Assembly: GCF_025148125.1 (NCBI RefSeq)
Contig: NZ_CP102267.1
Coordinates: forward strand, 1,436,501-1,500,500
Direction of reading: 5' to 3'
DNA length: 64,000 nucleotides
Source: Blautia wexlerae DSM 19850
Lineage (GTDB): Bacteria > Bacillota > Clostridia > Lachnospirales > Lachnospiraceae
Below the pieces are notes generated by a model, which was given only the letters and a program-made list of their open reading frames with translations, was not told the DNA's origin and ran no database searches. Shown here piece by piece: positions 1 through 64,000 of this stretch. The position numbers and the translations under genes were made by a program. Position 1 is the stretch's first letter. The number at the start of each line of letters is the position of its first letter.

Positions 1-564
1 TTTAATACAGGACTCTTTAATTACTATTATCAGCCGATATATGCGTATTTTATTCCCAATCTGGTCCCGGACAGGCAGCCCTGGTTTCTGGATGGCTTTT
101 ATACAGAATACTATTTGTTAAAAGAAGGAATCACCTGTCTGCCGGAAAAGGCATGCTATGTGGAAAATCCGTCAGATCTTGTGTTTGATACAAAACTTCC
201 GGTAATCCCACAGTACGAGCATATTTTCGGGGATGAGGAAAATGCTGCCCGTCTTCCAAAGGAAGTACGTGACAGCAGCATGAAAATGCAGTTGTTTGAC
301 GGCGCGCTGAAACAGACAAAAAGAATGCTTGAGGCAGATTACAGGACGGCAATTCCACAGTATTATAATCACTCAATCCAGCTGCTGCTCCCAATCTGTC
401 TCCGTCATCCGGGAAAACCCGACCTTGCACTGGCGTGTATGAAAACTTCGGACGGAAGCAAATATCTGGGGCGTACCTGCCTGACTCTCAGAATGGCCTA
501 TCATAATGCCAGGCTCCTTGCAAGGGTGGACCGAAGCTGGCTGATGACTTCTGTATCTGCCTGA
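1..564 (+). CDS. DUF3825 domain protein, C-terminal part (truncated by window edge)
   Basis: The reading frame is open from the first base to the TGA at 562-564, so only the last 187 residues or so are visible. The start motif FNTGL followed by IYAYF, the block QPWFLDGFYTEY, and the closing block LTLRMAYHNARLLARVDRSWL match my memory of DUF3825. Those proteins often carry an N-terminal LOTUS or OST-HTH-like RNA-binding domain, which would lie outside the window. The biochemical role of the family is unknown. A TTG at 115 could be called as a start, but the upstream residues are clearly part of the domain, so I treat the gene as partial. A sigma-A type promoter follows four bases after the stop. 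Confidence 0.7.
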   Translation, partial: FNTGLFNYYYQPIYAYFIPNLVPDRQPWFLDGFYTEYYLLKEGITCLPEKACYVENPSDLVFDTKLPVIPQYEHIFGDEENAARLPKEVRDSSMKMQLFDGALKQTKRMLEADYRTAIPQYYNHSIQLLLPICLRHPGKPDLALACMKTSDGSKYLGRTCLTLRMAYHNARLLARVDRSWLMTSVSA

Positions 565-567
565 GGT

Positions 568-596
568 TTGACATGTGTGGTTCGCTTTGATATATT
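568..596 (+). promoter_or_regulatory. Sigma-A promoter for the acyltransferase gene
   Basis: A perfect TTGACA at 568-573 and TATATT at 591-596 are separated by 17 bases. It lies just after the DUF3825 stop and about 120 bases ahead of the acyltransferase start. Confidence 0.6.
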
Positions 597-679
597 ATAG
601 CAGCGAAGCGGATGATTTTATCTGTCTGACTGAAATGATGTCAGGTTAGATATTTTTACGGATTATTCTGCTGCTATAG
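595..679. repeat. Imperfect palindrome between DUF3825 gene and acyltransferase
   Basis: The arms TATAGCAGC (595-603) and GCTGCTATA (671-679) enclose an inner hairpin around 620-651 (ATCTGTCTGAC pairing with GTCAGGTTAGAT). The outer arms resemble those of the palindromes at 6017-6088 and 34704-34810. I regard it as a possible distant member of the same intergenic repeat family. Confidence 0.45.
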
Positions 680-713
680 ATGAAACAACAGAAAAAGGTG
701 GGTGAGAAATCAA

Positions 714-1736
714 ATGCGAAATAAAAGTCTGGATGCTGTAAAGGCCATTGCTGCGTGCCTGGTGGTATGCATCCATGTAAGCTTTCCGGGACAGGCCGGG
801 CAGCTTGTAAAAGTACTGGCAAGATGTGCGGTGCCGTTTTTCTTTATGGTATCCGGGTATTTCTGTTATTATCAAAATTGCAATGCCTCAAAAAGAATAT
901 TGTCTAAAATCCTGCATATCATGAAGCTTTTTGCAGTTTCAGTTGTGTTTTATTTTATCTGGGAATGTTTTATGAAAGCCTGGAATGGGGAGAGAGTATG
1001 GACATGGATAAAAGGGCTTGTGAGTACAGAGCATCTGAAGGAATTTTTCGTGTACAACAGTACTTCTCCGGTAAGAGCACATTTATGGTTTCTTCCTGCA
1101 TTAATTTACTGTTATCTGCTTGCTCTCCTGATTGAAAAATGGAGAATGCGTAAGGCTGCATATTGTATGGCACCTGTATTGCTGGCAATACTTTTATGGA
1201 GAGCGGAGTTTTGTGTCTTTTTTGACAGATTTTATCACACTATGGAATACAGAAACTTTCTGTTTACAGGAATGAGCTTTTTCCTTACAGGTCAGATGAT
1301 CCATGAATATCAGGATAAGATAGTATGCAAACGTCTGGAGCAATGGATGCAATGGGGATTGAAAGCAGGGATGAGTTTCGGTGTGGCACTCAGCATGATG
1401 GAATATGCTTTCCGGGGGGCTGGAGAAATTTACACAGGAAATTGTGTTGCAGTGATCTGTCTGTTTCTGTGGCTTATTTTATATGGAAGGGAAATAAATT
1501 TTCCCTCTGTACTGGTGGAAACCGGAAGAAAATATGCGTTCCTGATCTATCTTCTTCATCCGGCGATGTCAGACCTTCTGAAAAAATGTTCAGAAGGTCT
1601 GGGAGTCAGCAACTGTCAGATTTATTTTTGGCTGCGTCCGGTTTTGGTATATATGCTGACAGTGGTGACAGTTTCTGGCATATCTGCGGTCTCTGCGTAT
1701 GCAAGGCAAAATATTTTGCAGAATGATCATGTATAG
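714..1736 (+). CDS. Acyltransferase family 3 membrane protein
   Basis: The protein has 340 residues and multiple hydrophobic segments. The N-terminal LDAVKAIAACLVVCIH block, with the family histidine, and the following AVPFFFMVSGYF block are typical of acyltransferase family 3 (OafA/WecH-like). These enzymes acetylate or otherwise acylate surface polysaccharides from the membrane. An in-frame GTG at 702 overlaps the ribosome site AGGTGGG (696-702), so ATG 714 is the better start. It stands alone behind its own promoter. The acceptor molecule cannot be read from the sequence. Confidence 0.8.
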   Translation: MRNKSLDAVKAIAACLVVCIHVSFPGQAGQLVKVLARCAVPFFFMVSGYFCYYQNCNASKRILSKILHIMKLFAVSVVFYFIWECFMKAWNGERVWTWIKGLVSTEHLKEFFVYNSTSPVRAHLWFLPALIYCYLLALLIEKWRMRKAAYCMAPVLLAILLWRAEFCVFFDRFYHTMEYRNFLFTGMSFFLTGQMIHEYQDKIVCKRLEQWMQWGLKAGMSFGVALSMMEYAFRGAGEIYTGNCVAVICLFLWLILYGREINFPSVLVETGRKYAFLIYLLHPAMSDLLKKCSEGLGVSNCQIYFWLRPVLVYMLTVVTVSGISAVSAYARQNILQNDHV

Positions 1737-1770
1737 TCAGGGTATGAAAATCCGGAATGAATTTTGGCTG

Positions 1771-1798
1771 CGTTACTGAGAATGGAATGAACAGTAAC
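1771..1798. repeat. CGTTACTG-N13-CAGTAAC inverted repeat, copy 1
   Basis: CGTTACTG (1771-1778) and CAGTAAC (1792-1798) flank a 13-base spacer. The same arms with the same spacer length occur at 16230-16258. A further TGAACAGTTAC follows at 1921, as it does near the second copy. Function unknown; possibly an operator or a small dispersed repeat. Confidence 0.5.
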
Positions 1799-1967
1799 AT
1801 AGTAACGTTATCTTCAGGAACCGCGGGAATTATAACTGTTCACATAATGGAAAATGTGATATAGTAATCAGTAAATCTTATGAACGTAACCGTCCGGTGT
1901 TTCGCAGAATGGCGGACTGCTGAACAGTTACCGAAAACCATTATGCAGAAAATACAAAGGAGAGAGA

Positions 1968-2708
1968 ATGGCAGATAAAAATCAGGACAAGAACCAGAGT
2001 AAGAACAGAGCAGAACAGGCAGAAGAGCACGATGAAAGCGTGCTGAATCCGGAGATTAAGAATGAATCGGATTTGTCAAAGAAGGAAAGACGTCTGATTG
2101 AGAAAGAAAAATTAAAGGGAATGGGGCCAAAGAAAAAGCTGGAATATATCTGGATGTATTATAAACCGGCTATTTTCGGAGTGATCGCAGTGATTGCTCT
2201 TATATTCGGAATAAAGGATTACTATGAACAGTCCAAAATAAAAACAGTTCTGTCCATGACAGTGGTAAATTCAATGGCAAATGATACGGAAACTCCTGAG
2301 CAGAAAATCAAAGAAACACTTGGGTACAAAGATGATCCCTATAGCAAAGTAGAGATAGGCGTGAATCTTACTACGGACTCTGAAATGGCAGAATTTGATT
2401 ATAATGCACAGATGGCTTATGTGGCACAGATCCAGGCAGGTTCCATTGATATTATGGTTATGCCGGAGAAGCTTTATCAGACTTTGAAGAAGAATGAGCC
2501 ATTTGCAGATTTGAAGGAATTGATGGGTGAGGAAGCTTTTGAGAAGTTTGGAATGCAGACAGATACTACGCACATTTCCATTACTGACAGTGAGCTTGAA
2601 CAGGAATTAGGTGTAATCTACGATCCTGTATGCATTGCAGTGCCGTATTCAGCACCGAATCAGGAGAACGCAGTAAAATGGATAAAAAGTCTTGACAGCA
2701 GGAAATAA
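1968..2708 (+). CDS. Conserved single-pass membrane protein of unknown function
   Basis: The protein has 246 residues. It begins with a charged, Lys/Glu-rich cytoplasmic stretch of about 65 residues, then one hydrophobic segment around residues 68-85 (AIFGVIAVIALIFGIKDYY). The rest is predicted to be extracytoplasmic. The C-terminal part contains IDIMVMPEKLYQTL and DPVCIAVPYS, which recall substrate-binding-like folds, but I do not recognise a named family. AAAGGAGAGAGA precedes the ATG. No operon partner is evident; the MATE gene follows after 150 bases. Confidence 0.65.
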   Translation: MADKNQDKNQSKNRAEQAEEHDESVLNPEIKNESDLSKKERRLIEKEKLKGMGPKKKLEYIWMYYKPAIFGVIAVIALIFGIKDYYEQSKIKTVLSMTVVNSMANDTETPEQKIKETLGYKDDPYSKVEIGVNLTTDSEMAEFDYNAQMAYVAQIQAGSIDIMVMPEKLYQTLKKNEPFADLKELMGEEAFEKFGMQTDTTHISITDSELEQELGVIYDPVCIAVPYSAPNQENAVKWIKSLDSRK

Positions 2709-2724
2709 ATTGTGATATGTTTAT

Positions 2725-2750
2725 CACACCAAAACTGGTGTGGATTTTTC
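2725..2750 (+). terminator. Short hairpin with T-rich tail
   Basis: CACACC (2725-2730) pairs with GGTGTG (2737-2742), followed by GATTTTTC. The stem is short, so this is a weak candidate for the end of the preceding gene. Confidence 0.35.
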
Positions 2751-2858
2751 AGTCTTGTGACAAACATGAACTCTTTTCGCCGCACGATTATCATACAGCA
2801 ATGTAGAGATAATTGTGTGGCGTTTTTTGTTGCAATGAAACAGAGAAAGGAAAAAAGA

Positions 2859-4196
2859 ATGAACAATACTTTTATGAAGAAAAAACCGATTCTGCCGCTT
2901 CTGGCATCTATGGCAATGCCTATGGTACTGTCTATGCTGGTGAATTCACTGTACAACATCGTAGACAGCTTTTTTGTGGCAAAGATCAGTGAGCAGGCGA
3001 TGACAGCTCTGTCTCTGGTATTTCCTGTACAGAACTTTATTAATGCAGTTGCCATTGGTTTCGGTGTGGGAATCAATGCACAGATTTCTTTTCAACTGGG
3101 AGCAAAAAATATTAAAAATGCGAATATAGCAGCTACCCATGGTATGCTCTTTAATATTATCCATGGAATTATTTTTACAGTAATCTGTATTCCGTTTATG
3201 CCTGTATTTCTCAGTATGTTTACAAAAGAGCAGGAAGTGATCTCATCTGGTGTGCAGTATTCAACCATTGCATTTGCATTTTCCACAGTGATCATGATCA
3301 GCCTGTCCTTCGAAAAGATTTTTCAGGCTGTGGGCAGAATGAAACTGACAATGATCAGCCTGATGATCGGTTGTATTTCCAATATTATCCTGGATCCGCT
3401 GCTGATTTTCGGAGTGGGGATTTTTCCGGAAATGGGGATCAGAGGTGCAGCACTGGCAACTGGTCTTGGCCAGGTATTTACAGTTATTGTATATCTGATC
3501 GCATATAAGAAGTGTAGTATTCCGGTGGAGATCAGCAGGAAATATCTGGAACTTAACAGGAACCTGGACGGGAAGCTGTATATGGTAGGGATTCCCGCAA
3601 TCCTGAATATTGCCCTGCCGTCAGTTCTGATCTCTTTCCTGAATCAGATATTATCGGCTTTTTCCGGAAGCTATGTAGTGGTTCTGGGAATCTATTATAA
3701 GCTTCAGACTTTTTTGTATCTGCCTGCAAGCGGCATTGTCCAGGGAATGCGCCCGTTGATAGGATATAATTACGGAGCAGGAGAAATAAAGAGGGTAAAG
3801 AAACTTTTTGGGATTTCTGTGCTTCTGAATGGTATGATCATGCTGGCAGGAACGATCATCTGCTTTACAGCATCAGAGACATTGATGGGAATGTTTACTG
3901 AGAACCCGGAAACTGTAAGATTTGGCACTGCAGCATTACAGATTATCAGTATCGGGTTTATCCCATCTGCCATCTCTGTTACAGCTTCCGGTGCATTAGA
4001 AGGACTGAGCAAAGGTGCTCAGTCCCTGGTGATTTCGTTATTAAGATATATTATAGTGATCATTCCGGCAGCTTATCTGCTGTGCTATTTTGCCGGGGCA
4101 GATGCTGTGTGGAATGCGTTCTGGATCTGTGAATTTATAACAGCAGTGGTAGTAGGTATCGGGATAAAGTATTACTGGAACCGTCTGCTGCAGTAG
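2859..4196 (+). CDS. MATE family multidrug/toxin exporter
   Basis: The protein has 445 residues and about twelve hydrophobic segments in two homologous halves. Key blocks are the N-terminal SMAMPMVLSMLVNSLYNIVD and the glycine-rich GFGVGINAQISFQLGA. MATE proteins export cationic or other small molecules in exchange for sodium or protons. The open frame extends back to a GTG at 2712. The ATG at 2859, eight bases after GAAAGGA, gives the usual family length and N terminus, so I chose it. The natural substrate is unknown. Confidence 0.85.
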   Translation: MNNTFMKKKPILPLLASMAMPMVLSMLVNSLYNIVDSFFVAKISEQAMTALSLVFPVQNFINAVAIGFGVGINAQISFQLGAKNIKNANIAATHGMLFNIIHGIIFTVICIPFMPVFLSMFTKEQEVISSGVQYSTIAFAFSTVIMISLSFEKIFQAVGRMKLTMISLMIGCISNIILDPLLIFGVGIFPEMGIRGAALATGLGQVFTVIVYLIAYKKCSIPVEISRKYLELNRNLDGKLYMVGIPAILNIALPSVLISFLNQILSAFSGSYVVVLGIYYKLQTFLYLPASGIVQGMRPLIGYNYGAGEIKRVKKLFGISVLLNGMIMLAGTIICFTASETLMGMFTENPETVRFGTAALQIISIGFIPSAISVTASGALEGLSKGAQSLVISLLRYIIVIIPAAYLLCYFAGADAVWNAFWICEFITAVVVGIGIKYYWNRLLQ

Positions 4197-4219
4197 ACGA
4201 TAGTGATAAAGCTGCTAAG

Positions 4220-5920
4220 TCAGGCTGCGCCTGCTTCGGCAGCATCAGCATCAGACTCTGCCTCTGCGGCATTTTCGTCAGTAACGTCTTCGGCATCGGA
4301 ATTGCCTATGCCGCTGAGAATATAAGTGATGACTTCGTCCGGAACGCCTGCATTGGACAGGTTGTCCATAAGTGTAGTGGGGTCGAGTGTAGCTGCGTAG
4401 GCACTCATATCATCTTCATTGGTTACGTCATAAACATCGCCCAGAGCCGTAAGATCCGGAATTTTAACAGATTCGCCTGTACCGGAAGTAACAGTGAAGC
4501 TTCCGAGAGTACTGCCTGCACTTTCAACGGACAGTGCAACAGAACCGGAATCTTTTGCTGAATTTAAATCTAATACAAGTGCAAAGTTCTCGAGCATGGA
4601 AAGAGAAGAATCTGTATCTTCTGAAGAATCAGCAGGGAAGGTGATAGTATAGTTACCGTTTAAGTAACCTTCTTTTGCAGATTCGGTGTCGTAGTCTTTA
4701 ACTTCGATAACAGCTGCGGCTGTATCATCCTGAGAAATTTTATAGGTTCCGTTTAATTTACCGCCATTAATCTGACCGGATCCGGACAGGGAGAGTGTGC
4801 CGGAATCATCTGTTTCAATGGAGAGAAGATAGCCAAAGTCTGAGCCGTCCCTGGTCATCTGCCAGTTCAGAACAGGAGTTATTTTATCACCTTCCTGAAA
4901 CTCAATTTTACGTCCTGCAATTCTGCCGGTCTCATCAACCCAGATTCTGGTGTTGAGATGAGAATCATCGGAATCACCGGTATCTGCATCTTTCAGAAAA
5001 TCAAGACCGTCTTCTACAGCTTTGGTAAAGCTTTCGTGCAGGTCCTCGTTACTTGAGAGTTTCTCTGTCCAGGTATCGAGGATGTTCTCAATATCACTGT
5101 CTGATTTTGCTTCTTCCAGGATTGCAGTTGCAGTTTTTACAGCGTCTTCGGCTGAAATCTGGCCTTCATATACTGTACAGTCCTGACTGATATCACCTGC
5201 TGTCAGAGTTTCCTGACTGCTTTCGCCTTCTGTTACATTGTCAAAAAGCATAGATCCGTATTTATCCAGAAGTGTTTCTACTACAGAAGCTTCTGGAGCT
5301 GCTGCTGACAGATCAGACATCATGGAAACAGTCAGGCTGAGACTGTCAGAGTAAGCGGAAGCGAAATTGTCTGTCGGAATATCTGCATCTGAATCATCAG
5401 GGGTTAATTCTTCAAGATCATTTTCAATATTGGCAGCCTGCTGGTCTGCGGCTTCTTTCAGATTGGTCTTGAAATATTTATCAGAGAGTTCAGGGATGCG
5501 CATATAAATATCCTGGCTGTCCGGATCAAGATAATATTCCAGAGTACAGATTTCATTATCATTAAGAAGGACCTTCATCAGAATACCTTCTTTTCCTTCT
5601 GTAAAAGAAATATCATTGGAAAGTGTGATATTGTCCAGCCAGGAGACATCAAATGGTGCGACAAACCCCAGCAGTGAGCGTCCGGAATCTTCAAATTTCA
5701 GAATCATGTCACTCTGCATTCCTGACATCAGAGACTGGCTTTCCTCTATAGATGTAGCGTAAGAAGATGCCATTTCTGTGACCTTTTTTGCCCATGCATC
5801 TTTTTCAATGGAAGCGTAACTGTCTGCTGCAAATGCTGTAGATGGAATTGCAGCAGTACCAAGAAGTGCTGCAGTACAGATAGCGGTTGTTTTTCTTAAC
5901 CATTTTTTCCTTGTTTTCAT
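4220..5920 (-). CDS. Secreted acidic protein of unknown function
   Basis: The protein has 566 residues. A clear signal peptide (KTRKKWLRK, then a hydrophobic core ending PSTAFA) should be cut before ADSYA. The mature chain is strongly acidic and rich in Asp, Ser and Thr. The tail after about residue 545 is low-complexity (Ala, Glu, Asp), and there is no LPxTG or transmembrane anchor. The middle has beta-rich blocks (SLSGSGQINGGKLNGTYKIS), which could be a lipoprotein-like barrel or surface domain. AAGGAGG precedes the start. I cannot assign a family with confidence. It stands alone, divergent from the PLP enzyme gene. Confidence 0.7.
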   Translation of the reverse strand: MKTRKKWLRKTTAICTAALLGTAAIPSTAFAADSYASIEKDAWAKKVTEMASSYATSIEESQSLMSGMQSDMILKFEDSGRSLLGFVAPFDVSWLDNITLSNDISFTEGKEGILMKVLLNDNEICTLEYYLDPDSQDIYMRIPELSDKYFKTNLKEAADQQAANIENDLEELTPDDSDADIPTDNFASAYSDSLSLTVSMMSDLSAAAPEASVVETLLDKYGSMLFDNVTEGESSQETLTAGDISQDCTVYEGQISAEDAVKTATAILEEAKSDSDIENILDTWTEKLSSNEDLHESFTKAVEDGLDFLKDADTGDSDDSHLNTRIWVDETGRIAGRKIEFQEGDKITPVLNWQMTRDGSDFGYLLSIETDDSGTLSLSGSGQINGGKLNGTYKISQDDTAAAVIEVKDYDTESAKEGYLNGNYTITFPADSSEDTDSSLSMLENFALVLDLNSAKDSGSVALSVESAGSTLGSFTVTSGTGESVKIPDLTALGDVYDVTNEDDMSAYAATLDPTTLMDNLSNAGVPDEVITYILSGIGNSDAEDVTDENAAEAESDADAAEAGAA

Positions 5921-6016
5921 AAAGGGCCTCCTTCTGTTCTGTTATGAATCTTATGTAGTGGAATTACATTTCAGGACATTCATTTTCAGATATGTCGTTT
6001 GACTGAAATAATAATC

Positions 6017-6088
6017 TATAGCAGTCCTTGTAAATGATTTTTCAAATACGCTCTATATTAAGATGCATTATTTTAGAGGATTGCTATA
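6017..6088. repeat. TATAGCA-type palindromic repeat, copy A
   Basis: TATAGCAGTCCT (6017-6028) and AGGATTGCTATA (6077-6088) match in 11 of 12 positions as inverted arms. On the complement the arm reads on into AAAATAATGCAT, like the element at 34704-34810. It occupies the AT-rich gap between the secreted protein and the PLP enzyme. Confidence 0.5.
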
Positions 6089-6241
6089 TATCAATTTTAC
6101 CAGATAAAGATAGAAAAAGCTATGTTTTTTCGACAATATGGAAAAAGATGTTGATTTTAGACTAAATTATTTCTATAGAAAAATAACAAAATATAGAAAA
6201 AAACTATATGTGTATATAAATAATTGATATAAGAAAATTTA

Positions 6242-6270
6242 TTGACAGATTTATGTGAAAAATATATACT
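6242..6270 (+). promoter_or_regulatory. Sigma-A promoter for the PLP enzyme gene
   Basis: TTGACA (6242-6247) and TATACT (6265-6270) are 17 bases apart. A second candidate, TTGATT (6151-6156) and TATAGA (6174-6179), lies upstream. The stretch 5921-6379 otherwise holds only the palindrome above. I found no SAM riboswitch or T-box in the leader. Confidence 0.6.
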
Positions 6271-6379
6271 ACTATTCATATCGAAACACTATGAAATTGC
6301 TAAAAACAGGGAAACGATATATCACAGAAAACATACCGTTAGTCCGGAGATTATTATATTTTACAAGGGGAATATGCTC

Positions 6380-7615
6380 ATGGAATTTCAGACTAAATTA
6401 TTACACGGAAAAGCAGTAGACAATTATGCGAATGGTTCAACAGTGCCGCCTATCAGCCTGGCAAATGCTTTTGCATATGAATCTTCAGAACAGTTGGAAA
6501 AAGTATTCCAGAATCGGGCACCGGGATTTGCATATACCAGGATTGCGAATCCGACAGTAGATGCGTTTGAGCGAAGAGTAAATGAATTAGAAGGCGGGAT
6601 TGGAGGTGTAGCCTGTTCCTCCGGAATGTCAGCGGTTACATTATCATTACTTAATATCCTGCAGGCAGGGGATGAGGTAATCGCAGGAAGTGCATTGTTC
6701 GGAGGTACACTGGATCTGCTTCATGATCTGGAGGCATTCGGAATCAAAGTACATTTTATACCGAGGGTAGAGAAGGCGCTGATCGAGCCGTTTCTTACAG
6801 ATAAGACCAGAGCAGTGTTTGGCGAAATAGTAGGAAATCCAGCACTGAATGTAATGGATGTCCGGGAAACAGCAGATTTTCTTCATGGAAAAGGAGTGCC
6901 GCTGATCGTAGACAGCACAACTTCGACTCCTTATCTGCTTAATCCGATTCAGTACGGTGCGGATGTAGTGGTGCATTCTACTTCTAAATATATAAATGGA
7001 AGTGGAGATGCCATCAGTGGAATTATCATTGACAGCGGAAACTTTTCCTGGAGTCCGGAACGTTATCCGGGAATGAAGGAATATAAGAAATACGGAAAGT
7101 TTGCTTATCTTGTGAAACTGAGAAACGGAATCTGGCGAAACATGGGCGGCTGTCTGGCTCCGATGAACGCTTATCTGAATATTATCGGAATGGAGACACT
7201 TGGTCTTCGTATGGAGCGGGTCTGTAATAACGCTTTCCGGCTTGCCCAGGCACTGGAGAAGCTGGAAGGTGTATCTGTCAACTATCCGCTGCTGGAGTCC
7301 AGTCCATATCATGAACTGGCAGAAAAACAGCTTAGTGGAAAGGGTGGAGCGATTCTGACTATCCGTGCAGGTTCCAAAGAACGGGCATATAAGCTGATCA
7401 ATCATCTGAAATATGTAAAGATTGCAACCAATATTGGTGATGTGAGAACTCTGGTGATTCATCCGGCGTCTACAATTTATATCCACAGTACGCCGGAGGC
7501 AATGGAAGAGGCTGGAGTGTACGACGACACAATCCGTATCAGTGTGGGTATCGAAGATATAAAAGATTTGATACAGGATTTCACAGAGGCAGTGGAGAGC
7601 CTTGGAGAAGAATAA
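6380..7615 (+). CDS. Cys/Met metabolism PLP-dependent enzyme (sulfhydrylase/gamma-lyase family)
   Basis: The protein has about 411 residues and belongs to the trans-sulfuration PLP enzymes. Visible marks are the cofactor phosphate region GVACSSGMSAVT, the FAYTRIANPT substrate block, and the Schiff-base lysine in VVHSTSKYINGSG. The long insert after the lysine fits O-acetylhomoserine sulfhydrylase (MetY) better than cystathionine synthases, but a methionine gamma-lyase is possible. The upstream TTG at 6242 is a -35 box rather than a start. AAGGGG at 6365-6370 is well spaced for ATG 6380; ATG 6374 would be too close. The gene is monocistronic with a strong terminator. Confidence 0.8.
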   Translation: MEFQTKLLHGKAVDNYANGSTVPPISLANAFAYESSEQLEKVFQNRAPGFAYTRIANPTVDAFERRVNELEGGIGGVACSSGMSAVTLSLLNILQAGDEVIAGSALFGGTLDLLHDLEAFGIKVHFIPRVEKALIEPFLTDKTRAVFGEIVGNPALNVMDVRETADFLHGKGVPLIVDSTTSTPYLLNPIQYGADVVVHSTSKYINGSGDAISGIIIDSGNFSWSPERYPGMKEYKKYGKFAYLVKLRNGIWRNMGGCLAPMNAYLNIIGMETLGLRMERVCNNAFRLAQALEKLEGVSVNYPLLESSPYHELAEKQLSGKGGAILTIRAGSKERAYKLINHLKYVKIATNIGDVRTLVIHPASTIYIHSTPEAMEEAGVYDDTIRISVGIEDIKDLIQDFTEAVESLGEE

Positions 7616-7717
7616 TTCATAATATACACATTATCAGGCGCTTTGGTCGGAACATGATAGTAACCGGACAGAGGCGCTGGTTTAAAAACAGAATAACTGA
7701 CAGACAGTCAGAGACAA

Positions 7718-7784
7718 GAGAAGCCCCGGAAGTTCAGGAGTGTCCAGTTAAGTGGAACTCGATGATCTTCCGGGCTTCTTTTTG
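7718..7784 (+). terminator. Intrinsic terminator after the PLP enzyme gene
   Basis: The arms AGAAGCCCCGGAAG (7718-7732) and CTTCCGGGCTTCT (7767-7779) pair with one bulged base and are followed by a T run. A smaller stem sits in the loop. Confidence 0.75.
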
Positions 7785-7860
7785 CAGCAAAATTTTTTCA
7801 GATATTGAATCTGTTTCCGAAACCGTTTCGTTATAAAAAATAGCGGTTAAAAATTAACAA

Positions 7861-8655
7861 CTATCTGCGTGCGCGTTTTTCAATCAGTCCGAGGAGTCCG
7901 TACAGGATAATAGCGATGATGCACAGAATGATAATGGACATCAGTACCCAGGTAAGCTTAAAGGTCTGGCTGGAATAGATGATCAGGTAGCCAAGCCCTT
8001 TTCTGGCACCGATAAATTCGCCTATGATAACACCAACCAGACACAGACCAATATTAACTTTCATAACACTGAGCAGTAACGGCACAGAAGACGGAAGAAT
8101 AATCTTCATAAGCTTTTCTTTCTTCCCACCGCCCAGCGTCTCAATCAGCTTCAGTTTTTCCGGGTCAGCTTCGCCAAAACCTGTATACAGATTCAAAATC
8201 GAACCAAAGATAGCAACCGACATACCGCAGACAATAATCGTCCGTTCGTTGGCACCAAGCCATACAATAAGCAAAGGTGCCAGAGCAGATTTCGGAAGGC
8301 TGTTCAGTACTACGAGATAAGGCTCTGTGATCTTCGCAAGTCTGGGACAGGTCCACAGCAGAACTGCCATCCCTGCACCCAGAACAACAACGAACAGAAA
8401 ACTGACCAGTGTTTCCGTAATTGTAACAGAGAGATGGGGAAAAATAGAGCCGTCTCTGCACATACTGCAGAAGCTGTGCCAGATCATTACCGGACTGCTG
8501 AAGATAAAAGAATCGATCAGCCCGGTCCTGGCGGAGATTTCCCACAACACCAGAAAGAAAAGAAGAATAAATATCCGCAAAAAAAGAACAAGTTTCTTTT
8601 CTCTTTTCTGATGTCGGATATACTGTTGCTGATGATATGAGATTTCAGACATCAT
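7861..8655 (-). CDS. ABC transporter permease, NitT/TauT (SsuC/ThiX-like) family
   Basis: The protein has 264 residues and about six membrane segments. The EAA loop shows as NSLPKSALAPLLIVWLGANE, where the ATPase docks. The family imports sulfonates, nitrate, taurine or thiamine precursors. Its start overlaps the end of the ATPase gene by 11 bases, which implies translational coupling. No substrate-binding protein gene lies beside the pair, so the substrate cannot be named. GGAGC precedes the ATG. Confidence 0.85.
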   Translation of the reverse strand: MMSEISYHQQQYIRHQKREKKLVLFLRIFILLFFLVLWEISARTGLIDSFIFSSPVMIWHSFCSMCRDGSIFPHLSVTITETLVSFLFVVVLGAGMAVLLWTCPRLAKITEPYLVVLNSLPKSALAPLLIVWLGANERTIIVCGMSVAIFGSILNLYTGFGEADPEKLKLIETLGGGKKEKLMKIILPSSVPLLLSVMKVNIGLCLVGVIIGEFIGARKGLGYLIIYSSQTFKLTWVLMSIIILCIIAIILYGLLGLIEKRARR

Positions 8656-9412
8656 GATTTAGCTCCTTCCAGATAAGATTGAAATAAGATTTAAATTCAG
8701 GCGCATTTCTGGAAGCCATAGGAGTACGGTTCTCCAGATCAAAACAAATTGGCACAATCTTACGAATAATGGCAGGCCTTGGAGAAAGAATGATAACCCG
8801 GTCTGCCATGCTGATCGCTTCTGAAATATCATGGGTGACAAGAATTGCAGTCTTTTTTTCCTGACGCAGGATTTTGCCGATATCATCACTTACGCTGAGT
8901 CTGGTTTGAGAGTCGAGTGCAGAGAACGGTTCATCCAGCAGAAGAAGTTCCGGCTTTAATGCCAGAGTACGGATCAGTGCAGCTCTCTGGCGCATTCCTC
9001 CGGACAATTCGGACGGATGTGCAGAGCGGAATTTGTCCAAACCGTAATCTGAGAGAAGCTGATTTACATAAGCAAGTTTTTCGGCAGTGAGTTCCCTGCG
9101 GATTTCCAGTCCGAGAAGAACATTTTTATAAATTGTCCGCCACTCCAGCAGATGATCCTTTTGCAGCATATATCCGATACGGCAGTCACCGGAAGTTACC
9201 GGCGTGCCGTCCAGAAGAATCTGTCCCTGTTCCGGCCGGAGCAGACCACAGATCAGATTCAGCAGCGTGGACTTTCCACAGCCTGACGGCCCGACGATGG
9301 CGAGAAATTCACCTGGCATCAGTTGAAAGGATATATGAGAAAGGGCAGGGGTTTCCCCTGATAAACTGTGGTAGGAGAGACTGACATCTGTAATATCCAG
9401 CAGTGGTTTCAT
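8645..9412 (-). CDS. ABC transporter ATP-binding protein, NitT/TauT (SsuB/ThiZ-like) family
   Basis: The protein has 255 residues. All nucleotide-binding motifs are intact: Walker A GPSGCGKST, Q-loop YMLQKDHLLEW, signature LSGGMRQR, Walker B LLLLDEPFSALD, and the H-loop histidine in LVTHD. It energises import through the overlapping permease gene. The DHLLEWRT stretch after the Q-loop is common in the SsuB/TauB/ThiZ group. It is the first gene of the two-gene operon. Upstream bases 9413-9675 hold short A+T-rich promoter-like sites but no recognisable riboswitch. Confidence 0.88.
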   Translation of the reverse strand: MKPLLDITDVSLSYHSLSGETPALSHISFQLMPGEFLAIVGPSGCGKSTLLNLICGLLRPEQGQILLDGTPVTSGDCRIGYMLQKDHLLEWRTIYKNVLLGLEIRRELTAEKLAYVNQLLSDYGLDKFRSAHPSELSGGMRQRAALIRTLALKPELLLLDEPFSALDSQTRLSVSDDIGKILRQEKKTAILVTHDISEAISMADRVIILSPRPAIIRKIVPICFDLENRTPMASRNAPEFKSYFNLIWKELNHDV

Positions 9413-9675
9413 ACAGATACCTCCATATTCGGTGAATAGTAACGAATATTTTCATAATTTATGATATGCAGAAATGTCAGGGTATGATATAATAGATGAA
9501 CTATAGTATTTTTGCTGCTATAGTATTTGAGGGCAAATGTTCTGTAAGGAATACGTTACTGTTTACTATGTGTTTCATATCAGAAATATACATATATCAG
9601 ACACTGCGACATGCATGAATCGGGTATAGAAATCAGACGAATGCTGTAAAAAACTGTATAAGAAAGTGTAAGCAA

Positions 9676-10707
9676 ATGAGAAACAAAAAGAAAGCAATAT
9701 TTAACACCATTTTTCTGATCCTTATATTTTCCATTACCGTATATATGGTATTTAAGGGAGAGGATCTGGGAGAGATTATTCATACAGTACGGCAGGCAGA
9801 TCCGGTTTACTTACTGATCAGCGTGGTTTGTGTGGTACTGTTCATACTTGGCGAGTCTGTAATTATCTTCTATATGATGCGGACTCTCGGAGCAAAAGTA
9901 AAGATGGGGCATTGTGCTCTGTATTCTTTTGTGGGATTCTTTTTCAGCTGTATCACACCGTCTGCATCCGGCGGACAGCCAATGCAGATTTATTTTATGA
10001 AAAAGGACAAACTTCCGATTCCTGTCACTACGCTGGTCCTGATGATTGTCACGATTACTTATAAAGCGGTTCTGGTAGTGATCGGAATTGTAATCTGGAT
10101 TTTTGGCAGAGGCTTTCTGGAAGGATATCTTGGTCAGTACATGTGGGTGTTTTACTTGGGCGTAGGCCTGAATATTTTCTGTGTTACTTTCATGATGATC
10201 CTTGTATTTGCCCCTGGATTGGCGAAGTGGATTATGGTAAAAGGACTGAAACTTATTGAACATTTCCGTTTCCTTAAGCCAAAGGCAACCCGGCTTGAGA
10301 AACTGGAAGCGTCTATGGATCAGTATCATGAAACTGCGGCTTTCTGGGCAAGTCACAAGCTGGTGATCCTGAAAGTGTTACTGATCACTATGGCGCAGAG
10401 GATTTTGTTATTTACAGTTACATACTGGGTATACCGTTCGCTGGGATTTCATGGATATTCCATCATAACCCTTACGATTTTGCAGTCTGTCATATCTGTC
10501 TCTGTTGATATGCTGCCTTTACCCGGAGGAATGGGAATCAGTGAGTCTCTTTATCTGGTGATGTTTGCACCGGTTTTCGGAGAAGCATTACTTCCTGCAA
10601 TGCTGCTCAGCAGAGGAATTTCCTATTATGCACAGATGCTTATCAGTGCAGTGATGACCTGCGTGGCGTATTTCATAATAGGAAGAAAAGAACAAGAAGA
10701 AAAGTAG
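9676..10707 (+). CDS. LPG synthase transmembrane-domain (flippase-like, YbhN/UPF0104) protein
   Basis: The protein has 343 residues and about eight membrane segments. The block GFFFSCITPSASGGQPMQIY is the family hallmark (P-x-G-GQP), and PLPGGMGISE near residue 280 is a second one. Relatives include the flippase half of MprF and stand-alone predicted lipid flippases. It lacks the cytosolic synthase domain. It lies 11 bases upstream of pssA, with psd next, so a role in membrane phospholipid handling is likely. The ribosome site is weak. Confidence 0.82.
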   Translation: MRNKKKAIFNTIFLILIFSITVYMVFKGEDLGEIIHTVRQADPVYLLISVVCVVLFILGESVIIFYMMRTLGAKVKMGHCALYSFVGFFFSCITPSASGGQPMQIYFMKKDKLPIPVTTLVLMIVTITYKAVLVVIGIVIWIFGRGFLEGYLGQYMWVFYLGVGLNIFCVTFMMILVFAPGLAKWIMVKGLKLIEHFRFLKPKATRLEKLEASMDQYHETAAFWASHKLVILKVLLITMAQRILLFTVTYWVYRSLGFHGYSIITLTILQSVISVSVDMLPLPGGMGISESLYLVMFAPVFGEALLPAMLLSRGISYYAQMLISAVMTCVAYFIIGRKEQEEK

Positions 10708-10718
10708 GGGGAGAAAAT

Positions 10719-11339
10719 ATGTTTTTAGGAATTTATGATTATACGGTAATATTGACTTATATAAGCCTGGGAATTTCCGTATTTGGAATTAGCAGGGCTC
10801 TGGAGGGGGATTTTAAGGTTGCGATTTTCTGTCTGGCACTTTCCGGACTGTGTGATATGTTTGACGGAAAGATAGCCAGAACAAAGAAGAACCGTACGGA
10901 TGATGAGAAGAATTTCGGGATTCAGATCGATTCCTTATGTGATGTGGTCTGCTTTGGTATTTTTCCGGTAATGATCTGTTACTGTCTGGGTGTGAATACA
11001 CCGGCGGGGATTGGGGCGCTTATTTTTTACAGTGTGGCATCTGTCATCCGCCTTGCATATTTTAATGTTTCAGAAACAAAGAGACAGAATGAGACTTCTG
11101 AGAACAGACAGTATTATCAGGGGCTTCCGATCACATCCATGGCGATCATCCTGCCGTTCCTTTATCTGATGAGAAGATATTGCGGACTCTATTTCCTGAT
11201 CGTGATACATATTGCAGTGATTATCGTGGGACTGCTTTTTATTCTGGATATCAAGGTAAAAAAACCTCAGAATCCGGTACGTATCCTGCTGGTTGCAGTC
11301 GTGGCACTTGCACTTGCGAAGATGTTCCGTTTGATATAA
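10719..11339 (+). CDS. pssA: CDP-diacylglycerol--serine O-phosphatidyltransferase
   Basis: The protein has 206 residues. The CDP-alcohol phosphatidyltransferase signature is present as DGKIAR, then GIQIDSLCD, with a few more residues than usual between the two halves. Several membrane segments follow. It would make phosphatidylserine from CDP-diacylglycerol and serine at the membrane. The neighbouring phosphatidylserine decarboxylase gene supports serine as the acceptor. GGGGGAG precedes the ATG. Confidence 0.87.
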   Translation: MFLGIYDYTVILTYISLGISVFGISRALEGDFKVAIFCLALSGLCDMFDGKIARTKKNRTDDEKNFGIQIDSLCDVVCFGIFPVMICYCLGVNTPAGIGALIFYSVASVIRLAYFNVSETKRQNETSENRQYYQGLPITSMAIILPFLYLMRRYCGLYFLIVIHIAVIIVGLLFILDIKVKKPQNPVRILLVAVVALALAKMFRLI

Positions 11340-11422
11340 AATAAATATAACTGTTGACTGGCCGCAGCGGTTCCCGGGAAATGGGGAGGCTGCGGTTATA
11401 CTTTTATGGAGGGAAGATACGA

Positions 11423-12337
11423 ATGAAGTATATTGACAGAAAAGGAAATATCACGATTGAAGAGAATGAGCAGGATAAATTCCTACGGCATTTATATAAT
11501 GACCGGGGTGGCAGACTCTGCCTGAAACTCCTGATCAGACCTTTCGTGTCAAAGGCAGCGGGAGTCCTGCTTAACACCAGACTTTCTGCCAGATTTGTAC
11601 CGGATTTTGTAAAAAACAACAAGATTGACCTGAGCATTTACGAAAAACAGAACTTCTCTTCATGGAATGACTTCTTTATAAGGCGCATCCGAAAAGAAGA
11701 ACGCCCGATCGATATGCGCGAAAACATCCTGATCAGCCCCTGTGACGGAAAACTTTCCGTACACAGGATCAGCTCAGACTCACGTTTCAGCATCAAAGAT
11801 ACAGAATATACAGCAGGACAGCTTCTGAAGAATAAGGCAATTGCTGAGAGATACACAGGCGGCTATGCGTTGATTTTCAGACTGACAGTAGATGACTATC
11901 ATCATTACTGCTATGTGGCAGATGGAAGAAAATCCGCGAATGTAACTCTGCCCGGCGTTTTCCACACAGTGAATCCTGCAGCAAACGATGTATATCCCAT
12001 CTACAAAGAAAACGCCAGAGAATACACTCTGCTGAAAACAAAACAATTCGGAACCATCCTCATGATGGAAGTAGGCGCCATGATGGTAGGAAAAATCACA
12101 AATCTCCATAAAAATCCTGCCACAGTAAAGAAAGGCCAGGAAAAAGGCAACTTCGAATTCGGAGGTTCCACAATAATCCTCCTCATCCAGCCGGGAAAAG
12201 TCCGTATTGACTATGATCTGATCGAGAATACAGAAGAGGGATATGAGACTATCGTAAAAATGGGCGAACGAATAGGAGAGTGCAGGAAGTTAAAAAATAC
12301 AAAGAATCATTACGAAGGCACAATAGAGAATACCTGA
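11423..12337 (+). CDS. psd: Phosphatidylserine decarboxylase proenzyme
   Basis: The protein has 304 residues. The self-cleavage motif GGST near the C terminus (FEFGGSTIILL) yields the pyruvoyl group. The catalytic dyad region FRLTVDDYHHYCYV is also clear. It converts phosphatidylserine into phosphatidylethanolamine after PssA. The open frame extends back to 11354, but ATG 11423 has a well-placed AGGGAAG and gives a normal N terminus. The terminator stem begins inside the last codons. Confidence 0.9.
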   Translation: MKYIDRKGNITIEENEQDKFLRHLYNDRGGRLCLKLLIRPFVSKAAGVLLNTRLSARFVPDFVKNNKIDLSIYEKQNFSSWNDFFIRRIRKEERPIDMRENILISPCDGKLSVHRISSDSRFSIKDTEYTAGQLLKNKAIAERYTGGYALIFRLTVDDYHHYCYVADGRKSANVTLPGVFHTVNPAANDVYPIYKENAREYTLLKTKQFGTILMMEVGAMMVGKITNLHKNPATVKKGQEKGNFEFGGSTIILLIQPGKVRIDYDLIENTEEGYETIVKMGERIGECRKLKNTKNHYEGTIENT

Positions 12338-12355
12338 ACAGGTATTCGCATTTTA
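12328..12355 (+). terminator. Intrinsic terminator of the psd operon
   Basis: GAATACCT (12328-12335) pairs with AGGTATTC (12340-12347), followed by GCATTTTA. The TGA stop of psd lies inside the stem. Confidence 0.65.
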
Positions 12356-12409
12356 TTAAAAGATAATAAAAAGCATTTGTGAAGATGCAGAAAGGATATA
12401 ATAATACTG

Positions 12410-13021
12410 TTGAATAAACGAAACTATCAGAAAGAACTGGAAAAACTTATAGATCAGGCGCAAAAAGATAACAAGATCCCAAGCCTGTTTCTCCACAGCT
12501 GCTGTGCACCCTGCAGCAGTTACGTACTGGAATACCTGTCGAAATATTTCAACATCACAGTATTCTACTACAACCCAAACATCTACCCGGAAGAAGAATA
12601 TCGCAAACGAGTCCATGAAATTACCCGTCTTGTAAACTCCATGGAATTTGAACACCCTGTCAAACTGATAGAGGGTCACTACGACCCGCAGGAATTCTTC
12701 CAGATGGCAAAAGGCCTCGAAGACGTACCCGAAGGTGGCGAACGCTGCTTCAAATGCTACCGTCTCCGCATGGAAGAAGCAGCAAAACTGGCAGAAGAGG
12801 GCGGCTATGACTATTTTACCACCACCCTTTCCATCAGCCCTCTGAAAAACGCAGCCAAGATCAACGAAATCGGTGAAGAACTGGCAGAAATCTACCACGT
12901 CCAACACCTCCCATCCGACTTCAAGAAAAAAAACGGCTACAAACGTTCCATCGAACTATCCCACGAATACGACCTCTACCGTCAGAACTACTGCGGTTGC
13001 GTCTATTCCCGAATGCCTTAG
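12410..13021 (+). CDS. queH: Epoxyqueuosine reductase QueH
   Basis: The protein has 203 residues. The paired cysteines CCAPCS (about residue 27), CFKCYR (about residue 120) and the tail YCGCVYS are the iron-sulfur and metal ligands known for QueH (formerly DUF208). It carries out the last step of queuosine synthesis in tRNA and replaces QueG. A TTG start at 12410 is used; an AAGGA lies about 14 bases upstream, and no ATG fits better. No other queuosine gene is nearby. Confidence 0.88.
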   Translation: MNKRNYQKELEKLIDQAQKDNKIPSLFLHSCCAPCSSYVLEYLSKYFNITVFYYNPNIYPEEEYRKRVHEITRLVNSMEFEHPVKLIEGHYDPQEFFQMAKGLEDVPEGGERCFKCYRLRMEEAAKLAEEGGYDYFTTTLSISPLKNAAKINEIGEELAEIYHVQHLPSDFKKKNGYKRSIELSHEYDLYRQNYCGCVYSRMP

Positions 13022-13101
13022 AATTACAGGGTTCCGAAACTAAGCCTCAACACACCTTCTTTTTCTTCACGTACCTTTTGAATGATTCCAAACTAACTAC
13101 T

Positions 13102-13129
13102 TTGCAATACTGAAAAAATATGTTACACT
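13102..13129 (+). promoter_or_regulatory. Promoter of argH
   Basis: TTGCAA (13102-13107) and TACACT (13124-13129) are 16 bases apart, about 50 bases before the start codon. No ARG-box palindrome was clear by eye. Confidence 0.5.
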
Positions 13130-13181
13130 AACACGTAAAAGCAATAATACCAAAAATAAAGAAGAAACGAGGAATAACACA

Positions 13182-14561
13182 ATGGCACAGCTTTGGGGCG
13201 GACGTTTCACAAAAGAAACAGACAAACTTGTATATAACTTCAATGCATCCATCTCTTTTGACCAGAAATTCTATGAGCAGGACATCAGAGGCAGCAAAGC
13301 ACACGTAGCAATGCTCGCCAGACAGGGAATCCTGACAGCAGAAGAAAAAGATCAGATCGAAGCAGGTCTTGACGGAATCCTTGCAGATGTAAGATCCGGC
13401 AAACTCGAGATCACATCCGAATATGAAGATATCCACAGCTTTGTAGAAGCAAACCTTATCGACAGAATCGGTGATGCAGGCAAGAAACTTCACACAGGAA
13501 GAAGCCGTAACGACCAGGTAGCCCTTGACATGAAACTCTATGTAAGAGATGAGATTGACGAGACAGACGAACTGGTAAAGAAACTTCTCGAAGCACTTCA
13601 GAAGATCATGGAAGAGAATGTCCACACATACATGCCAGGCTTCACACACCTCCAGAAAGCGCAGCCGGTCACACTGGCTCACCACGTAGGTGCATACTTT
13701 GAAATGTTTGTACGTGACAGAAGCAGACTTGCAGATATCCGTAAGAGAATGAACACCTGCCCTCTGGGTGCAGGTGCACTGGCAGGAACCACCTACCCAC
13801 TTGACAGAGAATATACAGCACAGCTTCTCGGTTTCGACGGCCCGACCAGAAACAGCATGGACTCTGTATCAGACAGAGACTATGTGATTGAGCTTCTGTC
13901 CGCATTCTCCACAATTATGATGCACATGAGCCGTTTCTGCGAAGAAATCATTATGTGGAACTCCAATGAATACCGCTTCGTAGAGATAGACGATGCCTAC
14001 AGCACAGGCAGCAGTATCATGCCTCAGAAAAAGAACCCGGATATCGCAGAACTTGTAAGAGGAAAAACAGGTCGTGTATACGGAGCATTAACATCTATCC
14101 TTACAACCATGAAGGGAATCCCTCTTGCATACAACAAAGATATGCAGGAAGACAAAGAACTTACATTTGATGCCATTGACACTGTAAAAGGATGTCTTGC
14201 CCTCTTTACAGGCATGATCTCTACTATGCAGTTCAACAAACAGAATATGGAAGCAAGTGCAAAGAATGGCTTTACAAATGCTACAGATGCAGCCGATTAT
14301 CTGGTAAATCATGGAGTACCTTTCCGCGATGCACACGGCATTGTAGGCCGTCTGGTGCTTACCTGTATTGATAAAGGGATTTCTCTGGATGAACTTCCTC
14401 TTGAAGAATATAAAGCCATCAGCCCGGTATTCGAGAACGATATTTACGAAGCAATCAGTATGAAAACCTGTGTGGAAAAACGTATGACCATCGGTGCACC
14501 GGGACCTGACGTGATGGAGAAAGTGATCGCTGAGAACAAAAAATATCTGGAAGAAAATTAA
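13182..14561 (+). CDS. argH: Argininosuccinate lyase
   Basis: The protein has 459 residues, the usual length. The fumarase/aspartase superfamily signature GSSIMPQKKNPD is intact and carries the catalytic serine loop. HTGRSRNDQ and TPYxLGxGA-like blocks are also present. It splits argininosuccinate into arginine and fumarate in the cytosol. ArgG and other arginine genes are absent from the window, so the gene is solitary here. ACGAGGA precedes the ATG. Confidence 0.95.
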   Translation: MAQLWGGRFTKETDKLVYNFNASISFDQKFYEQDIRGSKAHVAMLARQGILTAEEKDQIEAGLDGILADVRSGKLEITSEYEDIHSFVEANLIDRIGDAGKKLHTGRSRNDQVALDMKLYVRDEIDETDELVKKLLEALQKIMEENVHTYMPGFTHLQKAQPVTLAHHVGAYFEMFVRDRSRLADIRKRMNTCPLGAGALAGTTYPLDREYTAQLLGFDGPTRNSMDSVSDRDYVIELLSAFSTIMMHMSRFCEEIIMWNSNEYRFVEIDDAYSTGSSIMPQKKNPDIAELVRGKTGRVYGALTSILTTMKGIPLAYNKDMQEDKELTFDAIDTVKGCLALFTGMISTMQFNKQNMEASAKNGFTNATDAADYLVNHGVPFRDAHGIVGRLVLTCIDKGISLDELPLEEYKAISPVFENDIYEAISMKTCVEKRMTIGAPGPDVMEKVIAENKKYLEEN

Positions 14562-14570
14562 AAAAAATGC

Positions 14571-14698
14571 TTGCAATTTATTTTGGTTTGTTATAGTATG
14601 TACAAGAAAGACAGATGTACGCAATATAAGGACACCTGGATAAAAATGTCCGCGAAAGGGTAGAGACGCGGGCAGAAGATAAAGAGGAGAAAGATATT
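14571..14698 (+). promoter_or_regulatory. Promoter and structured leader of asd
   Basis: TTGCAA (14571-14576) with TATAGT or TAGTAT near 14592-14599 forms the promoter. In the leader, GGACA (14630-14634) can pair with TGTCC (14647-14651). CCGCG (14650-14654) can pair with CGCGG (14667-14671). The two stems share CC, so they exclude each other. This is not a lysine riboswitch, which would be longer. The ribosome site GAGGAG follows. Confidence 0.4.
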
Positions 14699-15784
14699 AT
14701 GAGTGAAAAGCTTAGAGTCGGTATTTTAGGTGCTACAGGTATGGTAGGTCAGAGATTTATCTCTCTGCTTGAGAATCATCCATGGTTTGAAGTTGTAACT
14801 GTAGCTGCAAGTCCGAGAAGTGCAGGAAAGACATACGAAGAGGCAGTTGGCGGAAGATGGAAAATGGATACTCCAATGCCGGAGGGTGTCAAGAATCTTG
14901 TTGTTATGAACGTAAACGAAGTAGAGAAGGTTGCTGCAACAGTTGATTTCGTATTCTCTGCTGTAGATATGTCAAAAGAAGAGATCAAGAAGATCGAAGA
15001 AGAATATGCTAAGACAGAGACACCGGTTGTTTCCAACAACAGTGCTCACAGATGGACACCGGATGTACCGATGGTAGTGCCGGAAATCAATCCGGAACAC
15101 TTCGATGTAATCGAATCCCAGAAGAAACGTCTTGGAACAACACGCGGATTTATCGCTGTTAAACCAAACTGTTCTATCCAGAGTTATGCTCCTGTATTAA
15201 CTGCATGGAAAGAGTTCGAGCCATATGAAGTAGTTGCTACTACATATCAGGCAATCTCCGGAGCAGGTAAGACATTTAAGGACTGGCCGGAAATGGTTGG
15301 AAACATCATCCCATACATCGGTGGCGAGGAAGAGAAGAGCGAGAAAGAGCCATTAAGAATCTGGGGTAAAGTAGAAGACGGTGTAATCAAACCTGCTACA
15401 GAACCGGTTATCACATGCCAGTGTATCCGTGTACCGGTACTGAACGGACATACAGCAGCTGTATTCGTTAAATTCCGTAAGAACCCTACTAAGGAGCAGC
15501 TTATCAAAGCATTAGTAGAGTTCAAGGGACTTCCACAGGAATTAGAACTTCCAAGTGCTCCGAAGCAGTTCATCCAGTATCTGGAAGAGGACAACCGTCC
15601 GCAGGTTACAGAGGATGTAAACTTCGAACATGGCATGGGCGTATCTGTAGGACGTCTTCGTGAAGACACCGTATATGACTGGAAATTCGTAGGACTTTCC
15701 CACAATACAGTCAGAGGTGCAGCAGGCGGAGCAGTTCTCTGTGCTGAAACCTTAAAAGCAAAAGGATATATCCAGGCGAAATAA
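14699..15784 (+). CDS. asd: Aspartate-semialdehyde dehydrogenase
   Basis: The protein has 361 residues. The N terminus GILGATGMVGQRF is the NADPH-binding loop. The catalytic cysteine lies in KPNCSIQSY. Its length and blocks fit the archaeal/fungal-type enzyme found in many Firmicutes. It reduces aspartyl phosphate to the semialdehyde for lysine, threonine and methionine synthesis. It is monocistronic, with a leader and a strong terminator. Confidence 0.94.
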   Translation: MSEKLRVGILGATGMVGQRFISLLENHPWFEVVTVAASPRSAGKTYEEAVGGRWKMDTPMPEGVKNLVVMNVNEVEKVAATVDFVFSAVDMSKEEIKKIEEEYAKTETPVVSNNSAHRWTPDVPMVVPEINPEHFDVIESQKKRLGTTRGFIAVKPNCSIQSYAPVLTAWKEFEPYEVVATTYQAISGAGKTFKDWPEMVGNIIPYIGGEEEKSEKEPLRIWGKVEDGVIKPATEPVITCQCIRVPVLNGHTAAVFVKFRKNPTKEQLIKALVEFKGLPQELELPSAPKQFIQYLEEDNRPQVTEDVNFEHGMGVSVGRLREDTVYDWKFVGLSHNTVRGAAGGAVLCAETLKAKGYIQAK

Positions 15785-15802
15785 TTTATAGAAAATAATA
15801 AA

Positions 15803-15830
15803 AGAGGTGCCGGTAACGGTGCCTCTTTTT
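15803..15830 (+). terminator. Intrinsic terminator of asd
   Basis: AGAGGTGCCG pairs with CGGTGCCTCT (two wobble pairs) around a GTAA loop, followed by five T. Confidence 0.85.
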
Positions 15831-15848
15831 ATGAGGACACGACGGATT

Positions 15849-16085
15849 ATGAAAGAAAAAGTTCTGACAACAGTGGTGACTTTTGAAACTACCACTCAGG
15901 CAATTGCCATGGAAAGGGAATGTAAGAAAAACAAATTTACAGGCAGACTGATCCCTGTGCCAAGAGAAATATCAGCTTCCTGCGGCCTTGCGTGGAAATG
16001 TGGGGAACAGAACGAAGAAGAAACAGCTTCCTATATGAAGGAACAGGATCTGGAATATGAAAAGATTTATAGGATTCTTGCGTAA
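15849..16085 (+). CDS. DUF3343 (putative Se/S carrier-like) protein
   Basis: The protein has 78 residues. The pattern TFETTTQAIAMERECKK followed by RLIPVPREISASCGLAWKC matches DUF3343, annotated in Pfam as a putative selenium/sulfur carrier-like family. The CGLAWKC pair of cysteines would be the carrier site. selD follows 235 bases downstream, which strengthens a role in selenium delivery. ATG 15849 is preferred to the upstream in-frame start at 15807, which overlaps the asd terminator. No strong ribosome site is visible. Confidence 0.75.
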   Translation: MKEKVLTTVVTFETTTQAIAMERECKKNKFTGRLIPVPREISASCGLAWKCGEQNEEETASYMKEQDLEYEKIYRILA

Positions 16086-16229
16086 AATGGAAAGATTTAT
16101 AGGAACACCTGATATATGGTAAACGGTTCACATTTTGACGGATATGTGAAAACATGATACAATGATAGCACTGAATCTCTTGTTATAGAAGATATGTAAC
16201 TATTCGGCAGTCTGTCGGCTGTGAAAGTA

Positions 16230-16258
16230 CGTTACTGTTCACTCCGTTTACAGTAACG
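16230..16258. repeat. CGTTACTG-N13-CAGTAACG inverted repeat, copy 2
   Basis: CGTTACTG (16230-16237) and CAGTAACG (16251-16258) flank 13 bases, as in the copy at 1771-1798. A TGAACAGTTACG follows at about 16267. It lies directly upstream of the selD leader ORF. Confidence 0.5.
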
Positions 16259-16291
16259 AAAGTATTGAACAGTTACGAGGAGATTCTGAAT

Positions 16292-16330
16292 ATGGAGATC
16301 AATTGGGGTGAACTGACTTATGGGAAATGA
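16292..16330 (+). CDS. Twelve-codon leader ORF overlapping the selD start
   Basis: It encodes MEINWGELTYGK and ends with TGA at 16328-16330. ACGAGGAG lies at a good distance before its ATG, which is a better ribosome site than the one in front of selD. Its last codons overlap the selD ATG at 16320, an arrangement expected for translational coupling or a leader-peptide control. It is too short to be a normal protein. It may be fortuitous. Confidence 0.4.
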   Translation: MEINWGELTYGK

Positions 16331-17369
16331 AATGAAAAAAAATGAAGTGCGTCTTACACAGCTTGCCAGTGCAGCCGGATGCGGTGCTAAGATTGGCCCG
16401 AAGGTTCTGGCACAGGTAGTAGGCAAACTTCCGAAATTTACAGATCCGATGCTTCTGGTAGGTCCGGAGACATCAGATGATGCAGCAGTATACAAGATTA
16501 ATGATGAACTGGCAATGATCCATACAGTAGACTTTTTTCCGCCAGTAGTGGATGATCCGTATATGTACGGGCAGATCGCAGCAGCCAATGCACTGAGTGA
16601 TGTCTATGCAATGGGCGGTGTTCCGAAACTGGCATTAAATGTGGTAGCATTTCCAAACTGCCTTGGTCCGGAAGTACTGGAGCAGATTCTGCGCGGCGGT
16701 GCAGATAAGGTCATGGAAGCCGGAGCAGTCCTTGCAGGCGGGCATACTATCAATGATAAAGAACCGAAATACGGACTCTGTGTAACTGGTTATGTGCATC
16801 CGGACAAAATGTGGAAAAATTACGGCGCAGAAGAAGGAGACATCCTTATTCTTACCAAACCGCTGGGCTGTGGAATCCTTAACACTGCCATTAAGGCAGA
16901 AATGGCGTCTCAGGAAGAAATTGAGAGAGTTCAGAAAATCATGGCGAAGCTGAACAAATATGCAGCAGAGATTGCATCTAAATACACGATCCACAGCTGC
17001 ACCGACGTAACAGGATTCAGTCTTGCAGGTCACAGTCTGGAAATGGCAAAAGGCAGCCGGAAAACCCTGGTGATCCAGTCTGAGAAACTTCCGATCATTG
17101 AGGGTGTTGAAGAGTATGCACAGATGGGGCTGATTCCTGAAGGTGCATACAGAAATCGTGACTTCGCAGGCGATGAAGTACGAAGTGAGATTAAGGAACT
17201 CTGGATGGAGGATCTGGTATTTGATCCGCAGACATCCGGCGGACTTCTGCTTGCAGTACCGGCAGAAGAAGCCGATGCCCTTGCAGAAGAGCTTGCAGGT
17301 ATGGATATCTTCGGCGGTGTTATCGGATATGTAACAGAATTGCAGGATAAAGCAGTTGTATTTGAATAA
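16320..17369 (+). CDS. selD: Selenide, water dikinase (selenophosphate synthetase)
   Basis: The protein has 349 residues. The N-terminal loop reads GCGAKIGPKVL; in E. coli it is GCGCKISPKVL. The first cysteine (the catalytic Cys17 equivalent) is kept and the second is alanine. The glycine-rich AGGHTI and the TDVTGFSLAGH and DPQTSGG blocks are also intact. It makes selenophosphate for selenocysteine, selenouridine or the labile selenium cofactor. SelA, SelB and a selenouridine synthase are not in the window. ATG 16332 is an alternative start. Confidence 0.93.
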   Translation: MGNEMKKNEVRLTQLASAAGCGAKIGPKVLAQVVGKLPKFTDPMLLVGPETSDDAAVYKINDELAMIHTVDFFPPVVDDPYMYGQIAAANALSDVYAMGGVPKLALNVVAFPNCLGPEVLEQILRGGADKVMEAGAVLAGGHTINDKEPKYGLCVTGYVHPDKMWKNYGAEEGDILILTKPLGCGILNTAIKAEMASQEEIERVQKIMAKLNKYAAEIASKYTIHSCTDVTGFSLAGHSLEMAKGSRKTLVIQSEKLPIIEGVEEYAQMGLIPEGAYRNRDFAGDEVRSEIKELWMEDLVFDPQTSGGLLLAVPAEEADALAEELAGMDIFGGVIGYVTELQDKAVVFE

Positions 17370-17419
17370 AAAAATCAGCTTTACTTTCAGACATTTTCTC
17401 CTGCGTCAGCATGTCTGCA

Positions 17420-17492
17420 GATATCTTTCTTGTCCTTTGTATTCTGCCGAACTGTCTCGATTGCATTAGTATATGGAATTGCTATAAAAATC
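17420..17492. repeat. Half copy of the TATAGCA-type intergenic repeat
   Basis: On the complement, the sequence TTTTTATAGCAATTCCA, then TAATGCAAT and AGACAGTTC, matches the left arm of the element at 34704-34810. The second arm is absent. It lies between selD and the formate/nitrite channel gene. Confidence 0.5.
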
Positions 17493-17556
17493 TTCGAATA
17501 TAATGGAACATAATTACAAATCTGATGAATATTCTTGAATTGTTTGACGATTTCGG

Positions 17557-17585
17557 TTGTGAAACAGATATTCAGGTGATATAAT
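17557..17585 (+). promoter_or_regulatory. Promoter of the formate/nitrite channel gene
   Basis: TTGTGA (17557-17562) and TATAAT (17580-17585) are 17 bases apart, about 34 bases before the start codon. Confidence 0.55.
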
Positions 17586-17618
17586 GTTCTCAATAAAATA
17601 CATTGCGGAGGTGTAGTT

Positions 17619-18374
17619 ATGAATTACGAAGATGTACAGAAAGTGTCAAACGCGGCGAAAGCCAAGAGTAACCTGGTGAATACCAATTTTTTCAAGTACT
17701 TTATACGTGCGGTCATGGCGGGATTTTTTATTGATGTGGCTATGATCTACAGTAATGTAGTTGGAAACGTATTCTCCAAGACCATGCCTGAATGGGGAAA
17801 ATTTGTGGGGGCATTAGTATTCTCCATTGCAGTGCTTCTGATCAGCTTCGTAGGCGGCGAGCTTTTTACAGGAAATAATATGGTAATGGCGTTCGGAGCC
17901 TATGATAAACAGGTAAGCTGGAAAGAGGCCGGTAAGGTATGGGGCGTAAGCTACCTTGGAAACTTTGTCGGATGTGCAATTTTAGCATTGTTGTTTGTAG
18001 GTGCAGGAGCATCCGGAACAGCAGACTATTTTGCGGGATTCATTGGAAATAAACTGAGTATTCCGCTCGGACAGATGTTCTTCAGAGCAGTGCTCTGTAA
18101 CTTCTTCGTCTGTCTTGGCGTGCTTTGTGGTATGAAATTAAAGAGTGATGCAGGAAGATTCCTGATGATCGTTATGTGTATCTCAGGATTCGTTGTAAGC
18201 GGATTTGAGCACTGCATCGCAAATATGGGAATCTTTGTTACCGCATACTGCCTGGTACCTGGATTATCCCTTGGAGCCATGGTAAAGAGCATGGTAGTAG
18301 TAACTTTAGGAAATATGGTGGGCGGTGCCCTGTTGCTGGCATGGCCGCTCAGAAAGATGAGTGCAGATAAATAA
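17619..18374 (+). CDS. Formate/nitrite transporter (FNT) family channel
   Basis: The protein has 251 residues and six membrane segments. The FNT marks are AGFFIDVAMIYSNVVGN near the N terminus, GGELFTGNNMVMAFG in the middle, and GFEHCIANMGIF, which carries the central histidine. It should move formate, nitrite or a related small monovalent anion. A partial gene at the right edge of the window may be a pyruvate formate-lyase, but it is not linked to this one. TGCGGAGGTG precedes the ATG. topB begins two bases after the stop. Confidence 0.87.
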   Translation: MNYEDVQKVSNAAKAKSNLVNTNFFKYFIRAVMAGFFIDVAMIYSNVVGNVFSKTMPEWGKFVGALVFSIAVLLISFVGGELFTGNNMVMAFGAYDKQVSWKEAGKVWGVSYLGNFVGCAILALLFVGAGASGTADYFAGFIGNKLSIPLGQMFFRAVLCNFFVCLGVLCGMKLKSDAGRFLMIVMCISGFVVSGFEHCIANMGIFVTAYCLVPGLSLGAMVKSMVVVTLGNMVGGALLLAWPLRKMSADK

Positions 18375-18375
18375 T

Positions 18376-20556
18376 ATGTCAAAAGCTTTATACATAGCCG
18401 AAAAGCCCAGTGTGGCGCAGGAATTCGCAAAAGCTTTGAAAATCAACGGACAAAGACGGGATGGCTACCTGGAATCTCAGGACAGCGTGGTGACCTGGTG
18501 TGTGGGACACCTGGTCACCATGAGCTACCCGGAAAAATATGATATCAAATATAAAAGGTGGAGTTTAGATACCCTGCCTTTTTTGCCGCGCGAATTTAAA
18601 TATGAAGTGATCCCCGGAGTGCAGAAGCAGTTTGAGATTGTCAAAGGACTGCTTAACCGTGAGGATGTGGACACCATTTACGTGTGTACCGACTCCGGAC
18701 GCGAGGGAGAATACATCTACCGTCTGGTGGCACAGATGGCAGGTGTTCATGGAAAAAAAGAAAAGAGAGTCTGGATTGACTCTCAGACAGAAGAAGAGAT
18801 CATGAGAGGAATCAGAGAGGCAAAGGATCTGTCAGCATATGACAATCTTTCTGCTTCAGCCTATCTTCGAGCAAAAGAAGACTATCTCATGGGAATTAAT
18901 TTTTCCCGTGTACTGACACTGCGTTATGGAAACAGTGTGTCAAATTATTTAAATACGAAATATCAGGCCATTTCCGTAGGACGGGTTATGACCTGTGTAC
19001 TTGGAATGGTAGTGCGAAGAGAGCGCGAGATCCGTGCATTTGTGAAAACTCCGTTTTACCGCGTACTCAGCAGCATTGCCCTTGAGGGAGAAAACTTTGA
19101 GGGAGAGTGGAGAGCTGTGGAAGGCAGCAGCTATTTCCAGACTCCTTATCTGTATAAAGAGAACGGATTTAAAGAGAAAGCCTATGCTGAAAAACTGATA
19201 CAGGAGCTGTCTGTGAGTCAGCCACTGCAATGTACAGTAGAGAAAATCGAGCGGAAAAAAGAGAACAGGAATCCGCCGCTTTTATTTAACCTGGCGGAGC
19301 TTCAGAATGTGTGCTCCAAGCTGTTCAAGATCAGCCCGGATGAGACATTAAAAATCGTACAGGAACTGTATGAAAAGAAACTGGTCACTTATCCCAGAAC
19401 AGATGCCCGTGTGTTGTCTACTGCGGCAGCAAAGGAGATTTATAAGAATATCTCCGGGCTGCGTAATTATGAACATACAGCAGAGATCGCACAGCACATT
19501 ATTGAACAGGGAAATTACAAAAATCTGGCAAAGACCAGATATGTTAATGATAAGCAGATCACAGACCATTATGCAATCGTACCCACAGGCCAGGGCTTAA
19601 ACGCATTGAGAAGTGTTTCTCTTACTGCGCAGCGTGTATATGAGACCATTGTCAGAAGGTTTGTATGTATTTTTTATCCTCCTGCAGTATATCAGAAGAT
19701 CAGTCTTGTGACAAAAATTCAGAATGAAAGCTTCTTTTCTTCATTTAAAGTACTGCTGGATGAAGGGTACTTAAAAGTTGCCACAAATTCTTTTGCGAAG
19801 CGAAAAGCAGCAGATGCCATGAGCAGTGTGAACAGAGCCGGCGCAGCCGGCAATGAGGGAAGTGAAGAGGAAGATCCGGATACAGGAAAAAACGGCGGGA
19901 ACAAAGCTGATGATTCGGCTGAGGATATGGCATGTGATACCAGACTTCTTGCCGCATTGCAGAACCTGAAAAAAGGTGATATACTCTCTGTGGACAGCCT
20001 GAGTATCAAAGAGGGCGAGACATCGCCGCCAAAGCGTTATAATTCCGGTTCTATGATTCTTGCAATGGAGAATGCAGGTCAGCTGATCGAGGACGAAGAG
20101 CTTCGTGCCCAGATTAAAAGCTGCGGAATCGGAACCAGTGCCACCAGAGCGGAAATTCTTAAGAAACTGTGCAATATCAAATATCTGGCACTCAATAAGA
20201 AAACCCAGGTGATCACTCCAACCCTTCTTGGAGAGATGATCTTTGATGTGGTAAACTGCTCCATCAGACAGCTTCTGAACCCGGAACTGACTGCAAGCTG
20301 GGAAAAAGGACTGAATTATGTGGCAGAGGGCAGTATTACAGAACAGGAATATATGGATAAGCTGGAACATTTTGTGCGCCTTCGCACCAGACAGGTGGAG
20401 GACAGCAATATCCAGCCATATCTGAGACAGTTCTTTGATGTTGCAGCAGTGAATTATAAGGATTCATTTGAAAAAAACAGTGCGAAAACAACAGGCAGAT
20501 CAACGTCCGCAGCGGGACGATCACGTACCTGCAGAAAGCCGTCTGCTTCAAAGTAG
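18376..20556 (+). CDS. topB: DNA topoisomerase III
   Basis: The protein has 726 residues of type IA topoisomerase. The N-terminal toprim motif reads LYIAEKPSVAQEFA, the acidic pair lies in CTDSGREGEYIYR, and the catalytic tyrosine is in LVTYPRTDARVL. A low-complexity acidic linker (about residues 480-525, rich in Gly, Ala, Glu and Asp) interrupts the body, and the C terminus is short and basic with no zinc fingers. Relatives occur both in chromosomes and in conjugative elements; nothing beside it suggests an element. The start is ATG 18376, two bases after the upstream stop. Confidence 0.92.
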   Translation: MSKALYIAEKPSVAQEFAKALKINGQRRDGYLESQDSVVTWCVGHLVTMSYPEKYDIKYKRWSLDTLPFLPREFKYEVIPGVQKQFEIVKGLLNREDVDTIYVCTDSGREGEYIYRLVAQMAGVHGKKEKRVWIDSQTEEEIMRGIREAKDLSAYDNLSASAYLRAKEDYLMGINFSRVLTLRYGNSVSNYLNTKYQAISVGRVMTCVLGMVVRREREIRAFVKTPFYRVLSSIALEGENFEGEWRAVEGSSYFQTPYLYKENGFKEKAYAEKLIQELSVSQPLQCTVEKIERKKENRNPPLLFNLAELQNVCSKLFKISPDETLKIVQELYEKKLVTYPRTDARVLSTAAAKEIYKNISGLRNYEHTAEIAQHIIEQGNYKNLAKTRYVNDKQITDHYAIVPTGQGLNALRSVSLTAQRVYETIVRRFVCIFYPPAVYQKISLVTKIQNESFFSSFKVLLDEGYLKVATNSFAKRKAADAMSSVNRAGAAGNEGSEEEDPDTGKNGGNKADDSAEDMACDTRLLAALQNLKKGDILSVDSLSIKEGETSPPKRYNSGSMILAMENAGQLIEDEELRAQIKSCGIGTSATRAEILKKLCNIKYLALNKKTQVITPTLLGEMIFDVVNCSIRQLLNPELTASWEKGLNYVAEGSITEQEYMDKLEHFVRLRTRQVEDSNIQPYLRQFFDVAAVNYKDSFEKNSAKTTGRSTSAAGRSRTCRKPSASK

Positions 20557-20618
20557 TGTGTATTTGTGACAGATAAAAGAAAACATGTCATCATAGCGAG
20601 AGAAAAGAGGAAAATATT

Positions 20619-21287
20619 ATGTTAAAAGATTTTACAATTGCAAACCTTCTGGATCTGAACGAAACAATCGCAAAGGATTTATTTGAAGGAAAAACATATC
20701 CATGGGAAGTATTACCGGAGATCGGAGATTTCATTCTGAAACTGGGACAGACCTTAAGTGAAGAAGAATACGACCACCCGTCAGAAGATGTATGGATCGC
20801 CAAGAGTGCCAAAGTAGCACCTACAGCCTGCATCAACGGTCCGGTCATCATAGGTAAAGAAGCAGAAGTACGCCACTGTGCATTTATACGCGGAAAAGCA
20901 ATTATAGGTGAGGGTGCAGTAGTAGGTAATTCTACGGAATTAAAGAATGCGGTACTTTTCAACAAGGTACAGGTTCCGCACTACAATTATGTAGGCGATG
21001 CAGTTCTCGGCTACAAATCCCATATGGGCGCAGGTTCCATCTGTTCCAATGTAAAATCTGACAAGAAACTGGTAGTTGTAAAAGACGGTGACGAGAAGAT
21101 TGAAACAGGTCTGAAGAAATTCGGCGCAATGCTTGGAGATAACGTAGAAGTGGGCTGCGGTTCTGTATTAAATCCCGGAACTGTGATCGGACGCTGCTGC
21201 AATATTTATCCACTTTCCTCAGTAAGAGGCTGTGTACCTGCAAATCACATTTATAAGTCAAAAACAGAAGTTGCAGAAAAGAAATGA
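20619..21287 (+). CDS. Left-handed beta-helix nucleotidyltransferase-like protein (GlmU C-terminal type)
   Basis: The protein has 222 residues. After an N-terminal helical part, hexapeptide repeats build a left-handed beta-helix from about residue 75 (VAPTACINGPVIIGKEAEV, then IIGEGAVVGNSTELKNAVL). Such proteins are often annotated as UDP-GlcNAc pyrophosphorylase-related, but the nucleotidyltransferase domain is missing. It is likely a sugar-nucleotide acyltransferase of unknown substrate. GAGGAAAA precedes the ATG. Confidence 0.75.
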   Translation: MLKDFTIANLLDLNETIAKDLFEGKTYPWEVLPEIGDFILKLGQTLSEEEYDHPSEDVWIAKSAKVAPTACINGPVIIGKEAEVRHCAFIRGKAIIGEGAVVGNSTELKNAVLFNKVQVPHYNYVGDAVLGYKSHMGAGSICSNVKSDKKLVVVKDGDEKIETGLKKFGAMLGDNVEVGCGSVLNPGTVIGRCCNIYPLSSVRGCVPANHIYKSKTEVAEKK

Positions 21288-21333
21288 TTTAACCGAATCA
21301 AGTAGCGAAGGGGATTGCGAATATCCGTTTGAC
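21288..21333. repeat. GCGAA-loop repeat, short copy
   Basis: Beginning right after the stop, TTTAACCGAATCAAGTAGCG continues into GGGGATTGCGAATATCC. The same modules occur after glnA at 62752-62910. Here the first arm is joined directly to the distal hairpin, so this is a reduced copy. Confidence 0.55.
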
Positions 21334-21369
21334 AAGGTATTTTTAGAAGATAATTCAAAGGATAGAAGA

Positions 21370-21421
21370 GGCAGGTTGTATGAAGGATATTATTTCAGTC
21401 ATACAGCCTGCCCTTTTATAT
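21370..21421 (+). terminator. Intrinsic terminator downstream of the beta-helix gene
   Basis: GGCAGGTTGTATGA (21370-21383) pairs with TCATACAGCCTGCC (21399-21412) with one wobble, then CTTTTATATTTTTT. It lies between convergent genes and could serve both. Confidence 0.8.
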
Positions 21422-21463
21422 TTTTTGTCTGTCAGATACGGAAGATATCTGTTGTAACTGATA

Positions 21464-22204
21464 TTACATATGAAATAAAAGTTTTCTCAGGATTACCAGA
21501 ATGGTAATGTGCACCGGATAAAACCAGTAAAAAACATATTTCAGAAATTTTCCTTTTACAAATCCACGTTCACCATTGTACATATTAATGGAAAGAAAAG
21601 CAAAGCAGGCTTTCCATTCATAGTAAAGCCAGCAGCTTCCGATGATCGCCTGGGCGGTTTTATCGTTGCGGAACCAGTACATGATCAGCAGGAATACAAA
21701 TCCCCGCCATCCGTAATCTGCCTTCAGAAACACAGAGACAGTCAGCAGTGCCAGTACGCAGACAAGCTGCATTCTCTGATTATCCCAGAAGTATTCCAGG
21801 GCACAGAATGCCAGGTATCCCAGAAACAGGGTGAAAAATACATTCTGTTTTTCATATCTCCAGGTGTTGGTAAACATGAAGTTCCATGGGATCTCAGAGA
21901 TACATGCAAATAGAAACAGATTCAGGCCATATTTCTTACGGTTATGTGTATGCAGAAATCCTTCCACTAACAGAAAACAGAAAATTGGAAAAGCGGCCCT
22001 GCCGATATCCCGGAAAATCCGATACCAGCTGTAATCCACGCCGCCGAAACTGAAAAGGGTTGCGGTTGTGGCAGGATAATTATACAGGATCATTAAGCCT
22101 GTATGGTCAATCAGCATCAGGATGATAGCGATTAATTTTAAAGCGCTTCCGCTCAGAACCTGAAATTTTGCAGGGAGAAAGGAAGCAGGTAACTTTGTTG
22201 TCAT
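21464..22204 (-). CDS. TraX family membrane protein
   Basis: The protein has 246 residues and about seven membrane segments. SALKLIAIILMLIDHTG, then FRDIGRAAFPIFCFLLVEGF, is the TraX signature. In the F plasmid TraX acetylates pilin. Chromosomal homologues in Firmicutes have no known partner and probably acylate another product. No conjugation genes are nearby. AAGGGA precedes the ATG. Confidence 0.8.
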   Translation of the reverse strand: MTTKLPASFLPAKFQVLSGSALKLIAIILMLIDHTGLMILYNYPATTATLFSFGGVDYSWYRIFRDIGRAAFPIFCFLLVEGFLHTHNRKKYGLNLFLFACISEIPWNFMFTNTWRYEKQNVFFTLFLGYLAFCALEYFWDNQRMQLVCVLALLTVSVFLKADYGWRGFVFLLIMYWFRNDKTAQAIIGSCWLYYEWKACFAFLSINMYNGERGFVKGKFLKYVFYWFYPVHITILVILRKLLFHM

Positions 22205-22325
22205 AATAGAAATCCCTTCATTAATAGAAATTAGAACTATTTTACCACAAAAAAATCAAAGATGGTTAAAAATTTTACAATTTATGACTGGACGAATCAG
22301 CACTTTTGTGAGAAAATAACACTAG

Positions 22326-22422
22326 GTTGTTAGGCATACTCCTCTGAAGTCATTCAGCAGACATCAGAGTTTTACCCTGTGCAGTTCATTCAGCAGTTCT
22401 GTACAGCGGAGAGTATAACAAC
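22326..22422 (+). ncRNA. Candidate structured leader: three-way junction with twin loops
   Basis: GTTGTTA (22326-22332) pairs with TAACAAC (22416-22422). TACTC (22337-22341) pairs with GAGTA (22411-22415), leaving a GGCA bulge. This closing stem encloses two hairpins. The first has CTCTGA (22342-22347) with TCAGAG (22364-22369), extended by GTC and GAC. The second has CTGTGCAG (22377-22384) with CTGTACAG (22399-22406). Both loops contain CATTCAGCAG. It sits 35 bases before the Fe-S scaffold gene. I do not recognise it as a known riboswitch. Confidence 0.55.
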
Positions 22423-22456
22423 ATGAAGTTAATCTATACTTGAAAGGAGTTTTACA

Positions 22457-23149
22457 ATGATTTATTCACGCGAAGTAGAAGAAATGTGCCCAGTTGCACA
22501 GGGCGTTCATCATGGCGCCGCTCCAATCCCAGAAGAAGCTAAATGGGTACAGGCAAAAGAAGTCAAAGATATTTCCGGTCTTACACACGGTGTTGGCTGG
22601 TGTGCACCACAGCAGGGTGCCTGCAAGCTTACATTAAATGTTAAAGAGGGTATCATCCAGGAAGCACTGGTTGAGACTATCGGATGTTCAGGTATGACTC
22701 ACTCTGCAGCTATGGCTTCCGAGATTCTTCCGGGACTTACAGTTATGGAGGCACTGAACACTGACTTAGTTTGTGATGCGATTAACACAGCTATGAGAGA
22801 ACTTTTCCTTCAGATCGTTTACGGACGTACACAGTCTGCATTCTCAGAAGAAGGACTTCCAGTAGGTGCTGGACTTGAAGACCTTGGTAAAGGACTTCGC
22901 TCTCAGGTTGGTACAATGTATGGAACTCTGAAAAAAGGACCTCGTTACCTTGAAATGGCAGAAGGTTATGTAACAGGTATTGCTCTTGATGCAGATGATG
23001 AGATCATCGGATATCAGTTCGTAAGCCTTGGAAAAATGACTGATTTCATCAAAAAAGGCGATGACCCGAATACTGCATGGGAAAAAGCAAAAGGTCAGTA
23101 CGGCCGTGTTGCAGACGCTGTTAAAATTATCGACCCAAGAAAAGAATAA
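22457..23149 (+). CDS. NifU-like iron-sulfur scaffold protein
   Basis: The protein has 230 residues. WCAPQQGACKLTL, then ETIGCSGMTHSAAMA, carries the cysteines expected of a NifU N-terminal-like scaffold. The C-terminal half (KGPRYLEMAEGYVTGIALD) differs from IscU/SufU, so it is a distinct branch. It is followed 18 bases later by the GGGtGRT protein gene. In related genomes I recall these two genes being adjacent. The client of the scaffold is unknown. GAAAGGAG precedes the ATG, and a structured leader lies upstream. Confidence 0.75.
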   Translation: MIYSREVEEMCPVAQGVHHGAAPIPEEAKWVQAKEVKDISGLTHGVGWCAPQQGACKLTLNVKEGIIQEALVETIGCSGMTHSAAMASEILPGLTVMEALNTDLVCDAINTAMRELFLQIVYGRTQSAFSEEGLPVGAGLEDLGKGLRSQVGTMYGTLKKGPRYLEMAEGYVTGIALDADDEIIGYQFVSLGKMTDFIKKGDDPNTAWEKAKGQYGRVADAVKIIDPRKE

Positions 23150-23167
23150 TTTAGGAGGTAACAGGAA

Positions 23168-24178
23168 ATGGCTTTATTTGAATCATATGAGAGACGAATT
23201 GACAAGATCAATTCTGTTTTAAACAGCTATGGCATTGCTTCTATCGAAGAAGCTGAGAAAATCACAAAAGACGCAGGTCTTAATGTATACGATCAGATCA
23301 AAGGCATTCAGCCAATCTGTTTCGAGAACGCTTGCTGGGCATATACAGTAGGTGCTGCAATCGCAATCAAAAAAGGATGTAAGAAAGCAGCAGACGCAGC
23401 AGCAGCTATCGGAGAAGGTCTTCAGGCATTCTGTATTCCTGGATCCGTTGCTGATACACGTAAAGTAGGTCTTGGACATGGTAACCTTGGCAAGATGCTT
23501 CTTGAAGAAGAAACAGAGTGCTTCTGCTTCCTGGCTGGACATGAGTCCTTCGCAGCAGCTGAAGGTGCTATCGGTATCGCTGAGAAAGCTAACAAAGTTC
23601 GTCAGAAACCATTACGTGTTATCCTGAACGGTCTTGGAAAAGATGCTGCTCAGATCATTTCCCGTATCAACGGCTTTACATATGTAGAGACAGAATACGA
23701 TCCATACAAGAACGAAGTTAAAGAAGTATTCAGAAAAGCATACTCTGAAGGACTTCGTGCAAAAGTTAACTGCTACGGCGCTAACAGCGTTCCGGAAGGT
23801 GTTGCTATCATGTGGAAAGAAGACGTTGACGTTTCTATCACAGGTAACTCCACAAACCCGACACGTTTCCAGCATCCGGTTGCAGGTACATACAAGAAAG
23901 AACGTCTTGAAGCAGGTAAGAAATACTTCTCAGTTGCTTCCGGTGGTGGTACAGGACGTACACTTCACCCGGACAACATGGCAGCAGGTCCAGCTTCCTA
24001 CGGTATGACAGATACATTAGGACGTATGCACTCTGATGCACAGTTCGCTGGTTCTTCTTCTGTACCGGCTCACGTAGAGATGATGGGTCTCATCGGCGCT
24101 GGTAACAACCCGATGGTTGGTATGACAGTTGCAGTAGCTGTTTCCATTGAGGAAGCTGCTAAGGCTGGAAAGTTCTAA
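23168..24178 (+). CDS. GGGtGRT protein, function unknown
   Basis: The protein has 336 residues. The naming motif is intact in SVASGGGTGRTLHPDN. Other conserved stretches are CFENACWAYTVGAA and GLGHGNLGKMLLEEETECFCF, with several cysteines. The family is known only as an uncharacterised conserved protein. Coupling with the NifU-like gene suggests an Fe-S or redox-linked role, which is inference. Codon use is very regular, as in highly expressed genes. TTAGGAGGTAAC precedes the ATG. Confidence 0.85.
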   Translation: MALFESYERRIDKINSVLNSYGIASIEEAEKITKDAGLNVYDQIKGIQPICFENACWAYTVGAAIAIKKGCKKAADAAAAIGEGLQAFCIPGSVADTRKVGLGHGNLGKMLLEEETECFCFLAGHESFAAAEGAIGIAEKANKVRQKPLRVILNGLGKDAAQIISRINGFTYVETEYDPYKNEVKEVFRKAYSEGLRAKVNCYGANSVPEGVAIMWKEDVDVSITGNSTNPTRFQHPVAGTYKKERLEAGKKYFSVASGGGTGRTLHPDNMAAGPASYGMTDTLGRMHSDAQFAGSSSVPAHVEMMGLIGAGNNPMVGMTVAVAVSIEEAAKAGKF

Positions 24179-24213
24179 TCAAACCTTTTTAATCAAAGAG
24201 TCAACAAACCTAG

Positions 24214-24250
24214 AAAGTACCGTAGTTCCAAGGGCTGCGGTACTTTTCTT
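24214..24250 (+). terminator. Intrinsic terminator of the GGGtGRT operon
   Basis: AAAGTACCGTAG (24214-24225) pairs with CTGCGGTACTTT (24235-24246), with one wobble, then TCTT. Confidence 0.8.
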
Positions 24251-24385
24251 AGTTTAGATCAAAAAATGAGAAAGTAATTTGAGACACGGTGAGAAGCCTT
24301 GAAAATGGCAAGATAGGCAAACAGGTAGGTAACAAGTAGGCAACAGAGCGAAGGAAACAAAAAGAAGAGCCGATCACAGGAAAAG

Positions 24386-24419
24386 AAATGCCGCAACCAC
24401 AAGGGTTACGGCATTTTTT
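24386..24419. terminator. Bidirectional terminator next to the integrase remnant
   Basis: AAATGCCGCAACC pairs with GGTTACGGCATTT with one mismatch, with T-rich sequence on the + side and TTTCTTTTCC on the minus side. Such hairpins often follow integrase genes. Confidence 0.65.
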
Positions 24420-24435
24420 CTATCTCATCTCTGAG

Positions 24436-24632
24436 TCACTCAATATCACGGATTGTATAGACCGCCTCGGTTACGTCTGTGATCTTGTGACCGGCAAGAC
24501 GTTTCACAACGTACTCATCTACGCCCGCTTTTTTCGCCATCGTAATGAATGTTGTTCGGGGATCGTGCGGCCGATGTTCGGAACGAAGGTGCAGTGCGGC
24601 AACGACCTTGTTAAAACGCCCAGCGGATGCTG
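24436..24632 (-). pseudogene. Tyrosine recombinase (integrase), C-terminal remnant
   Basis: Translated on the minus strand, the fragment reads FNKVVAALHLRSEH, RPHDPRTTFITMAKK, then VKRLAGHKITDVTEAVYT and a stop. This holds the catalytic His and Arg (HDPR), the second His (AGH) and the nucleophilic Tyr (VYT) of a phage integrase. Nothing upstream in this frame is integrase, so the gene has lost its N-terminal three quarters. It is joined head to head with a holin-like remnant. Confidence 0.8.
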
Positions 24633-24859
24633 CATTATCTCAAGGGATATGGGCAGTATTGGCAGTATTTCTTTTGATCTACATTGTGAAATCAAATGAA
24701 AGATTTTCGGCAAGACAGGAAGAGCGGGAAAAACAGTATCAGGAATTACTGTCAGCATTAACAGAAAAATTTAATGTATTAAGTGTTATCGAGAGGGATA
24801 TTACAGAGGTAAAAGAGTACATTATGGCAGATACAAAAGAAATCAATAAAAAAATATAA
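24630..24859 (+). pseudogene. BhlA/UviB-like holin remnant, N-terminus lost
   Basis: ALSQGIWAVLAVFLLIYIVK, followed by a Lys/Glu-rich coiled segment ending KEYIMADTKEINKKI, matches the small BhlA/UviB holin-like family. There is no proper start or ribosome site of its own; the upstream residues in frame belong to antisense integrase. It is probably prophage debris. Confidence 0.65.
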
Positions 24860-24900
24860 AAAGTAGTTTCCGAAAATAGAGAAAACGGGTTTTTATTTTA

Positions 24901-24914
24901 TGTAAGCGCTTATG
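24901..24914 (+). promoter_or_regulatory. cre-like (CcpA) site
   Basis: TGTAAGCGCTTATG contains the perfect palindrome TAAGCGCTTA. It departs from the usual cre consensus only at the last two bases. It lies 56 bases before the propeller-like gene. Confidence 0.4.
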
Positions 24915-24969
24915 AAACAGACCAATAAAACTATAAGGGTCTGCAAAAAACAGAAGGAGGATATTTTAT

Positions 24970-26760
24970 ATGCCAGGAACATTTAATGGAAAAACACTTG
25001 TTATTTCAGCGACACCTACAGCAGGAGCAAAAATTGTGGATGCAGGAGCTGCGACGAATGTAGCGGGAATTACAATCAGCGGAGACACTATGTACAGTGT
25101 GAAAACAAGCGGAAAGGTAACAACCTTATATAAAACACCGGATTATTCAAACGCAGATGCACAGGCTGTGGCAGTTAAAACCGGTTTGGGATATTTTGCA
25201 TTAGGGCTTAGCAAAATCGGCACAGAATTATTTATGCTTGCTGAAGATACAGCGGGATATGGAAATACTACAAAGATTGTAAAAATGGATACTGCCGGTA
25301 ATGTTATTAAGGAGTTTGATATTGTAAGTGAATTTCAGTATGGAGCGCTTGGAATTGCACATACAGGTGCGGCAAATGAATTTTTCATTCTTGCACGAGG
25401 CTCCAACGATGCAGATAACGATACTCTGATTGTAAAAAAACTGAGATTGGAGAGTTCTAATAGTTATGAAGTAGTTCATGAATTTAAGGTTACAAACAGA
25501 GGATATGGATATACAAGCCGTATCCAGGATATTTATTACCATTTAGACTACGGTCTGTTTATTCTGACAAATGATGAATTGTCTGCCGGAAGAAACAGAA
25601 TTGTACATGTGGATTACAGAAGTAATGTGAATTCATATATTCCAGACGGAGTTATTAATGTTGAGATGAAAGGGTATAAGCAGTATAATCTGGAATCTAT
25701 TTGTATGAAAGCAGGTCATCTTGTACTGGCTGCAAATGTAATTACAGGAACCGGGAAAGCAGAGGACCGTTTTTCTGTCCTGAATGGAATTACTTATGAA
25801 AAAGGTACTTATAGTTTTAACTGCGCTCTTGCCAAGGGAATGAAAGTAGACAATAAGGAAATAGGAAATATTAAAACGACAAATTTTGGCGCGTTAGCAT
25901 TTGATGGGGATGACAGAACTCAAAAGTTGTATGGTATAAAAGCCGGTACAAATGGAGAATATAAAGAACCGAGTAAGTGCGCAGCAGCCATTTGGGAATT
26001 TGAGGATTACACAAGCAGTACGAAGGGCGTAAAAAGACTGGCTAATAAGGTAGTACCGGGAGAGAAAAGATGTCTGTATCATGCCAATGGAATGGATATA
26101 TACAATCATGAATTGTATGTTACCTGTGCGGAACCTAATGGAAAAGGTGAATATTCGGTTGTGAAGCTTACTATGGGCAGTACATCTGAAGAATGGCCCT
26201 ATAATAGGTATACCTGGGAAAACCGGACAAACGCAATCAGCCATTACAAAGGCAATCAGTTTATTCTTCTTACCGAAACCGGTGCAGAGGGTGAAGAAGA
26301 TAAAAAAATATATAAACTGTGTATTGTACACTTCTCAGCAGGAAAAGTTGTGGTTGATCAAACAAAATATTTTATGAATACCGGTTATGAAGTGCTTCAG
26401 GGAATCAATTACAGTGACAAATACGGATTATTTATTGTTACGACGAAAAAACTGGAATATTTTCCTAATGGTGATGTGCAAACCAGTGGAAGCAGGGTAC
26501 TACACATTGATATGAGCAGAACTAAAACAATGAAATTTAAAGATGGCAAGAAATATCCTGTTTTAATTCCGGATTTTGCCTTTAACAATGAACTGGATGA
26601 ATCAAAGTTCTTTAGTTTTGAAATGGAATCCGTAGCGATTGACAGAAATACAAACAATATGATTGTGTCGGTTAATGCGAACAGTCCGATTGCGGGCGAT
26701 AATGGTAAACATCCGGGGGAAGACTACATCTACAGATTTTCTTCCATTGAATTTAAATAA
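24970..26760 (+). CDS. Beta-propeller-like protein of unknown function
   Basis: The protein has 596 residues, with no signal peptide or membrane segment. It appears internally duplicated: QDIYYHLDYGLFILTNDEL pairs with QGINYSDKYGLFIVTTKKL about 300 residues later, and YNLESICM with FSFEMESVAI. Each half is rich in short beta-strand blocks ending in Gly/Asn turns, which suggests two propellers or one large one. AGAAGGAGGATA precedes the ATG. It follows prophage debris directly and may be phage cargo. I do not recognise a family. Confidence 0.7.
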   Translation: MPGTFNGKTLVISATPTAGAKIVDAGAATNVAGITISGDTMYSVKTSGKVTTLYKTPDYSNADAQAVAVKTGLGYFALGLSKIGTELFMLAEDTAGYGNTTKIVKMDTAGNVIKEFDIVSEFQYGALGIAHTGAANEFFILARGSNDADNDTLIVKKLRLESSNSYEVVHEFKVTNRGYGYTSRIQDIYYHLDYGLFILTNDELSAGRNRIVHVDYRSNVNSYIPDGVINVEMKGYKQYNLESICMKAGHLVLAANVITGTGKAEDRFSVLNGITYEKGTYSFNCALAKGMKVDNKEIGNIKTTNFGALAFDGDDRTQKLYGIKAGTNGEYKEPSKCAAAIWEFEDYTSSTKGVKRLANKVVPGEKRCLYHANGMDIYNHELYVTCAEPNGKGEYSVVKLTMGSTSEEWPYNRYTWENRTNAISHYKGNQFILLTETGAEGEEDKKIYKLCIVHFSAGKVVVDQTKYFMNTGYEVLQGINYSDKYGLFIVTTKKLEYFPNGDVQTSGSRVLHIDMSRTKTMKFKDGKKYPVLIPDFAFNNELDESKFFSFEMESVAIDRNTNNMIVSVNANSPIAGDNGKHPGEDYIYRFSSIEFK

Positions 26761-26802
26761 CGAAACTTATCTTTACAGAGATTGGGTTCCTGCAAAGGTA
26801 GA

Positions 26803-26831
26803 AAAAAGCGGCTTTTCAAGCCGCTTTTTCT
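26803..26831 (+). terminator. Terminator after the propeller-like gene (duplicated at 29207)
   Basis: AAAAAGCGGCTT pairs with AAGCCGCTTTTT around a TTC loop. The duplicate lies 2404 bases downstream. Confidence 0.85.
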
Positions 26832-26926
26832 GCATAGTTAAATATGTTAAATAAAAAAGATTGTTGAAAAAATATTACATATATGATACAATTGTTAACA
26901 TAAACGTAACATGATAACGAGGTATA

Positions 26927-28459
26927 ATGATGGAAAGAAGGCAAAGTATTATGAGAAGGAGAGGCAAAACATTTTTATCGCTGTTTCTTTCTGCTGTGAT
27001 CGTTACCGGTCAGCCGGTATTGGCAGCCGATTTTTCTGCTGGAGAGGAAACATTTATTTCGGAAACCACAGAGCAGGAAGGCGATGTATCGGAAGCTTCA
27101 GCTATTTTCGAGGATACTGTGGATTCAGACAGTGAAATGAGATATGAGAAATATGAGGCGACAGTTTCTAGTGAAATCCTTGATTTGGGACAGACTGGAG
27201 TAAACGGCGGCGGTTGGGAAAGGCTAGAGATAAAAAATACAGGTACAGAGAGCTGGCAGATCAAATCCATTTCAGAATTGAATGATTTTAGACTTGAACA
27301 TTTAGAGCATCCATTATTATATGAGGGAAGACTTCCGATGAAAGTTGGGAATAAGGTTAAGCCCGGAGAAGCTGTTGCAGTGGATATTTATGTAAAGCCA
27401 AATCTTTCTCAGGGGATTCATGAAGAAACTTTTGTCATGGAAACAGAAGAAGGAATTCAGGCAGAGTGCAGGATACGGGTTCTCGTTCGTGGGGAATCAG
27501 AGGAGGATTACGAGGTTAACTGTGTACCAAATAGTGGTACGAGATTTCTCACAATTACTCAGGAAGAGTACGATTCATGGGATGATGTAGAACCAGAGCC
27601 GGATATGTTGATGTGCCCATCACGGTTGATTACAATATGCAACAATGGGCAAAAACCTGTCACAGTTGATTTTGAGGATACGGAACATTTCAGGGCATGG
27701 TTCTATATTGACGAAGACACGGGAGTTGTTATGCCGGGGGAAAATACGATAATTCAGGTTTTTCCGAAAGCAGAAGAACAGGTAGCTACTGATATTTTTA
27801 AGGTTTCCATCACAGGAGGAATAGAATTATCTTATATAATTTCCCAGAATTGTCCTCATATTGCACCGCCTTATCCGGAAGGAGCAACGATAAAAGATGT
27901 GAAAGTACAGGGGTCAACTATTAAGGCAGTGGCTTATGACTGCGCAAACAGCGAAGGTTTCGATGCGGTTCTGACAAAGAAAAGCTGGGTTGACAAACCT
28001 GAGAATTATGTGAAGGTGGCGAGGTATCAGGATGCAAAGACCATCACCTTTACAAATGTAAAAAACGGGACGTATTATCTGGGAATCCATGCGTACAACA
28101 GGGATTATTATGATGGAAAAGTGTCTGGGAAAAGGTTTGGGGCATGGAGTTATCCAGTAAAAGTAGTAGTAAAGAACGGAATTCCCACAGAGAGGGTGAA
28201 GATTAAAACTGTAAAAACAGGTAAAGGAGCTGTGGCTGTAACAGTTGGCGTACCAAAAGGATTTGCAAGAGCAGATATGGAACTGAGATCTACAGGCGGA
28301 ACCACCGTATATAAACGGAACAATCGGACAACCTATACAAGGATTACAGGCGTGAAGCCCGGAACCTATACTCTGAGAGTCCGCCCATGGGCCAAAACTA
28401 ACGGAAGGAAAGCTTACGGAGACTGGGTATCCTGGGGAAGAAGAATCAGGGTAAAATAA
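26927..28459 (+). CDS. Secreted multi-domain surface-type protein, copy 1
   Basis: The protein has 510 residues. A basic start (MRRRGKTF) and a hydrophobic core ending in PVLAADF form a signal peptide. Residues 75-190 look like an Ig-like beta-sandwich (LEIKNTGTESWQIKSIS, then KPGEAVAVDIYV). The C-terminal 180 residues form two fibronectin-type-III-like domains (GTYYLGIHAYNRDYYDGKVSG, then TYTLRVRPWAKTNGRKAYG). No cell-wall anchor is seen. The paralogue at 29331 is identical at both ends. Three ATG codons (26927, 26930, 26951) are possible; GAGG lies just before the first two. Confidence 0.75.
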   Translation: MMERRQSIMRRRGKTFLSLFLSAVIVTGQPVLAADFSAGEETFISETTEQEGDVSEASAIFEDTVDSDSEMRYEKYEATVSSEILDLGQTGVNGGGWERLEIKNTGTESWQIKSISELNDFRLEHLEHPLLYEGRLPMKVGNKVKPGEAVAVDIYVKPNLSQGIHEETFVMETEEGIQAECRIRVLVRGESEEDYEVNCVPNSGTRFLTITQEEYDSWDDVEPEPDMLMCPSRLITICNNGQKPVTVDFEDTEHFRAWFYIDEDTGVVMPGENTIIQVFPKAEEQVATDIFKVSITGGIELSYIISQNCPHIAPPYPEGATIKDVKVQGSTIKAVAYDCANSEGFDAVLTKKSWVDKPENYVKVARYQDAKTITFTNVKNGTYYLGIHAYNRDYYDGKVSGKRFGAWSYPVKVVVKNGIPTERVKIKTVKTGKGAVAVTVGVPKGFARADMELRSTGGTTVYKRNNRTTYTRITGVKPGTYTLRVRPWAKTNGRKAYGDWVSWGRRIRVK

Positions 28460-28737
28460 AAAGAAACAGGCAACTGCCCCTTGTTTAGAAAAGTTTAAAT
28501 TGGTTTGAGAAAGAGAAAAGTAAATTCTGTAAAGTTGACTTTACAAAACCTGAAAAACAGAAAGAGAGCTACCAGACAGCAGAAGAAAAAAACAGAACGG
28601 ACAAAAAAGACGGACTGATTACATAATAGGAAACTGAAAGTTTGAAACAAAGGGATAGTGGATAGAGAATAAATTTTGACATCACAAATAAGCCATCTTT
28701 AGGTGGCTGAAAAATTGAATATAAACGCAACACCTAA

Positions 28738-29042
28738 TCAGGAAACTGACAAAGGATCGTCTTTGATAAAATAACCTCTTTGCTTAAGCAGATTAAGTGC
28801 CTGTGAAGTAGTTAACACTTTTTCTTTATTCACAGGACGGGAGTCAAGAAAACCTTCCGGTGTATATGGCTTTAAATCTGTGAGTATGTGCCAGATAGCG
28901 GTCAGGATCATACGGCAGCAATGACGGCTTTCTTGTGACCACGGCGTGCTTTGATGCGACGGTAACGGTCTGTAAATTCAGGATGTTTCTTATAGCACTC
29001 CCAAAAAATACTGCACATTCTTGACAACAGGTCTATGATAGA
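28738..29042 (-). pseudogene. IS110-family transposase, frameshifted C-terminal remnant
   Basis: The minus strand reads LLSRMCSIFWECYKKHPEF, then RIKARRGHKKAVIAAV and a stop. After a frame change it continues MILTAIWHILTDLKPY to SVS. RRGHKKA is typical of the C-terminal part of IS110/IS1111 transposases. The start is missing. It belongs to a different subfamily from the intact IS110 gene at 31049. Confidence 0.7.
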
Positions 29043-29059
29043 GTCAAGAGGTGATTATT

Positions 29060-29126
29060 ATGTTGCATGATGAAACACGAAAACTGCTTATTGAAGCTTG
29101 GAATAAAACGCACAATGCAAAAGAAA
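29060..29126 (+). pseudogene. IS630-like transposase, N-terminal fragment
   Basis: The ORF begins MLHDETRKLLIEAWNKTHN, as in the helix-turn-helix start of IS630-type transposases. After 22 codons it runs into the second copy of the duplication and out of frame. This marks the junction at which the duplicated block joined. Confidence 0.5.
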
Positions 29127-29127
29127 T

Positions 29128-30889
29128 CTACATCTACAGATTTTCTTCCATTGAATTTAAATAACGAAACTTATCTTTACAGAGATTGGGTTCCTGCAAA
29201 GGTAGAAAAAAGCGGCTTTTCAAGCCGCTTTTTCTGCATAGTTAAATATGTTAAATAAAAAAGATTGTTGAAAAAATATTACATATATGATACAATTGTT
29301 AACATAAACGTAACATGATAACGAGGTATAATGATGGAAAGAAGGCAAAGTATTATGAGAAGGAGAGGCAAAACATTTTTATCGCTGTTTCTTTCTGCTG
29401 TGATCGTTACCGGTCAGCCGGTATTGGCAGCCGATTTTTCTGCTGGAGAGGAAACATTTATTTCGGAAACCACAGAGCAGGAAGGCGATGTATCGGAAGC
29501 TTCAGCTATTTTCGAGGATACTGTGGATTCAGACAGTGAAATGAGATATGAGAAATATGAGGCGACAGTTTCTAGTGAAATCCTTGATTTGGGACAGACT
29601 GGAGTAAACGGCAGTGGTTGGGGGTGGGAAAGGCTGGAGATAAAAAATACAGGCACAGAGGCTTGGCATATCAAATCTATCTCAGAATTGAATGATTTTA
29701 CACTTGAGCCGTTTGATTATCCGTTTCAGGGAAGGTTTCCAATGGAAGTTGGGAATAAGGTTAAGCCCGGAGAAGCTGTTGCAGCGGATATTTATGTAAA
29801 GAAAAATCTTTCTCCGGGAATTCATGAAGAAACCTTTGTCATGGAAACAGAAGAAGGCATTCAGGCGAAGTGTAGGATACGGGTTCTTATTCGCGGCGCA
29901 TCTGATCAGGATTATGAGGTGAACTGCAGACCGAATAGCGGTACGAGATTTCTCACAATTACCCCTGAAGAATACGACTGGTGGGATAATACAGATCCGG
30001 ATCCGGATATGTTTATGTGTCCAAAACGCAGTATATGGATATATAACAATGGAAAAAATCCTGTTACGGTTGATTTTGAGAATACGGAACATTTCTGGGC
30101 GTACCTTGATGATTATGAAACGGGGGTTATTATGCCCGGAGAAGGTACAACGGTTTATCTTCGTCCGAAAAAGGAAGAACAGGTAGCTACTGATATTTTT
30201 AAGGTTTCCATCACAGGAGGAATAGAATTATCTTATATAATTTCCCAGAATTGTCCTCATATTGCACCGCCTTATCCGGAAGGAGCAACGATAAAAGATG
30301 TGAAAGTACAGGGGTCAACTATTAAGGCAGTGGCTTATGACTGCGCAAACAGCGAAGGTTTCGATGCGGTTCTGACAAAGAAAAGCTGGGGTGACAAACC
30401 TGAGAATTATGTGAAGGTGGCGAAGAATCAGGATGCAAAGACCATCACCTTTACAAATGTAAAAAACGGGACGTATTATCTGGGAATCCATGCGTACAAC
30501 AGGGATTATTATGATGGAAAAGTGTCTGGGAAAAGGTTTGGGGCATGGAGTTATCCAGTAAAAGTAGTAGTAAAGAACGGAATTCCCACAGAGAGGGTGA
30601 AGATTAAAACTGTAAAAACAAGTAAAGGAGCTGTGTCTGTAACAGTTGGCGTACCAAAAGGATTTGCAAGAGCAGATATGGAGCTGAGATCTACAGGCGG
30701 AACCACCGTATATAAACGGAACAATCGGACAACCTATACAAGGATTACAGGCGTGAAGCCCGGAACCTATACTCTGAAAGTCCGCCCATGGGTCAAAATT
30801 AACGGAAGGAAAGCTTACGGAGACTGGGTATCCTGGGGAAGAAGAATCAGGGTAAAATAAAAAGAAACAGACAACTGCCCCTTGTTTAG
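29128..30889 (+). repeat. Tandem 1.76-kb duplication, copy 2
   Basis: Second copy of 26724-28488. The left end starts at CTACATCTACAG, the right end at CCTTGTTTAG. It includes the tail of the propeller-like gene out of context, the terminator, the promoter region and a full paralogue of the secreted protein. Confidence 0.9.
29331..30860 (+). CDS. Secreted multi-domain surface-type protein, copy 2
   Basis: The protein has 509 residues and the same layout as copy 1: signal peptide, Ig-like part, fibronectin-like C terminus. Residues 1-93 are identical to copy 1, and the last 220 residues differ at only a few positions. Between about residues 94 and 275 there are many substitutions and small length changes, for example SGWGWERLE against GGWERLE and DWWDNTDPDPDMFM against DSWDDVEPEPDMLM. 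The pattern suggests selection or recombination acting on the exposed middle. It has its own copy of the upstream region. Confidence 0.75.
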   Translation: MMERRQSIMRRRGKTFLSLFLSAVIVTGQPVLAADFSAGEETFISETTEQEGDVSEASAIFEDTVDSDSEMRYEKYEATVSSEILDLGQTGVNGSGWGWERLEIKNTGTEAWHIKSISELNDFTLEPFDYPFQGRFPMEVGNKVKPGEAVAADIYVKKNLSPGIHEETFVMETEEGIQAKCRIRVLIRGASDQDYEVNCRPNSGTRFLTITPEEYDWWDNTDPDPDMFMCPKRSIWIYNNGKNPVTVDFENTEHFWAYLDDYETGVIMPGEGTTVYLRPKKEEQVATDIFKVSITGGIELSYIISQNCPHIAPPYPEGATIKDVKVQGSTIKAVAYDCANSEGFDAVLTKKSWGDKPENYVKVAKNQDAKTITFTNVKNGTYYLGIHAYNRDYYDGKVSGKRFGAWSYPVKVVVKNGIPTERVKIKTVKTSKGAVSVTVGVPKGFARADMELRSTGGTTVYKRNNRTTYTRITGVKPGTYTLKVRPWVKINGRKAYGDWVSWGRRIRVK

Positions 30890-31048
30890 GATAATAAGCG
30901 GGAATCCTCGGCAATTCAATTACCGAGCCTGCAAATAAAAAGTCAATAGCAAATTGATGATTTCAGGCAAAAATTTTTGCAAGATTTTGAACATTAAAAT
31001 AAGACCACCGATATTCGCTGGTCTAAAATAAAGGTATTGACGAGATAT

Positions 31049-32260
31049 TTATTCTGGGAGTGAAGACAGATATTCTTTCACTCGACCATAGTAGATGCGA
31101 AGAAACTTATTCGCACCGGCTGTCATGTAGACGTAATAAGGCTTTCCTTGTGCTCGTTTCTTATCCATAAACAAGTAGACAGGATCATCCTGTGGCTTTG
31201 TTTTGATGAGAACATCCATGACTTGAAACAGAGTCTTACGAAGAGTACTGGAACCGCGCTTGGAAGCAGGAACGCTTTTCTGCTCATATGAACCGGATTC
31301 ATTTACACCGGGATCAACGCCTGCAAAGGCTGTAATGGCTCCTTTGTGGGTAAATCGGGAGACATCACCAATCTCTGCCATAAGCTGTGGACCAAGCGAT
31401 TTACCTACACCTTTCATAGCCATGACAACAGGGTATTCCGGCAGTTTAGAAGCAGCCTCATTCATCATGGTACGAAGCTGTTCCACAGTCTGTGAAGCCG
31501 TATTTAATTGTTCTACAGCCTGTTTGATGATTAACTTTGTCAGATCGTCTTTTGGAAGTATAGAAACAAGCTCCTTAGATGCTTCATAGATTTCAACAGC
31601 TTTTGAACGGCTGAAGTTGTACTTCCTGCGTTTACACCACTTTTGATAGTGGTCGATAAAGGCGTTTAGAGAGAGTTTACGAACACAATCCACATGCCAG
31701 TAGGTGGCTGAAAAGTCAACCCATTTTTGACTTCCATCCTCACGGGCAGGGCTGTCAAAATAAGTGTTAGCTCCCGGATAAGTTTGGTCAAGGATGCTGA
31801 TTAGATTATTTTTCATAGCGGTTTTGTGTTTCATGTAAAAATCAAACTGGCGGTTCATGGTTTTCAGTTGATTACGAATTTCATCCATGAGACTATACTG
31901 TCTGAGTTCCGTCCAACTGTCAAGAGTATAGCGTGCAATTTTTACTGCATCCGCTTTATCGGACTTTACTTTGCGGAGAGAGTTGTCTCCAAAATCTTTG
32001 ATGAGTTTGGGATTTATGGCAGATACAAAAAGGTCAGCTTTCGAAAGTTCACGGACAAGAGGTTCGTAATAACGACCGGTGTGTTCCATGACAATACGAG
32101 ATTCGCCATCAATGGATTGGATCTGCTCAATGAGAGAGCGAATCCCACTGACTGTGTGTTTGACTTCAAATGGTTTTGAAATGATCTCACCATAAGAACG
32201 AAGGATAGCAACCATGCTTTTTCCTTTGGAAACATCAATACCTACTGCATTCATATTCAT
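31049..32260 (-). CDS. IS110-family transposase (bridge-RNA type recombinase)
   Basis: The protein has 403 residues. The N-terminal DEDD nuclease fold shows VGIDVSKG, the Glu in VMEHTGRYYEP, and the Asp pair in KSDKADAVKIA. The C-terminal domain carries the serine-bearing KRGSSTLRKTL. IS110 enzymes use DEDD plus serine chemistry and a bridge RNA. Within an open frame reaching 32317, ATG 32260 is chosen because AAGGAG lies ten bases before it. The gene looks intact. A hairpin at about 30999-31023 may end its transcript. Confidence 0.9.
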   Translation of the reverse strand: MNMNAVGIDVSKGKSMVAILRSYGEIISKPFEVKHTVSGIRSLIEQIQSIDGESRIVMEHTGRYYEPLVRELSKADLFVSAINPKLIKDFGDNSLRKVKSDKADAVKIARYTLDSWTELRQYSLMDEIRNQLKTMNRQFDFYMKHKTAMKNNLISILDQTYPGANTYFDSPAREDGSQKWVDFSATYWHVDCVRKLSLNAFIDHYQKWCKRRKYNFSRSKAVEIYEASKELVSILPKDDLTKLIIKQAVEQLNTASQTVEQLRTMMNEAASKLPEYPVVMAMKGVGKSLGPQLMAEIGDVSRFTHKGAITAFAGVDPGVNESGSYEQKSVPASKRGSSTLRKTLFQVMDVLIKTKPQDDPVYLFMDKKRAQGKPYYVYMTAGANKFLRIYYGRVKEYLSSLPE

Positions 32261-32470
32261 AAATTTGTCACTCCTTAAAATCAGATTATGCAATGGATAA
32301 AGACCAGTTTTACTCATTGCCTATTCCATCTACTGTGGTGTGACACGAACGTACCGAAGGCAGTTCAACCTGCATAAAACGAACGCTGCAAATGAGGAGC
32401 TGGTTATCAGTCTCGGCAACGGACGCGAAGTCCAAGATGAATAAGACGATATACCGATTGCTCCATACAT
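32261..32470 (-). ncRNA. Candidate bridge RNA region of the IS110 element
   Basis: In IS110-group elements the non-coding stretch between the left end and the transposase start is transcribed as a bridge RNA with two internal loops that pair with target and donor DNA. This 210-base stretch is in the right place and holds no ORF. I did not resolve the loops by eye, so the call is positional. Confidence 0.4.
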
Positions 32471-32708
32471 TTTAACAGCTTAAGCAACAAGATGGATAAT
32501 TCCTTACTGGCTGTAAGGGATATTAACCATAAATATATTGTAGTAGATGAAAGCGCAAACTGTGCATATCTGCACTCATAATAAATAAAAACAACAAAAC
32601 GGTTTTCATTCAATTTCTCCCTATAAAAAGCTGTATCCAGCATCATAAAAAAGAAAATATGTTCGATATTTTATTGCGAAATTTTTGATATCATGGTATC
32701 ATATATGT

Positions 32709-33119
32709 ATGAAAGAAAATCTTATACATTATCGCACTTGTGTGTGCAATATTAATTACCATATGGTATGGTCGGTAAAATACCGGCGGAAGATATTAAG
32801 TGCGGAGGTCGAGGCATATCTGCAGAAACTGGTGCAGGAGATCGCAGAAGATAAGGGCTTTACGGTCCATCTGTTTGAATGTGGGGAAGGAGACCATGTA
32901 CACTGTTTTGTGTCAGCCCCTCCGAAATTATCCATAACTGCGATCATGAAATACCTGAAGGGGATCTCCGGCAGGAAACTTTTCGAACGTTTTCCGGAAA
33001 TAAGAAACCAGCTTTGGAAAGGGGAGCTGTGGAACCATTCCTATTATGTGGAAATGGTCGGATCTGTATCGGAAGAAAATATCCGCAGGTACATCGAACA
33101 TCAGAGCAAAGCGTACTGA
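32709..33119 (+). CDS. tnpA: IS200/IS605 transposase TnpA (Y1 HUH nuclease)
   Basis: The protein has 136 residues. The HUH motif is HVHCFVS and the nucleophilic tyrosine lies in ENIRRYIEHQ. It cuts and joins single-stranded ends at subterminal hairpins. ATG 32709 is preferred to 32685, which overlaps the left-end hairpin. It is 18 bases upstream of tnpB and appears intact. Confidence 0.9.
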   Translation: MKENLIHYRTCVCNINYHMVWSVKYRRKILSAEVEAYLQKLVQEIAEDKGFTVHLFECGEGDHVHCFVSAPPKLSITAIMKYLKGISGRKLFERFPEIRNQLWKGELWNHSYYVEMVGSVSEENIRRYIEHQSKAY

Positions 33120-33137
33120 TACTATGGAGGAGAGGAA

Positions 33138-34394
33138 ATGCTGCTGTCAAAGAAAACATCCATAAAGGTCAGCCGGGAATATGCGAACCTCATCGGGCAT
33201 ATGTGCTATGCAGCATCCAAGCTCTGGAATGTCTGTAATTACGAGCGTCAGCATTACAAAGAAACTGGGATAGAGCAGCATCCGGACTGGTATTATCAGA
33301 AAAAAGCCCATAAAGAGGATCTGTGGTATAAACAGCTCCCGTCCCAGACGGCCCAGGAAGTCTGCAAGCTGCTGGACAAGGCATGGAAGTCTTTTTATGC
33401 CCTGAAAAGATCCGGGGGGATCGAGACTCCCAGACCGCCGCGGTTTAAGCAGGAAAGTATCCCCATTACCTATATGCAGATGGGGATCGTGCATGAGCGG
33501 GATACGGGCAGAGTCCGCCTGTCCCTTCCAAAGGCATTAAAAAAATATATGGAAGAAACGTATCAGATCCATGAAAACTTTCTTTACCTTGAAAATAAGA
33601 TTTTCAGGGGCATGGATCAGATCAAACAGCTGCGGATCTATCCGCCGGAGAAGGGAAACTGTAAAATTATTGTTGTTTATGAGGTTTCTGGCCAGGAAGA
33701 ACTTCCACAGAACGGACATGAACTGTCCATTGATCTGGGACTCCATAATCTTATGACGTGTTATGATTCCGGGAACGGTAAGACGTTTATCTTGGGCAGG
33801 AAGTACCTTGCACTGGAAAGATATTTCCATAAAGAGATCGCAAGGGTGCAGGCCCAGTGGTATGGGCAGCAGTCCGGAAAGGGAGTAAAGTATCTGGCTA
33901 CATCAAAACATATCAGGAAGTTATATAAGAGAAAACATGATTCAGTAACGGATTATCTGCACAAGGTCACAAGGTATCTTGCAGAATACTGCCGGGAACA
34001 GGGGATCACCTGTGTCGTTGCAGGGGATATCCGGAATATCCGGAGAGAAAAAGACCTGGGACACAGGACAAACCAGAAGTTCCACAGCCTGCCGTATAAC
34101 AGGATCTACATCATGCTGGAATATAAGCTGAAAAGATATGGGATCCGTTTTATAAAACAGGAAGAAAGTTATACCAGCCAGTGCAGTCCGCTGTCACCGA
34201 AAGTGGGGAAAAGATATGCAGAGCCGTCCAAACGGAAAGAGAGAGGGTTGTACAGAGATGGAAACAGAACCTATAACGCAGATGCCGTAGGCGCATATAA
34301 TATCCTGAGAAAATATCACTCCGTATCCGGAGTAAAAAAAGAACTGTCCGTAACCGGACTGAAAACACCGGAAATAATAAAAGTAGCTGTATAG
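33138..34394 (+). CDS. tnpB: TnpB RNA-guided nuclease (IS605 OrfB family)
   Basis: The protein has 418 residues. RuvC-I Asp is in LSIDLGLHNLMTCYD and RuvC-III Asp in YNADAVGAYNIL. At RuvC-II the usual Glu position reads VVAGDIRNIR. The four-Cys zinc finger is not complete: ESYTSQCSPLSP has one Cys and no CxxC pair follows. I recall the same variant in a TnpB subfamily, so this is probably a lineage trait and not decay. Whether the nuclease is active cannot be judged from sequence. AGGAGAGGAA precedes the ATG. Confidence 0.85.
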   Translation: MLLSKKTSIKVSREYANLIGHMCYAASKLWNVCNYERQHYKETGIEQHPDWYYQKKAHKEDLWYKQLPSQTAQEVCKLLDKAWKSFYALKRSGGIETPRPPRFKQESIPITYMQMGIVHERDTGRVRLSLPKALKKYMEETYQIHENFLYLENKIFRGMDQIKQLRIYPPEKGNCKIIVVYEVSGQEELPQNGHELSIDLGLHNLMTCYDSGNGKTFILGRKYLALERYFHKEIARVQAQWYGQQSGKGVKYLATSKHIRKLYKRKHDSVTDYLHKVTRYLAEYCREQGITCVVAGDIRNIRREKDLGHRTNQKFHSLPYNRIYIMLEYKLKRYGIRFIKQEESYTSQCSPLSPKVGKRYAEPSKRKERGLYRDGNRTYNADAVGAYNILRKYHSVSGVKKELSVTGLKTPEIIKVAV

Positions 34395-34500
34395 CTCTAA
34401 AGAGCAAACAGTAGTGGTGTCATGGATGCACCCTGAAAAAAAGGCGGTATCCCGCCTTAATTCAGATGCTCTGGTAACTCAGTTGCCGAGTAATTCACTT
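34395..34500 (+). ncRNA. Candidate omega RNA / right end of the TnpB element
   Basis: TnpB guide RNAs come from the 3' end of tnpB and the bases up to the right end of the element. This stretch holds a strong hairpin (34441-34458) and then CTCAGTTGCCGAG. The rest of the stretch 34395-34841 holds the hairpin at 34563, the palindrome at 34704 and no gene. Confidence 0.45.
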
Positions 34501-34562
34501 ACTATACTATGCTGAAGGTGTTCGCGAAGTATATAAGTTTATCTATATGAAATGGAATAAAT

Positions 34563-34629
34563 AGTCGATTTTCTGATACTGATTGAGAGTAAAGACTCTT
34601 TCACGTGACGTTCAAAAAATCGACTTTTT
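34563..34629 (+). terminator. Long hairpin with T tail
   Basis: AGTCGATTTT (34563-34572) pairs with AAAATCGACT (34616-34625), then TTTTTA. An inner hairpin GAGAGT with ACTCTTTC sits in the loop. It could end transcripts leaving the IS element. Confidence 0.55.
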
Positions 34630-34703
34630 ATCTTGGATAATTCAGTGGAATCTCCTGCTTCAATTATGAAAACATTAAGTGATGAACGGAGATTTACTGA
34701 TAT

Positions 34704-34810
34704 TTTTATAGCAATTCCAGAAAATAATGCAATTAAGACAGTTCAGCATTTTCCTGTCTTTCGTGCTTTGCAGGAGTGCATTAGTTGCATTGTTTTCTGG
34801 GATTATAAAA
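34704..34810. repeat. TATAGCA-type palindromic repeat, full copy
   Basis: CCAGAAAATAATGCAA (34717-34732) and TTGCATTGTTTTCTGG (34785-34800) are inverted arms with one difference. TTTTATA and TATAAAA lie outside them. The 107-base palindrome sits just before the TRIC channel gene and would fold into a long hairpin. Related copies are at 6017 and 17420. Confidence 0.65.
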
Positions 34811-34841
34811 GAAAGATAGGATGGGGAGTTAAAAAACAAAT

Positions 34842-35495
34842 ATGGATTATCAGTCAATTGTAACATTTGTTATGGAAATGGCCGGTTCAGTGGCGTTTGC
34901 TGCTTCCGGAGCGATGGTGGGCGTTGAACGGAATATGGATATTTTCGGCGTGAGCGTTCTGGGAGTTGCAACAGCAGTAGGCGGAGGAATGATCAGGGAT
35001 ATTGTTCTGGGGATCATCCCTCCGGCTGTATTTACCAATCCTGTATATGCACTGGTGTCAGTGCTTGCTTCCTGCATTGTTTTCTTTATTTTTTATTTCA
35101 AGAGAGAATTGCTTCAGGGGCACAGGCGTGAGACCTACGATAAAATCATGCTGGCAATGGACTCTGTCGGGCTTGGGATTTTTACAGTAGTAGGAGTAAA
35201 TACAGGAATCCGCCAGGGATATATGGACAATGTGTTCCTGCTTGTATTTCTTGGAACCATTACGGGAGTAGGCGGCGGTCTGCTTAGAGATATGATGGCG
35301 AGTGTACCGCCGTATATTTTTGTAAAACATATCTATGCCTGTGCCTCCATCATTGGTGCAGTTGTATGCGTATATATGAATCGATTTGTGGGAAATGTAC
35401 AGGCTATGGTAGTATCATCAATTGTAGTGGTGCTGATCCGATATCTGGCAGCACATTACCGCTGGAATCTGCCCAGGCTGTCACCACATGAATAG
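34842..35495 (+). CDS. TRIC (UPF0126) family cation channel
   Basis: The protein has 217 residues and seven membrane segments in two repeats. The family glycine blocks are GVATAVGGGMIRDIVLG and GTITGVGGGLLRDMM. Prokaryotic TRIC proteins are potassium-permeable trimeric channels. It is monocistronic. GGGGAG precedes the ATG, and the palindrome above lies directly upstream. A terminator follows. Confidence 0.88.
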   Translation: MDYQSIVTFVMEMAGSVAFAASGAMVGVERNMDIFGVSVLGVATAVGGGMIRDIVLGIIPPAVFTNPVYALVSVLASCIVFFIFYFKRELLQGHRRETYDKIMLAMDSVGLGIFTVVGVNTGIRQGYMDNVFLLVFLGTITGVGGGLLRDMMASVPPYIFVKHIYACASIIGAVVCVYMNRFVGNVQAMVVSSIVVVLIRYLAAHYRWNLPRLSPHE

Positions 35496-35534
35496 GAAGG
35501 ATACCGTATAAAATCAGACAGGTAATATTTAGCG

Positions 35535-35566
35535 CAGTCAGGCTGAGTTTGTCTGACTGTCTTTTC
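35535..35566 (+). terminator. Terminator of the TRIC channel gene
   Basis: CAGTCAG (35535-35541) pairs with CTGACTG (35553-35559), then TCTTTTC. Confidence 0.65.
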
Positions 35567-35584
35567 GTTCGAGGAGGAAAATTA

Positions 35585-35916
35585 TTGATAATCGGAGCAT
35601 CTACAGTTTCAGATTTTGTGGCGGTCAGACGGCTGCGGGCAAATTTATCAGGCTCGCGATTACCGGATTCTACACCGAAATAGTCAGCTTCTGTTACATG
35701 TGCGGCATCCGCGATGCTGACGGTAAATGCACCGCGTGCTTTGATATTCTGTACGGTTTTATGGGTCTCGGTAAGGTTCAATGCAACTGTGTCACGTTCC
35801 TGCATCGTACCCCAGGCAGCGTTCATTACATTGATGCTTCCGTCTTCATTATAGGTTGCAACCATCAATACAGGCATAGGAAAAATGCCTTCTGTAATAT
35901 TTAATTTTTTTCTCAT
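35585..35916 (-). pseudogene. Flavin reductase-like protein, C-terminally truncated
   Basis: From MRKKLNITEGIFPMPVLMVA to KSETVDAPIIN the sequence follows the flavin reductase-like FMN-binding family (about 110 residues, against about 190 normally). The frame then runs into unrelated sequence that includes the TRIC terminator. The start, with AAGGGG eight bases upstream, looks normal, so the gene lost its 3' half by deletion. Confidence 0.7.
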
Positions 35917-35961
35917 TACAACAGCCCCTTTCAGATTCAATTGACAGGATAATATATCCTG

Positions 35962-36326
35962 CTATAAATGAGCAAGTTTGAAAAAATGCACAAAATTATC
36001 CTGCTAATTTCATAAATGCTTCAAAATCATCACTTGCTTTTGCACATAGGAATAGATACTGATACTTTTCCTGATGAACGGCACTACAGATTCGATGATA
36101 TCCATCTTGAAAAGATCGATATTTGCCAGTTCCTGTGACACAAATACAATGTGCCAGTGACATCAGCAGCCAGTATCTCTGTATTTCCTTTGAGAAACGG
36201 ATCTGGTATGTATCCAGTGCCAGACGGTTTTTACATTGCCTGAAAAATATCTCGATCGGCCATCGACACACATAACAGGAAAAGATCTCTTTCTTTTATG
36301 CAAAATCACGAACTTGCTCATTTATA
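35962..36326. mobile_element. Internal-deletion derivative of an IS element
   Basis: Inverted ends CTATAAATGAGCAAGTT (from 35962) and AACTTGCTCATTTATAG (to 36326) match in 17 bases. Between them only a 3' fragment of a transposase remains. It has the shape of a MITE-like remnant that a full-length element could still mobilise. Confidence 0.7.
35996..36271 (-). pseudogene. DDE transposase (IS4-type) C-terminal fragment
   Basis: CRWPIEIFFRQCKNRLALD, then RYWLLMSLAHCICV, recalls the last Glu-containing block (the Y-(2)-R-(3)-E-(6)-K type) of IS4-like transposases. The N-terminal two thirds are absent. It is enclosed by the 17-base inverted ends described above. Confidence 0.7.
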
Positions 36327-36406
36327 GTGATATAAAACAACATCAATGCATGCTGAAATATGTAAAAAGGCAATCGTATAAAATTGCGATTGCCAGATTT
36401 TAATAT

Positions 36407-37705
36407 TTACTGCTTTAAGGTTAGGATTGTATGGAAGGTACCGGAATCATTATCATAATACATTTGCAAATTTCCATGGTACTGTTTTACGACTTTTTTA
36501 ATGCTTTTGATTCCGAATCCATGTCTGCCATTGTCTGATTTATGGGATATAGGAAGTCCCTCTGGATTATATACAGGGGTATTTTGGCAGGAGTTGATGA
36601 GTATGATAATAAGAAAGGGTGAATTTTCTTTCTTTTGTACGGTGAGCTCAATAAAAGAGTCTGGAATATTCTCTGCTGATTCCACTGCATTCTCCAATAA
36701 GTTACAGAATAAAGAAGTCAAATCGCGCGGATATATATGTTGTACCGTGCCGCTTCTGATGTCAGTGTGAAAAATAATGTGCTTATCATTGCAGTGGCGC
36801 TGATAGCGGCACAGAATGGAGTTTAGCATTTCATGATCACAGAGTTTTGTGGTTTCCTTTAAGTCGGAAGATTCCATGAGTTGTTGTATATAGTCATTTA
36901 TTTTATCGGAATCATTTTTTTCGTTCAGTAATCTGATTGATTGAAGATGTTTCTTTATATCGTGGATCAAAATGCTCTGGTTCTCGTTTTGTGCAAGCAT
37001 CATTTCATAGTATTCAACAGAATCGGATTCTTTCTGGAGCAGTAACTGCAAATCGGCATATTCCTGTGATCTTTTTGCGTTATATTGGTTGATTCCAAAT
37101 ACAAGTAGGTTGACCAGCAACAGAAAAACGGCACAGATTGTTACTAGAAAATCAACCGGTGGGGCATATGCGGTTGTTTCACCAATAGAAAGAAGAGTAA
37201 ACATCATAAGAATAGAGGAAAGCGGGATGAACATCAAGAGAATTTCGGAGTGACCGTACGGTTCTTGAGCTGCTTTGTTCCCCTTGAAGAGCCAACTTAA
37301 CAAGTAAACGACTGCAAAAAAGGTAATTTTGCTAAATACGGTATAAAAAACAAGTCCGACACTTGCTTCTAAGAGAAAATGGGGAAAGAATCTTGATATC
37401 ATCCCCAAAACTGCAAGTTCAGATATTCCCATAATCGCTGTAAGTATAGCGGAATGGAAGAGTGCCAATAATAACTTGAGGTTAAACATTATATAGAGGA
37501 AAACAGTGTTTATCACAAAAAAACTGATAATATTCAGCCATGTTTGCCCAAGCAGGGAAAGAAAAAACAACAGTACATAAAGAACACTTAATAGAGTCAG
37601 TCTCTTTTTACCGCTATGAGAAGGGGAAAAAAGGCTGGCGGCGTACTGCCATAAGATAACCGCTTCTGTAAAAAAACTAAAAATAAGTAAAATAATATAT
37701 TCCAT
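36407..37705 (-). CDS. AgrC-like sensor histidine kinase (GHKL type)
   Basis: The protein has 432 residues. Six or seven membrane segments fill the first 215 residues, then comes a dimerisation helix. The phosphoacceptor His lies in ILIHDIKKHLQSI, and the ATP-binding N box is LFCNLLENAVESA. The G box reads GRHGFGIKSIKKVVKQY. This is the layout of kinases that sense cyclic autoinducer peptides. It follows the response-regulator gene by six bases in the same operon, with agrD and agrB divergent on the other side. Confidence 0.87.
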   Translation of the reverse strand: MEYIILLIFSFFTEAVILWQYAASLFSPSHSGKKRLTLLSVLYVLLFFLSLLGQTWLNIISFFVINTVFLYIMFNLKLLLALFHSAILTAIMGISELAVLGMISRFFPHFLLEASVGLVFYTVFSKITFFAVVYLLSWLFKGNKAAQEPYGHSEILLMFIPLSSILMMFTLLSIGETTAYAPPVDFLVTICAVFLLLVNLLVFGINQYNAKRSQEYADLQLLLQKESDSVEYYEMMLAQNENQSILIHDIKKHLQSIRLLNEKNDSDKINDYIQQLMESSDLKETTKLCDHEMLNSILCRYQRHCNDKHIIFHTDIRSGTVQHIYPRDLTSLFCNLLENAVESAENIPDSFIELTVQKKENSPFLIIILINSCQNTPVYNPEGLPISHKSDNGRHGFGIKSIKKVVKQYHGNLQMYYDNDSGTFHTILTLKQ

Positions 37706-37711
37706 TTATTT

Positions 37712-38419
37712 TCACCTCATGCTTTCCAGATATAGTAGATATGCATTTCTGAAGGAACTGTATTTCCTGCGTGTCAGGTAAGCGGTAATCTGAGGATTTG
37801 ATAAATGTACGGTGGAGTGATCAAAGTCCACAATATGTTCGAAGTTAACAATAAAGCTCCGGTGTGTCTGAAAAAAACTGTTTTGGGGAAGCTTTTCCAA
37901 CCAGTAATTCATATTATGAATAGAGTCAAAGTCCTGACGGGCAGTATGTACAATTACTTTTCGCCCCTGAGCTTCTATGGCAATAATCTGCGAAGCAGGA
38001 AACGAATATACCGCCTGTTTTGTTTCCACAGGAATTTTGAGTGTAATGGAATTGTAATAAGCTAAGGCATCCTTCAGATTTCGGAAAAAACGCTGCTTAT
38101 CTAGAGGTTTGGAAAGGTAACGGAATACATGAAAACGCATTGCTTCATCCAAATATTCAGAATAAGAGGTGACAACAAAAACGATCACATTTCTATTTGC
38201 TTTTTTTAATTCATTCCCAACATAGATTCCATTCATGCCAGGCATTTCGATATCCAGAAAAACAATATCCTTTTCACCTTTGTCAGTTAACAAAGCTTCA
38301 CCACTGGTAAAAGAAACTAATTCAGGACATTTTAAATGGTTGGACTCAAAGTAGGATTCGATATACTTCTTCAATTGTTCAATGATCAGAGTGTCATCAT
38401 CACAAATTAAAATACGCAT
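37712..38419 (-). CDS. AgrA-like response regulator (REC-LytTR)
   Basis: The protein has 235 residues. The receiver domain has the acidic pair ICDDD, the phosphoacceptor Asp in IVFLDIEMPGMNG and Lys in LSKPLDKQ. The C-terminal LytTR DNA-binding domain runs from about residue 138 and includes THRSFIVNFEHIV. It should act on direct repeats upstream of target genes such as agrD. It is the first gene of the two-component operon. Confidence 0.9.
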   Translation of the reverse strand: MRILICDDDTLIIEQLKKYIESYFESNHLKCPELVSFTSGEALLTDKGEKDIVFLDIEMPGMNGIYVGNELKKANRNVIVFVVTSYSEYLDEAMRFHVFRYLSKPLDKQRFFRNLKDALAYYNSITLKIPVETKQAVYSFPASQIIAIEAQGRKVIVHTARQDFDSIHNMNYWLEKLPQNSFFQTHRSFIVNFEHIVDFDHSTVHLSNPQITAYLTRRKYSSFRNAYLLYLESMR

Positions 38420-38510
38420 TTTTTCACCTGACTTTCTAAATAGATGTATGTGTACATCTTATCACATAGAATTTCCAAATGCAAAAAATGCGTATGAAAA
38501 GACAATTTAA

Positions 38511-38840
38511 TTACAATTTTGGTTCATTATGTGTTGCTTTGTTATTTCGTTTTACAAGCAGTTCGATAAAGTCTCCGGCAAGCTCTATGTCGGATTGATT
38601 ACATAACCGTAGTTTATCAATAATATCCTGTGGAATATTATAAGCGTGCATACTGCCGAGCAGAAGGTAGTCAGGTGTAACATTGAGTAAATTACAAATC
38701 TGAATGAAAATATCCAGACTTGGTTTTTGCCTTCCGTTTTCGATTGATGACATATGGTTATTGGATATATTTAATCTTTCGGCAAGTTCTGCCTGTTTTA
38801 TCCGTAATTCTTTTTTGCGTATTTTGATGCGGTTTCCCAT
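38511..38840 (-). CDS. XRE-family helix-turn-helix regulator
   Basis: The protein has 109 residues. The helix-turn-helix is clear: KQAELAERLNISNNHMSSIENG and the following QKPSLDIFIQICNLLNV. The C-terminal half is short and may dimerise. It lies between the two-component operon and agrD, on the same strand as the former, about 90 bases upstream of it. It may control the locus. The ribosome site is poor, so translation may be low. Confidence 0.82.
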   Translation of the reverse strand: MGNRIKIRKKELRIKQAELAERLNISNNHMSSIENGRQKPSLDIFIQICNLLNVTPDYLLLGSMHAYNIPQDIIDKLRLCNQSDIELAGDFIELLVKRNNKATHNEPKL

Positions 38841-39135
38841 ACCTTCATATTGAAATTCTATTTATCCCACCTTCTTTCAGTAGAATTTTACCAATAGAAC
38901 TAAATAAAAAGAAGAATGTAACAAAGAACTATTCTGCAATATATTAAACAAACTGATATTTATATATAAATAATTCTGTATCACATATTATTTTTCGTAG
39001 AAAAGAGGGAAATTATCCAATATTGTAAAGAATCATTCCGTTCATTCCAAAGGGGTCGTTTATTTGATTAAAGTGGTATATGATTGCTTATGTGAAAATC
39101 AATGACAAATTTTAGTGGAAAGGAGAGAGGTCATT
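38841..39135. promoter_or_regulatory. Divergent control region of the agr locus
   Basis: A very AT-rich stretch separates the XRE gene and agrD. CATTCCGTTCATTCC near 39034 is a short direct repeat that could be a LytTR site. No strong -35/-10 pair stands out. Confidence 0.35.
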
Positions 39136-39285
39136 ATGAAGAAAGAGGTAACTAAATCGGTTGCAAAAGGAATGAAAGCAGCATTAGATGTTGTGTTACG
39201 GACAGAAGCTAACACAGCTTCTTGTCTTATCATGTATCAGCCTAAGGCACCGAAAGAATTAATGAACTACAGGAGAAACAAGTAA
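39136..39285 (+). CDS. agrD: AgrD-like cyclic autoinducer peptide precursor
   Basis: The protein has 49 residues. An amphipathic N-terminal helix (VAKGMKAALDVVL) precedes the core NTASCLIMYQPKAPKEL. The cysteine, four more residues, then Q-P-K-x-P-K-E-L is the usual layout, so the predicted ring is CLIMY closed through the Cys. The charged tail NYRRNK would be removed by AgrB. GGAAAGGAGAGAGG precedes the ATG. The stop codon overlaps the agrB start (TAATG). Confidence 0.88.
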   Translation: MKKEVTKSVAKGMKAALDVVLRTEANTASCLIMYQPKAPKELMNYRRNK

Positions 39286-39869
39286 TGGAAAAATGTACAG
39301 ATACAGTAGTAAATTGGATGATCCGGTGTAATGCGATAAACGAGGCGGATAAGGAACTTTACAAGTATGCATTATATAGTTTTTTTCTATTGGTATCACC
39401 ACTTATCCTTGCAGGAGTTATTGGCTTTGGCTTGGGAAGCGTAAAACACGGAGTTGCTCTTATTTTTCCGTTTGTGGTTCTGAGAAAATTTAGTGGTGGT
39501 TATCATGCAAAAAATTTGCACACTTGTATTCTTGGATCTGGTTTTCTATTGTTTCTGTGCATAATGTTATCAATGCATGTGCAATGTGATTTGAAGTTGG
39601 CAATAGCTACAGTTATTGCGTCTGTGAGCCTGATTACATTTAGTCCAATAGACAGTGAAAACAGAAGACTTGATACTAACGAGAAAAGGACATATAAAAA
39701 AACAACAGTGTTCTTCGTGATACTGTTTGGGCTGTTAGATATAGCTTTATTTTTGCTGGGAAAGTACATCTATACAATCTGTTTTTCTGTTGGGATATTA
39801 CTGACAGCAGGCTTACAAGTACCTTGTATCGTAAAGAAAATGTGTAAATCGACCAAAAACAGACTGTAA
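39285..39869 (+). CDS. agrB: AgrB-like peptide-processing membrane protease
   Basis: The protein has 194 residues and about five membrane segments. The catalytic His and Cys lie in FSGGYHAKNLHTC. It cuts the C-terminal tail from AgrD and forms the thiolactone intermediate. It overlaps agrD by one base, so the two are translationally coupled. Confidence 0.9.
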   Translation: MEKCTDTVVNWMIRCNAINEADKELYKYALYSFFLLVSPLILAGVIGFGLGSVKHGVALIFPFVVLRKFSGGYHAKNLHTCILGSGFLLFLCIMLSMHVQCDLKLAIATVIASVSLITFSPIDSENRRLDTNEKRTYKKTTVFFVILFGLLDIALFLLGKYIYTICFSVGILLTAGLQVPCIVKKMCKSTKNRL

Positions 39870-39899
39870 ATGTCGTTTGGTGCAAAAGGGGTTGAAATC

Positions 39900-39980
39900 A
39901 TGGCAAAAATAAAGATAATAAAGTTTGTCATTGATTTGATCAAAGTTCTTTATTTACAGTTAATTCAGTTTGTTCATTGA
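39900..39980 (+). CDS. 26-residue amphipathic peptide (phenol-soluble-modulin-like)
   Basis: The ORF encodes 26 residues starting MAKIKIIKFVIDLIKVLYL and ending LIQFVH. AAGGGG lies eight bases before the ATG, 30 bases after the agrB stop. Charged or polar residues at 5, 8, 12, 15, 23 and 26 fall on one face of a helix and Ile/Leu/Val/Phe on the other. S. aureus delta-hemolysin also has 26 residues, is formyl-Met started and belongs to the agr locus. No homology is claimed; only size, position and amphipathicity match. Net charge is positive. Confidence 0.55.
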   Translation: MAKIKIIKFVIDLIKVLYLQLIQFVH

Positions 39981-40030
39981 AAGGGAGTGGATTCCAATGG
40001 GACAATGATAGAATTCTATCACTTTAAATT

Positions 40031-40066
40031 GAGTAGTTCGGTTCGGAGTAGTTAAACGGGCATAAT
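40031..40066 (+). promoter_or_regulatory. Direct repeat upstream of the lipoprotein gene
   Basis: GAGTAGTT occurs at 40031-40038 and 40046-40053, followed by CATAAT at 40061-40066. Paired direct repeats next to a -10 are typical of LytTR regulator sites, so the AgrA-like protein is a candidate activator. Confidence 0.4.
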
Positions 40067-40083
40067 GGAGGTAAAAGATTAAA

Positions 40084-40467
40084 ATGACACATAAGAAAGA
40101 AGTTGTTTTTAGCTTGTTGTTTGTAATAATGGTGTTATGTACAGGCTGCAGTGATAAAGATAATGGAGATACGTCTAAAAATAACAGGACTTCAGGAGAA
40201 TCATTTGTTCAAGAAGAAACTATTGAGAGTACTGACAATACAGACAATGCAGACGGCAGCTCGGCACCAACGCCAGAACTGAAAACGCCCCGAACGAAAA
40301 AGGAATTGGAAGATGCGCTTGGTACAGTGAATGAGTCGGGAAAATGGACGCCACCAGCCGGTTCTCATATAGATCCCAAAACAGGTAATATACTGAATAA
40401 AGATGGGGTCGTGGTTGGAACTACGCAGGAACCTTATAGTAAAGCACGTCCAGGTTCTCAAGGATGA
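40084..40467 (+). CDS. Small lipoprotein of unknown function
   Basis: The protein has 127 residues. The lipobox LCTGC at about residues 18-22 follows a hydrophobic stretch. The mature chain is mostly disordered and acidic, then ends with a Pro/Gly-rich part (KWTPPAGSHIDPKTGNIL). No family recognised. GGAGGTAAAA precedes the ATG. Its position after agrB and the PSM-like peptide suggests agr control. Confidence 0.75.
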   Translation: MTHKKEVVFSLLFVIMVLCTGCSDKDNGDTSKNNRTSGESFVQEETIESTDNTDNADGSSAPTPELKTPRTKKELEDALGTVNESGKWTPPAGSHIDPKTGNILNKDGVVVGTTQEPYSKARPGSQG

Positions 40468-40503
40468 TGATATGGTGTAAAAAAATTATGGGAGGAAAAG
40501 ATT

Positions 40504-40827
40504 ATGAAGTATATGAGAAAAAACTCATTTGTAGTGTGTTTGGTCATAAGTGCAATTCTTTTGACAAGTTCATTTGCAATGCCGGTGCTTGCTGCGGAAA
40601 ATACAGGAATTGAAACAAACTCTGTCACGAGAAGCGTACCGGGATATTACAAGTGCACAGGGTCGGATGTAAATATCAGATCAGGCCCTGGAACACAATA
40701 TACAATAGTAGGCACATTGAATTATGGCACAAAAGTATATGTATATTCTATCAGTAATGGGTGGGCCAAAATTTCTCTTGGCGGCATTTACCGTTATGTT
40801 AGTGCCGATTACCTTCGGGAGCTTTAA
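40504..40827 (+). CDS. Secreted bacterial SH3-domain protein
   Basis: The protein has 107 residues. A signal peptide ends at about PVLAAEN. The SH3b domain reads VNIRSGPGTQYTIVGTLN, then GWAKISLGGIYRYVSADYL. SH3b domains usually bind peptidoglycan. It follows the lipoprotein gene by 36 bases with GGGAGGAAAA in front and a terminator behind, so the two probably form one operon. Confidence 0.82.
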   Translation: MKYMRKNSFVVCLVISAILLTSSFAMPVLAAENTGIETNSVTRSVPGYYKCTGSDVNIRSGPGTQYTIVGTLNYGTKVYVYSISNGWAKISLGGIYRYVSADYLREL

Positions 40828-40873
40828 GGAAAAACATTTAATATAAACGAGGCATAGGTAAATAGCTGTATGG

Positions 40874-40912
40874 GCTGCCGCACTGAAAAGTTTGGTGCGG
40901 CAGCACTTTTAT
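40874..40912 (+). terminator. Terminator closing the agr-linked operon
   Basis: GCTGCCGCAC (40874-40883) pairs with GTGCGGCAGC (40895-40904), then ACTTTTATTT. Confidence 0.8.
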
Positions 40913-41080
40913 TTACTTTTTTAATTGAAACTACAAATGGACAAATTCTAAAAAACGTCCCAAAAACAGTATTCTGTGTTTGGGTTATAAAGACAAATTT
41001 AAAATATATAGATATTTCCGGTGGTTCGTGGTATGATAAAAATAGAAACAAAAGTGCTATTTCAAGAAAGGGTGATGGTT

Positions 41081-41239
41081 ATGGCATTGGCACAGGCAAC
41101 AAAATCCCATGAACCAACTTATACAATCAATGATGCAATGGATGTTCTTTTGTCAAGGCTGGATGAAGCCATTGATGATATGGAAAGTGACAGAGTGCAG
41201 ATAGTGGAAGAAGCATGGGCAGAAATTGATGCAATATAA
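41081..41239 (+). CDS. Short antitoxin-like protein
   Basis: The protein has 52 residues (MALAQATKSHEPTYTINDAM start) and is acidic and helical. GAAAGGGTGATGG precedes ATG 41081; upstream in-frame GTG/ATG codons lack a ribosome site. The broken RelE/ParE-type gene begins nine bases after its stop, the usual order of antitoxin then toxin. No DNA-binding fold is obvious. Confidence 0.6.
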   Translation: MALAQATKSHEPTYTINDAMDVLLSRLDEAIDDMESDRVQIVEEAWAEIDAI

Positions 41240-41248
41240 GGGGTACGG

Positions 41249-41552
41249 ATGGAAAAAAGAAAATACAAAGTTGTAATTGCCCAGAGCGGCAAGCTGGATG
41301 TGAAGGAAAAAAGAAATATATCCTTCAGCAATTTAAATACCGGGAGTATGCAGAGGATTTTTCCCAAAAGATTAAAAAGCGGTTCTTGCACTTGACACAC
41401 TTCCTACCAGATATAATACAATAGGCTTCCGATATCGTGGCTATGATATTTACATGAAATATACTGCCTGTTTTTTAACGCCATTGGAATTGTTAGAAAG
41501 AAAGATTAAAATAAGAGACACCAGCAATCAATACGCTGATGTCTCTTATTAA
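41249..41552 (+). pseudogene. RelE/ParE-type toxin, frameshifted
   Basis: The gene starts MEKRKYKVVIAQSGKLDVK. It changes frame into KKYILQQFKYREYAEDFSQ and again into ALDTLPTRYNTIGFRYRGYD, ending YADVSY. Joined together this would be a full RelE/ParE-like toxin of about 100 residues. Two frameshifts, near 41304 and 41390, prevent a whole product. Its end overlaps the hairpin that terminates the Amt-PII gene from the other side. Confidence 0.75.
41513..41550. terminator. Bidirectional terminator between toxin remnant and amt-PII gene
   Basis: AAGAGACACCAGC pairs with GCTGATGTCTCTT with one mismatch. On the minus strand it is followed by ATTTTAATC. Confidence 0.7.
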
Positions 41553-41577
41553 TATTACCTGATTGTTGATAAATAAT

Positions 41578-43290
41578 TTACTTTGTATCCTGCAGTGCGA
41601 GATAACCTTCTTCGCCTGTACGGATCTTAACGACATTTTCAATGTCATATACAAATACTTTACCATCACCAATCTGACCGGTATGGAGGACTGCCTTGGC
41701 AGTTTCGATAACTTTCTGTACAGGTACGAGACTTACAACAATCTCAATTTTGACCTTAGGAAGAAGATTCATTTCCATCTCAACACCACGATAGTAGGAT
41801 GGAGCACCTTTCTGTACACCGCATCCGAGAACGTTCGTAATAGTGATACCTGTAACACCGATCTCATTCATTGCCTGCATAAATTCATCAAGCTTATTCT
41901 GACGGGTGATGATAACAACTTTTGTAAGCTTATGAACGCCTTCTTTCGGAAGTTCAGGAACTGATTCAGCAGGAGCAGAAGGTCTGGCTGTGACAACAGG
42001 AGCTTTTATGGAAGTTCCCATAGGAGTCGGAACACCAGCCATTGCGAAACCGTCATAAGCACTTGCAAGACCATGTTCTTTGGAGTCAAGACCTGCGATC
42101 TCTTCTTCAGCTGAAACACGAAGTCCGATTGTATGTTTGATTACCTGGAAGATAATTGTCATAGTAACAACAACCCATGCGATTGTGATGATCATACCTG
42201 TGAACTGAACACCAAATCCGTGGAAGCCGCCGCCTGTAAGAAGTCCTTTCCAGTCTGTGCCTGAACCGTCGGAGAAGAGACCAACTGCAAGGGTACCGAA
42301 AGCACCGTTTAAACCATGAACACCGACAGCACCAACAGGATCATCGATTTTCAGAACCTTATCAATAAATTCAATACCAAATACTACGATAAAACCGGAA
42401 GCAATACCGATGATTGCTGCGGATGTAGGAGAAACTGTGTCGCATCCTGCTGTAATTGCTACAAGTCCTGCAAGAGAACCGTTCAGAGACATGGAAACAT
42501 CCGGTTTTTTGTAACGTACCCATGTGATGATCATAACAGTTACAGTTGCAACAGCTGCTGAAAGGTTAGTAGTAACGAAGATTTTACCGGCACTTACGAT
42601 TGCATCGCCTTCCATACTTACTGTGGAAGCACCGTTAAATCCGAACCAGCAGAACCAGAGGATAAATACACCTAAAGCGCCAACTGTAAGGTTGTGTCCC
42701 GGGATAGCCTTTGATTTGCCGTCCTTTGTATATTTACCGATACGAGGTCCAAGGATGATGGCACCGATCAGAGCTGCCACACCACCTACCATATGTACTG
42801 CACAGGAACCTGCGAAATCGTGGAATCCCATCTGGCTGATAAATCCACCGCCCCAGATCCAGTGTCCGGATACCGGATATACAACAAGACTGATCATAAG
42901 GCTGTAGATGCAATAGGAAAGGAACTTGGTACGTTCTGCCATTGCACCGGAAACAATTGTTGCGGATGTTGCACAGAATACTGTCTGGAAGATTAAGAAT
43001 GCCCAGAAAGGAACTCCGTCAGGAAGCATTCCTGAACCATAGTGTGCTTCTGTGGCAATACCACCGATCTTTCCGATAAATCCATTACCTGCACCAAACA
43101 TCAGACCGAAGCCGACCAGCCAGAAGACCGGGGTTCCGATACAGAAGTCCATCAGGTTTTTCATAATAATGTTACCTGCGTTTTTGGCTCGTGTGAAGCC
43201 TGTTTCTACCATTGCGAATCCGGCCTGCATAAAGAAGACCAGCGCGGCGCCGACCAGCACCCATATTGTGTTTACTGCGGAAAATTCCAT
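41578..43290 (-). CDS. Ammonium transporter fused to a PII signalling domain
   Basis: The protein has 570 residues. Residues 1-400 form an Amt channel of about eleven membrane segments. The twin histidines are seen at about 166 (CAVHMVGG) and 325 (GVHGLNGAFGT). A Pro/Ala-rich linker (about 425-450) leads to a GlnB/GlnK-type PII domain (about 456-570). The T-loop is VLGCGVQKGAPSYYRG and the ATP-binding block is TGQIGDGKVFVYDIENV. The uridylylated-Tyr region of the T-loop is altered. A separate GlnK is not needed: channel and sensor are one chain. It lies downstream of glnN on the same strand. Confidence 0.92.
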   Translation of the reverse strand: MEFSAVNTIWVLVGAALVFFMQAGFAMVETGFTRAKNAGNIIMKNLMDFCIGTPVFWLVGFGLMFGAGNGFIGKIGGIATEAHYGSGMLPDGVPFWAFLIFQTVFCATSATIVSGAMAERTKFLSYCIYSLMISLVVYPVSGHWIWGGGFISQMGFHDFAGSCAVHMVGGVAALIGAIILGPRIGKYTKDGKSKAIPGHNLTVGALGVFILWFCWFGFNGASTVSMEGDAIVSAGKIFVTTNLSAAVATVTVMIITWVRYKKPDVSMSLNGSLAGLVAITAGCDTVSPTSAAIIGIASGFIVVFGIEFIDKVLKIDDPVGAVGVHGLNGAFGTLAVGLFSDGSGTDWKGLLTGGGFHGFGVQFTGMIITIAWVVVTMTIIFQVIKHTIGLRVSAEEEIAGLDSKEHGLASAYDGFAMAGVPTPMGTSIKAPVVTARPSAPAESVPELPKEGVHKLTKVVIITRQNKLDEFMQAMNEIGVTGITITNVLGCGVQKGAPSYYRGVEMEMNLLPKVKIEIVVSLVPVQKVIETAKAVLHTGQIGDGKVFVYDIENVVKIRTGEEGYLALQDTK

Positions 43291-43338
43291 AATAATATTC
43301 CTCCCTCATAAAAATTTCCTCATATTTTATAAAATGCA

Positions 43339-43386
43339 AAAAGCGCGATGCCTGGAAATGTAGCCAGTTCATCGCGCTTTTGCGAA
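43339..43386 (-). promoter_or_regulatory. Terminator/hairpin leader of the amt-PII gene (variant ANTAR-like site)
   Basis: On the minus strand, TCGC and GCGA enclose the hexaloop AAAAGC. The following GCGCGATG can instead pair with CATCGCGC before TTTTTGC, making a terminator. The layout equals the AAAGGC leaders of glnN, pyrG and glnA, but loop position 4 is A, not G. Confidence 0.55.
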
Positions 43387-43488
43387 TATAAAATCCATAT
43401 TTATAGTGTATTGCATAACTGATGTAATAGAAAAGACATTTCGTATGACTGTATGCAATGCAGTTTAAAATCAAAATTATATGTAAAA

Positions 43489-43574
43489 CAGGGGAACATC
43501 AAAATATCGTGTGATTAATGGATGAGGAAATCGATAATGAATTATGAAGTAGAGTTCATAAAGATATTCCCCTG
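43489..43574 (-). terminator. Large-loop terminator of glnN
   Basis: On the minus strand CAGGGGAA pairs with TTCCCCTG about 70 bases later, followed by TTTTAC. Confidence 0.45.
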
Positions 43575-43588
43575 TTATTACCTGTTAA

Positions 43589-45688
43589 TTAAACGGAAAA
43601 CAGAAGCTTGTCATATGTAGGATATGGAAGCAGTGCATCCGGAATCAGAGTTTCTGCTGCATCTACAGACTTTCTGAGTTCATCCATATCAGAAAGAACA
43701 ACTGTCTGGTATGCTTTTGCATTAGCCAGAGGATCTTCTGTAGCAAGCGCTTTGGCAGTATCTGCTTTTAAGGTCTCAAGACCTGTGGAAATCTCATCAG
43801 CAAGCTGTGACAGCTCTTTGATCAGTTTTCCTTCAGAAGCTGTGCTGACATCTGAAACAACTGATTTTTTAGCAACAGCAGTAGCTGCAACTTTGTCGAT
43901 ATACGCGAATACAGATGGAAGGAAATCCTTCTGTACCATTTCAACCATAGTATTGGACTCAATGTTAAGAATCTTGGAATAGGATTCCAGCCAGATCTCA
44001 TAACGGGATTCAATTTCTTCTTTTGTGAAGATATGATATTTGGTAAAGAGTTCAATATTTTTATCTGCGATCCACTGAGGAAGAGCATCTGGTGTAGATT
44101 TCAGGTTAAAGAGACCTCGTTTCTCAGCTTCTTCGATCCATTCGTCTGTATAACCGTTTCCGTTAAAGATAACACGTTTATGATCAATAATTGTCTTCTT
44201 GATCAGTTCGTGGATTGCATCCTCCATCTTGTCTTCCGGTACATCCTTTAACTGTTCTGCAAACTGGTGAACACACTCAGCAACAGCAGTGTTTAAAATA
44301 ATGTTCGGGTTTGCAACAGAAGCTTCGGAACCAAGCATACGGAATTCGAATTTGTTACCTGTAAATGCGAATGGTGAAGTACGGTTTCTGTCTGTATTGT
44401 CTTTTACGAAATGTGGAAGTACTTTTGCACCGATATCCATCTGGACTGCGCGGCTTCCTGCAAAATATTCGTCATTTTCGATAGATTTTAATACTTCTGT
44501 CAGTTCATCACCGAGGAATACGGATACAACAGCAGGCGGAGCCTCGTTTGCACCAAGACGGTGATCATTTCCTGCACTTGCTACAGAAATACGAAGTACA
44601 TCTGCGTATTCATCAACTGCTTTGATAACAGCTGTCAGGAAAATCAGGAACTGTGTATTTTCAGCAGGTGTTTTTCCCGGATCAAGGATATTTACACCGG
44701 TATCTGTAATCATAGACCAGTTGTTGTGTTTACCACTTCCGTTGATTCCCTCAAATGGTTTCTCGTGAAGAAGGCATACAAGTCCGTGCTTGTCGGCAAC
44801 TTTCTTCATTACTTCCATTGTTAACTGGTTGTGGTCAACCGCAACGTTTGTTGTATCGAATACAGGAGCCAGCTCGTGCTGTGCAGGAGCAACTTCGTTA
44901 TGTTTTGTTTTGGCAGGAATACCAAGTTTCCAGAGCTCTACATCCAGGTCATGCATATAAGCTGCGACACGAGGTTTCAGAGCACCGAAGTAATGATCTT
45001 CCATTTCCTGGCCCTTAGGAGCAGGAGCACCGATCAGTGTGCGTCCGCAGAATACAAGGTCTTTTCTCTGTTTGTATAATTCCTTGTCTACCAGGAAGTA
45101 TTCCTGTTCAGGACCTACAGTTGTATTTACGTGTTTGACATCTTTATTTCCTATTATATGGAGAAGGTTTGTAGCTTCTTTATCAAGTGTCTGCATGGAA
45201 CGAAGGAGAGGAGTCTTTTTATCAAGAGCTTCTCCGCTGTAGGAGCAGAATGCTGTAGGAATGTAAAGAGTTCCGTCTTTGATGAATGCCGGTGATGTCG
45301 GATCCCATGCTGTATATCCTCTTGCCTCGAATGTGGCACGAAGACCGCCTGACGGGAAACTGGAAGCATCCGGCTCACCTTTTACAAGTTCTTTACCTGA
45401 GAAATCCATGATCACCTGACCATCTCCTGTAGGAGAAATGAAACTGTCATGTTTCTCTGCAGTTACGTTTGTCATTGGCTGGAACCAGTGAGTATAATGA
45501 GTGGCGCCGTTCTCGATAGCCCATTCTTTCATTGCAACAGCAACGGAGTTGGCAACATCAAGTTCAAGGTGTGTACCGCTCTCGATTGTTTTCTTTAATG
45601 CTTTGTACATGTCTTTTGGCAGTTTACTTCTCATTACTTTGTCGTTGAAGACCAGGCTGCCGTACAGTTCAGGGATATTCTGTGCCAT
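43589..45688 (-). CDS. glnN: Glutamine synthetase type III
   Basis: The protein has 699 residues, the normal length for GSIII. Marks are VGPEQEYFLVDKELY (metal-binding Glu), NEVAPAQHELAPVFD, and GSGKHNNWSM. The enzyme joins ammonium to glutamate using ATP and is typical of anaerobic gut bacteria. The window also encodes a type I GlnA, so two unlike synthetases coexist. A perfect promoter and an AAAGGC-hairpin/terminator leader lie upstream, so it is probably under ANTAR antitermination. GAAAGGAG precedes the start. Confidence 0.95.
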   Translation of the reverse strand: MAQNIPELYGSLVFNDKVMRSKLPKDMYKALKKTIESGTHLELDVANSVAVAMKEWAIENGATHYTHWFQPMTNVTAEKHDSFISPTGDGQVIMDFSGKELVKGEPDASSFPSGGLRATFEARGYTAWDPTSPAFIKDGTLYIPTAFCSYSGEALDKKTPLLRSMQTLDKEATNLLHIIGNKDVKHVNTTVGPEQEYFLVDKELYKQRKDLVFCGRTLIGAPAPKGQEMEDHYFGALKPRVAAYMHDLDVELWKLGIPAKTKHNEVAPAQHELAPVFDTTNVAVDHNQLTMEVMKKVADKHGLVCLLHEKPFEGINGSGKHNNWSMITDTGVNILDPGKTPAENTQFLIFLTAVIKAVDEYADVLRISVASAGNDHRLGANEAPPAVVSVFLGDELTEVLKSIENDEYFAGSRAVQMDIGAKVLPHFVKDNTDRNRTSPFAFTGNKFEFRMLGSEASVANPNIILNTAVAECVHQFAEQLKDVPEDKMEDAIHELIKKTIIDHKRVIFNGNGYTDEWIEEAEKRGLFNLKSTPDALPQWIADKNIELFTKYHIFTKEEIESRYEIWLESYSKILNIESNTMVEMVQKDFLPSVFAYIDKVAATAVAKKSVVSDVSTASEGKLIKELSQLADEISTGLETLKADTAKALATEDPLANAKAYQTVVLSDMDELRKSVDAAETLIPDALLPYPTYDKLLFSV

Positions 45689-45828
45689 ATAGGTACTCTC
45701 CTTTCGGTTTGCAATATTTTCTGAATATGTGTAGTGCCGCTGCAGATCACCATTGTGACTGCCTGCGGTTTTCGTCTCATAGAAAATTCCTCATCGAACA
45801 TTTTCTATGAAACGAAAGTTTTATAAAA

Positions 45829-45884
45829 CGAAAAAGGCGCCCTGGATGAGATCTCTGTAGATCTTTCCAAAGCGCCTTTGCTTT
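45829..45884 (-). promoter_or_regulatory. ANTAR-type antitermination leader of glnN
   Basis: On the minus strand AAAGC and GCTTT enclose the hexaloop AAAGGC (45879-45874). AAGGCGC from that hairpin can instead pair with GCGCCTT, followed by TTTCG, to form a terminator. The hairpin begins only a few bases from the predicted transcription start. Confidence 0.7.
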
Positions 45885-45893
45885 ATGTGCTGT

Positions 45894-45922
45894 ACTATAA
45901 ACGAAATGAAAACAGATGTCAA
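45894..45922 (-). promoter_or_regulatory. Sigma-A promoter of glnN
   Basis: On the minus strand TTGACA (45922-45917) and TATAGT (45899-45894) are 17 bases apart. Confidence 0.75.
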
Positions 45923-45980
45923 GCACTTTTTTTGAAAAAATTTAGAAAAAATTTTTGAGATATGACAAAAAAAGGATAGG

Positions 45981-46008
45981 TTGACAAATTTGTTTCTATT
46001 ATTATAAT
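45981..46008 (+). promoter_or_regulatory. Sigma-A promoter of purF
   Basis: TTGACA (45981-45986) and TATAAT (46003-46008) are 16 bases apart, about 100 bases before the start codon, divergent from glnN. No purine riboswitch is seen in the leader. Confidence 0.7.
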
Positions 46009-46104
46009 TTGATTTTGGAACCCGCCAAACATAAGAAAACAATGTCAGCGAGTTTTGAAAGTAAAGTTAAAGTCAGACAAGAGAATACGATCGGAGGAAA
46101 TCAG

Positions 46105-47526
46105 ATGGCTGGAATAAAAGAAGAGTGCGGCGTCTTTGGAATTTATGATCTGGATGGCGGCAATGTAGTTCCGTCCATATATTATGGACTGACTTCCCTG
46201 CAGCACAGAGGACAGGAATCCTGCGGACTTGCAGTTTCTGATACTAAGGGAGAGCGTGGAAATGTGAAGTTTCATAAGGATCTGGGACTTGTAAGTGAAG
46301 TTCTCAGACAGGATGTTGTCCGTAAATATGAGGGGGATATTGGTATTGGTCATGTAAGATATTCCACAACAGGAGCTTCTGTTGCAGAGAATGCACAGCC
46401 CCTTGTTTTGTCTTATGTAAAGGGAACTCTTGCACTTGCACATAACGGAAATCTGGTTAATACACCGGAACTGAAATGGGAACTGATCCAGAATGGAGCG
46501 ATTTTCCATACAACTACAGATTCAGAGGTTATTGCGTTCCATATCGCAAGAGAACGTGTGCATTCTAAAACAGTAGAAGAGGCAGTGCTAAAGACTGCAA
46601 AGAAGATCAAAGGTGCATATGGTCTGGTAGTTATGAGCCCGAGAAAACTGATCGCAGTCCGCGACCCATATGGACTGAAACCATTGTGTCTCGGTAAAAG
46701 AGGAAATGCTTATGTTATTGCTTCTGAGAGCTGTGCTCTGACATCTGTAAGTGCGGAATTTATCCGTGACATTGAGCCGGGTGAGATTCTTACGATCACA
46801 AAAGACGGACTGAAGTCAAATAAAGAGCTTGCGTCTGTTGCTGCAAAACGCGCGCATTGTGTGTTTGAGTATATATATTTTGCAAGACTTGACAGTACCA
46901 TTGATGGGGTGAAGGTCTATGATGCCAGAATCCGCGGCGGTAAATCTCTTGCCAAGTCTTATCCTGTAGAGGCAGATCTTGTAACAGGTGTACCGGAGTC
47001 CGGACTCCCTGCTGCAAAGGGATACTCCGAAGCATCAGGAATCCCGTTTGCATTTGCGTTCTATAAAAACAGCTATATTGGAAGAACATTTATCAAACCG
47101 ACTCAGGAAGAACGTGAGTCCAGTGTTCATCTGAAACTGAGTGTGCTGGAATCTGTTGTAAAAGATAAGAGGATTGTTCTGGTGGATGATTCTATTGTTC
47201 GTGGAACAACCATTGCAAACCTGATCCATATGTTAAAAGAGGCGGGAGCAAAGGAAGTGCACGTACGTATCAGTTCACCGCCATTTTTACATCCATGCTA
47301 TTTCGGAACGGATGTGCCGTCAAATGATCAGCTCATTGCAGCCAGCCACAGCACAGAGGAAATCTGTAAAATGATCGGAGCAGATTCTCTTGGCTACATG
47401 CAGACAGATTATCTGGAAGGAATGGCGGGCGGCCTGCCCTTATGTAAGGCATGCTTCGATGGAAATTATCCGATGGAGATTCCGGATTATAGAAATGCGG
47501 AGTTTGCAGATATTGTGAAGTGTTAA
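46105..47526 (+). CDS. purF: Amidophosphoribosyltransferase
   Basis: The protein has 473 residues. A seven-residue propeptide (MAGIKEE) precedes the catalytic Cys of ECGVFGIYD, as in Bacillus-type enzymes. The PRPP-binding loop is IVLVDDSIVRGTT. C-terminal cysteines (LPLCKACF and others) fit the Fe-S cluster. It uses glutamine and PRPP in the first step of purine synthesis. The frame extends back to 46009, but GGAGG ten bases before ATG 46105 decides the start. No other purine genes are adjacent; its neighbours are glutamine enzymes. Confidence 0.95.
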   Translation: MAGIKEECGVFGIYDLDGGNVVPSIYYGLTSLQHRGQESCGLAVSDTKGERGNVKFHKDLGLVSEVLRQDVVRKYEGDIGIGHVRYSTTGASVAENAQPLVLSYVKGTLALAHNGNLVNTPELKWELIQNGAIFHTTTDSEVIAFHIARERVHSKTVEEAVLKTAKKIKGAYGLVVMSPRKLIAVRDPYGLKPLCLGKRGNAYVIASESCALTSVSAEFIRDIEPGEILTITKDGLKSNKELASVAAKRAHCVFEYIYFARLDSTIDGVKVYDARIRGGKSLAKSYPVEADLVTGVPESGLPAAKGYSEASGIPFAFAFYKNSYIGRTFIKPTQEERESSVHLKLSVLESVVKDKRIVLVDDSIVRGTTIANLIHMLKEAGAKEVHVRISSPPFLHPCYFGTDVPSNDQLIAASHSTEEICKMIGADSLGYMQTDYLEGMAGGLPLCKACFDGNYPMEIPDYRNAEFADIVKC

Positions 47527-47714
47527 GTCGCAAAAATTCATAAAAAATGCAGAAACCTGTCGATGATATATGGAATCAATCTCACATAATGGTAAAACCA
47601 ATATAGAATAAAACCATACATAATGTATAAAACAATGCTGCGGAAACATATATAAACGAACAAAATGCACAATAGAACCCCTGCGCTTTATGAAAATTGG
47701 ATAAATTTAAAAAC

Positions 47715-47743
47715 TTGACAAATTCTGAAATGTGGAACATAAT
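47715..47743 (+). promoter_or_regulatory. Promoter of the HPr-like gene
   Basis: TTGACA (47715-47720) and CATAAT (47738-47743) are 17 bases apart. Confidence 0.6.
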
Positions 47744-47795
47744 ATGGGCGTCTGATAGAAAAAAACAAAGAATGTTTTCAGAAAGGGTGATCACG

Positions 47796-48023
47796 ATGTC
47801 ACAGAGTAAAATCAAGTTAAATGCAACTGAAGAGGTGCAGGAATTTGTGAATGCTGCAAGCAGATGTGATTTTGATATTGATGTTTATTACAACAGATTT
47901 TTAATTGATGCCAAATCAATCCTTGGTGTACTTAGTCTGGATCTGACCAGAGAACTGACAGTAGACTGCCACGGGGAGAGCCGGGAATTTGATCGTACAT
48001 TGAAGAAATTTGCAGTTGCATAA
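47796..48023 (+). CDS. HPr-like protein lacking the phosphocarrier histidine
   Basis: The protein has 75 residues. DAKSILGVLSLDL matches the HPr Ser46 region. The GIHARP block with the active His15 is replaced by residues around EVQEFVNAA. It is therefore a PTS HPr homologue that cannot carry phosphate on His15. It might bind a regulator through the Ser46 face. GAAAGGGTG precedes ATG 47796; the longer frame to 47697 overlaps the promoter. It lies alone between purF and pyrG. Confidence 0.72.
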   Translation: MSQSKIKLNATEEVQEFVNAASRCDFDIDVYYNRFLIDAKSILGVLSLDLTRELTVDCHGESREFDRTLKKFAVA

Positions 48024-48207
48024 ATTTTACATTTTTATAACCGAATAATTATCGCAGAGAAGACGGGTCTGGAAGATGAATTTTTACAGATTCGTTTTTT
48101 CTGTATTATGACTGTGTTCAGAGTAATTCCATAAAATATAACTGCTTCATAGTTTATCAGAAGGAACTTATTTGATTTGTTTTTGCTTAAAAACGGGAAA
48201 TTCATTA

Positions 48208-48236
48208 TTGACAAACGAAAAAAAATGTTTTATAGT
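48208..48236 (+). promoter_or_regulatory. Sigma-A promoter of the pyrG-gltB operon
   Basis: TTGACA (48208-48213) and TATAGT (48231-48236) are 17 bases apart. Confidence 0.75.
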
Positions 48237-48264
48237 ATAGCATATTTTTAAAGAAAGCCAATTG

Positions 48265-48364
48265 AACATATTATTATAGAAGATATGATGATCTGACAAA
48301 GGCGTCAGATGCAGAATACCAGATGGGTCAAGTGCCCTCTGATAGCTGCATCTGACGCTTTTTT
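48265..48364 (+). promoter_or_regulatory. ANTAR-type antitermination leader of pyrG-gltB
   Basis: ATCTGAC (48291-48297) and GTCAGAT (48304-48310) enclose the hexaloop AAAGGC. The 3' arm is also the 5' arm of the terminator GCGTCAGATGCAG with CTGCATCTGACGC (48346-48358), then TTTTTT. Just upstream, near 48270-48290, a weaker stem can present ATAGAA, a second hexaloop with A1 and G4, as expected for a dual-hairpin ANTAR site. Confidence 0.75.
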
Positions 48365-48396
48365 ATTAACAAAGGATGATGGAGGAGGAAATCAAA

Positions 48397-50022
48397 ATGG
48401 CAGTGAAATACGTATTTGTTACAGGAGGAGTTGTTTCCGGTCTTGGAAAGGGAATCACAGCTGCATCTCTGGGGCGTCTTCTGAAAGCGAGAGGATACCA
48501 GGTAACCATGCAGAAGTTTGATCCTTATATCAATATCGACCCCGGAACCATGAACCCGATTCAGCACGGAGAAGTTTTTGTAACAGACGATGGTACAGAG
48601 ACAGACCTGGATCTGGGACATTATGAGAGATTCATTGATGAGAGTCTTGATAAAAATTCCAATGTGACAACCGGTAAGGTTTACTGGTCTGTTCTTCAGA
48701 AAGAACGTCACGGGGATTTCGGCGGGGGTACCGTACAGGTAATTCCTCATATTACAAATGAGATTAAGAGTCGTTTCTACCGCGCCAAATCACCGGAGGA
48801 AAACAAGATTGCCATTATCGAGGTGGGAGGAACAGTCGGTGATATTGAAAGCCAACCGTTCCTGGAAGCAATCCGTCAGTTCCAGCTCAATGTGGGACAT
48901 GACAATGCAATCCTGATCCACGTAACATTAATTCCTTATTTAAAAGCATCTGAAGAACTGAAAACCAAACCCACACAGGCAAGCGTAAAGGAACTTCAGG
49001 GAATGGGAATCCAGCCGGATGTACTGGTGTGCAGAAGTGAACATGAGCTGACAGAGGACATTAAAGAAAAAATCGCTTTATTCTGCAATGTACCTGTATC
49101 ACATGTACTTCAGAACCTGGATGTAGAATATTTATATGAAGCTCCTCTTGCAATGGAAAGAGAGAAGCTTGCAGATGTAGTTCTTTCAAGTCTCCGTCTG
49201 GAAAACAGAAAACCGGATTTAAGTGACTGGGAGGAAATGGTAGAAAGTCTGAGAAATCCGAATAAAACAGTAAAGATCGCAATTGTAGGAAAATATACAC
49301 AGCTTCATGATGCATATCTCAGTGTAGTAGAGGCACTGAAACATGGCGGAATTTCCTGCAGAGCCAAGGTAGAGCTTGACTGGATCGATTCCGAAGAACT
49401 GACAGAGAAGAATCTGGATCAGCAGCTTCACAATGTAGATGGTATTCTGGTTCCGGGTGGTTTCGGAAACAGAGGTACAGAAGGAATGATCCTGGCAGCA
49501 CAGTATGCAAGAGTACATAAGATTCCATATCTTGGAATCTGTCTGGGAATGCAGATGGCAATTGTAGAATTCGCCCGTCATGTACTTGGATACGAAGATG
49601 CAAACAGTATTGAATTGAATCCGGAGACAAAGCATCCGGTAATTGCATTAATGCCGGATCAGGAAGATATCGAAGATATCGGTGGAACCTTAAGACTTGG
49701 AAGCTATCCATGTATTCTTGCAGAAGATTCCAGATCCTATGAACTCTTTGGCAAAAAAGAAATCCATGAGCGCCACAGACATCGTTATGAAGTAAACAAT
49801 GCATTCCGTAAAGAACTTCAGGAGAAGGGAATGAATATCGTAGGAACTTCCCCTGATAATCATATCGTAGAGATGATCGAGATCGCAGGGCACCCGTTCT
49901 ATGTAGGAACTCAGGCCCATCCGGAATTCAAATCCCGCCCGAACCATGCACATCCTTTATTCAGAGGATTCATCCAGGCGGCCGTCGATAAGAAAATAAG
50001 CGAAGAACAGCAGCAGAAATAG
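48397..50022 (+). CDS. pyrG: CTP synthase
   Basis: The protein has 541 residues. The synthase domain begins [20 protein letters not shown] with the ATP loop. The glutaminase domain has the nucleophile in [10 protein letters not shown] and the His-Glu pair in the C-terminal AHPEFKSRP region. It converts UTP and glutamine to CTP. GGAGGAGG sits before ATG 48397 rather than the upstream ATG 48376. gltB starts 16 bases after it, so pyrimidine and glutamate synthesis are transcriptionally linked here, behind one ANTAR leader. Confidence 0.95.
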
Positions 50023-50038
50023 AAAGGATGAGGAGATT

Positions 50039-53000
50039 ATGAAAGAAGTGAGAGAACAGCAGCAACAGCAAGGTCTGTACCGGTCTGAATTTGAGCATGA
50101 CAACTGTGGTATCGGAGCAGTTGTCAATATCAAAGGCAAGAAAACCCACGATACTGTTGCAAATGCATTAAAGATCGTAGAACATCTGGAACACCGCGCA
50201 GGTAAGGATGCAGAAGGCAAAACTGGTGACGGTGTAGGTATCCTTCTCCAGATTTCCCATAAATTTTTCAAGAAAGCCTGTAAGAAAGAGGGATTTGAGA
50301 TTGGCGATGAGAGAGAATATGGCATCGCACAGTTTTTCTTCCCGCAGCACGAGATCAAACGCGCACAGGCAAAGAAGATGTTTGAGATCATTCTTGAGAA
50401 AGAAGGTCTGAAACTTCTCGGATGGCGTCAGGTTCCGGTATTTCCGGAGGTACTTGGCCACAAAGCAAGAGAATGTATGCCATGTATTATGCAGGCATTT
50501 ATCAAGAAACCGGAAGATGTAGAGAAGGGACTTCCGTTTGATCGTATGCTCTATATTGCAAGACGTGAGTTTGAACAGAGTAATGACAACACTTACGTAG
50601 TATCCATGAGCAGCCGTACCATCGTTTACAAAGGTATGTTCCTGGTTGGACAGCTTCGTACTTTCTTCGAAGACCTCCAGAGCCCGGATTATGAATCTGC
50701 TATCGCTATGGTACACTCCCGTTTCAGTACCAACACAAACCCAAGCTGGGAGAGAGCACATCCTAACCGTTTCATGGTACACAACGGTGAGATCAACACC
50801 ATCCGCGGCAACGCAGATAAGATGCTTGCAAGAGAAGAAAACATGGAATCCCCATATCTGGAGGGACAGCTTCATAAAGTGCTCCCTGTTGTAAACAGAA
50901 ATGGTTCCGACTCTGCAATGCTTGACAATACACTGGAATTCCTGGTAATGAGCGGCATGGAACTGCCCCTTGCAGTGATGATCACAATCCCTGAACCATG
51001 GGCAAACAATGATACCATTTCCCAGGCAAAGCGTGATTTCTACCAGTACTATGCAACCATGATGGAGCCATGGGACGGACCTGCATCTATCCTCTTCTCA
51101 GACGGTGATGTGATGGGAGCTGTCCTTGACAGAAACGGTCTCCGTCCATCCAGATATTATATTACTTCCGATGGTTACATGATCCTTTCCTCAGAAGTGG
51201 GTGTTCTGCCAATTCCGGAAGAGAAAATCGTATTAAAAGAGCGTCTCCATCCTGGAAAAATGCTTCTTGTAGATACTGTAAAGGGAAAAGTAATTGATGA
51301 CAATGAACTGAAAGAGGGTTATGCAAAAATGCAGCCATACGGTGAATGGCTGGACAGTCATCTGGTACAGTTAAAAGACATCAAGATTCCTAACGAAAGA
51401 CCGGAAGAATACACACCTGAGCAGAGAGCACGTCTGCAGAAAGCATTCGGCTATACTTATGAGCAGTACCGCACTTCCATCAGAAACATGGCGTTAAACG
51501 GAGCAGAGAGCATCGGTGCCATGGGTGTGGATACCCCGCTTGCAGTATTTTCCAAACAGAACAGACCATTATTTGACTACTTTAAACAGCTCTTTGCACA
51601 GGTTACCAACCCTCCGATCGATGCGATCCGTGAGGAAATCGTTACCAGCACAAGTGTTTATGTAGGTAAAGACGGAAACCTGCTGGAGCAGAAACCGGAA
51701 AACTGTCAGGTATTAAAGATTAATAACCCGATTTTGACAAATACAGACATGATGAAGATCAAGAGCTTCAAACATGAGGGCTTCAAGACAGCAGTTGTTT
51801 CTACCTTATATTATAAGAGCACCAAGCTTGAGAGAGCCATTGACCGTCTTTTCGTAGAAGTAGATAAAGCATTCCGTGAGGGTGCAAATATCCTTGTTCT
51901 TTCAGACAGAGGAGTAGATGAAAACCATATGCCGATTCCGTCACTTCTGGCAGTATCCGCAGTTCATCAGCACCTTGTAAAAACAAAGAAGAGTACCTCT
52001 CTTGCCATCATTCTGGAATCCGGAGAACCGAGAGAAGTACATCATTTCGCAACTTTACTTGGTTATGGTGCAAGCGCTATCAACCCATACCTTGCCCTTG
52101 AGACAATCCATGAGCTGATCGACAGCCATATGCTGGACAAAGATTACTATGCAGCAGTAGATGATTACAACCATGCAGTTATCAGCGGAATTGTAAAGAT
52201 TGCTTCCAAGATGGGTATTTCCACCATTCAGTCCTATCAGGGATCTCAGATTTTTGAGGCAATTGGTATCTCTTCTGATGTGATCGAGAAATACTTTACA
52301 GGTACAGTCAGCCGTGTGGGCGGAATCACACTGGAAGACATCGAAGAGAATGTAGAGAAACTTCACTCAGAAGCATTTGACCCATTAGGACTTCCTACAG
52401 ACCTGACTCTGGACAGCGTAGGCGCACACAAGATGAGAAGCCAGGGAGAGGAACATCGTTACAATCCTCAGACTATCCATCTTCTGCAGCAGTCCACATG
52501 GACAGGAAGCTACGATCTGTTCAAACAGTACACAGATCTGGTAGATAAAGAAAACCACGGAAACTTAAGAGGTCTTCTGGACTTTAAGTTTGCCGAGACA
52601 CCGGTTCCGCTTGAAGAAGTAGAAAGTGTAGATGATATCGTAAAACGATTTAAGACAGGTGCCATGTCCTATGGTTCCATTTCACAGGAAGCACATGAGA
52701 CACTGGCAATCGCCATGAACCACCTCCATGGAAAATCCAATACAGGTGAGGGCGGTGAAAGTGACGAGAGACTGGATTCTGCAGGAAGCAGCGATGACAG
52801 ATGCTCCGCAATCAAACAGGTTGCCAGCGGACGTTTCGGTGTAACCAGCCGTTATCTTGTATCTGCAAGAGAAATCCAGATCAAGATGGCACAGGGTGCA
52901 AAACCTGGTGAAGGCGGACATCTTCCTGCAAAGAAGGTATATCCATGGATTGCCAAAACCCGTCATTCTACACCGGGTGTCAGCCTGATCTCCCCGCCAC

Positions 53001-54592
53001 CGCACCACGATATCTATTCTATCGAGGACCTGGCACAGTTAATCTATGACCTTAAGAATGCAAATAAATATGCAGATATTTCTGTTAAACTGGTATCTGA
53101 AGCAGGCGTGGGCACAGTTGCAGCAGGTGTTGCCAAAGCAGGTGCGCAGACAATTCTGATCTCCGGTTATGACGGAGGTACAGGTGCAGCTCCAAGAAGT
53201 TCTATCCACAATGCAGGACTTCCATGGGAACTGGGACTTGCAGAAACGCATCAGACACTGCTCAAAAATGGTCTGAGAAATCGTGTACGCATTGAGACTG
53301 ACGGTAAGCTTATGAGTGGCCGTGACGTTGCAATCGCAGCATTGATGGGTGCAGAGGAATTCGGTTTCGCAACAGCTCCTCTTGTAACCATGGGCTGTGT
53401 AATGATGCGTGTATGTAACCTGGATACCTGCCCGGTAGGTGTGGCAACACAGAATCCGGAACTCCGCAAGAGATTTAAAGGAAAACCGGAATATGTAGAG
53501 AATTTCATGCGCTTTATCGCACAGGAATTAAGAGAGTATATGTCTAAACTGGGATTCCGTACAGTCAGCGAAATGGTTGGACGTACAGATCTTCTGGTTC
53601 AGACAGACAATGTAGCGGAACCACATCAGGGTAAAGTAGATTTAAGTGCAATCCTGAACAATCCATTTGCAGGCAAAGATCAGAAAGTTACCTTTGACCC
53701 GAAGGCTGTATATAATTTCGAACTGGAAAAAACCATGGATGAAAAAGTTCTGGTTAAGAAATGTGCAAATGCAATCAATAAAGGTCAGAAAACAGAGCTT
53801 TCTGTAAATCTGACAAACATTGACCGTACATTCGGAACCATCCTTGGTGCAGAGATTACCAGAAAGAATAAAAACGGACTTGCAGATGACACCATCACTG
53901 TACACTGCAACGGTGCCGGCGGACAGAGCTTCGGTGCATTTATCCCCAAAGGACTTACACTGGAACTGACCGGTGACAGTAATGACTACTTCGGAAAAGG
54001 ACTTTCCGGTGGTAAACTGATCCTGAGGGTTCCGGAGAAAGCTGCATACAAAGCAGAAGAGAATATTATTGTAGGTAATGTTGCCCTCTACGGTGCAACC
54101 AGTGGTACTGCATTTATCAATGGTGTTGCAGGTGAGCGTTTCGCAGTCCGTAACTCCGGTGCATCCGCAGTTGTAGAAGGTGTAGGAGAGCACGGCTGTG
54201 AATATATGACAGGTGGCCGCGTAGTCGTACTTGGTAAGACTGGCAAGAACTTTGCAGCAGGTATGAGCGGCGGTATCGCATATGTACTGGATGTGGATAA
54301 TGTTCTTTACAAGAATCTGAACAAAGCCATGATTTCCATCGAAAAAGTGGAAAACAAATATGACAAAAAAGAACTTCGCGACCTGATTGAAGCTCATGTA
54401 GAAGCAACAGGTTCCAAACTCGGTGCGAAAGTTCTGGCTGACTTTGATTATTATCTGCCGCACTTTAAGAAACTCATTCCGAATGAGTACAAGAAGATGA
54501 TCACTTTAAGTGCAAAACTGGAAGAAAAAGGTCTGAACAGTCAGCAGGCACAGATGGAAGCGTTCTATGAAAGTATTGGCGCTAAACATTGA
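50039..54592 (+). CDS. gltB: Glutamate synthase, large subunit
   Basis: The protein has 1517 residues. The glutaminase Cys follows a propeptide of about 22 residues (DNCGIGAVVNIKG). The central and FMN domains include GEGGESDERLDS. The 3Fe-4S cysteines lie in VCNLDTCPVG. The C-terminal beta-helix has GGRVVVLGKTGKN. It turns glutamine and 2-oxoglutarate into glutamate. It follows pyrG by 16 bases with AAGGATGAGGAG in front, and gltD comes next. Confidence 0.96.
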   Translation: MKEVREQQQQQGLYRSEFEHDNCGIGAVVNIKGKKTHDTVANALKIVEHLEHRAGKDAEGKTGDGVGILLQISHKFFKKACKKEGFEIGDEREYGIAQFFFPQHEIKRAQAKKMFEIILEKEGLKLLGWRQVPVFPEVLGHKARECMPCIMQAFIKKPEDVEKGLPFDRMLYIARREFEQSNDNTYVVSMSSRTIVYKGMFLVGQLRTFFEDLQSPDYESAIAMVHSRFSTNTNPSWERAHPNRFMVHNGEINTIRGNADKMLAREENMESPYLEGQLHKVLPVVNRNGSDSAMLDNTLEFLVMSGMELPLAVMITIPEPWANNDTISQAKRDFYQYYATMMEPWDGPASILFSDGDVMGAVLDRNGLRPSRYYITSDGYMILSSEVGVLPIPEEKIVLKERLHPGKMLLVDTVKGKVIDDNELKEGYAKMQPYGEWLDSHLVQLKDIKIPNERPEEYTPEQRARLQKAFGYTYEQYRTSIRNMALNGAESIGAMGVDTPLAVFSKQNRPLFDYFKQLFAQVTNPPIDAIREEIVTSTSVYVGKDGNLLEQKPENCQVLKINNPILTNTDMMKIKSFKHEGFKTAVVSTLYYKSTKLERAIDRLFVEVDKAFREGANILVLSDRGVDENHMPIPSLLAVSAVHQHLVKTKKSTSLAIILESGEPREVHHFATLLGYGASAINPYLALETIHELIDSHMLDKDYYAAVDDYNHAVISGIVKIASKMGISTIQSYQGSQIFEAIGISSDVIEKYFTGTVSRVGGITLEDIEENVEKLHSEAFDPLGLPTDLTLDSVGAHKMRSQGEEHRYNPQTIHLLQQSTWTGSYDLFKQYTDLVDKENHGNLRGLLDFKFAETPVPLEEVESVDDIVKRFKTGAMSYGSISQEAHETLAIAMNHLHGKSNTGEGGESDERLDSAGSSDDRCSAIKQVASGRFGVTSRYLVSAREIQIKMAQGAKPGEGGHLPAKKVYPWIAKTRHSTPGVSLISPPPHHDIYSIEDLAQLIYDLKNANKYADISVKLVSEAGVGTVAAGVAKAGAQTILISGYDGGTGAAPRSSIHNAGLPWELGLAETHQTLLKNGLRNRVRIETDGKLMSGRDVAIAALMGAEEFGFATAPLVTMGCVMMRVCNLDTCPVGVATQNPELRKRFKGKPEYVENFMRFIAQELREYMSKLGFRTVSEMVGRTDLLVQTDNVAEPHQGKVDLSAILNNPFAGKDQKVTFDPKAVYNFELEKTMDEKVLVKKCANAINKGQKTELSVNLTNIDRTFGTILGAEITRKNKNGLADDTITVHCNGAGGQSFGAFIPKGLTLELTGDSNDYFGKGLSGGKLILRVPEKAAYKAEENIIVGNVALYGATSGTAFINGVAGERFAVRNSGASAVVEGVGEHGCEYMTGGRVVVLGKTGKNFAAGMSGGIAYVLDVDNVLYKNLNKAMISIEKVENKYDKKELRDLIEAHVEATGSKLGAKVLADFDYYLPHFKKLIPNEYKKMITLSAKLEEKGLNSQQAQMEAFYESIGAKH

Positions 54593-54713
54593 TAATAATT
54601 GAATATATCGTGTGAACTTATCAATGTTGCCCCGTCATCTTTTAGAATAAATAAAAAGGTGGCGTGGGCCATACCATTATTGCCGCAGCAAGTGCGGCGA
54701 AGAGGAGGAAATC
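54593..54713 (+). promoter_or_regulatory. gltB-gltD intergenic leader with two hairpins
   Basis: GGTGGC with GCCATACC (about 54659-54676) and GCCGCA with TGCGGC (about 54681-54697) are tandem hairpins just before the gltD ribosome site. There is no AAAGGC hexaloop or T run, so their role is unclear. Confidence 0.35.
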
Positions 54714-56198
54714 ATGGGCAAACCAACAGGATTTTTAGAATATGAGAGAGAGACGGCAAAAGTTCTGCCGCCAAAGGTCCGCATCGCAAACTTCAAAGAA
54801 TTCAGGACCCCATTAAATAAAGAGAAACAGAAACTTCAGGGCGCACGCTGCATGGCATGCGGTGTCCCATTCTGCCAGTCAGGTATGATGATCGGCGGTA
54901 TGGCATCCGGCTGCCCTCTGCACAACCTTGTACCTGAGACAAACGATCTGGTTTATACAGGCAACTGGAAACAGGCATTCTTAAGACTGAGCAAGACACA
55001 TAGCTTCCCGGAATTTACTTCACGTGTCTGCCCTGCACTCTGCGAAGCAGCCTGCACCTGTAATATAAACGGAGAACCGGTATCCACCAAAGAAAACGAA
55101 CGTGCGATCATTGAGACAGCCTATGAGAACGGATGGGTAACCCCGCAGATTCCGGAAGTACGTACAGGCAAGTCTATTGCAGTCATTGGAAGCGGTCCGT
55201 CCGGACTGGCAGCAGCCCAACAGTTAAACAGACGAGGCCACAGTGTAACTGTATTTGAAAGAAAAGACCGTGTAGGCGGACTTCTCCGTTACGGTATTCC
55301 TAACATGAAGTTGGACAAAGCTGTTGTTGACAGAAGAATCCATCTTATGGAAGAAGAGGGAGTGAAATTTGTTACAAATGTAAACGTAGGAAAGGACATC
55401 AAAGCAGAAGAACTTCTGAAACAGTTCGACCGCGTCATCCTTGCCTGCGGAGCATCCAATCCACGAGACATTAAAGTTCCGGGACGTGATGCAAAAGGAA
55501 TCTACTTCGCAGTAGATTTTCTGGGACAGGTAACAAAAGCTCTTCTGGATTCTGACTTTGCCAAAGTTCCATATGAACTTGCAAAAGGCAAAAATGTTCT
55601 GGTCATCGGTGGCGGTGATACAGGAAATGACTGCGTAGGAACATCTATCCGTCTGGGTGCCAAATCTGTGATCCAGTTAGAGATGATGCCCAAGCCGCCA
55701 GTGGAAAGAACACCATCCAACCCATGGCCGCAGTGGCCGAGAGTCCTCAAAACAGACTATGGCCAGGAAGAAGCTATCGCAGTATTCGGACATGATCCAC
55801 GAGTATACCAGACTACGGTTACAGAATTTATCAAAGATAAAAACGGAAATGTCTGCCAGGCAAAGCTCACAAAATTAAAGAGTGAAAAAGATCCAAAGAC
55901 AGGACGTATGATGATGGTTCCTGTAGAAGGAAGCGAAGAAGTCATCCCTGTAGATGTAGTCCTTATCGCAGCCGGATTCCTTGGCAGTGAGAAATATGTA
56001 ACAGACGCATTTAAGGTAGCCATCAATGGAAGAACCAATGTAGATACAAAACCAGAGCAGTATCAGACCTCCGTAGACAAAGTCTTCACAGCAGGAGACA
56101 TGCACAGAGGCCAGTCCCTGGTAGTATGGGCAATACGTGAAGGCAGAGAAGCTGCGAAAGCAGTGGATGAATCACTGATGGGATATTCCTATCTGTAA
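54714..56198 (+). CDS. gltD: Glutamate synthase, small subunit
   Basis: The protein has 494 residues. N-terminal Fe-S cysteines show as CMACGVPFCQSG and GCPLHN, then CEAACTC. The FAD loop is IAVIGSGPSGLAAAQQL and the NADPH loop is VLVIGGGDTGNDC. It passes electrons from NADPH to GltB. AAGAGGAGGAAA precedes the ATG. A strong terminator follows. Confidence 0.95.
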   Translation: MGKPTGFLEYERETAKVLPPKVRIANFKEFRTPLNKEKQKLQGARCMACGVPFCQSGMMIGGMASGCPLHNLVPETNDLVYTGNWKQAFLRLSKTHSFPEFTSRVCPALCEAACTCNINGEPVSTKENERAIIETAYENGWVTPQIPEVRTGKSIAVIGSGPSGLAAAQQLNRRGHSVTVFERKDRVGGLLRYGIPNMKLDKAVVDRRIHLMEEEGVKFVTNVNVGKDIKAEELLKQFDRVILACGASNPRDIKVPGRDAKGIYFAVDFLGQVTKALLDSDFAKVPYELAKGKNVLVIGGGDTGNDCVGTSIRLGAKSVIQLEMMPKPPVERTPSNPWPQWPRVLKTDYGQEEAIAVFGHDPRVYQTTVTEFIKDKNGNVCQAKLTKLKSEKDPKTGRMMMVPVEGSEEVIPVDVVLIAAGFLGSEKYVTDAFKVAINGRTNVDTKPEQYQTSVDKVFTAGDMHRGQSLVVWAIREGREAAKAVDESLMGYSYL

Positions 56199-56217
56199 AA
56201 ATAAGATAAAATATGAG

Positions 56218-56272
56218 AAAGGTGCTATTGTCTGACGGAAAAAGACGTCAGGAAGTAGCACCTTTGTTTTTT
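56218..56272 (+). terminator. Terminator of the pyrG-gltB-gltD operon
   Basis: AAAGGTGCTA (56218-56227) pairs with TAGCACCTTT (56256-56265). An inner CTGACG with CGTCAG stacks on it. GTTTTTTG follows. Confidence 0.8.
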
Positions 56273-56459
56273 GAAATGATTTTCGGGTGTTTCGGGTATT
56301 ACAATAATTGTAGTTTAGTTTGAATAAACAAAAATACTTAGTAAACCCAGCGTTTATACGGGTTTGCAGCATTTTTAAAAGTCTTTTGATAACAAATTGA
56401 TAACGGTTGTATAAGAGCAATTATTCTCGTAATCCAGTGGTTTTAGGGTTAGAGAATGA

Positions 56460-56915
56460 TTAATAGGTGGTTGTGCAACAAATAAATCCATATTTATCTG
56501 GTTTGAGTCGGTCTTGGAATATTCCGACCAGAGCGTTGCTAAGTTTCTGTGACGGAACTTTTGCCCATGTTTGCGTAGTATCAAATTCCGGGTAGTGGTA
56601 ACGCCACTCATCGTATTTGTCCTTGCTGATTTCTTCAGAAGATAGCTTGTCAGCCTGCTCTTTCCAGGCATACAGCATTTTCCAGAGTTCGTGAGCGTCC
56701 TTGCCTTTGAAAGTATCGACTTTCAGGCAGATATCTTCGTCTGATTCACTGACTGTTAGACCGTACAAATCTTCAAGGGTAAATAAAGTGTGTATCAGTC
56801 CGATATAGCTGTCAATGTCAGGCACATCGAGGGCATGAGGGGAAACATCCAAAGTCTGTGCCAGTGCAGCAATAAGTTCCGCTTTCGGTTTTCTTGTTCC
56901 TGTTTCCTTTTACGT
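56460..56915 (-). pseudogene. XRE-type regulator, N-terminus lost
   Basis: The minus strand reads TGTRKPKAELIAALAQTLDV, then SPHALDVPDIDSYIGLIHTL, a helix-turn-helix tail followed by about 110 residues of acidic C-terminal domain ending YGFICCTTTY. The first half of the helix-turn-helix is missing at the junction with a recombinase fragment on the other strand. Regulators like this occur in Tn916-type and CTn elements. Confidence 0.6.
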
Positions 56916-57170
56916 TTTTGAAATGCTCTACTGGTGCGGTATCCGTGAGGGAGAATTGTTGGCACTGACCGCCGCTGACTTCAATTTTGAGAAAGAAACG
57001 GTCAGAATCAATAAGTCCTATCAGCGATTACACGGCGAAGATGTGATTACCACACCGAAAACAAAGAAAAGTAACCGTGTGATCAAAATGCCGAAGTTCC
57101 TCTGTGAAGAAATGCAGGAATATTTGCAGATGCTTTACGGATTGAAGAAGAAAGACCGAATCTTTACGGT
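56900..57170 (+). pseudogene. Tyrosine recombinase internal fragment
   Basis: FYVFEMLYWCGIREGELLAL, then TPKTKKSNRVIKMPKFL, is the start of an integrase catalytic domain including the first Arg (GIREGE). The part after DRIFTVTKN, with the remaining catalytic residues, is gone. Both ends are joined to unrelated remnants. Confidence 0.75.
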
Positions 57171-57413
57171 CACAAAGAATATCGTAGAGGTGTATATCTG
57201 AATCTGCTTACAAGTGGAAGGTTGAATGATTATTTGGCTGATATAGAAGAACAGGCACAGAAACACTTTGAAAGGATTGTAGAGCAGATGGCAGAGAGTG
57301 AAGGTATTACCGAACAACTTAAAGCAACTGATCAGGTGGCTTGGGTAGTAGAAATGAATAATATTTGGAGTAGAGCAAGAGAGGTTGTGAATGCTGAATT
57401 GATTTATAACTAA
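57170..57413 (+). pseudogene. TnpV-like transposon protein, C-terminal part
   Basis: YRRGVYLNLLTSGRLNDYL, then ADIEEQAQKHFERIVEQMA and the end VVNAELIYN, fits the small TnpV family found in Firmicute transposons. The N-terminal third is replaced by recombinase sequence. A start at 57222 (ATG) is possible but lacks a ribosome site. Confidence 0.55.
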
Positions 57414-57506
57414 AAGAGAAGAGATTTTGGATAAATGCTTGACTGTAAACCTTGTTTATAGCTTATTCTTAAGATAAAATAGAGTTGCTTGAAAGGAGTG
57501 CATAAC

Positions 57507-58352
57507 ATGAAAATAAAAGACGTAGAAGAACGAACAGGTTTATCCCGTTCTAATGTTCGTTTTTATGAAAAGGAAAAACTCATTGAGCCTTCAAGAAACG
57601 AAAGTAATGGTTATAGAGATTATTCAGAAAATGATGTGGAAAATATAAAGAAGATTGCATATCTGCGTACATTAGGAATTTCTATTGAGGATATACGAAG
57701 CATTATATCTGGAAAAGTAACATTGCAGGAAACGCTTGAGAGGCAGAATGAAATATTAAATAGTCAGATTACTGATTTGAATAAGGCAAAACGCATGTGC
57801 GAAAAAATGTTGGGTGAAGAAAGTATTAGTTATGAAAAATTACAGGTAGAACAATATGTAACAGAGTTGCAGGATTATTGGAAAGATAATCAAATTGTTT
57901 TCAAACTGGATTCAGCTAGCTTTTTGTATATATGGGGAAGTATGCTTACTTGGATAACGATTACCGTACTATGCTTGATTATTGGGACATTGTCTTATTC
58001 TAAGCTGCCGACAGAAATTCCGGTACAATGGAGTAAAGGTGTGGCAACATCTTTGGTGAATAAAAATTGGATTTTTATTTGTCCGGTTATTTGTATTATA
58101 ATCCGTTATTTATTAAAACCTTTTATCTATGCCAAATTACAGATGAATAATTATTATGGAGAAATTATAACAGAGTATTTGACAAATTATATGTGTTTTA
58201 TTGTATTGTCAGTAGAAGTTTTCTCAATACTTTTTACTTTCGGAGTGGTAAAAAGTGTTGTTGTACTTTTATTTGTGAACACGGCAGTCTTTATGGGATT
58301 GTTAGTAGTCGGATTGACGAAAATGGATTTGAGAGGAAAAGAAATTTTATGA
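57507..58352 (+). CDS. Membrane-anchored MerR-family regulator
   Basis: The protein has 281 residues. The N-terminal MerR helix-turn-helix reads RTGLSRSNVRFYEKEKL, then a dimer helix to about residue 110. From residue 135 four to five membrane segments follow, with a DUF1648-like loop KLPTEIPVQWSKG. Such hybrids sense membrane stress or substrate directly. The stop overlaps the ABC ATPase start (ATGA), so the three genes form an operon. GAAAGGAG precedes ATG 57507. AT content is higher than in the nitrogen genes. Confidence 0.82.
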   Translation: MKIKDVEERTGLSRSNVRFYEKEKLIEPSRNESNGYRDYSENDVENIKKIAYLRTLGISIEDIRSIISGKVTLQETLERQNEILNSQITDLNKAKRMCEKMLGEESISYEKLQVEQYVTELQDYWKDNQIVFKLDSASFLYIWGSMLTWITITVLCLIIGTLSYSKLPTEIPVQWSKGVATSLVNKNWIFICPVICIIIRYLLKPFIYAKLQMNNYYGEIITEYLTNYMCFIVLSVEVFSILFTFGVVKSVVVLLFVNTAVFMGLLVVGLTKMDLRGKEIL

Positions 58353-59044
58353 TTCAGATTTCAAATTTAACTAAAAAATATGGTGAAACAGTCGTTTTTT
58401 CGAACTTAAACTATACATTTGAAAATACTTGTATTTATGGACTTGTTGGAAGAAATGGAGCTGGAAAGACTACCCTTTTGAATATACTTTCGAATTATGA
58501 TAAAAATTATACGGGAGTAATTTCTATCGACGGAGAAAAAATGAACAAGGTTGATTATCTTGATATGCCGGTTGCCTATGCAATGGATCAACCAAGTTTT
58601 TTTAATGAGCTGACAATATATGAAAATCTTCTTTTAATTGCTTCGAGTAGAAAGATAAAAAAGCAAGAGGCATTTGATAAAATCGAGAGGATTTTAGATG
58701 GGTTGGGATTAAAAAAGTATGAGAACTATTCTCCGTCAGAACTTTCAAAAGGTACAATGCAACGACTAAATAATGCTTGTGCAATGATACAAGAAGAAAA
58801 AATTACTATTTTTGATGAACCATTCTCAGGGCTTGATCCTGTCCAAATGAAACTTTTAGAAAATGTAATAGTAGAGTTTCACAAGAAAGAAAAAGGAATT
58901 TACATTATTTCAAGCCATGATATAGAGTGTTTACAAAATGTTTGTGACAAGTGTCTTTTGTTACATAACGGACAAATTAGAGAAATCAATACGGAGGAAG
59001 TTGATAGAGAGAAAATCGCAAAGATTTTATCTGAAGGGGAATAA
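58349..59044 (+). CDS. ABC transporter ATP-binding protein
   Basis: The protein has 231 residues. Walker A is GRNGAGKTT, the signature is degenerate (LSKGTMQR), and Walker B is ITIFDEPFSGLD with the switch His in SSHD. It belongs to the bacitracin/lantibiotic-type exporters. It overlaps the MerR gene by four bases and is three bases from the membrane protein gene. An alternative start inside the MerR gene at 58193 is a different frame artefact. Confidence 0.88.
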   Translation: MIQISNLTKKYGETVVFSNLNYTFENTCIYGLVGRNGAGKTTLLNILSNYDKNYTGVISIDGEKMNKVDYLDMPVAYAMDQPSFFNELTIYENLLLIASSRKIKKQEAFDKIERILDGLGLKKYENYSPSELSKGTMQRLNNACAMIQEEKITIFDEPFSGLDPVQMKLLENVIVEFHKKEKGIYIISSHDIECLQNVCDKCLLLHNGQIREINTEEVDREKIAKILSEGE

Positions 59045-59047
59045 AGT

Positions 59048-60220
59048 ATGTATCAGTTGCTTTTGAAACAGAGATTCAAATTTGCAGTTAGAATGATTAA
59101 ACGAAATATAGGTGCTTATCTTATACTGATTGCTATTGTGCCATGTATTCTTATATTACAATCTATGATTCAGACAACCCATGGAATGGATATTGCTGTT
59201 TTTATACCGTATGGTATTCTCTGCTTCTTGTTTATGAATTTGTTTGGAACAATACCAAGAATGCGTATTTTTCCTGAAACTTATATTTGGAAAATAGAAA
59301 AAACATATATTTGGCGAGTGAAGAAGATAGGAAAAAGCACGGTACTGACGTTGTGTGTTGCGTTGATTTTATTTTGGGCTTTCCCAATGGAGGGAATAGT
59401 TTTGAGACAGTTTATTGTGGTTATGATCTGTAACCCAATCGTCAATATGCATACGGTTTTATCGACGCAATATAAATATCGGGATATTACGAATATATGT
59501 ATGTTAGCAGTAGTAATGATTTGCTTTTTTAATAGAAGTGTATTTGTTGCCAGTGTACTATTGATCATTTACGGATTATATTTCATTTTATATCCTTATT
59601 TTAGCTATCAAGCAATTATCCCGTTCTTTCAACAATATAATCAGATGTTATATGGTTTTTTGAATAGGGAATATGATACAGTCTTGCAAACACAGGATGA
59701 AGTGTTTTTCCAAAATAATCAGAGAGAAATGAAGGGACTGATGAAGAAATATTATGGCAACCGCTACCGTTTTTTGATGGTTTATGAGGTGGTTAGTGTT
59801 ATTAGAAGAAAGAAACAGATTATGTATCAGTATTTTGCGATTGTTTTAATCACAATGTTATTATCGCAGATAGAGGGAAAATATATTGAGTATGTATTAT
59901 TGTTTTCTATATTGATATTAGGACAGAATGTTGTCAGCTATAATGTGCAAAATGAATTACGTTTAGTTAAAAAAGGATTTCCGCTCAGATATTCTTTAAA
60001 AGAAAAATTACAATGCAAGTCAGTTATTGGAATGTTCTTGTTGTTACTCCCGATGCTCTGTTATTGGATAGCGTATAAATTTGAATTATTTAGTATTCTC
60101 CTTTGGATATGGATGCCGATTCAGAGTATTATAATATATACAGCAAAGAACCGGCTGCAAAGGTTACTATATATACTTCCATTTTATATTTTGTCATTGT
60201 TATCTATGAGAGTATGGTAG
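59048..60220 (+). CDS. ABC exporter membrane subunit
   Basis: The protein has 390 residues and about ten hydrophobic segments, with a soluble loop near residues 210-245. No strong family motif is recognised. Its position three bases after the ATPase gene makes it the permease of the set. Substrate unknown; peptide antibiotics are one possibility, by analogy with similar three-gene sets. Confidence 0.7.
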   Translation: MYQLLLKQRFKFAVRMIKRNIGAYLILIAIVPCILILQSMIQTTHGMDIAVFIPYGILCFLFMNLFGTIPRMRIFPETYIWKIEKTYIWRVKKIGKSTVLTLCVALILFWAFPMEGIVLRQFIVVMICNPIVNMHTVLSTQYKYRDITNICMLAVVMICFFNRSVFVASVLLIIYGLYFILYPYFSYQAIIPFFQQYNQMLYGFLNREYDTVLQTQDEVFFQNNQREMKGLMKKYYGNRYRFLMVYEVVSVIRRKKQIMYQYFAIVLITMLLSQIEGKYIEYVLLFSILILGQNVVSYNVQNELRLVKKGFPLRYSLKEKLQCKSVIGMFLLLLPMLCYWIAYKFELFSILLWIWMPIQSIIIYTAKNRLQRLLYILPFYILSLLSMRVW

Positions 60221-60486
60221 ATGTTTTTTTAACAATAAGATTATTGATTTTCTAAGCAAAACCGCTTATAATTTGAGTCGGAACATATTGCTATTATCCA
60301 CAGCAAATAATACTTTTGTTACATTAAATTTGCATATCTACATATCTAAAATAATTTTTGAACCATTCGGCTCATCCATTTCCCTTTATGATTAAGTACA
60401 AAAGACAGTATTTTTGAATTTGTATTTTGCGTATTTTTCTTTCGGAGAATACGGAAACCTTTTCAAATTTGGCATAGAAAAATTGA
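60221..60486. other. AT-rich gap with no recognisable gene
   Basis: No ORF with a ribosome site, no clear terminator and no repeat shared with other parts of the window were found here. Confidence 0.5.
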
Positions 60487-60515
60487 TTGACACCATATAC
60501 GATACCACATATAAT
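60487..60515 (+). promoter_or_regulatory. Sigma-A promoter of the hicAB pair
   Basis: TTGACA (60487-60492) and TATAAT (60510-60515) are 17 bases apart, 20 bases before the hicA start. Confidence 0.75.
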
Positions 60516-60534
60516 GTAAATAGGAGATATAAGA

Positions 60535-60792
60535 ATGTCAAAATGGGATAAACTGATAACACGTATATGTAATTTATCAAAAGATCTTCGATTTGATGAA
60601 TTGCGAAAAGTATTGGAAAGTTATGGATATGAAATGAATGTTCCGAGAAGTGGAAGCAGTCATTATACATTTAGAAAGTCTGGATGTATGCCTATTACAA
60701 TACCAAAACATGAGCCGATAAAGAAAGTATATGTAGAAATGGTAAGGGAAATAGTAGAAAGTGAGGCGAAGAATCATGAAGACGCTGAATGA
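60535..60792 (+). CDS. hicA: HicA-family toxin
   Basis: The protein has 85 residues. A dsRBD-like fold with the catalytic His in SSHYTFRKSG, then ITIPKHEPIKK, matches HicA mRNA interferases. It is a little longer than the usual 60-80 residues at the N terminus. It overlaps hicB by 17 bases. AGGAGATATAAGA precedes the ATG. Confidence 0.83.
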   Translation: MSKWDKLITRICNLSKDLRFDELRKVLESYGYEMNVPRSGSSHYTFRKSGCMPITIPKHEPIKKVYVEMVREIVESEAKNHEDAE

Positions 60793-61138
60793 TTATATGT
60801 CAATGTCCTATCGTATGGAAGTTGTAGAAGATAAAACCGAAGGAGGATTCGTAGTTTCGTATCCGGATCTCCCTGGTTGCATTACCTGCGGAGAAACAGT
60901 GGAAAGTGCAATTTCAAATGCCCTGGATGCAAAAAAAGCATGGCTTGAAGCTGCATTAGAAGAAGGAGTAGAAATCCATGAGCCGGATAGCCTTGAAGAT
61001 TATTCCGGACAGTTTAAACTGAGAATTCCAAGAAGCCTGCATAGACTACTGGCAGAACATTCTCAGAGAGAGGGAATCAGTATGAATCAGTATTGCGTAT
61101 ATCTTCTTTCAAGGAATGATGCGGTATTCTCAAAATAG
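60776..61138 (+). CDS. hicB: HicB-family antitoxin
   Basis: The protein has 120 residues. The HicB fold appears as VVSYPDLPGCITCGETVESA. The C terminus has a ribbon-helix-helix-type segment (LRIPRSLHRLLAEHSQREG) for operator binding. It should neutralise HicA and repress the promoter. ATG 60776, with GAGG ten bases upstream, is chosen over 60761. Confidence 0.87.
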   Translation: MKTLNDYMSMSYRMEVVEDKTEGGFVVSYPDLPGCITCGETVESAISNALDAKKAWLEAALEEGVEIHEPDSLEDYSGQFKLRIPRSLHRLLAEHSQREGISMNQYCVYLLSRNDAVFSK

Positions 61139-61229
61139 CGATTATAAGTAAGCTACAAAGTGTGTTGTCGAGATCGGAGCGCACAGTAACATGGAAAGAG
61201 TCGATGATTTATTAACGAAAAATAAGCAG

Positions 61230-61258
61230 TTGACAAAAAATAAGCATGTTGTTATAAT
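61230..61258 (+). promoter_or_regulatory. Sigma-A promoter of glnA
   Basis: TTGACA (61230-61235) and TATAAT (61253-61258) are 17 bases apart, a perfect consensus pair. Confidence 0.8.
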
Positions 61259-61267
61259 TGCCTACAT

Positions 61268-61321
61268 GAACAAAGGCGTTCTTTCTATAGAAAAGTAACT
61301 GTAGAAAGTGCGCCATTTTTT
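61268..61321 (+). promoter_or_regulatory. ANTAR-type antitermination leader of glnA
   Basis: GAAC (61268-61271) and GTTC (61278-61281) enclose the hexaloop AAAGGC. GGCGTTCTTTCTA (61275-61287) can instead pair with TAGAAAGTGCGCC (61302-61314), one mismatch, before ATTTTTTA. The two folds exclude each other. The first hairpin starts about four bases into the transcript. Confidence 0.75.
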
Positions 61322-61431
61322 ATATCATTATAAGAAGAATCTATAAAACTTCCAGACAGGACAAAACTGTATCGAAGAATCATTAAGAAAGCAAAAACAG
61401 CAGAAACTATGCTGACAAGGAGTGAATGAAA

Positions 61432-62754
61432 ATGGGGAATTATACCAGAGAAGAAATATTACAGATGGCTGAGGAGGAAGACGTGGAATTTATCCGTCTC
61501 CAGTTCACAGATATGTTCGGAACGCTGAAAAACATCGCCATAACTGCCCGGGAACTTCCCCGCGCACTGGATAACCGATGTATCGTAGATGGTTCCTTTA
61601 TCGCAGGAATCGCAGGAGAATCCGAACCGGATATGTACTTAAGACCGGATCTTGACACCTTTGCAATTCTCCCATGGAGACCACAGCAGGGCAAAGTTGC
61701 CAGACTGTTATGCGATATCTATTGTCCGGACGGAACCCCTCATGAGAGAAGTCCGAGATATATCCTGAAGAAAACCGCCCGGGAGGCAAAGAAGGAGGGA
61801 TACACCTGTCTGGTAGATCCGGAATGTGAGTTTTTCCTTTTTCATACAGATGATAACGGAGTTCCGACTACTGTAACACATGAAAAGGCCGGATATCTGG
61901 ATGTCAGTCCTGTGGATCTGGGTGAAAACGCAAGACGTGATATTGTATTAAATCTGGAAGACATGGGGATTGAGGTAGAATCTTCTCACCATGAAACTGC
62001 TCCTGCACAGCACGAAGTAGATTTCAAATACGGTGAAGTCCGTACGATTGCAGACCGGATCATGTCATTTAAGATGACGGTCCGTACCATTGCCAAACGC
62101 CATGGACTTCATGCGACGTTTATGCCGAAACCAAGGGCAGAAGTAAACGGCTCCGGAATGCACATTCATTTCTCCTTATTTAAAGATGGAAGAAATGTAT
62201 TCGTCAATCCGGGAAATCCACAGGAATTAAGCGAAGAAGCTTATTACTTCGTAGGAGGTCTTCTGGCTCACAGCAAAGAGATGGCACTGATCACCAATCC
62301 TATCGTAAATTCCTACAAACGTCTGGTTCCGGGCTATGAAGCACCGACAGAACTGACATGGACAAAGAACAACCAGAATTCACTGGTAAGAATTCCGGGA
62401 TCCAGAGGTATGGAGACAAGGATCGAACTGAGAAGTCCGGATGCAGCAGCAAATCCGTATCTGGTATTTGCAGTATGTCTGGCAGCAGGACTGGATGGAA
62501 TCAATAAGAAGATTTATCCGACTAAGTCCTCCAGCAGAGAGTTATCCGAAACAGATCAGAAAACAATGAAGATTGAAAATCTTCCGGGAAATTTGAACGA
62601 AGCAATTGATTACTTCGAACAGAGTGACTGGATCAAAGAAGTACTTGGAACAGAATTTTGTAAAGAATACGCAGCAGCCAAGAAAAAAGAATGGCTTCGC
62701 TATACAAGAGAAATTTCAGCCTGGGAAATCGAGGAATACTTATACAGAATTTAA
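61432..62754 (+). CDS. glnA: Glutamine synthetase type I
   Basis: The protein has 440 residues, the GSI-alpha length. Marks are DPECEFFLFHTDD, the ATP-site block GSGMHIHFSL, and TWTKNNQNSLVRIPG. ADRIMSFKM, near the Glu flap, is also visible. It is a second glutamine synthetase beside GlnN. ATG 61432 is nine bases after AAGGAG; ATG 61426 is too close. Regulation is probably by the ANTAR leader. The stop codon is part of the cloverleaf-like repeat that follows. Confidence 0.95.
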   Translation: MGNYTREEILQMAEEEDVEFIRLQFTDMFGTLKNIAITARELPRALDNRCIVDGSFIAGIAGESEPDMYLRPDLDTFAILPWRPQQGKVARLLCDIYCPDGTPHERSPRYILKKTAREAKKEGYTCLVDPECEFFLFHTDDNGVPTTVTHEKAGYLDVSPVDLGENARRDIVLNLEDMGIEVESSHHETAPAQHEVDFKYGEVRTIADRIMSFKMTVRTIAKRHGLHATFMPKPRAEVNGSGMHIHFSLFKDGRNVFVNPGNPQELSEEAYYFVGGLLAHSKEMALITNPIVNSYKRLVPGYEAPTELTWTKNNQNSLVRIPGSRGMETRIELRSPDAAANPYLVFAVCLAAGLDGINKKIYPTKSSSRELSETDQKTMKIENLPGNLNEAIDYFEQSDWIKEVLGTEFCKEYAAAKKKEWLRYTREISAWEIEEYLYRI

Positions 62755-62872
62755 CCGAATCAAACAAGTCCCCTGTAGAAATTGTAAAAGGCAATAAGCA
62801 GTGGGTGGGGACTTGTTTGTATCAGGAGGAGCGAAGCTTCTTCTGATAAACTGCGAAGCAGTTATTCGGTTA
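62752..62872. repeat. Cloverleaf-like inverted-repeat element after glnA
   Basis: TAACCGAAT (62752-62760) pairs with ATTCGGTTA (62864-62872). Inside are three adjoining hairpins. First, CAAACAAGTCCCC with GGGGACTTGTTTG. Second, TATCAGGAGGAGC with GCTTCTTCTGATA around GAA. Third, AACTGC with GCAGTT around GAA. All junction bases are paired, so this is a perfect four-way junction. Two loops are of the very stable GCGAAGC type. It may be a mobile repeat or a structured RNA. Confidence 0.7.
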
Positions 62873-62875
62873 TGA

Positions 62876-62962
62876 GCAAGTAGCGAAGCGGATTGCGAAC
62901 ATCCGCTTGATCAAAATCAAACAAGTCCCCTGCAGAGGTTGCAAAAAGCAATAAGCAGTGGA
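62876..62962. repeat. Second, partial copy of the post-glnA element
   Basis: A hairpin GCGGAT with ATCCGC (loop TGCGAAC, about 62887-62908) is followed by AATCAAACAAGTCCCCTG. That resumes the 5' half of the cloverleaf and runs to AATAAGCAGTGG. The 3' half is absent. The short copy at 21288-21333 shares the hairpin module. Confidence 0.65.
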
Positions 62963-63002
62963 CGGAAACTCAGGCTGTAACAGAAATAGGAGTGGCAGAG
63001 TT

Positions 63003-63557
63003 ATGAGCAGCAGCATTGTGATTGCGTTACCGAAAATTGAAGACGCAAAGAAAATCCGCACAATACTTAACAGACATGGGCTCACAGTAGCCTCTGTCTG
63101 CAGCTCTGTCTCTAATGCGCTGGCCAGTATCTCAGAGCTTGACAGTGGTGTTCTGATATGTGGGTATAAGCTGACAGATGCCTATTATAAAGACGCTCTC
63201 GATAACCTGCCACAGTATTTTGAAATGTTGCTTCTGGCTTCTCAGCGTATTATAGATGAAGCACCGAATTCCGTCAGCACTGTACAGATGCCGATGAAAG
63301 CAAGCGTACTGATAGATACGGTCAATGACATGCTCTATCATCTGGAACGCCGGATCAAAAAAGAAAAAAAGAAACCAAAGCCCAGATCAGAAAAAGAACA
63401 GAATTATATCTCGAATGCTAAACGTCTTCTGATGGAAAAAAACCAGATGACAGAAGACGAAGCGTACAGACATATTCAGAAATGCAGCATGGATTCAGGA
63501 ACCAACATGGTAGAAACTGCACAGATGTTACTCATGCTGATGTATGATGAAATCTGA
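63003..63557 (+). CDS. ANTAR-domain transcription antiterminator with degenerate receiver
   Basis: The protein has 184 residues. Residues 1-115 have a receiver-like fold, but the phosphoacceptor position reads GVLICGYKL instead of a strand ending in Asp, and the N-terminal acidic pair is missing. A Lys/Pro-rich linker (KKEKKKPKPRS) leads to the ANTAR domain, YISNAKRLLMEKNQMTEDEA to QMLLML. ANTAR proteins bind RNA hairpins and prevent terminator formation. AAAGGC hairpins precede glnN, pyrG, glnA and the next gene. GGAGTGG precedes ATG 63003. It follows glnA and may share its transcript. Confidence 0.88.
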   Translation: MSSSIVIALPKIEDAKKIRTILNRHGLTVASVCSSVSNALASISELDSGVLICGYKLTDAYYKDALDNLPQYFEMLLLASQRIIDEAPNSVSTVQMPMKASVLIDTVNDMLYHLERRIKKEKKKPKPRSEKEQNYISNAKRLLMEKNQMTEDEAYRHIQKCSMDSGTNMVETAQMLLMLMYDEI

Positions 63558-63629
63558 TTTTTCAAACACGTTCTAAATAAAATATCCGAAAATAATAAGG
63601 AAAATTTTGTAAAAAATGACGATATTATT

Positions 63630-63658
63630 TTGACAGAATATGTGGTAATATACAGAAT
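63630..63658 (+). promoter_or_regulatory. Promoter of the last, partial gene
   Basis: TTGACA (63630-63635) and CAGAAT (63653-63658) are 17 bases apart. GTTAG, then CCCTAAC, near 63678-63706 can form an extra hairpin. Confidence 0.5.
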
Positions 63659-63765
63659 ATATTTTTGTTCATATCAAGTTAGAGGCAAAATACATTTTAA
63701 CCCTAACATTATATTATATATAGAAAGAACACAAACAAACATAAAATAGATAATGACAGGAAGAA

Positions 63766-63833
63766 TGATTACAAAGGCGTAATCAGAGAGTCCAGGGGAC
63801 AACTATCCCCGGATTTTCTGATTACGCCTTTTT
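63766..63833 (+). promoter_or_regulatory. ANTAR-type antitermination leader of the last gene
   Basis: TGATTAC (63766-63772) and GTAATCA (63779-63785) enclose the hexaloop AAAGGC. GGCGTAATCAGA can instead pair with TCTGATTACGCC (63817-63828), then TTTTT, forming a terminator. The arrangement equals that of pyrG. Confidence 0.75.
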
Positions 63834-63853
63834 GATATTCAAGGAGTAAAAGA

Positions 63854-63892
63854 ATGATAAAGTCATTTGCATCTGCGCAGACTGATTTTTGA
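63854..63892 (+). CDS. Twelve-codon leader ORF
   Basis: The ORF encodes MIKSFASAQTDF with AAGGAG eight bases before its ATG, between the terminator and the next gene. It may be a leader peptide or chance. Confidence 0.3.
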   Translation: MIKSFASAQTDF

Positions 63893-63954
63893 AGACAGAC
63901 TCCATCGGACATATCACAAAGGTTTTCAGAAATGAAGAAATGGAGGATGAGGAA

Positions 63955-64000
63955 ATGGAATTTATGGATGGAACATGGAAAAAAGAAATCAATACCTGGG
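63955..64000 (+). CDS. Start of a gene cut by the window edge (possibly pyruvate formate-lyase-like)
   Basis: Only 15 residues are visible: MEFMDGTWKKEINTW. The pattern W-x-x-E-I-N recalls the N terminus of glycyl-radical formate acetyltransferases, but that is weak. GGAGG at 63942-63946 sits eight bases before the ATG. The gene lies behind an AAAGGC-hairpin leader, so it should belong to the same regulon as glnA. Confidence 0.45.
   Translation, partial: MEFMDGTWKKEINTW

Follow-up and report, generated by a model that had tools for sequence, protein, structure and literature searches.

In the textbook form of ANTAR antitermination the target RNA carries two hairpins, and the published searches, as far as the sections used here describe them, required both. 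The amiE leader targeted by AmiR (Pseudomonas aeruginosa) and the nasF leader targeted by NasR (Klebsiella oxytoca) each contain a P1 and a P2 hairpin, and AmiR is controlled by its partner protein AmiC (PMC3369936). According to the cited sections of the EutV-RNA structure paper, both ANTAR domains of a EutV dimer are able to contact one hexaloop and the minimal ANTAR site was redefined as a single hexaloop; the antitermination model presented there still comprises both hairpins, and its authors ask to what extent single hexaloops are of natural importance (PMC8934654). For Clostridium saccharobutylicum, a review section citing Stutz et al. (2007) describes NitR as an ANTAR protein capable of antitermination, which induces the genes of the GS/GOGAT cycle upon nitrogen limitation (PMC6316151).

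In the 64,000-nt stretch of DNA analyzed here (the window), a NitR-like ANTAR protein very likely controls a glutamine/ammonia regulon by antitermination via only one hexaloop hairpin, C[AANGGY]G, per leader. This reading is drawn from sequence, namely from the anatomy of the leaders, conservation, co-occurrence with ANTAR genes, and a frequency of P1 candidates not above chance. It lends support to the ANTAR regulon of nitrogen and glutamine genes that the first-pass annotation had proposed, and the single-hairpin variant, there a hesitant remark, has become the main point.

Four Leaders with Predicted Mutually Exclusive Folds

When both strands of the window were scanned, exactly four AAAGGC hairpins with a stem of at least 4 bp were found, with loops at 45879–45874 (minus strand), 48298–48303, 61272–61277, and 63773–63778. 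These are the four leaders named in the first-pass annotation, and the genes located 3' of them are glnN, pyrG-gltBD, glnA-ANTAR, and a non-discriminating aspS-gatCAB operon, respectively. First-order Markov simulation yielded a mean of 0.69 such hairpins per window, as opposed to the four real ones, and hairpins with an overlapping terminator were rarer still (mean 0.02, maximum one in 150 runs). In all four leaders the 3' arm of the hairpin is taken up by an intrinsic terminator, so that the two predicted folds are mutually exclusive. Three of the four hairpins pass the strict terminator rule; the exception is glnA, where pairing in the predicted terminator is interrupted by a mismatch after the fifth pair. 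Since the terminators (−22 to −42 kcal/mol) are much more stable than the hairpins (−1.6 to −7.9 kcal/mol), OFF is likely the default state of these leaders. No Rfam family matched the window at its gathering score. A search of the genome with an RNA model in which all four sites are represented recovered these sites at E values of 8e-7 to 7e-4; a fifth significant site was not found in the genome, the fifth-best match having E = 1.5.

The glnA promoter identified by the promoter scan (TTGACA-N17-TATAAT; 61230–61258, plus strand) is followed by the predicted antiterminator hairpin GAAC[AAAGGC]GTTC (61268–61281, plus; E = 8.2e-7, the model containing a near-identical copy), with 13 nt from the −10 box to the start of the loop. 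The 5' arm of the terminator (61275–61321, plus; −22.2 kcal/mol) begins at loop position 4, and the type I glutamine synthetase gene glnA follows at 61426–62754 (plus), directly upstream of the ANTAR gene. A similar arrangement is found on the minus strand for glnN, where the promoter (TTGACA-N17-TATAGT; 45894–45922, promoter scan) is followed by the predicted hairpin TAAAGC[AAAGGC]GCTTTG (45868–45885; E = 2.7e-5, itself in the model), with the loop 14 nt past the −10 box and forming the beginning of the terminator 5' arm (45831–45879; −28.3 kcal/mol). The type III glutamine synthetase glnN (43589–45688; Pfam GSIII_N) is followed downstream by a gene for an ammonium transporter with a C-terminal P-II domain (41578–43290, minus; Pfam Ammonium_transp at residues 10–408, P-II at 456–560). 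The P-II domain of this Amt-PII fusion is the only P-II match in the genome.

In the pyrG leader (plus strand), the promoter from the scan (TTGACA-N17-TATAGT; 48208–48236) precedes the predicted hairpin ATCTGAC[AAAGGC]GTCAGAT (48291–48310; E = 2.7e-5, the model containing a near-identical copy), and the loop again begins the terminator 5' arm (48298–48364; −38.3 kcal/mol). The presumed controlled operon (48376–56198) consists according to Pfam of pyrG (CTP synthase), gltB, and gltD, the last being named from its oxidoreductase and Fer4_20 domains and its position. The predicted sigma-A promoters of these three genes thus agree with the first-pass annotation; the fourth, read from the sequence (TTGACA-N17-CAGAAT; 63630–63658, plus), is weaker and lies 114 nt before the loop; two relatives (L040 and L041) have the same promoter. 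The corresponding predicted hairpin TGATTAC[AAAGGC]GTAATCA (63766–63785, plus; E = 6.8e-4, the model containing a near-identical copy) overlaps with its loop the start of the 5' arm of the strongest terminator (63773–63833, plus; −42.3 kcal/mol). What had been called simply the last gene could be resolved in the near-identical contig L041: the 5' end at 63940–64000 (plus) belongs to aspS, encoding a non-discriminating aspartate–tRNA(Asn) ligase, and gatC, gatA, and gatB follow beyond the end of the window. The aspS hairpin of several Blautia lacks an evident promoter of its own and is not overlapped by its terminator.

Conservation of the Hexaloop

Across relatives, the loop follows the pattern AANGGY, in which A1, A2, G4, and G5 are kept and positions 3 and 6 drift. 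Thus, of the earlier claim that stems differ around an invariant loop, the first part stands, as the arms vary by gene (GAAC, TCTGAC, AAAGC, GATTAC), but AAAGGC as such is fixed only in this window. The hairpin precedes 54 of 78 glnA, 34 of 40 pyrG, and seven of eight glnN leaders. For glnA, the strict terminator rule combined with an AAAGGC loop gave 20 of 78 leaders, and the 54 were reached after relaxation of the loop to A..G.. and then AA.GG.. Among the 24 glnA leaders without a hairpin, gltD lies upstream in 20 and ends within 140 nt in 19 of these, as if glnA belonged to the gltBD operon there.

In the selected hairpins, loop positions 1, 2, 4, and 5 and pairs 1–4 are invariant by selection and were not counted as evidence. 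To escape this circularity, the best terminator-overlapping hexaloop hairpin was determined in the 78 glnA, 40 pyrG, and eight glnN leaders with no loop demanded; AANGGN was found in 28/29 glnA, 26/31 pyrG, and 7/7 glnN leaders that yielded a hairpin (61/67 in total). A second count made for the same purpose bears on the view that the hairpins are ordinary terminators of the AAAGGC...GCCTTT type, or palindromic DNA operators, and no antiterminators. AAAGGC is a common start of terminator stems, 173 terminator-borne AANGGY hexamers were present outside the leaders of the same loci, and an inverted repeat near +1 might resemble an operator. However, among the AANGGY hexamers located in terminator 5' arms, 86 of 106 within leaders are closed by at least four pairs, as compared to five of 173 elsewhere, and differing arms around a fixed loop are the opposite of an operator pattern. 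We thus consider it highly improbable that the hairpins lack an antiterminator function.

The ANTAR Protein and Its Co-occurrence with the Motif

The putative regulator is a NitR-like ANTAR protein of 184 amino acids (63003–63557, plus strand; Pfam ANTAR, PF03861, E = 1.4e-14, above the curated cut-off), whose identification in the first-pass annotation was correct and whose gene is the only ANTAR gene in the genome. The protein shares 98% identity with that of Blautia wexlerae, and its N-terminal pseudo-receiver is followed by the C-terminal ANTAR domain. The receiver fold is kept (AF2 model with pLDDT 92, and PDB comparison), the best PDB match of the model being EutV-RNA (6ww6), but a phosphorylatable aspartate was found neither in the alignment to EutV, where Gly54 replaces Asp54, nor in an alignment of 30 sequences, in which G, S, T, or A occupies this position as judged by eye. 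According to the EutV alignment, the G4-contacting residues K149, E160, and Y164 and the loop-filling M172 are retained, whereas several RNA-contact residues are changed (R142Q, K143N, K147N, R168Q, N173D, R175G, and R177N).

An RNA-model match was present in 62 of 108 ANTAR-containing but only one of 12 ANTAR-lacking Lachnospiraceae genera (120 genera, p = 0.001), and in 33 of 156 as opposed to two of 137 Clostridia genomes (293 genomes, p = 3e-8); neither test takes phylogeny into account, and sequences close to the training set of the model may be present in some of the matched genomes. The three matched genomes without ANTAR are G152 and G334 at class level and G072 at family level. The L157 and L160 sites appear genuine by eye, so the ANTAR protein may be absent only from these drafts. 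Conversely, 46 of the 108 ANTAR-containing genera had no match at E ≤ 0.01, and some ANTAR proteins may thus use other targets. In other Lachnospiraceae genera (L002–L031), the motif was almost absent within 1.5 kb on either side of the best-scoring ANTAR genes, probably because the glnA leader is located further upstream or the genes differ; it was present in loci with 10 kb flanks around the ANTAR genes. A few matches precede genes outside nitrogen metabolism, such as those for a pyruvate phosphate dikinase domain and chemotaxis receptors, as assigned by orientation and then Pfam.

As a conserved loop does not by itself identify the ligand and co-occurrence might reflect shared phylogeny, another trans-acting factor has to be considered, which could be a small RNA that pairs with the loop or a different RNA-binding protein. 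Yet the loop obeys the A1/G4 rule of ANTAR targets without this being demanded, the genome encodes a single ANTAR protein, and the ANTAR gene adjoins glnA, a presumed target, in all 79 cases where both genes were found (78 loci plus the window), with 1300–1687 nt between the two gene starts. We regard such a factor as unlikely and the ANTAR protein as the probable ligand.

Probable Absence of a First Hairpin

Alternatively, the leaders could be classical dual-hairpin targets whose P1 is poorly conserved or non-canonical and was missed by our scan. Two hairpins are present in the known ANTAR antiterminators, separated by linkers of 5–12 nt in the eut genes of Enterococcus faecalis, and EutV induction depends on both hairpins and their spacing, as stated in the sections cited (PMC3369931). 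Furthermore, in most pyrG leaders the hairpin is separated from the predicted start by some 20 nt or more, and the window's own pyrG leader is able to fold a weak A..G.. hairpin. Only −4 to 9 nt, however, separate the predicted +1 from the stem in 53/54 glnA and 7/7 glnN leaders, and in 52 of the 54 hairpin-bearing glnA leaders the loop begins 10–17 nt past the −10 box, too close for a P1 to fit in between. The frequency of P1-like hairpins was at chance level, with seven of 151 leaders compared to 7.4 in shuffled sequence. Among the pyrG leaders with enough room, three of 30 contained any A..G.. hairpin (1.4 expected by shuffling), two of the three being the window and its near-identical relative L041; the TATT[ATAGAA]GATA element that the first-pass annotation took for a first hairpin of pyrG is therefore probably a chance match.

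A terminator-anchored scan did detect hairpins in eut loci: in the clostridial loci L186 and L187, A1/G4 hairpins were located 17–24 nt before four of seven terminators (0.8 in shuffles), and the figure for all six eut loci was 6/17 (2.1 expected). Two further loci with an ANTAR gene nearby gave weaker results, as L189 contained one hairpin, 35 nt off, among seven terminators, and none of the terminators in L188 satisfied the rule; the scan found none in L191 and nothing more than the single AAGGGC hairpin itself in L190. A dual-hairpin search of the eut loci by stem rules alone gave nothing convincing. Taken together, we consider a hidden P1 unlikely, if slightly less so than another factor; the first hairpin looks absent, not merely unclear, and we retain the single-hairpin reading.

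Proposed Mechanism and Implications

By default, the loop and 3' arm of the hairpin would form the 5' arm of the strong terminator and transcription would stop. In the active state, an ANTAR dimer would grip the single hexaloop via A1 and G4, the bases used in known systems, and additionally via A2 and G5; the small hairpin would thus be held, the terminator broken, and RNA polymerase could read through. A P1 would not be used, and in glnA and glnN the hairpin would form the extreme 5' end of the predicted transcript. We infer transcription start sites and ANTAR-RNA binding, and presume that the regulon is switched ON under nitrogen limitation. The signal would not be phosphorylation, but might for instance be glutamine synthetase or the PII domain binding to the pseudo-receiver.

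The switch is probably common to many Clostridia relatives of this gut bacterium, and the regulon may be read as part of a widespread single-hexaloop ANTAR class under a NitR-like pseudo-receiver protein. We think it reasonably probable that this class, with its single 5'-terminal hexaloop and no P1 "loading" hairpin, is large and was overlooked as the central switch of the glutamine economy in Clostridia (glutamine synthetases, glutamate synthase, ammonium transport, CTP synthase, and tRNA-dependent amidation), because the published searches required two hairpins. If so, the ANTAR protein is a candidate regulator of nitrogen metabolism in gut Clostridia, and its control would extend to tRNA-dependent amidation and CTP synthesis. 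Dozens of orthologous leaders with a hairpin predicted at or near +1 provide a natural test set for single hexaloops, and the small system of one protein and a leader of ~50–70 nt is amenable to direct in vitro tests.

Comparison with Known Systems

Like the NitR gene of C. saccharobutylicum, which presumably adjoins glnA, the ANTAR gene of the window lies next to glnA, and its predicted sites at glnA and pyrG-gltB concern GS/GOGAT genes. With EutV of E. faecalis the system shares the ANTAR fold including the four conserved residues, the A1/G4 hexaloop, and a hairpin that overlaps the terminator as P2 does; it differs in the lack of P1, the additional conservation of A2 and G5, the missing phospho-acceptor aspartate, and several changed backbone-contact residues. 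The non-phosphorylated pseudo-receiver resembles that of AmiR, although the single hairpin contrasts with the P1 and P2 of AmiR and NasR targets. Finally, BglG/LicT possess an unrelated protein domain, and their RAT target is recognised at internal loops within the stem and not via a terminal hexaloop (PMC3369936), but the principle of a protein-stabilised single hairpin that excludes a terminator (RAT/CAT) would be the same as that proposed here.

Four AAAGGC hairpins and their genes

On the two strands of the 64 kb window there are exactly four hairpins with the loop AAAGGC and a stem of at least 4 bp. They precede glnN, which encodes a type III glutamine synthetase, pyrG-gltB-gltD, glnA with the ANTAR gene (63003–63557, plus strand) behind it, and an operon read in the near-identical locus L041 as aspS-gatC-gatA-gatB, whose aspS encodes a non-discriminating aspartate--tRNA(Asn) ligase. 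The first-pass annotation had placed hairpins with exactly this loop at four leaders, and this count agrees with it. Markov simulations predict 0.69 such hairpins per window, or 0.02 with an overlapping terminator. In each leader a strong terminator takes both the loop and the hairpin's 3' arm into its own 5' arm (in glnA the loop is included only from its fourth base on), confirming the overlap noted previously. Since the hairpins fold with −1.6 to −7.9 kcal/mol and the terminators with −22 to −42 kcal/mol, the terminator should outcompete the hairpin if unaided.

A covariance model was trained on 57 leaders from relatives and the window. In the 4.69 Mb genome (window at G000:C1:1436501-1500500) it recovered the four sites with E-values of 8e-7 to 7e-4, scores obtained partly by construction, as each site is in the model as itself or as a near-identical copy. 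The informative part of the search is that the genome yielded no fifth significant site, the fifth best match having an E-value of 1.5.

Other features of the window include, ahead of pyrG, a small gene for an HPr-like protein (47697–48023; weak PTS-HPr match, E = 1.3e-5) and an IS110-family transposase (31049–32317, minus strand). By eye, the gap between glnA and the ANTAR gene (62760–62970) holds two similar copies of TCAAACAAGTCCCCTG...AATAAGCAGTGG, about 157 nt apart.

Conservation of the leaders

Leaders were cut out by position relative to genes from the window and the best 80 of 323 ANTAR relatives; the window protein itself is 99% identical to a copy on a Blautia sp. MSJ-9 contig and 98% to one on a Blautia wexlerae contig. 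Among genes with at least 200 nt upstream, a scan for the loop AA.GG. and a T run found the hairpin in 54/78 glnA, 34/40 pyrG, 7/8 glnN, 10/36 aspS, and 3/42 gltB leaders, counts that include orthologous leaders and hence non-independent observations. Few gltB sites are expected because this gene usually comes after pyrG. At least one hairpin occurs in 69 of the 80 loci. Hairpin-less glnA seems to belong to the gltBD operon as a downstream member, because gltD lies upstream in 20 of 24 cases and ends within 140 nt in 19 of those; for hairpin-bearing glnA the closest gltD ends 151 nt or more away in 28 leaders, and in the other 26 no gltD was found. In other Blautia (e.g., L043, L046, L058, and L063) an AANGGY hairpin stands between the ANTAR gene and aspS. 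No promoter for it was evident there by scan or by eye, and in these loci the aspS terminator appears to begin downstream, past the conserved linker ATATCCAATCC, without overlapping the hairpin.

Within the AA.GG.-restricted scan the loops were AAAGGC (54), AAGGGC (35), AAAGGT (7), AATGGC (5), AAGGGT (3), AACGGC (2), AAAGGA (1), and AACGGT (1). The stems vary by gene around this core (GAAC/GTTC, TCTGAC/GTCAGA, AAAGC/GCTTT, GATTAC/GTAATC). Thus, of the earlier proposal that stems differ while AAAGGC is invariant, the first half stands and the second has to be relaxed for relatives. Because AA.GG. was a requirement of that scan, it was complemented by two checks with less bias. When any hexaloop hairpin overlapping a terminator was allowed, the best one carried AANGGN in 28/29 glnA, 26/31 pyrG, and 7/7 glnN leaders with a match (78, 40, and 8 scanned, respectively). 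When AANGGY was sought inside the terminator 5' arm and stem closure left free, at least four pairs closed it in 86/106 cases in these leaders vs. 5/173 elsewhere in the same loci, and by eye some of these five resemble additional genuine sites.

Probably one hairpin rather than two

The textbook ANTAR target has a first hairpin, P1, ahead of the one that overlaps the terminator. The distance from the −10 box to the loop start is 10–17 nt in 52 of 54 hairpin-bearing glnA leaders, with L066 and L074 falling outside this range, and 12–14 nt in all seven of glnN. This spacing puts the predicted +1 at or within the stem, so that P1 would be impossible on such transcripts. The pyrG leaders mostly have about 20 nt or more ahead of the stem; A1/G4 hairpins occupy this space in 3 of 30 (1.4 expected), and the first hairpin formerly described for pyrG is not conserved and probably a chance match. 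In the 45 nt preceding 151 distinct sites, P1-like hairpins numbered 7, not above the 7.4 in shuffles. The terminators of eut loci in other clostridial genomes provided a modest positive control: in L186 and L187, where an ANTAR gene is near eutB, an A1/G4 hexaloop hairpin lies 17–24 nt before 4/7 terminators (0.8 expected; reached in 0/500 shuffles), the remaining eut loci were weak or empty for such hairpins, and all six pooled gave 6/17 vs. 2.1 expected (4/500 shuffles). Judged from these sequences, the leaders appear to be built on one hairpin, the variant already considered possible in the first-pass annotation.

Co-occurrence with ANTAR and downstream genes

ANTAR is present in 108 of 120 Lachnospiraceae genera. 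The search of related genomes that had been suggested as a check gave model matches at E ≤ 0.01 in 62/108 ANTAR-positive vs. 1/12 ANTAR-negative genera (Fisher p = 0.001). At E ≤ 1e-3, matches occurred in 33/156 ANTAR-positive vs. 2/137 ANTAR-negative genomes of a set of 293 Clostridia that includes the window's own (p = 3e-8); both p-values ignore phylogeny, and some genomes may hold sequences close to the training set. Of the 29 Lachnospiraceae sites that were located, 18 have the loop 10–19 nt past the −10 box of the best-scoring promoter.

Downstream of the matches blastp against the window proteins identified glnA, gltB, pyrG, and glnN. Thirty other genes were classified by Pfam (E ≤ 1e-10): ammonium transporters (6), GATase_2 proteins (6), glutamate dehydrogenase (2), aminotransferases (2), asparagine synthase (1), EutA (1), and transport of amino acids or peptides (3: solute-binding family 3, oligopeptide ABC, branched-chain-type permease); two were left without a match at this threshold. 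Also among the thirty, diaminopimelate epimerase (2), a PucR-type regulator, and adenylosuccinate synthetase follow the matches at L152, L160, L173, and L175, and the non-nitrogen genes are two chemotaxis receptors and one protein with a pyruvate phosphate dikinase domain (L148, L151, and L168). In the eut region of genome G265 (L190, minus strand, 13208) a single AAGGGC hairpin with a terminator lies near the eutB locus. Because the sole ANTAR match of G265 is about 2 kb from a glnA-leader match, a nitrogen-type ANTAR protein may also control ethanolamine use there.

Proposed mechanism and comparison with EutV

In the mechanism we propose, transcription would start at or near the hairpin, and binding of the ANTAR protein to it would cause antitermination, probably under nitrogen shortage. 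The presumed gene set covers the supply of ammonia and glutamine as well as amidations that consume glutamine. From it and the linkage of glnA and ANTAR, our guess is that the input signal is glutamine status, which the pseudo-receiver would read via a partner, for instance glutamine synthetase or the Amt-fused PII domain. This domain is fused to the C-terminus of an ammonium transporter encoded beside glnN (41578–43290, minus strand), and the genome has no other P-II match.

Among the literature matches listed, titles and abstract openings mention neither this regulon nor single-hairpin ANTAR antitermination, although Stutz 2007, the original paper on NitR, might describe such leaders. According to PMC3369931, both hairpins are required in the EutV-type system, targets were searched as dual hairpins, and nitrogen regulons exist in other bacteria; dual stem-loops were likewise demanded in the target search of PMC8164766.

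The window protein consists of a receiver-like and an ANTAR domain. Its residues were mapped by profile alignment to 6wsh, with a numbering offset of two checked against residues named in PMC8934654. EutV Asp54 is replaced by Gly54, and in relatives, by eye, position 54 is G, S, T, or A; therefore, EutV-style control by phosphorylation is unlikely. The EutV contacts K149, E160, Y164, and M172 are kept as K140, E151, Y155, and M163 (position 155 being Y, F, or H across relatives), whereas R142, K143, K147, and R168 are changed to Q133, N134, N138, and Q159, and N173, R175, and R177 to D164, G166, and N168. Since several contacts are replaced and others retained, the RNA grip is probably partly rebuilt compared with EutV, which could fit the extra preference for A2 and G5 and a target of a single hairpin.
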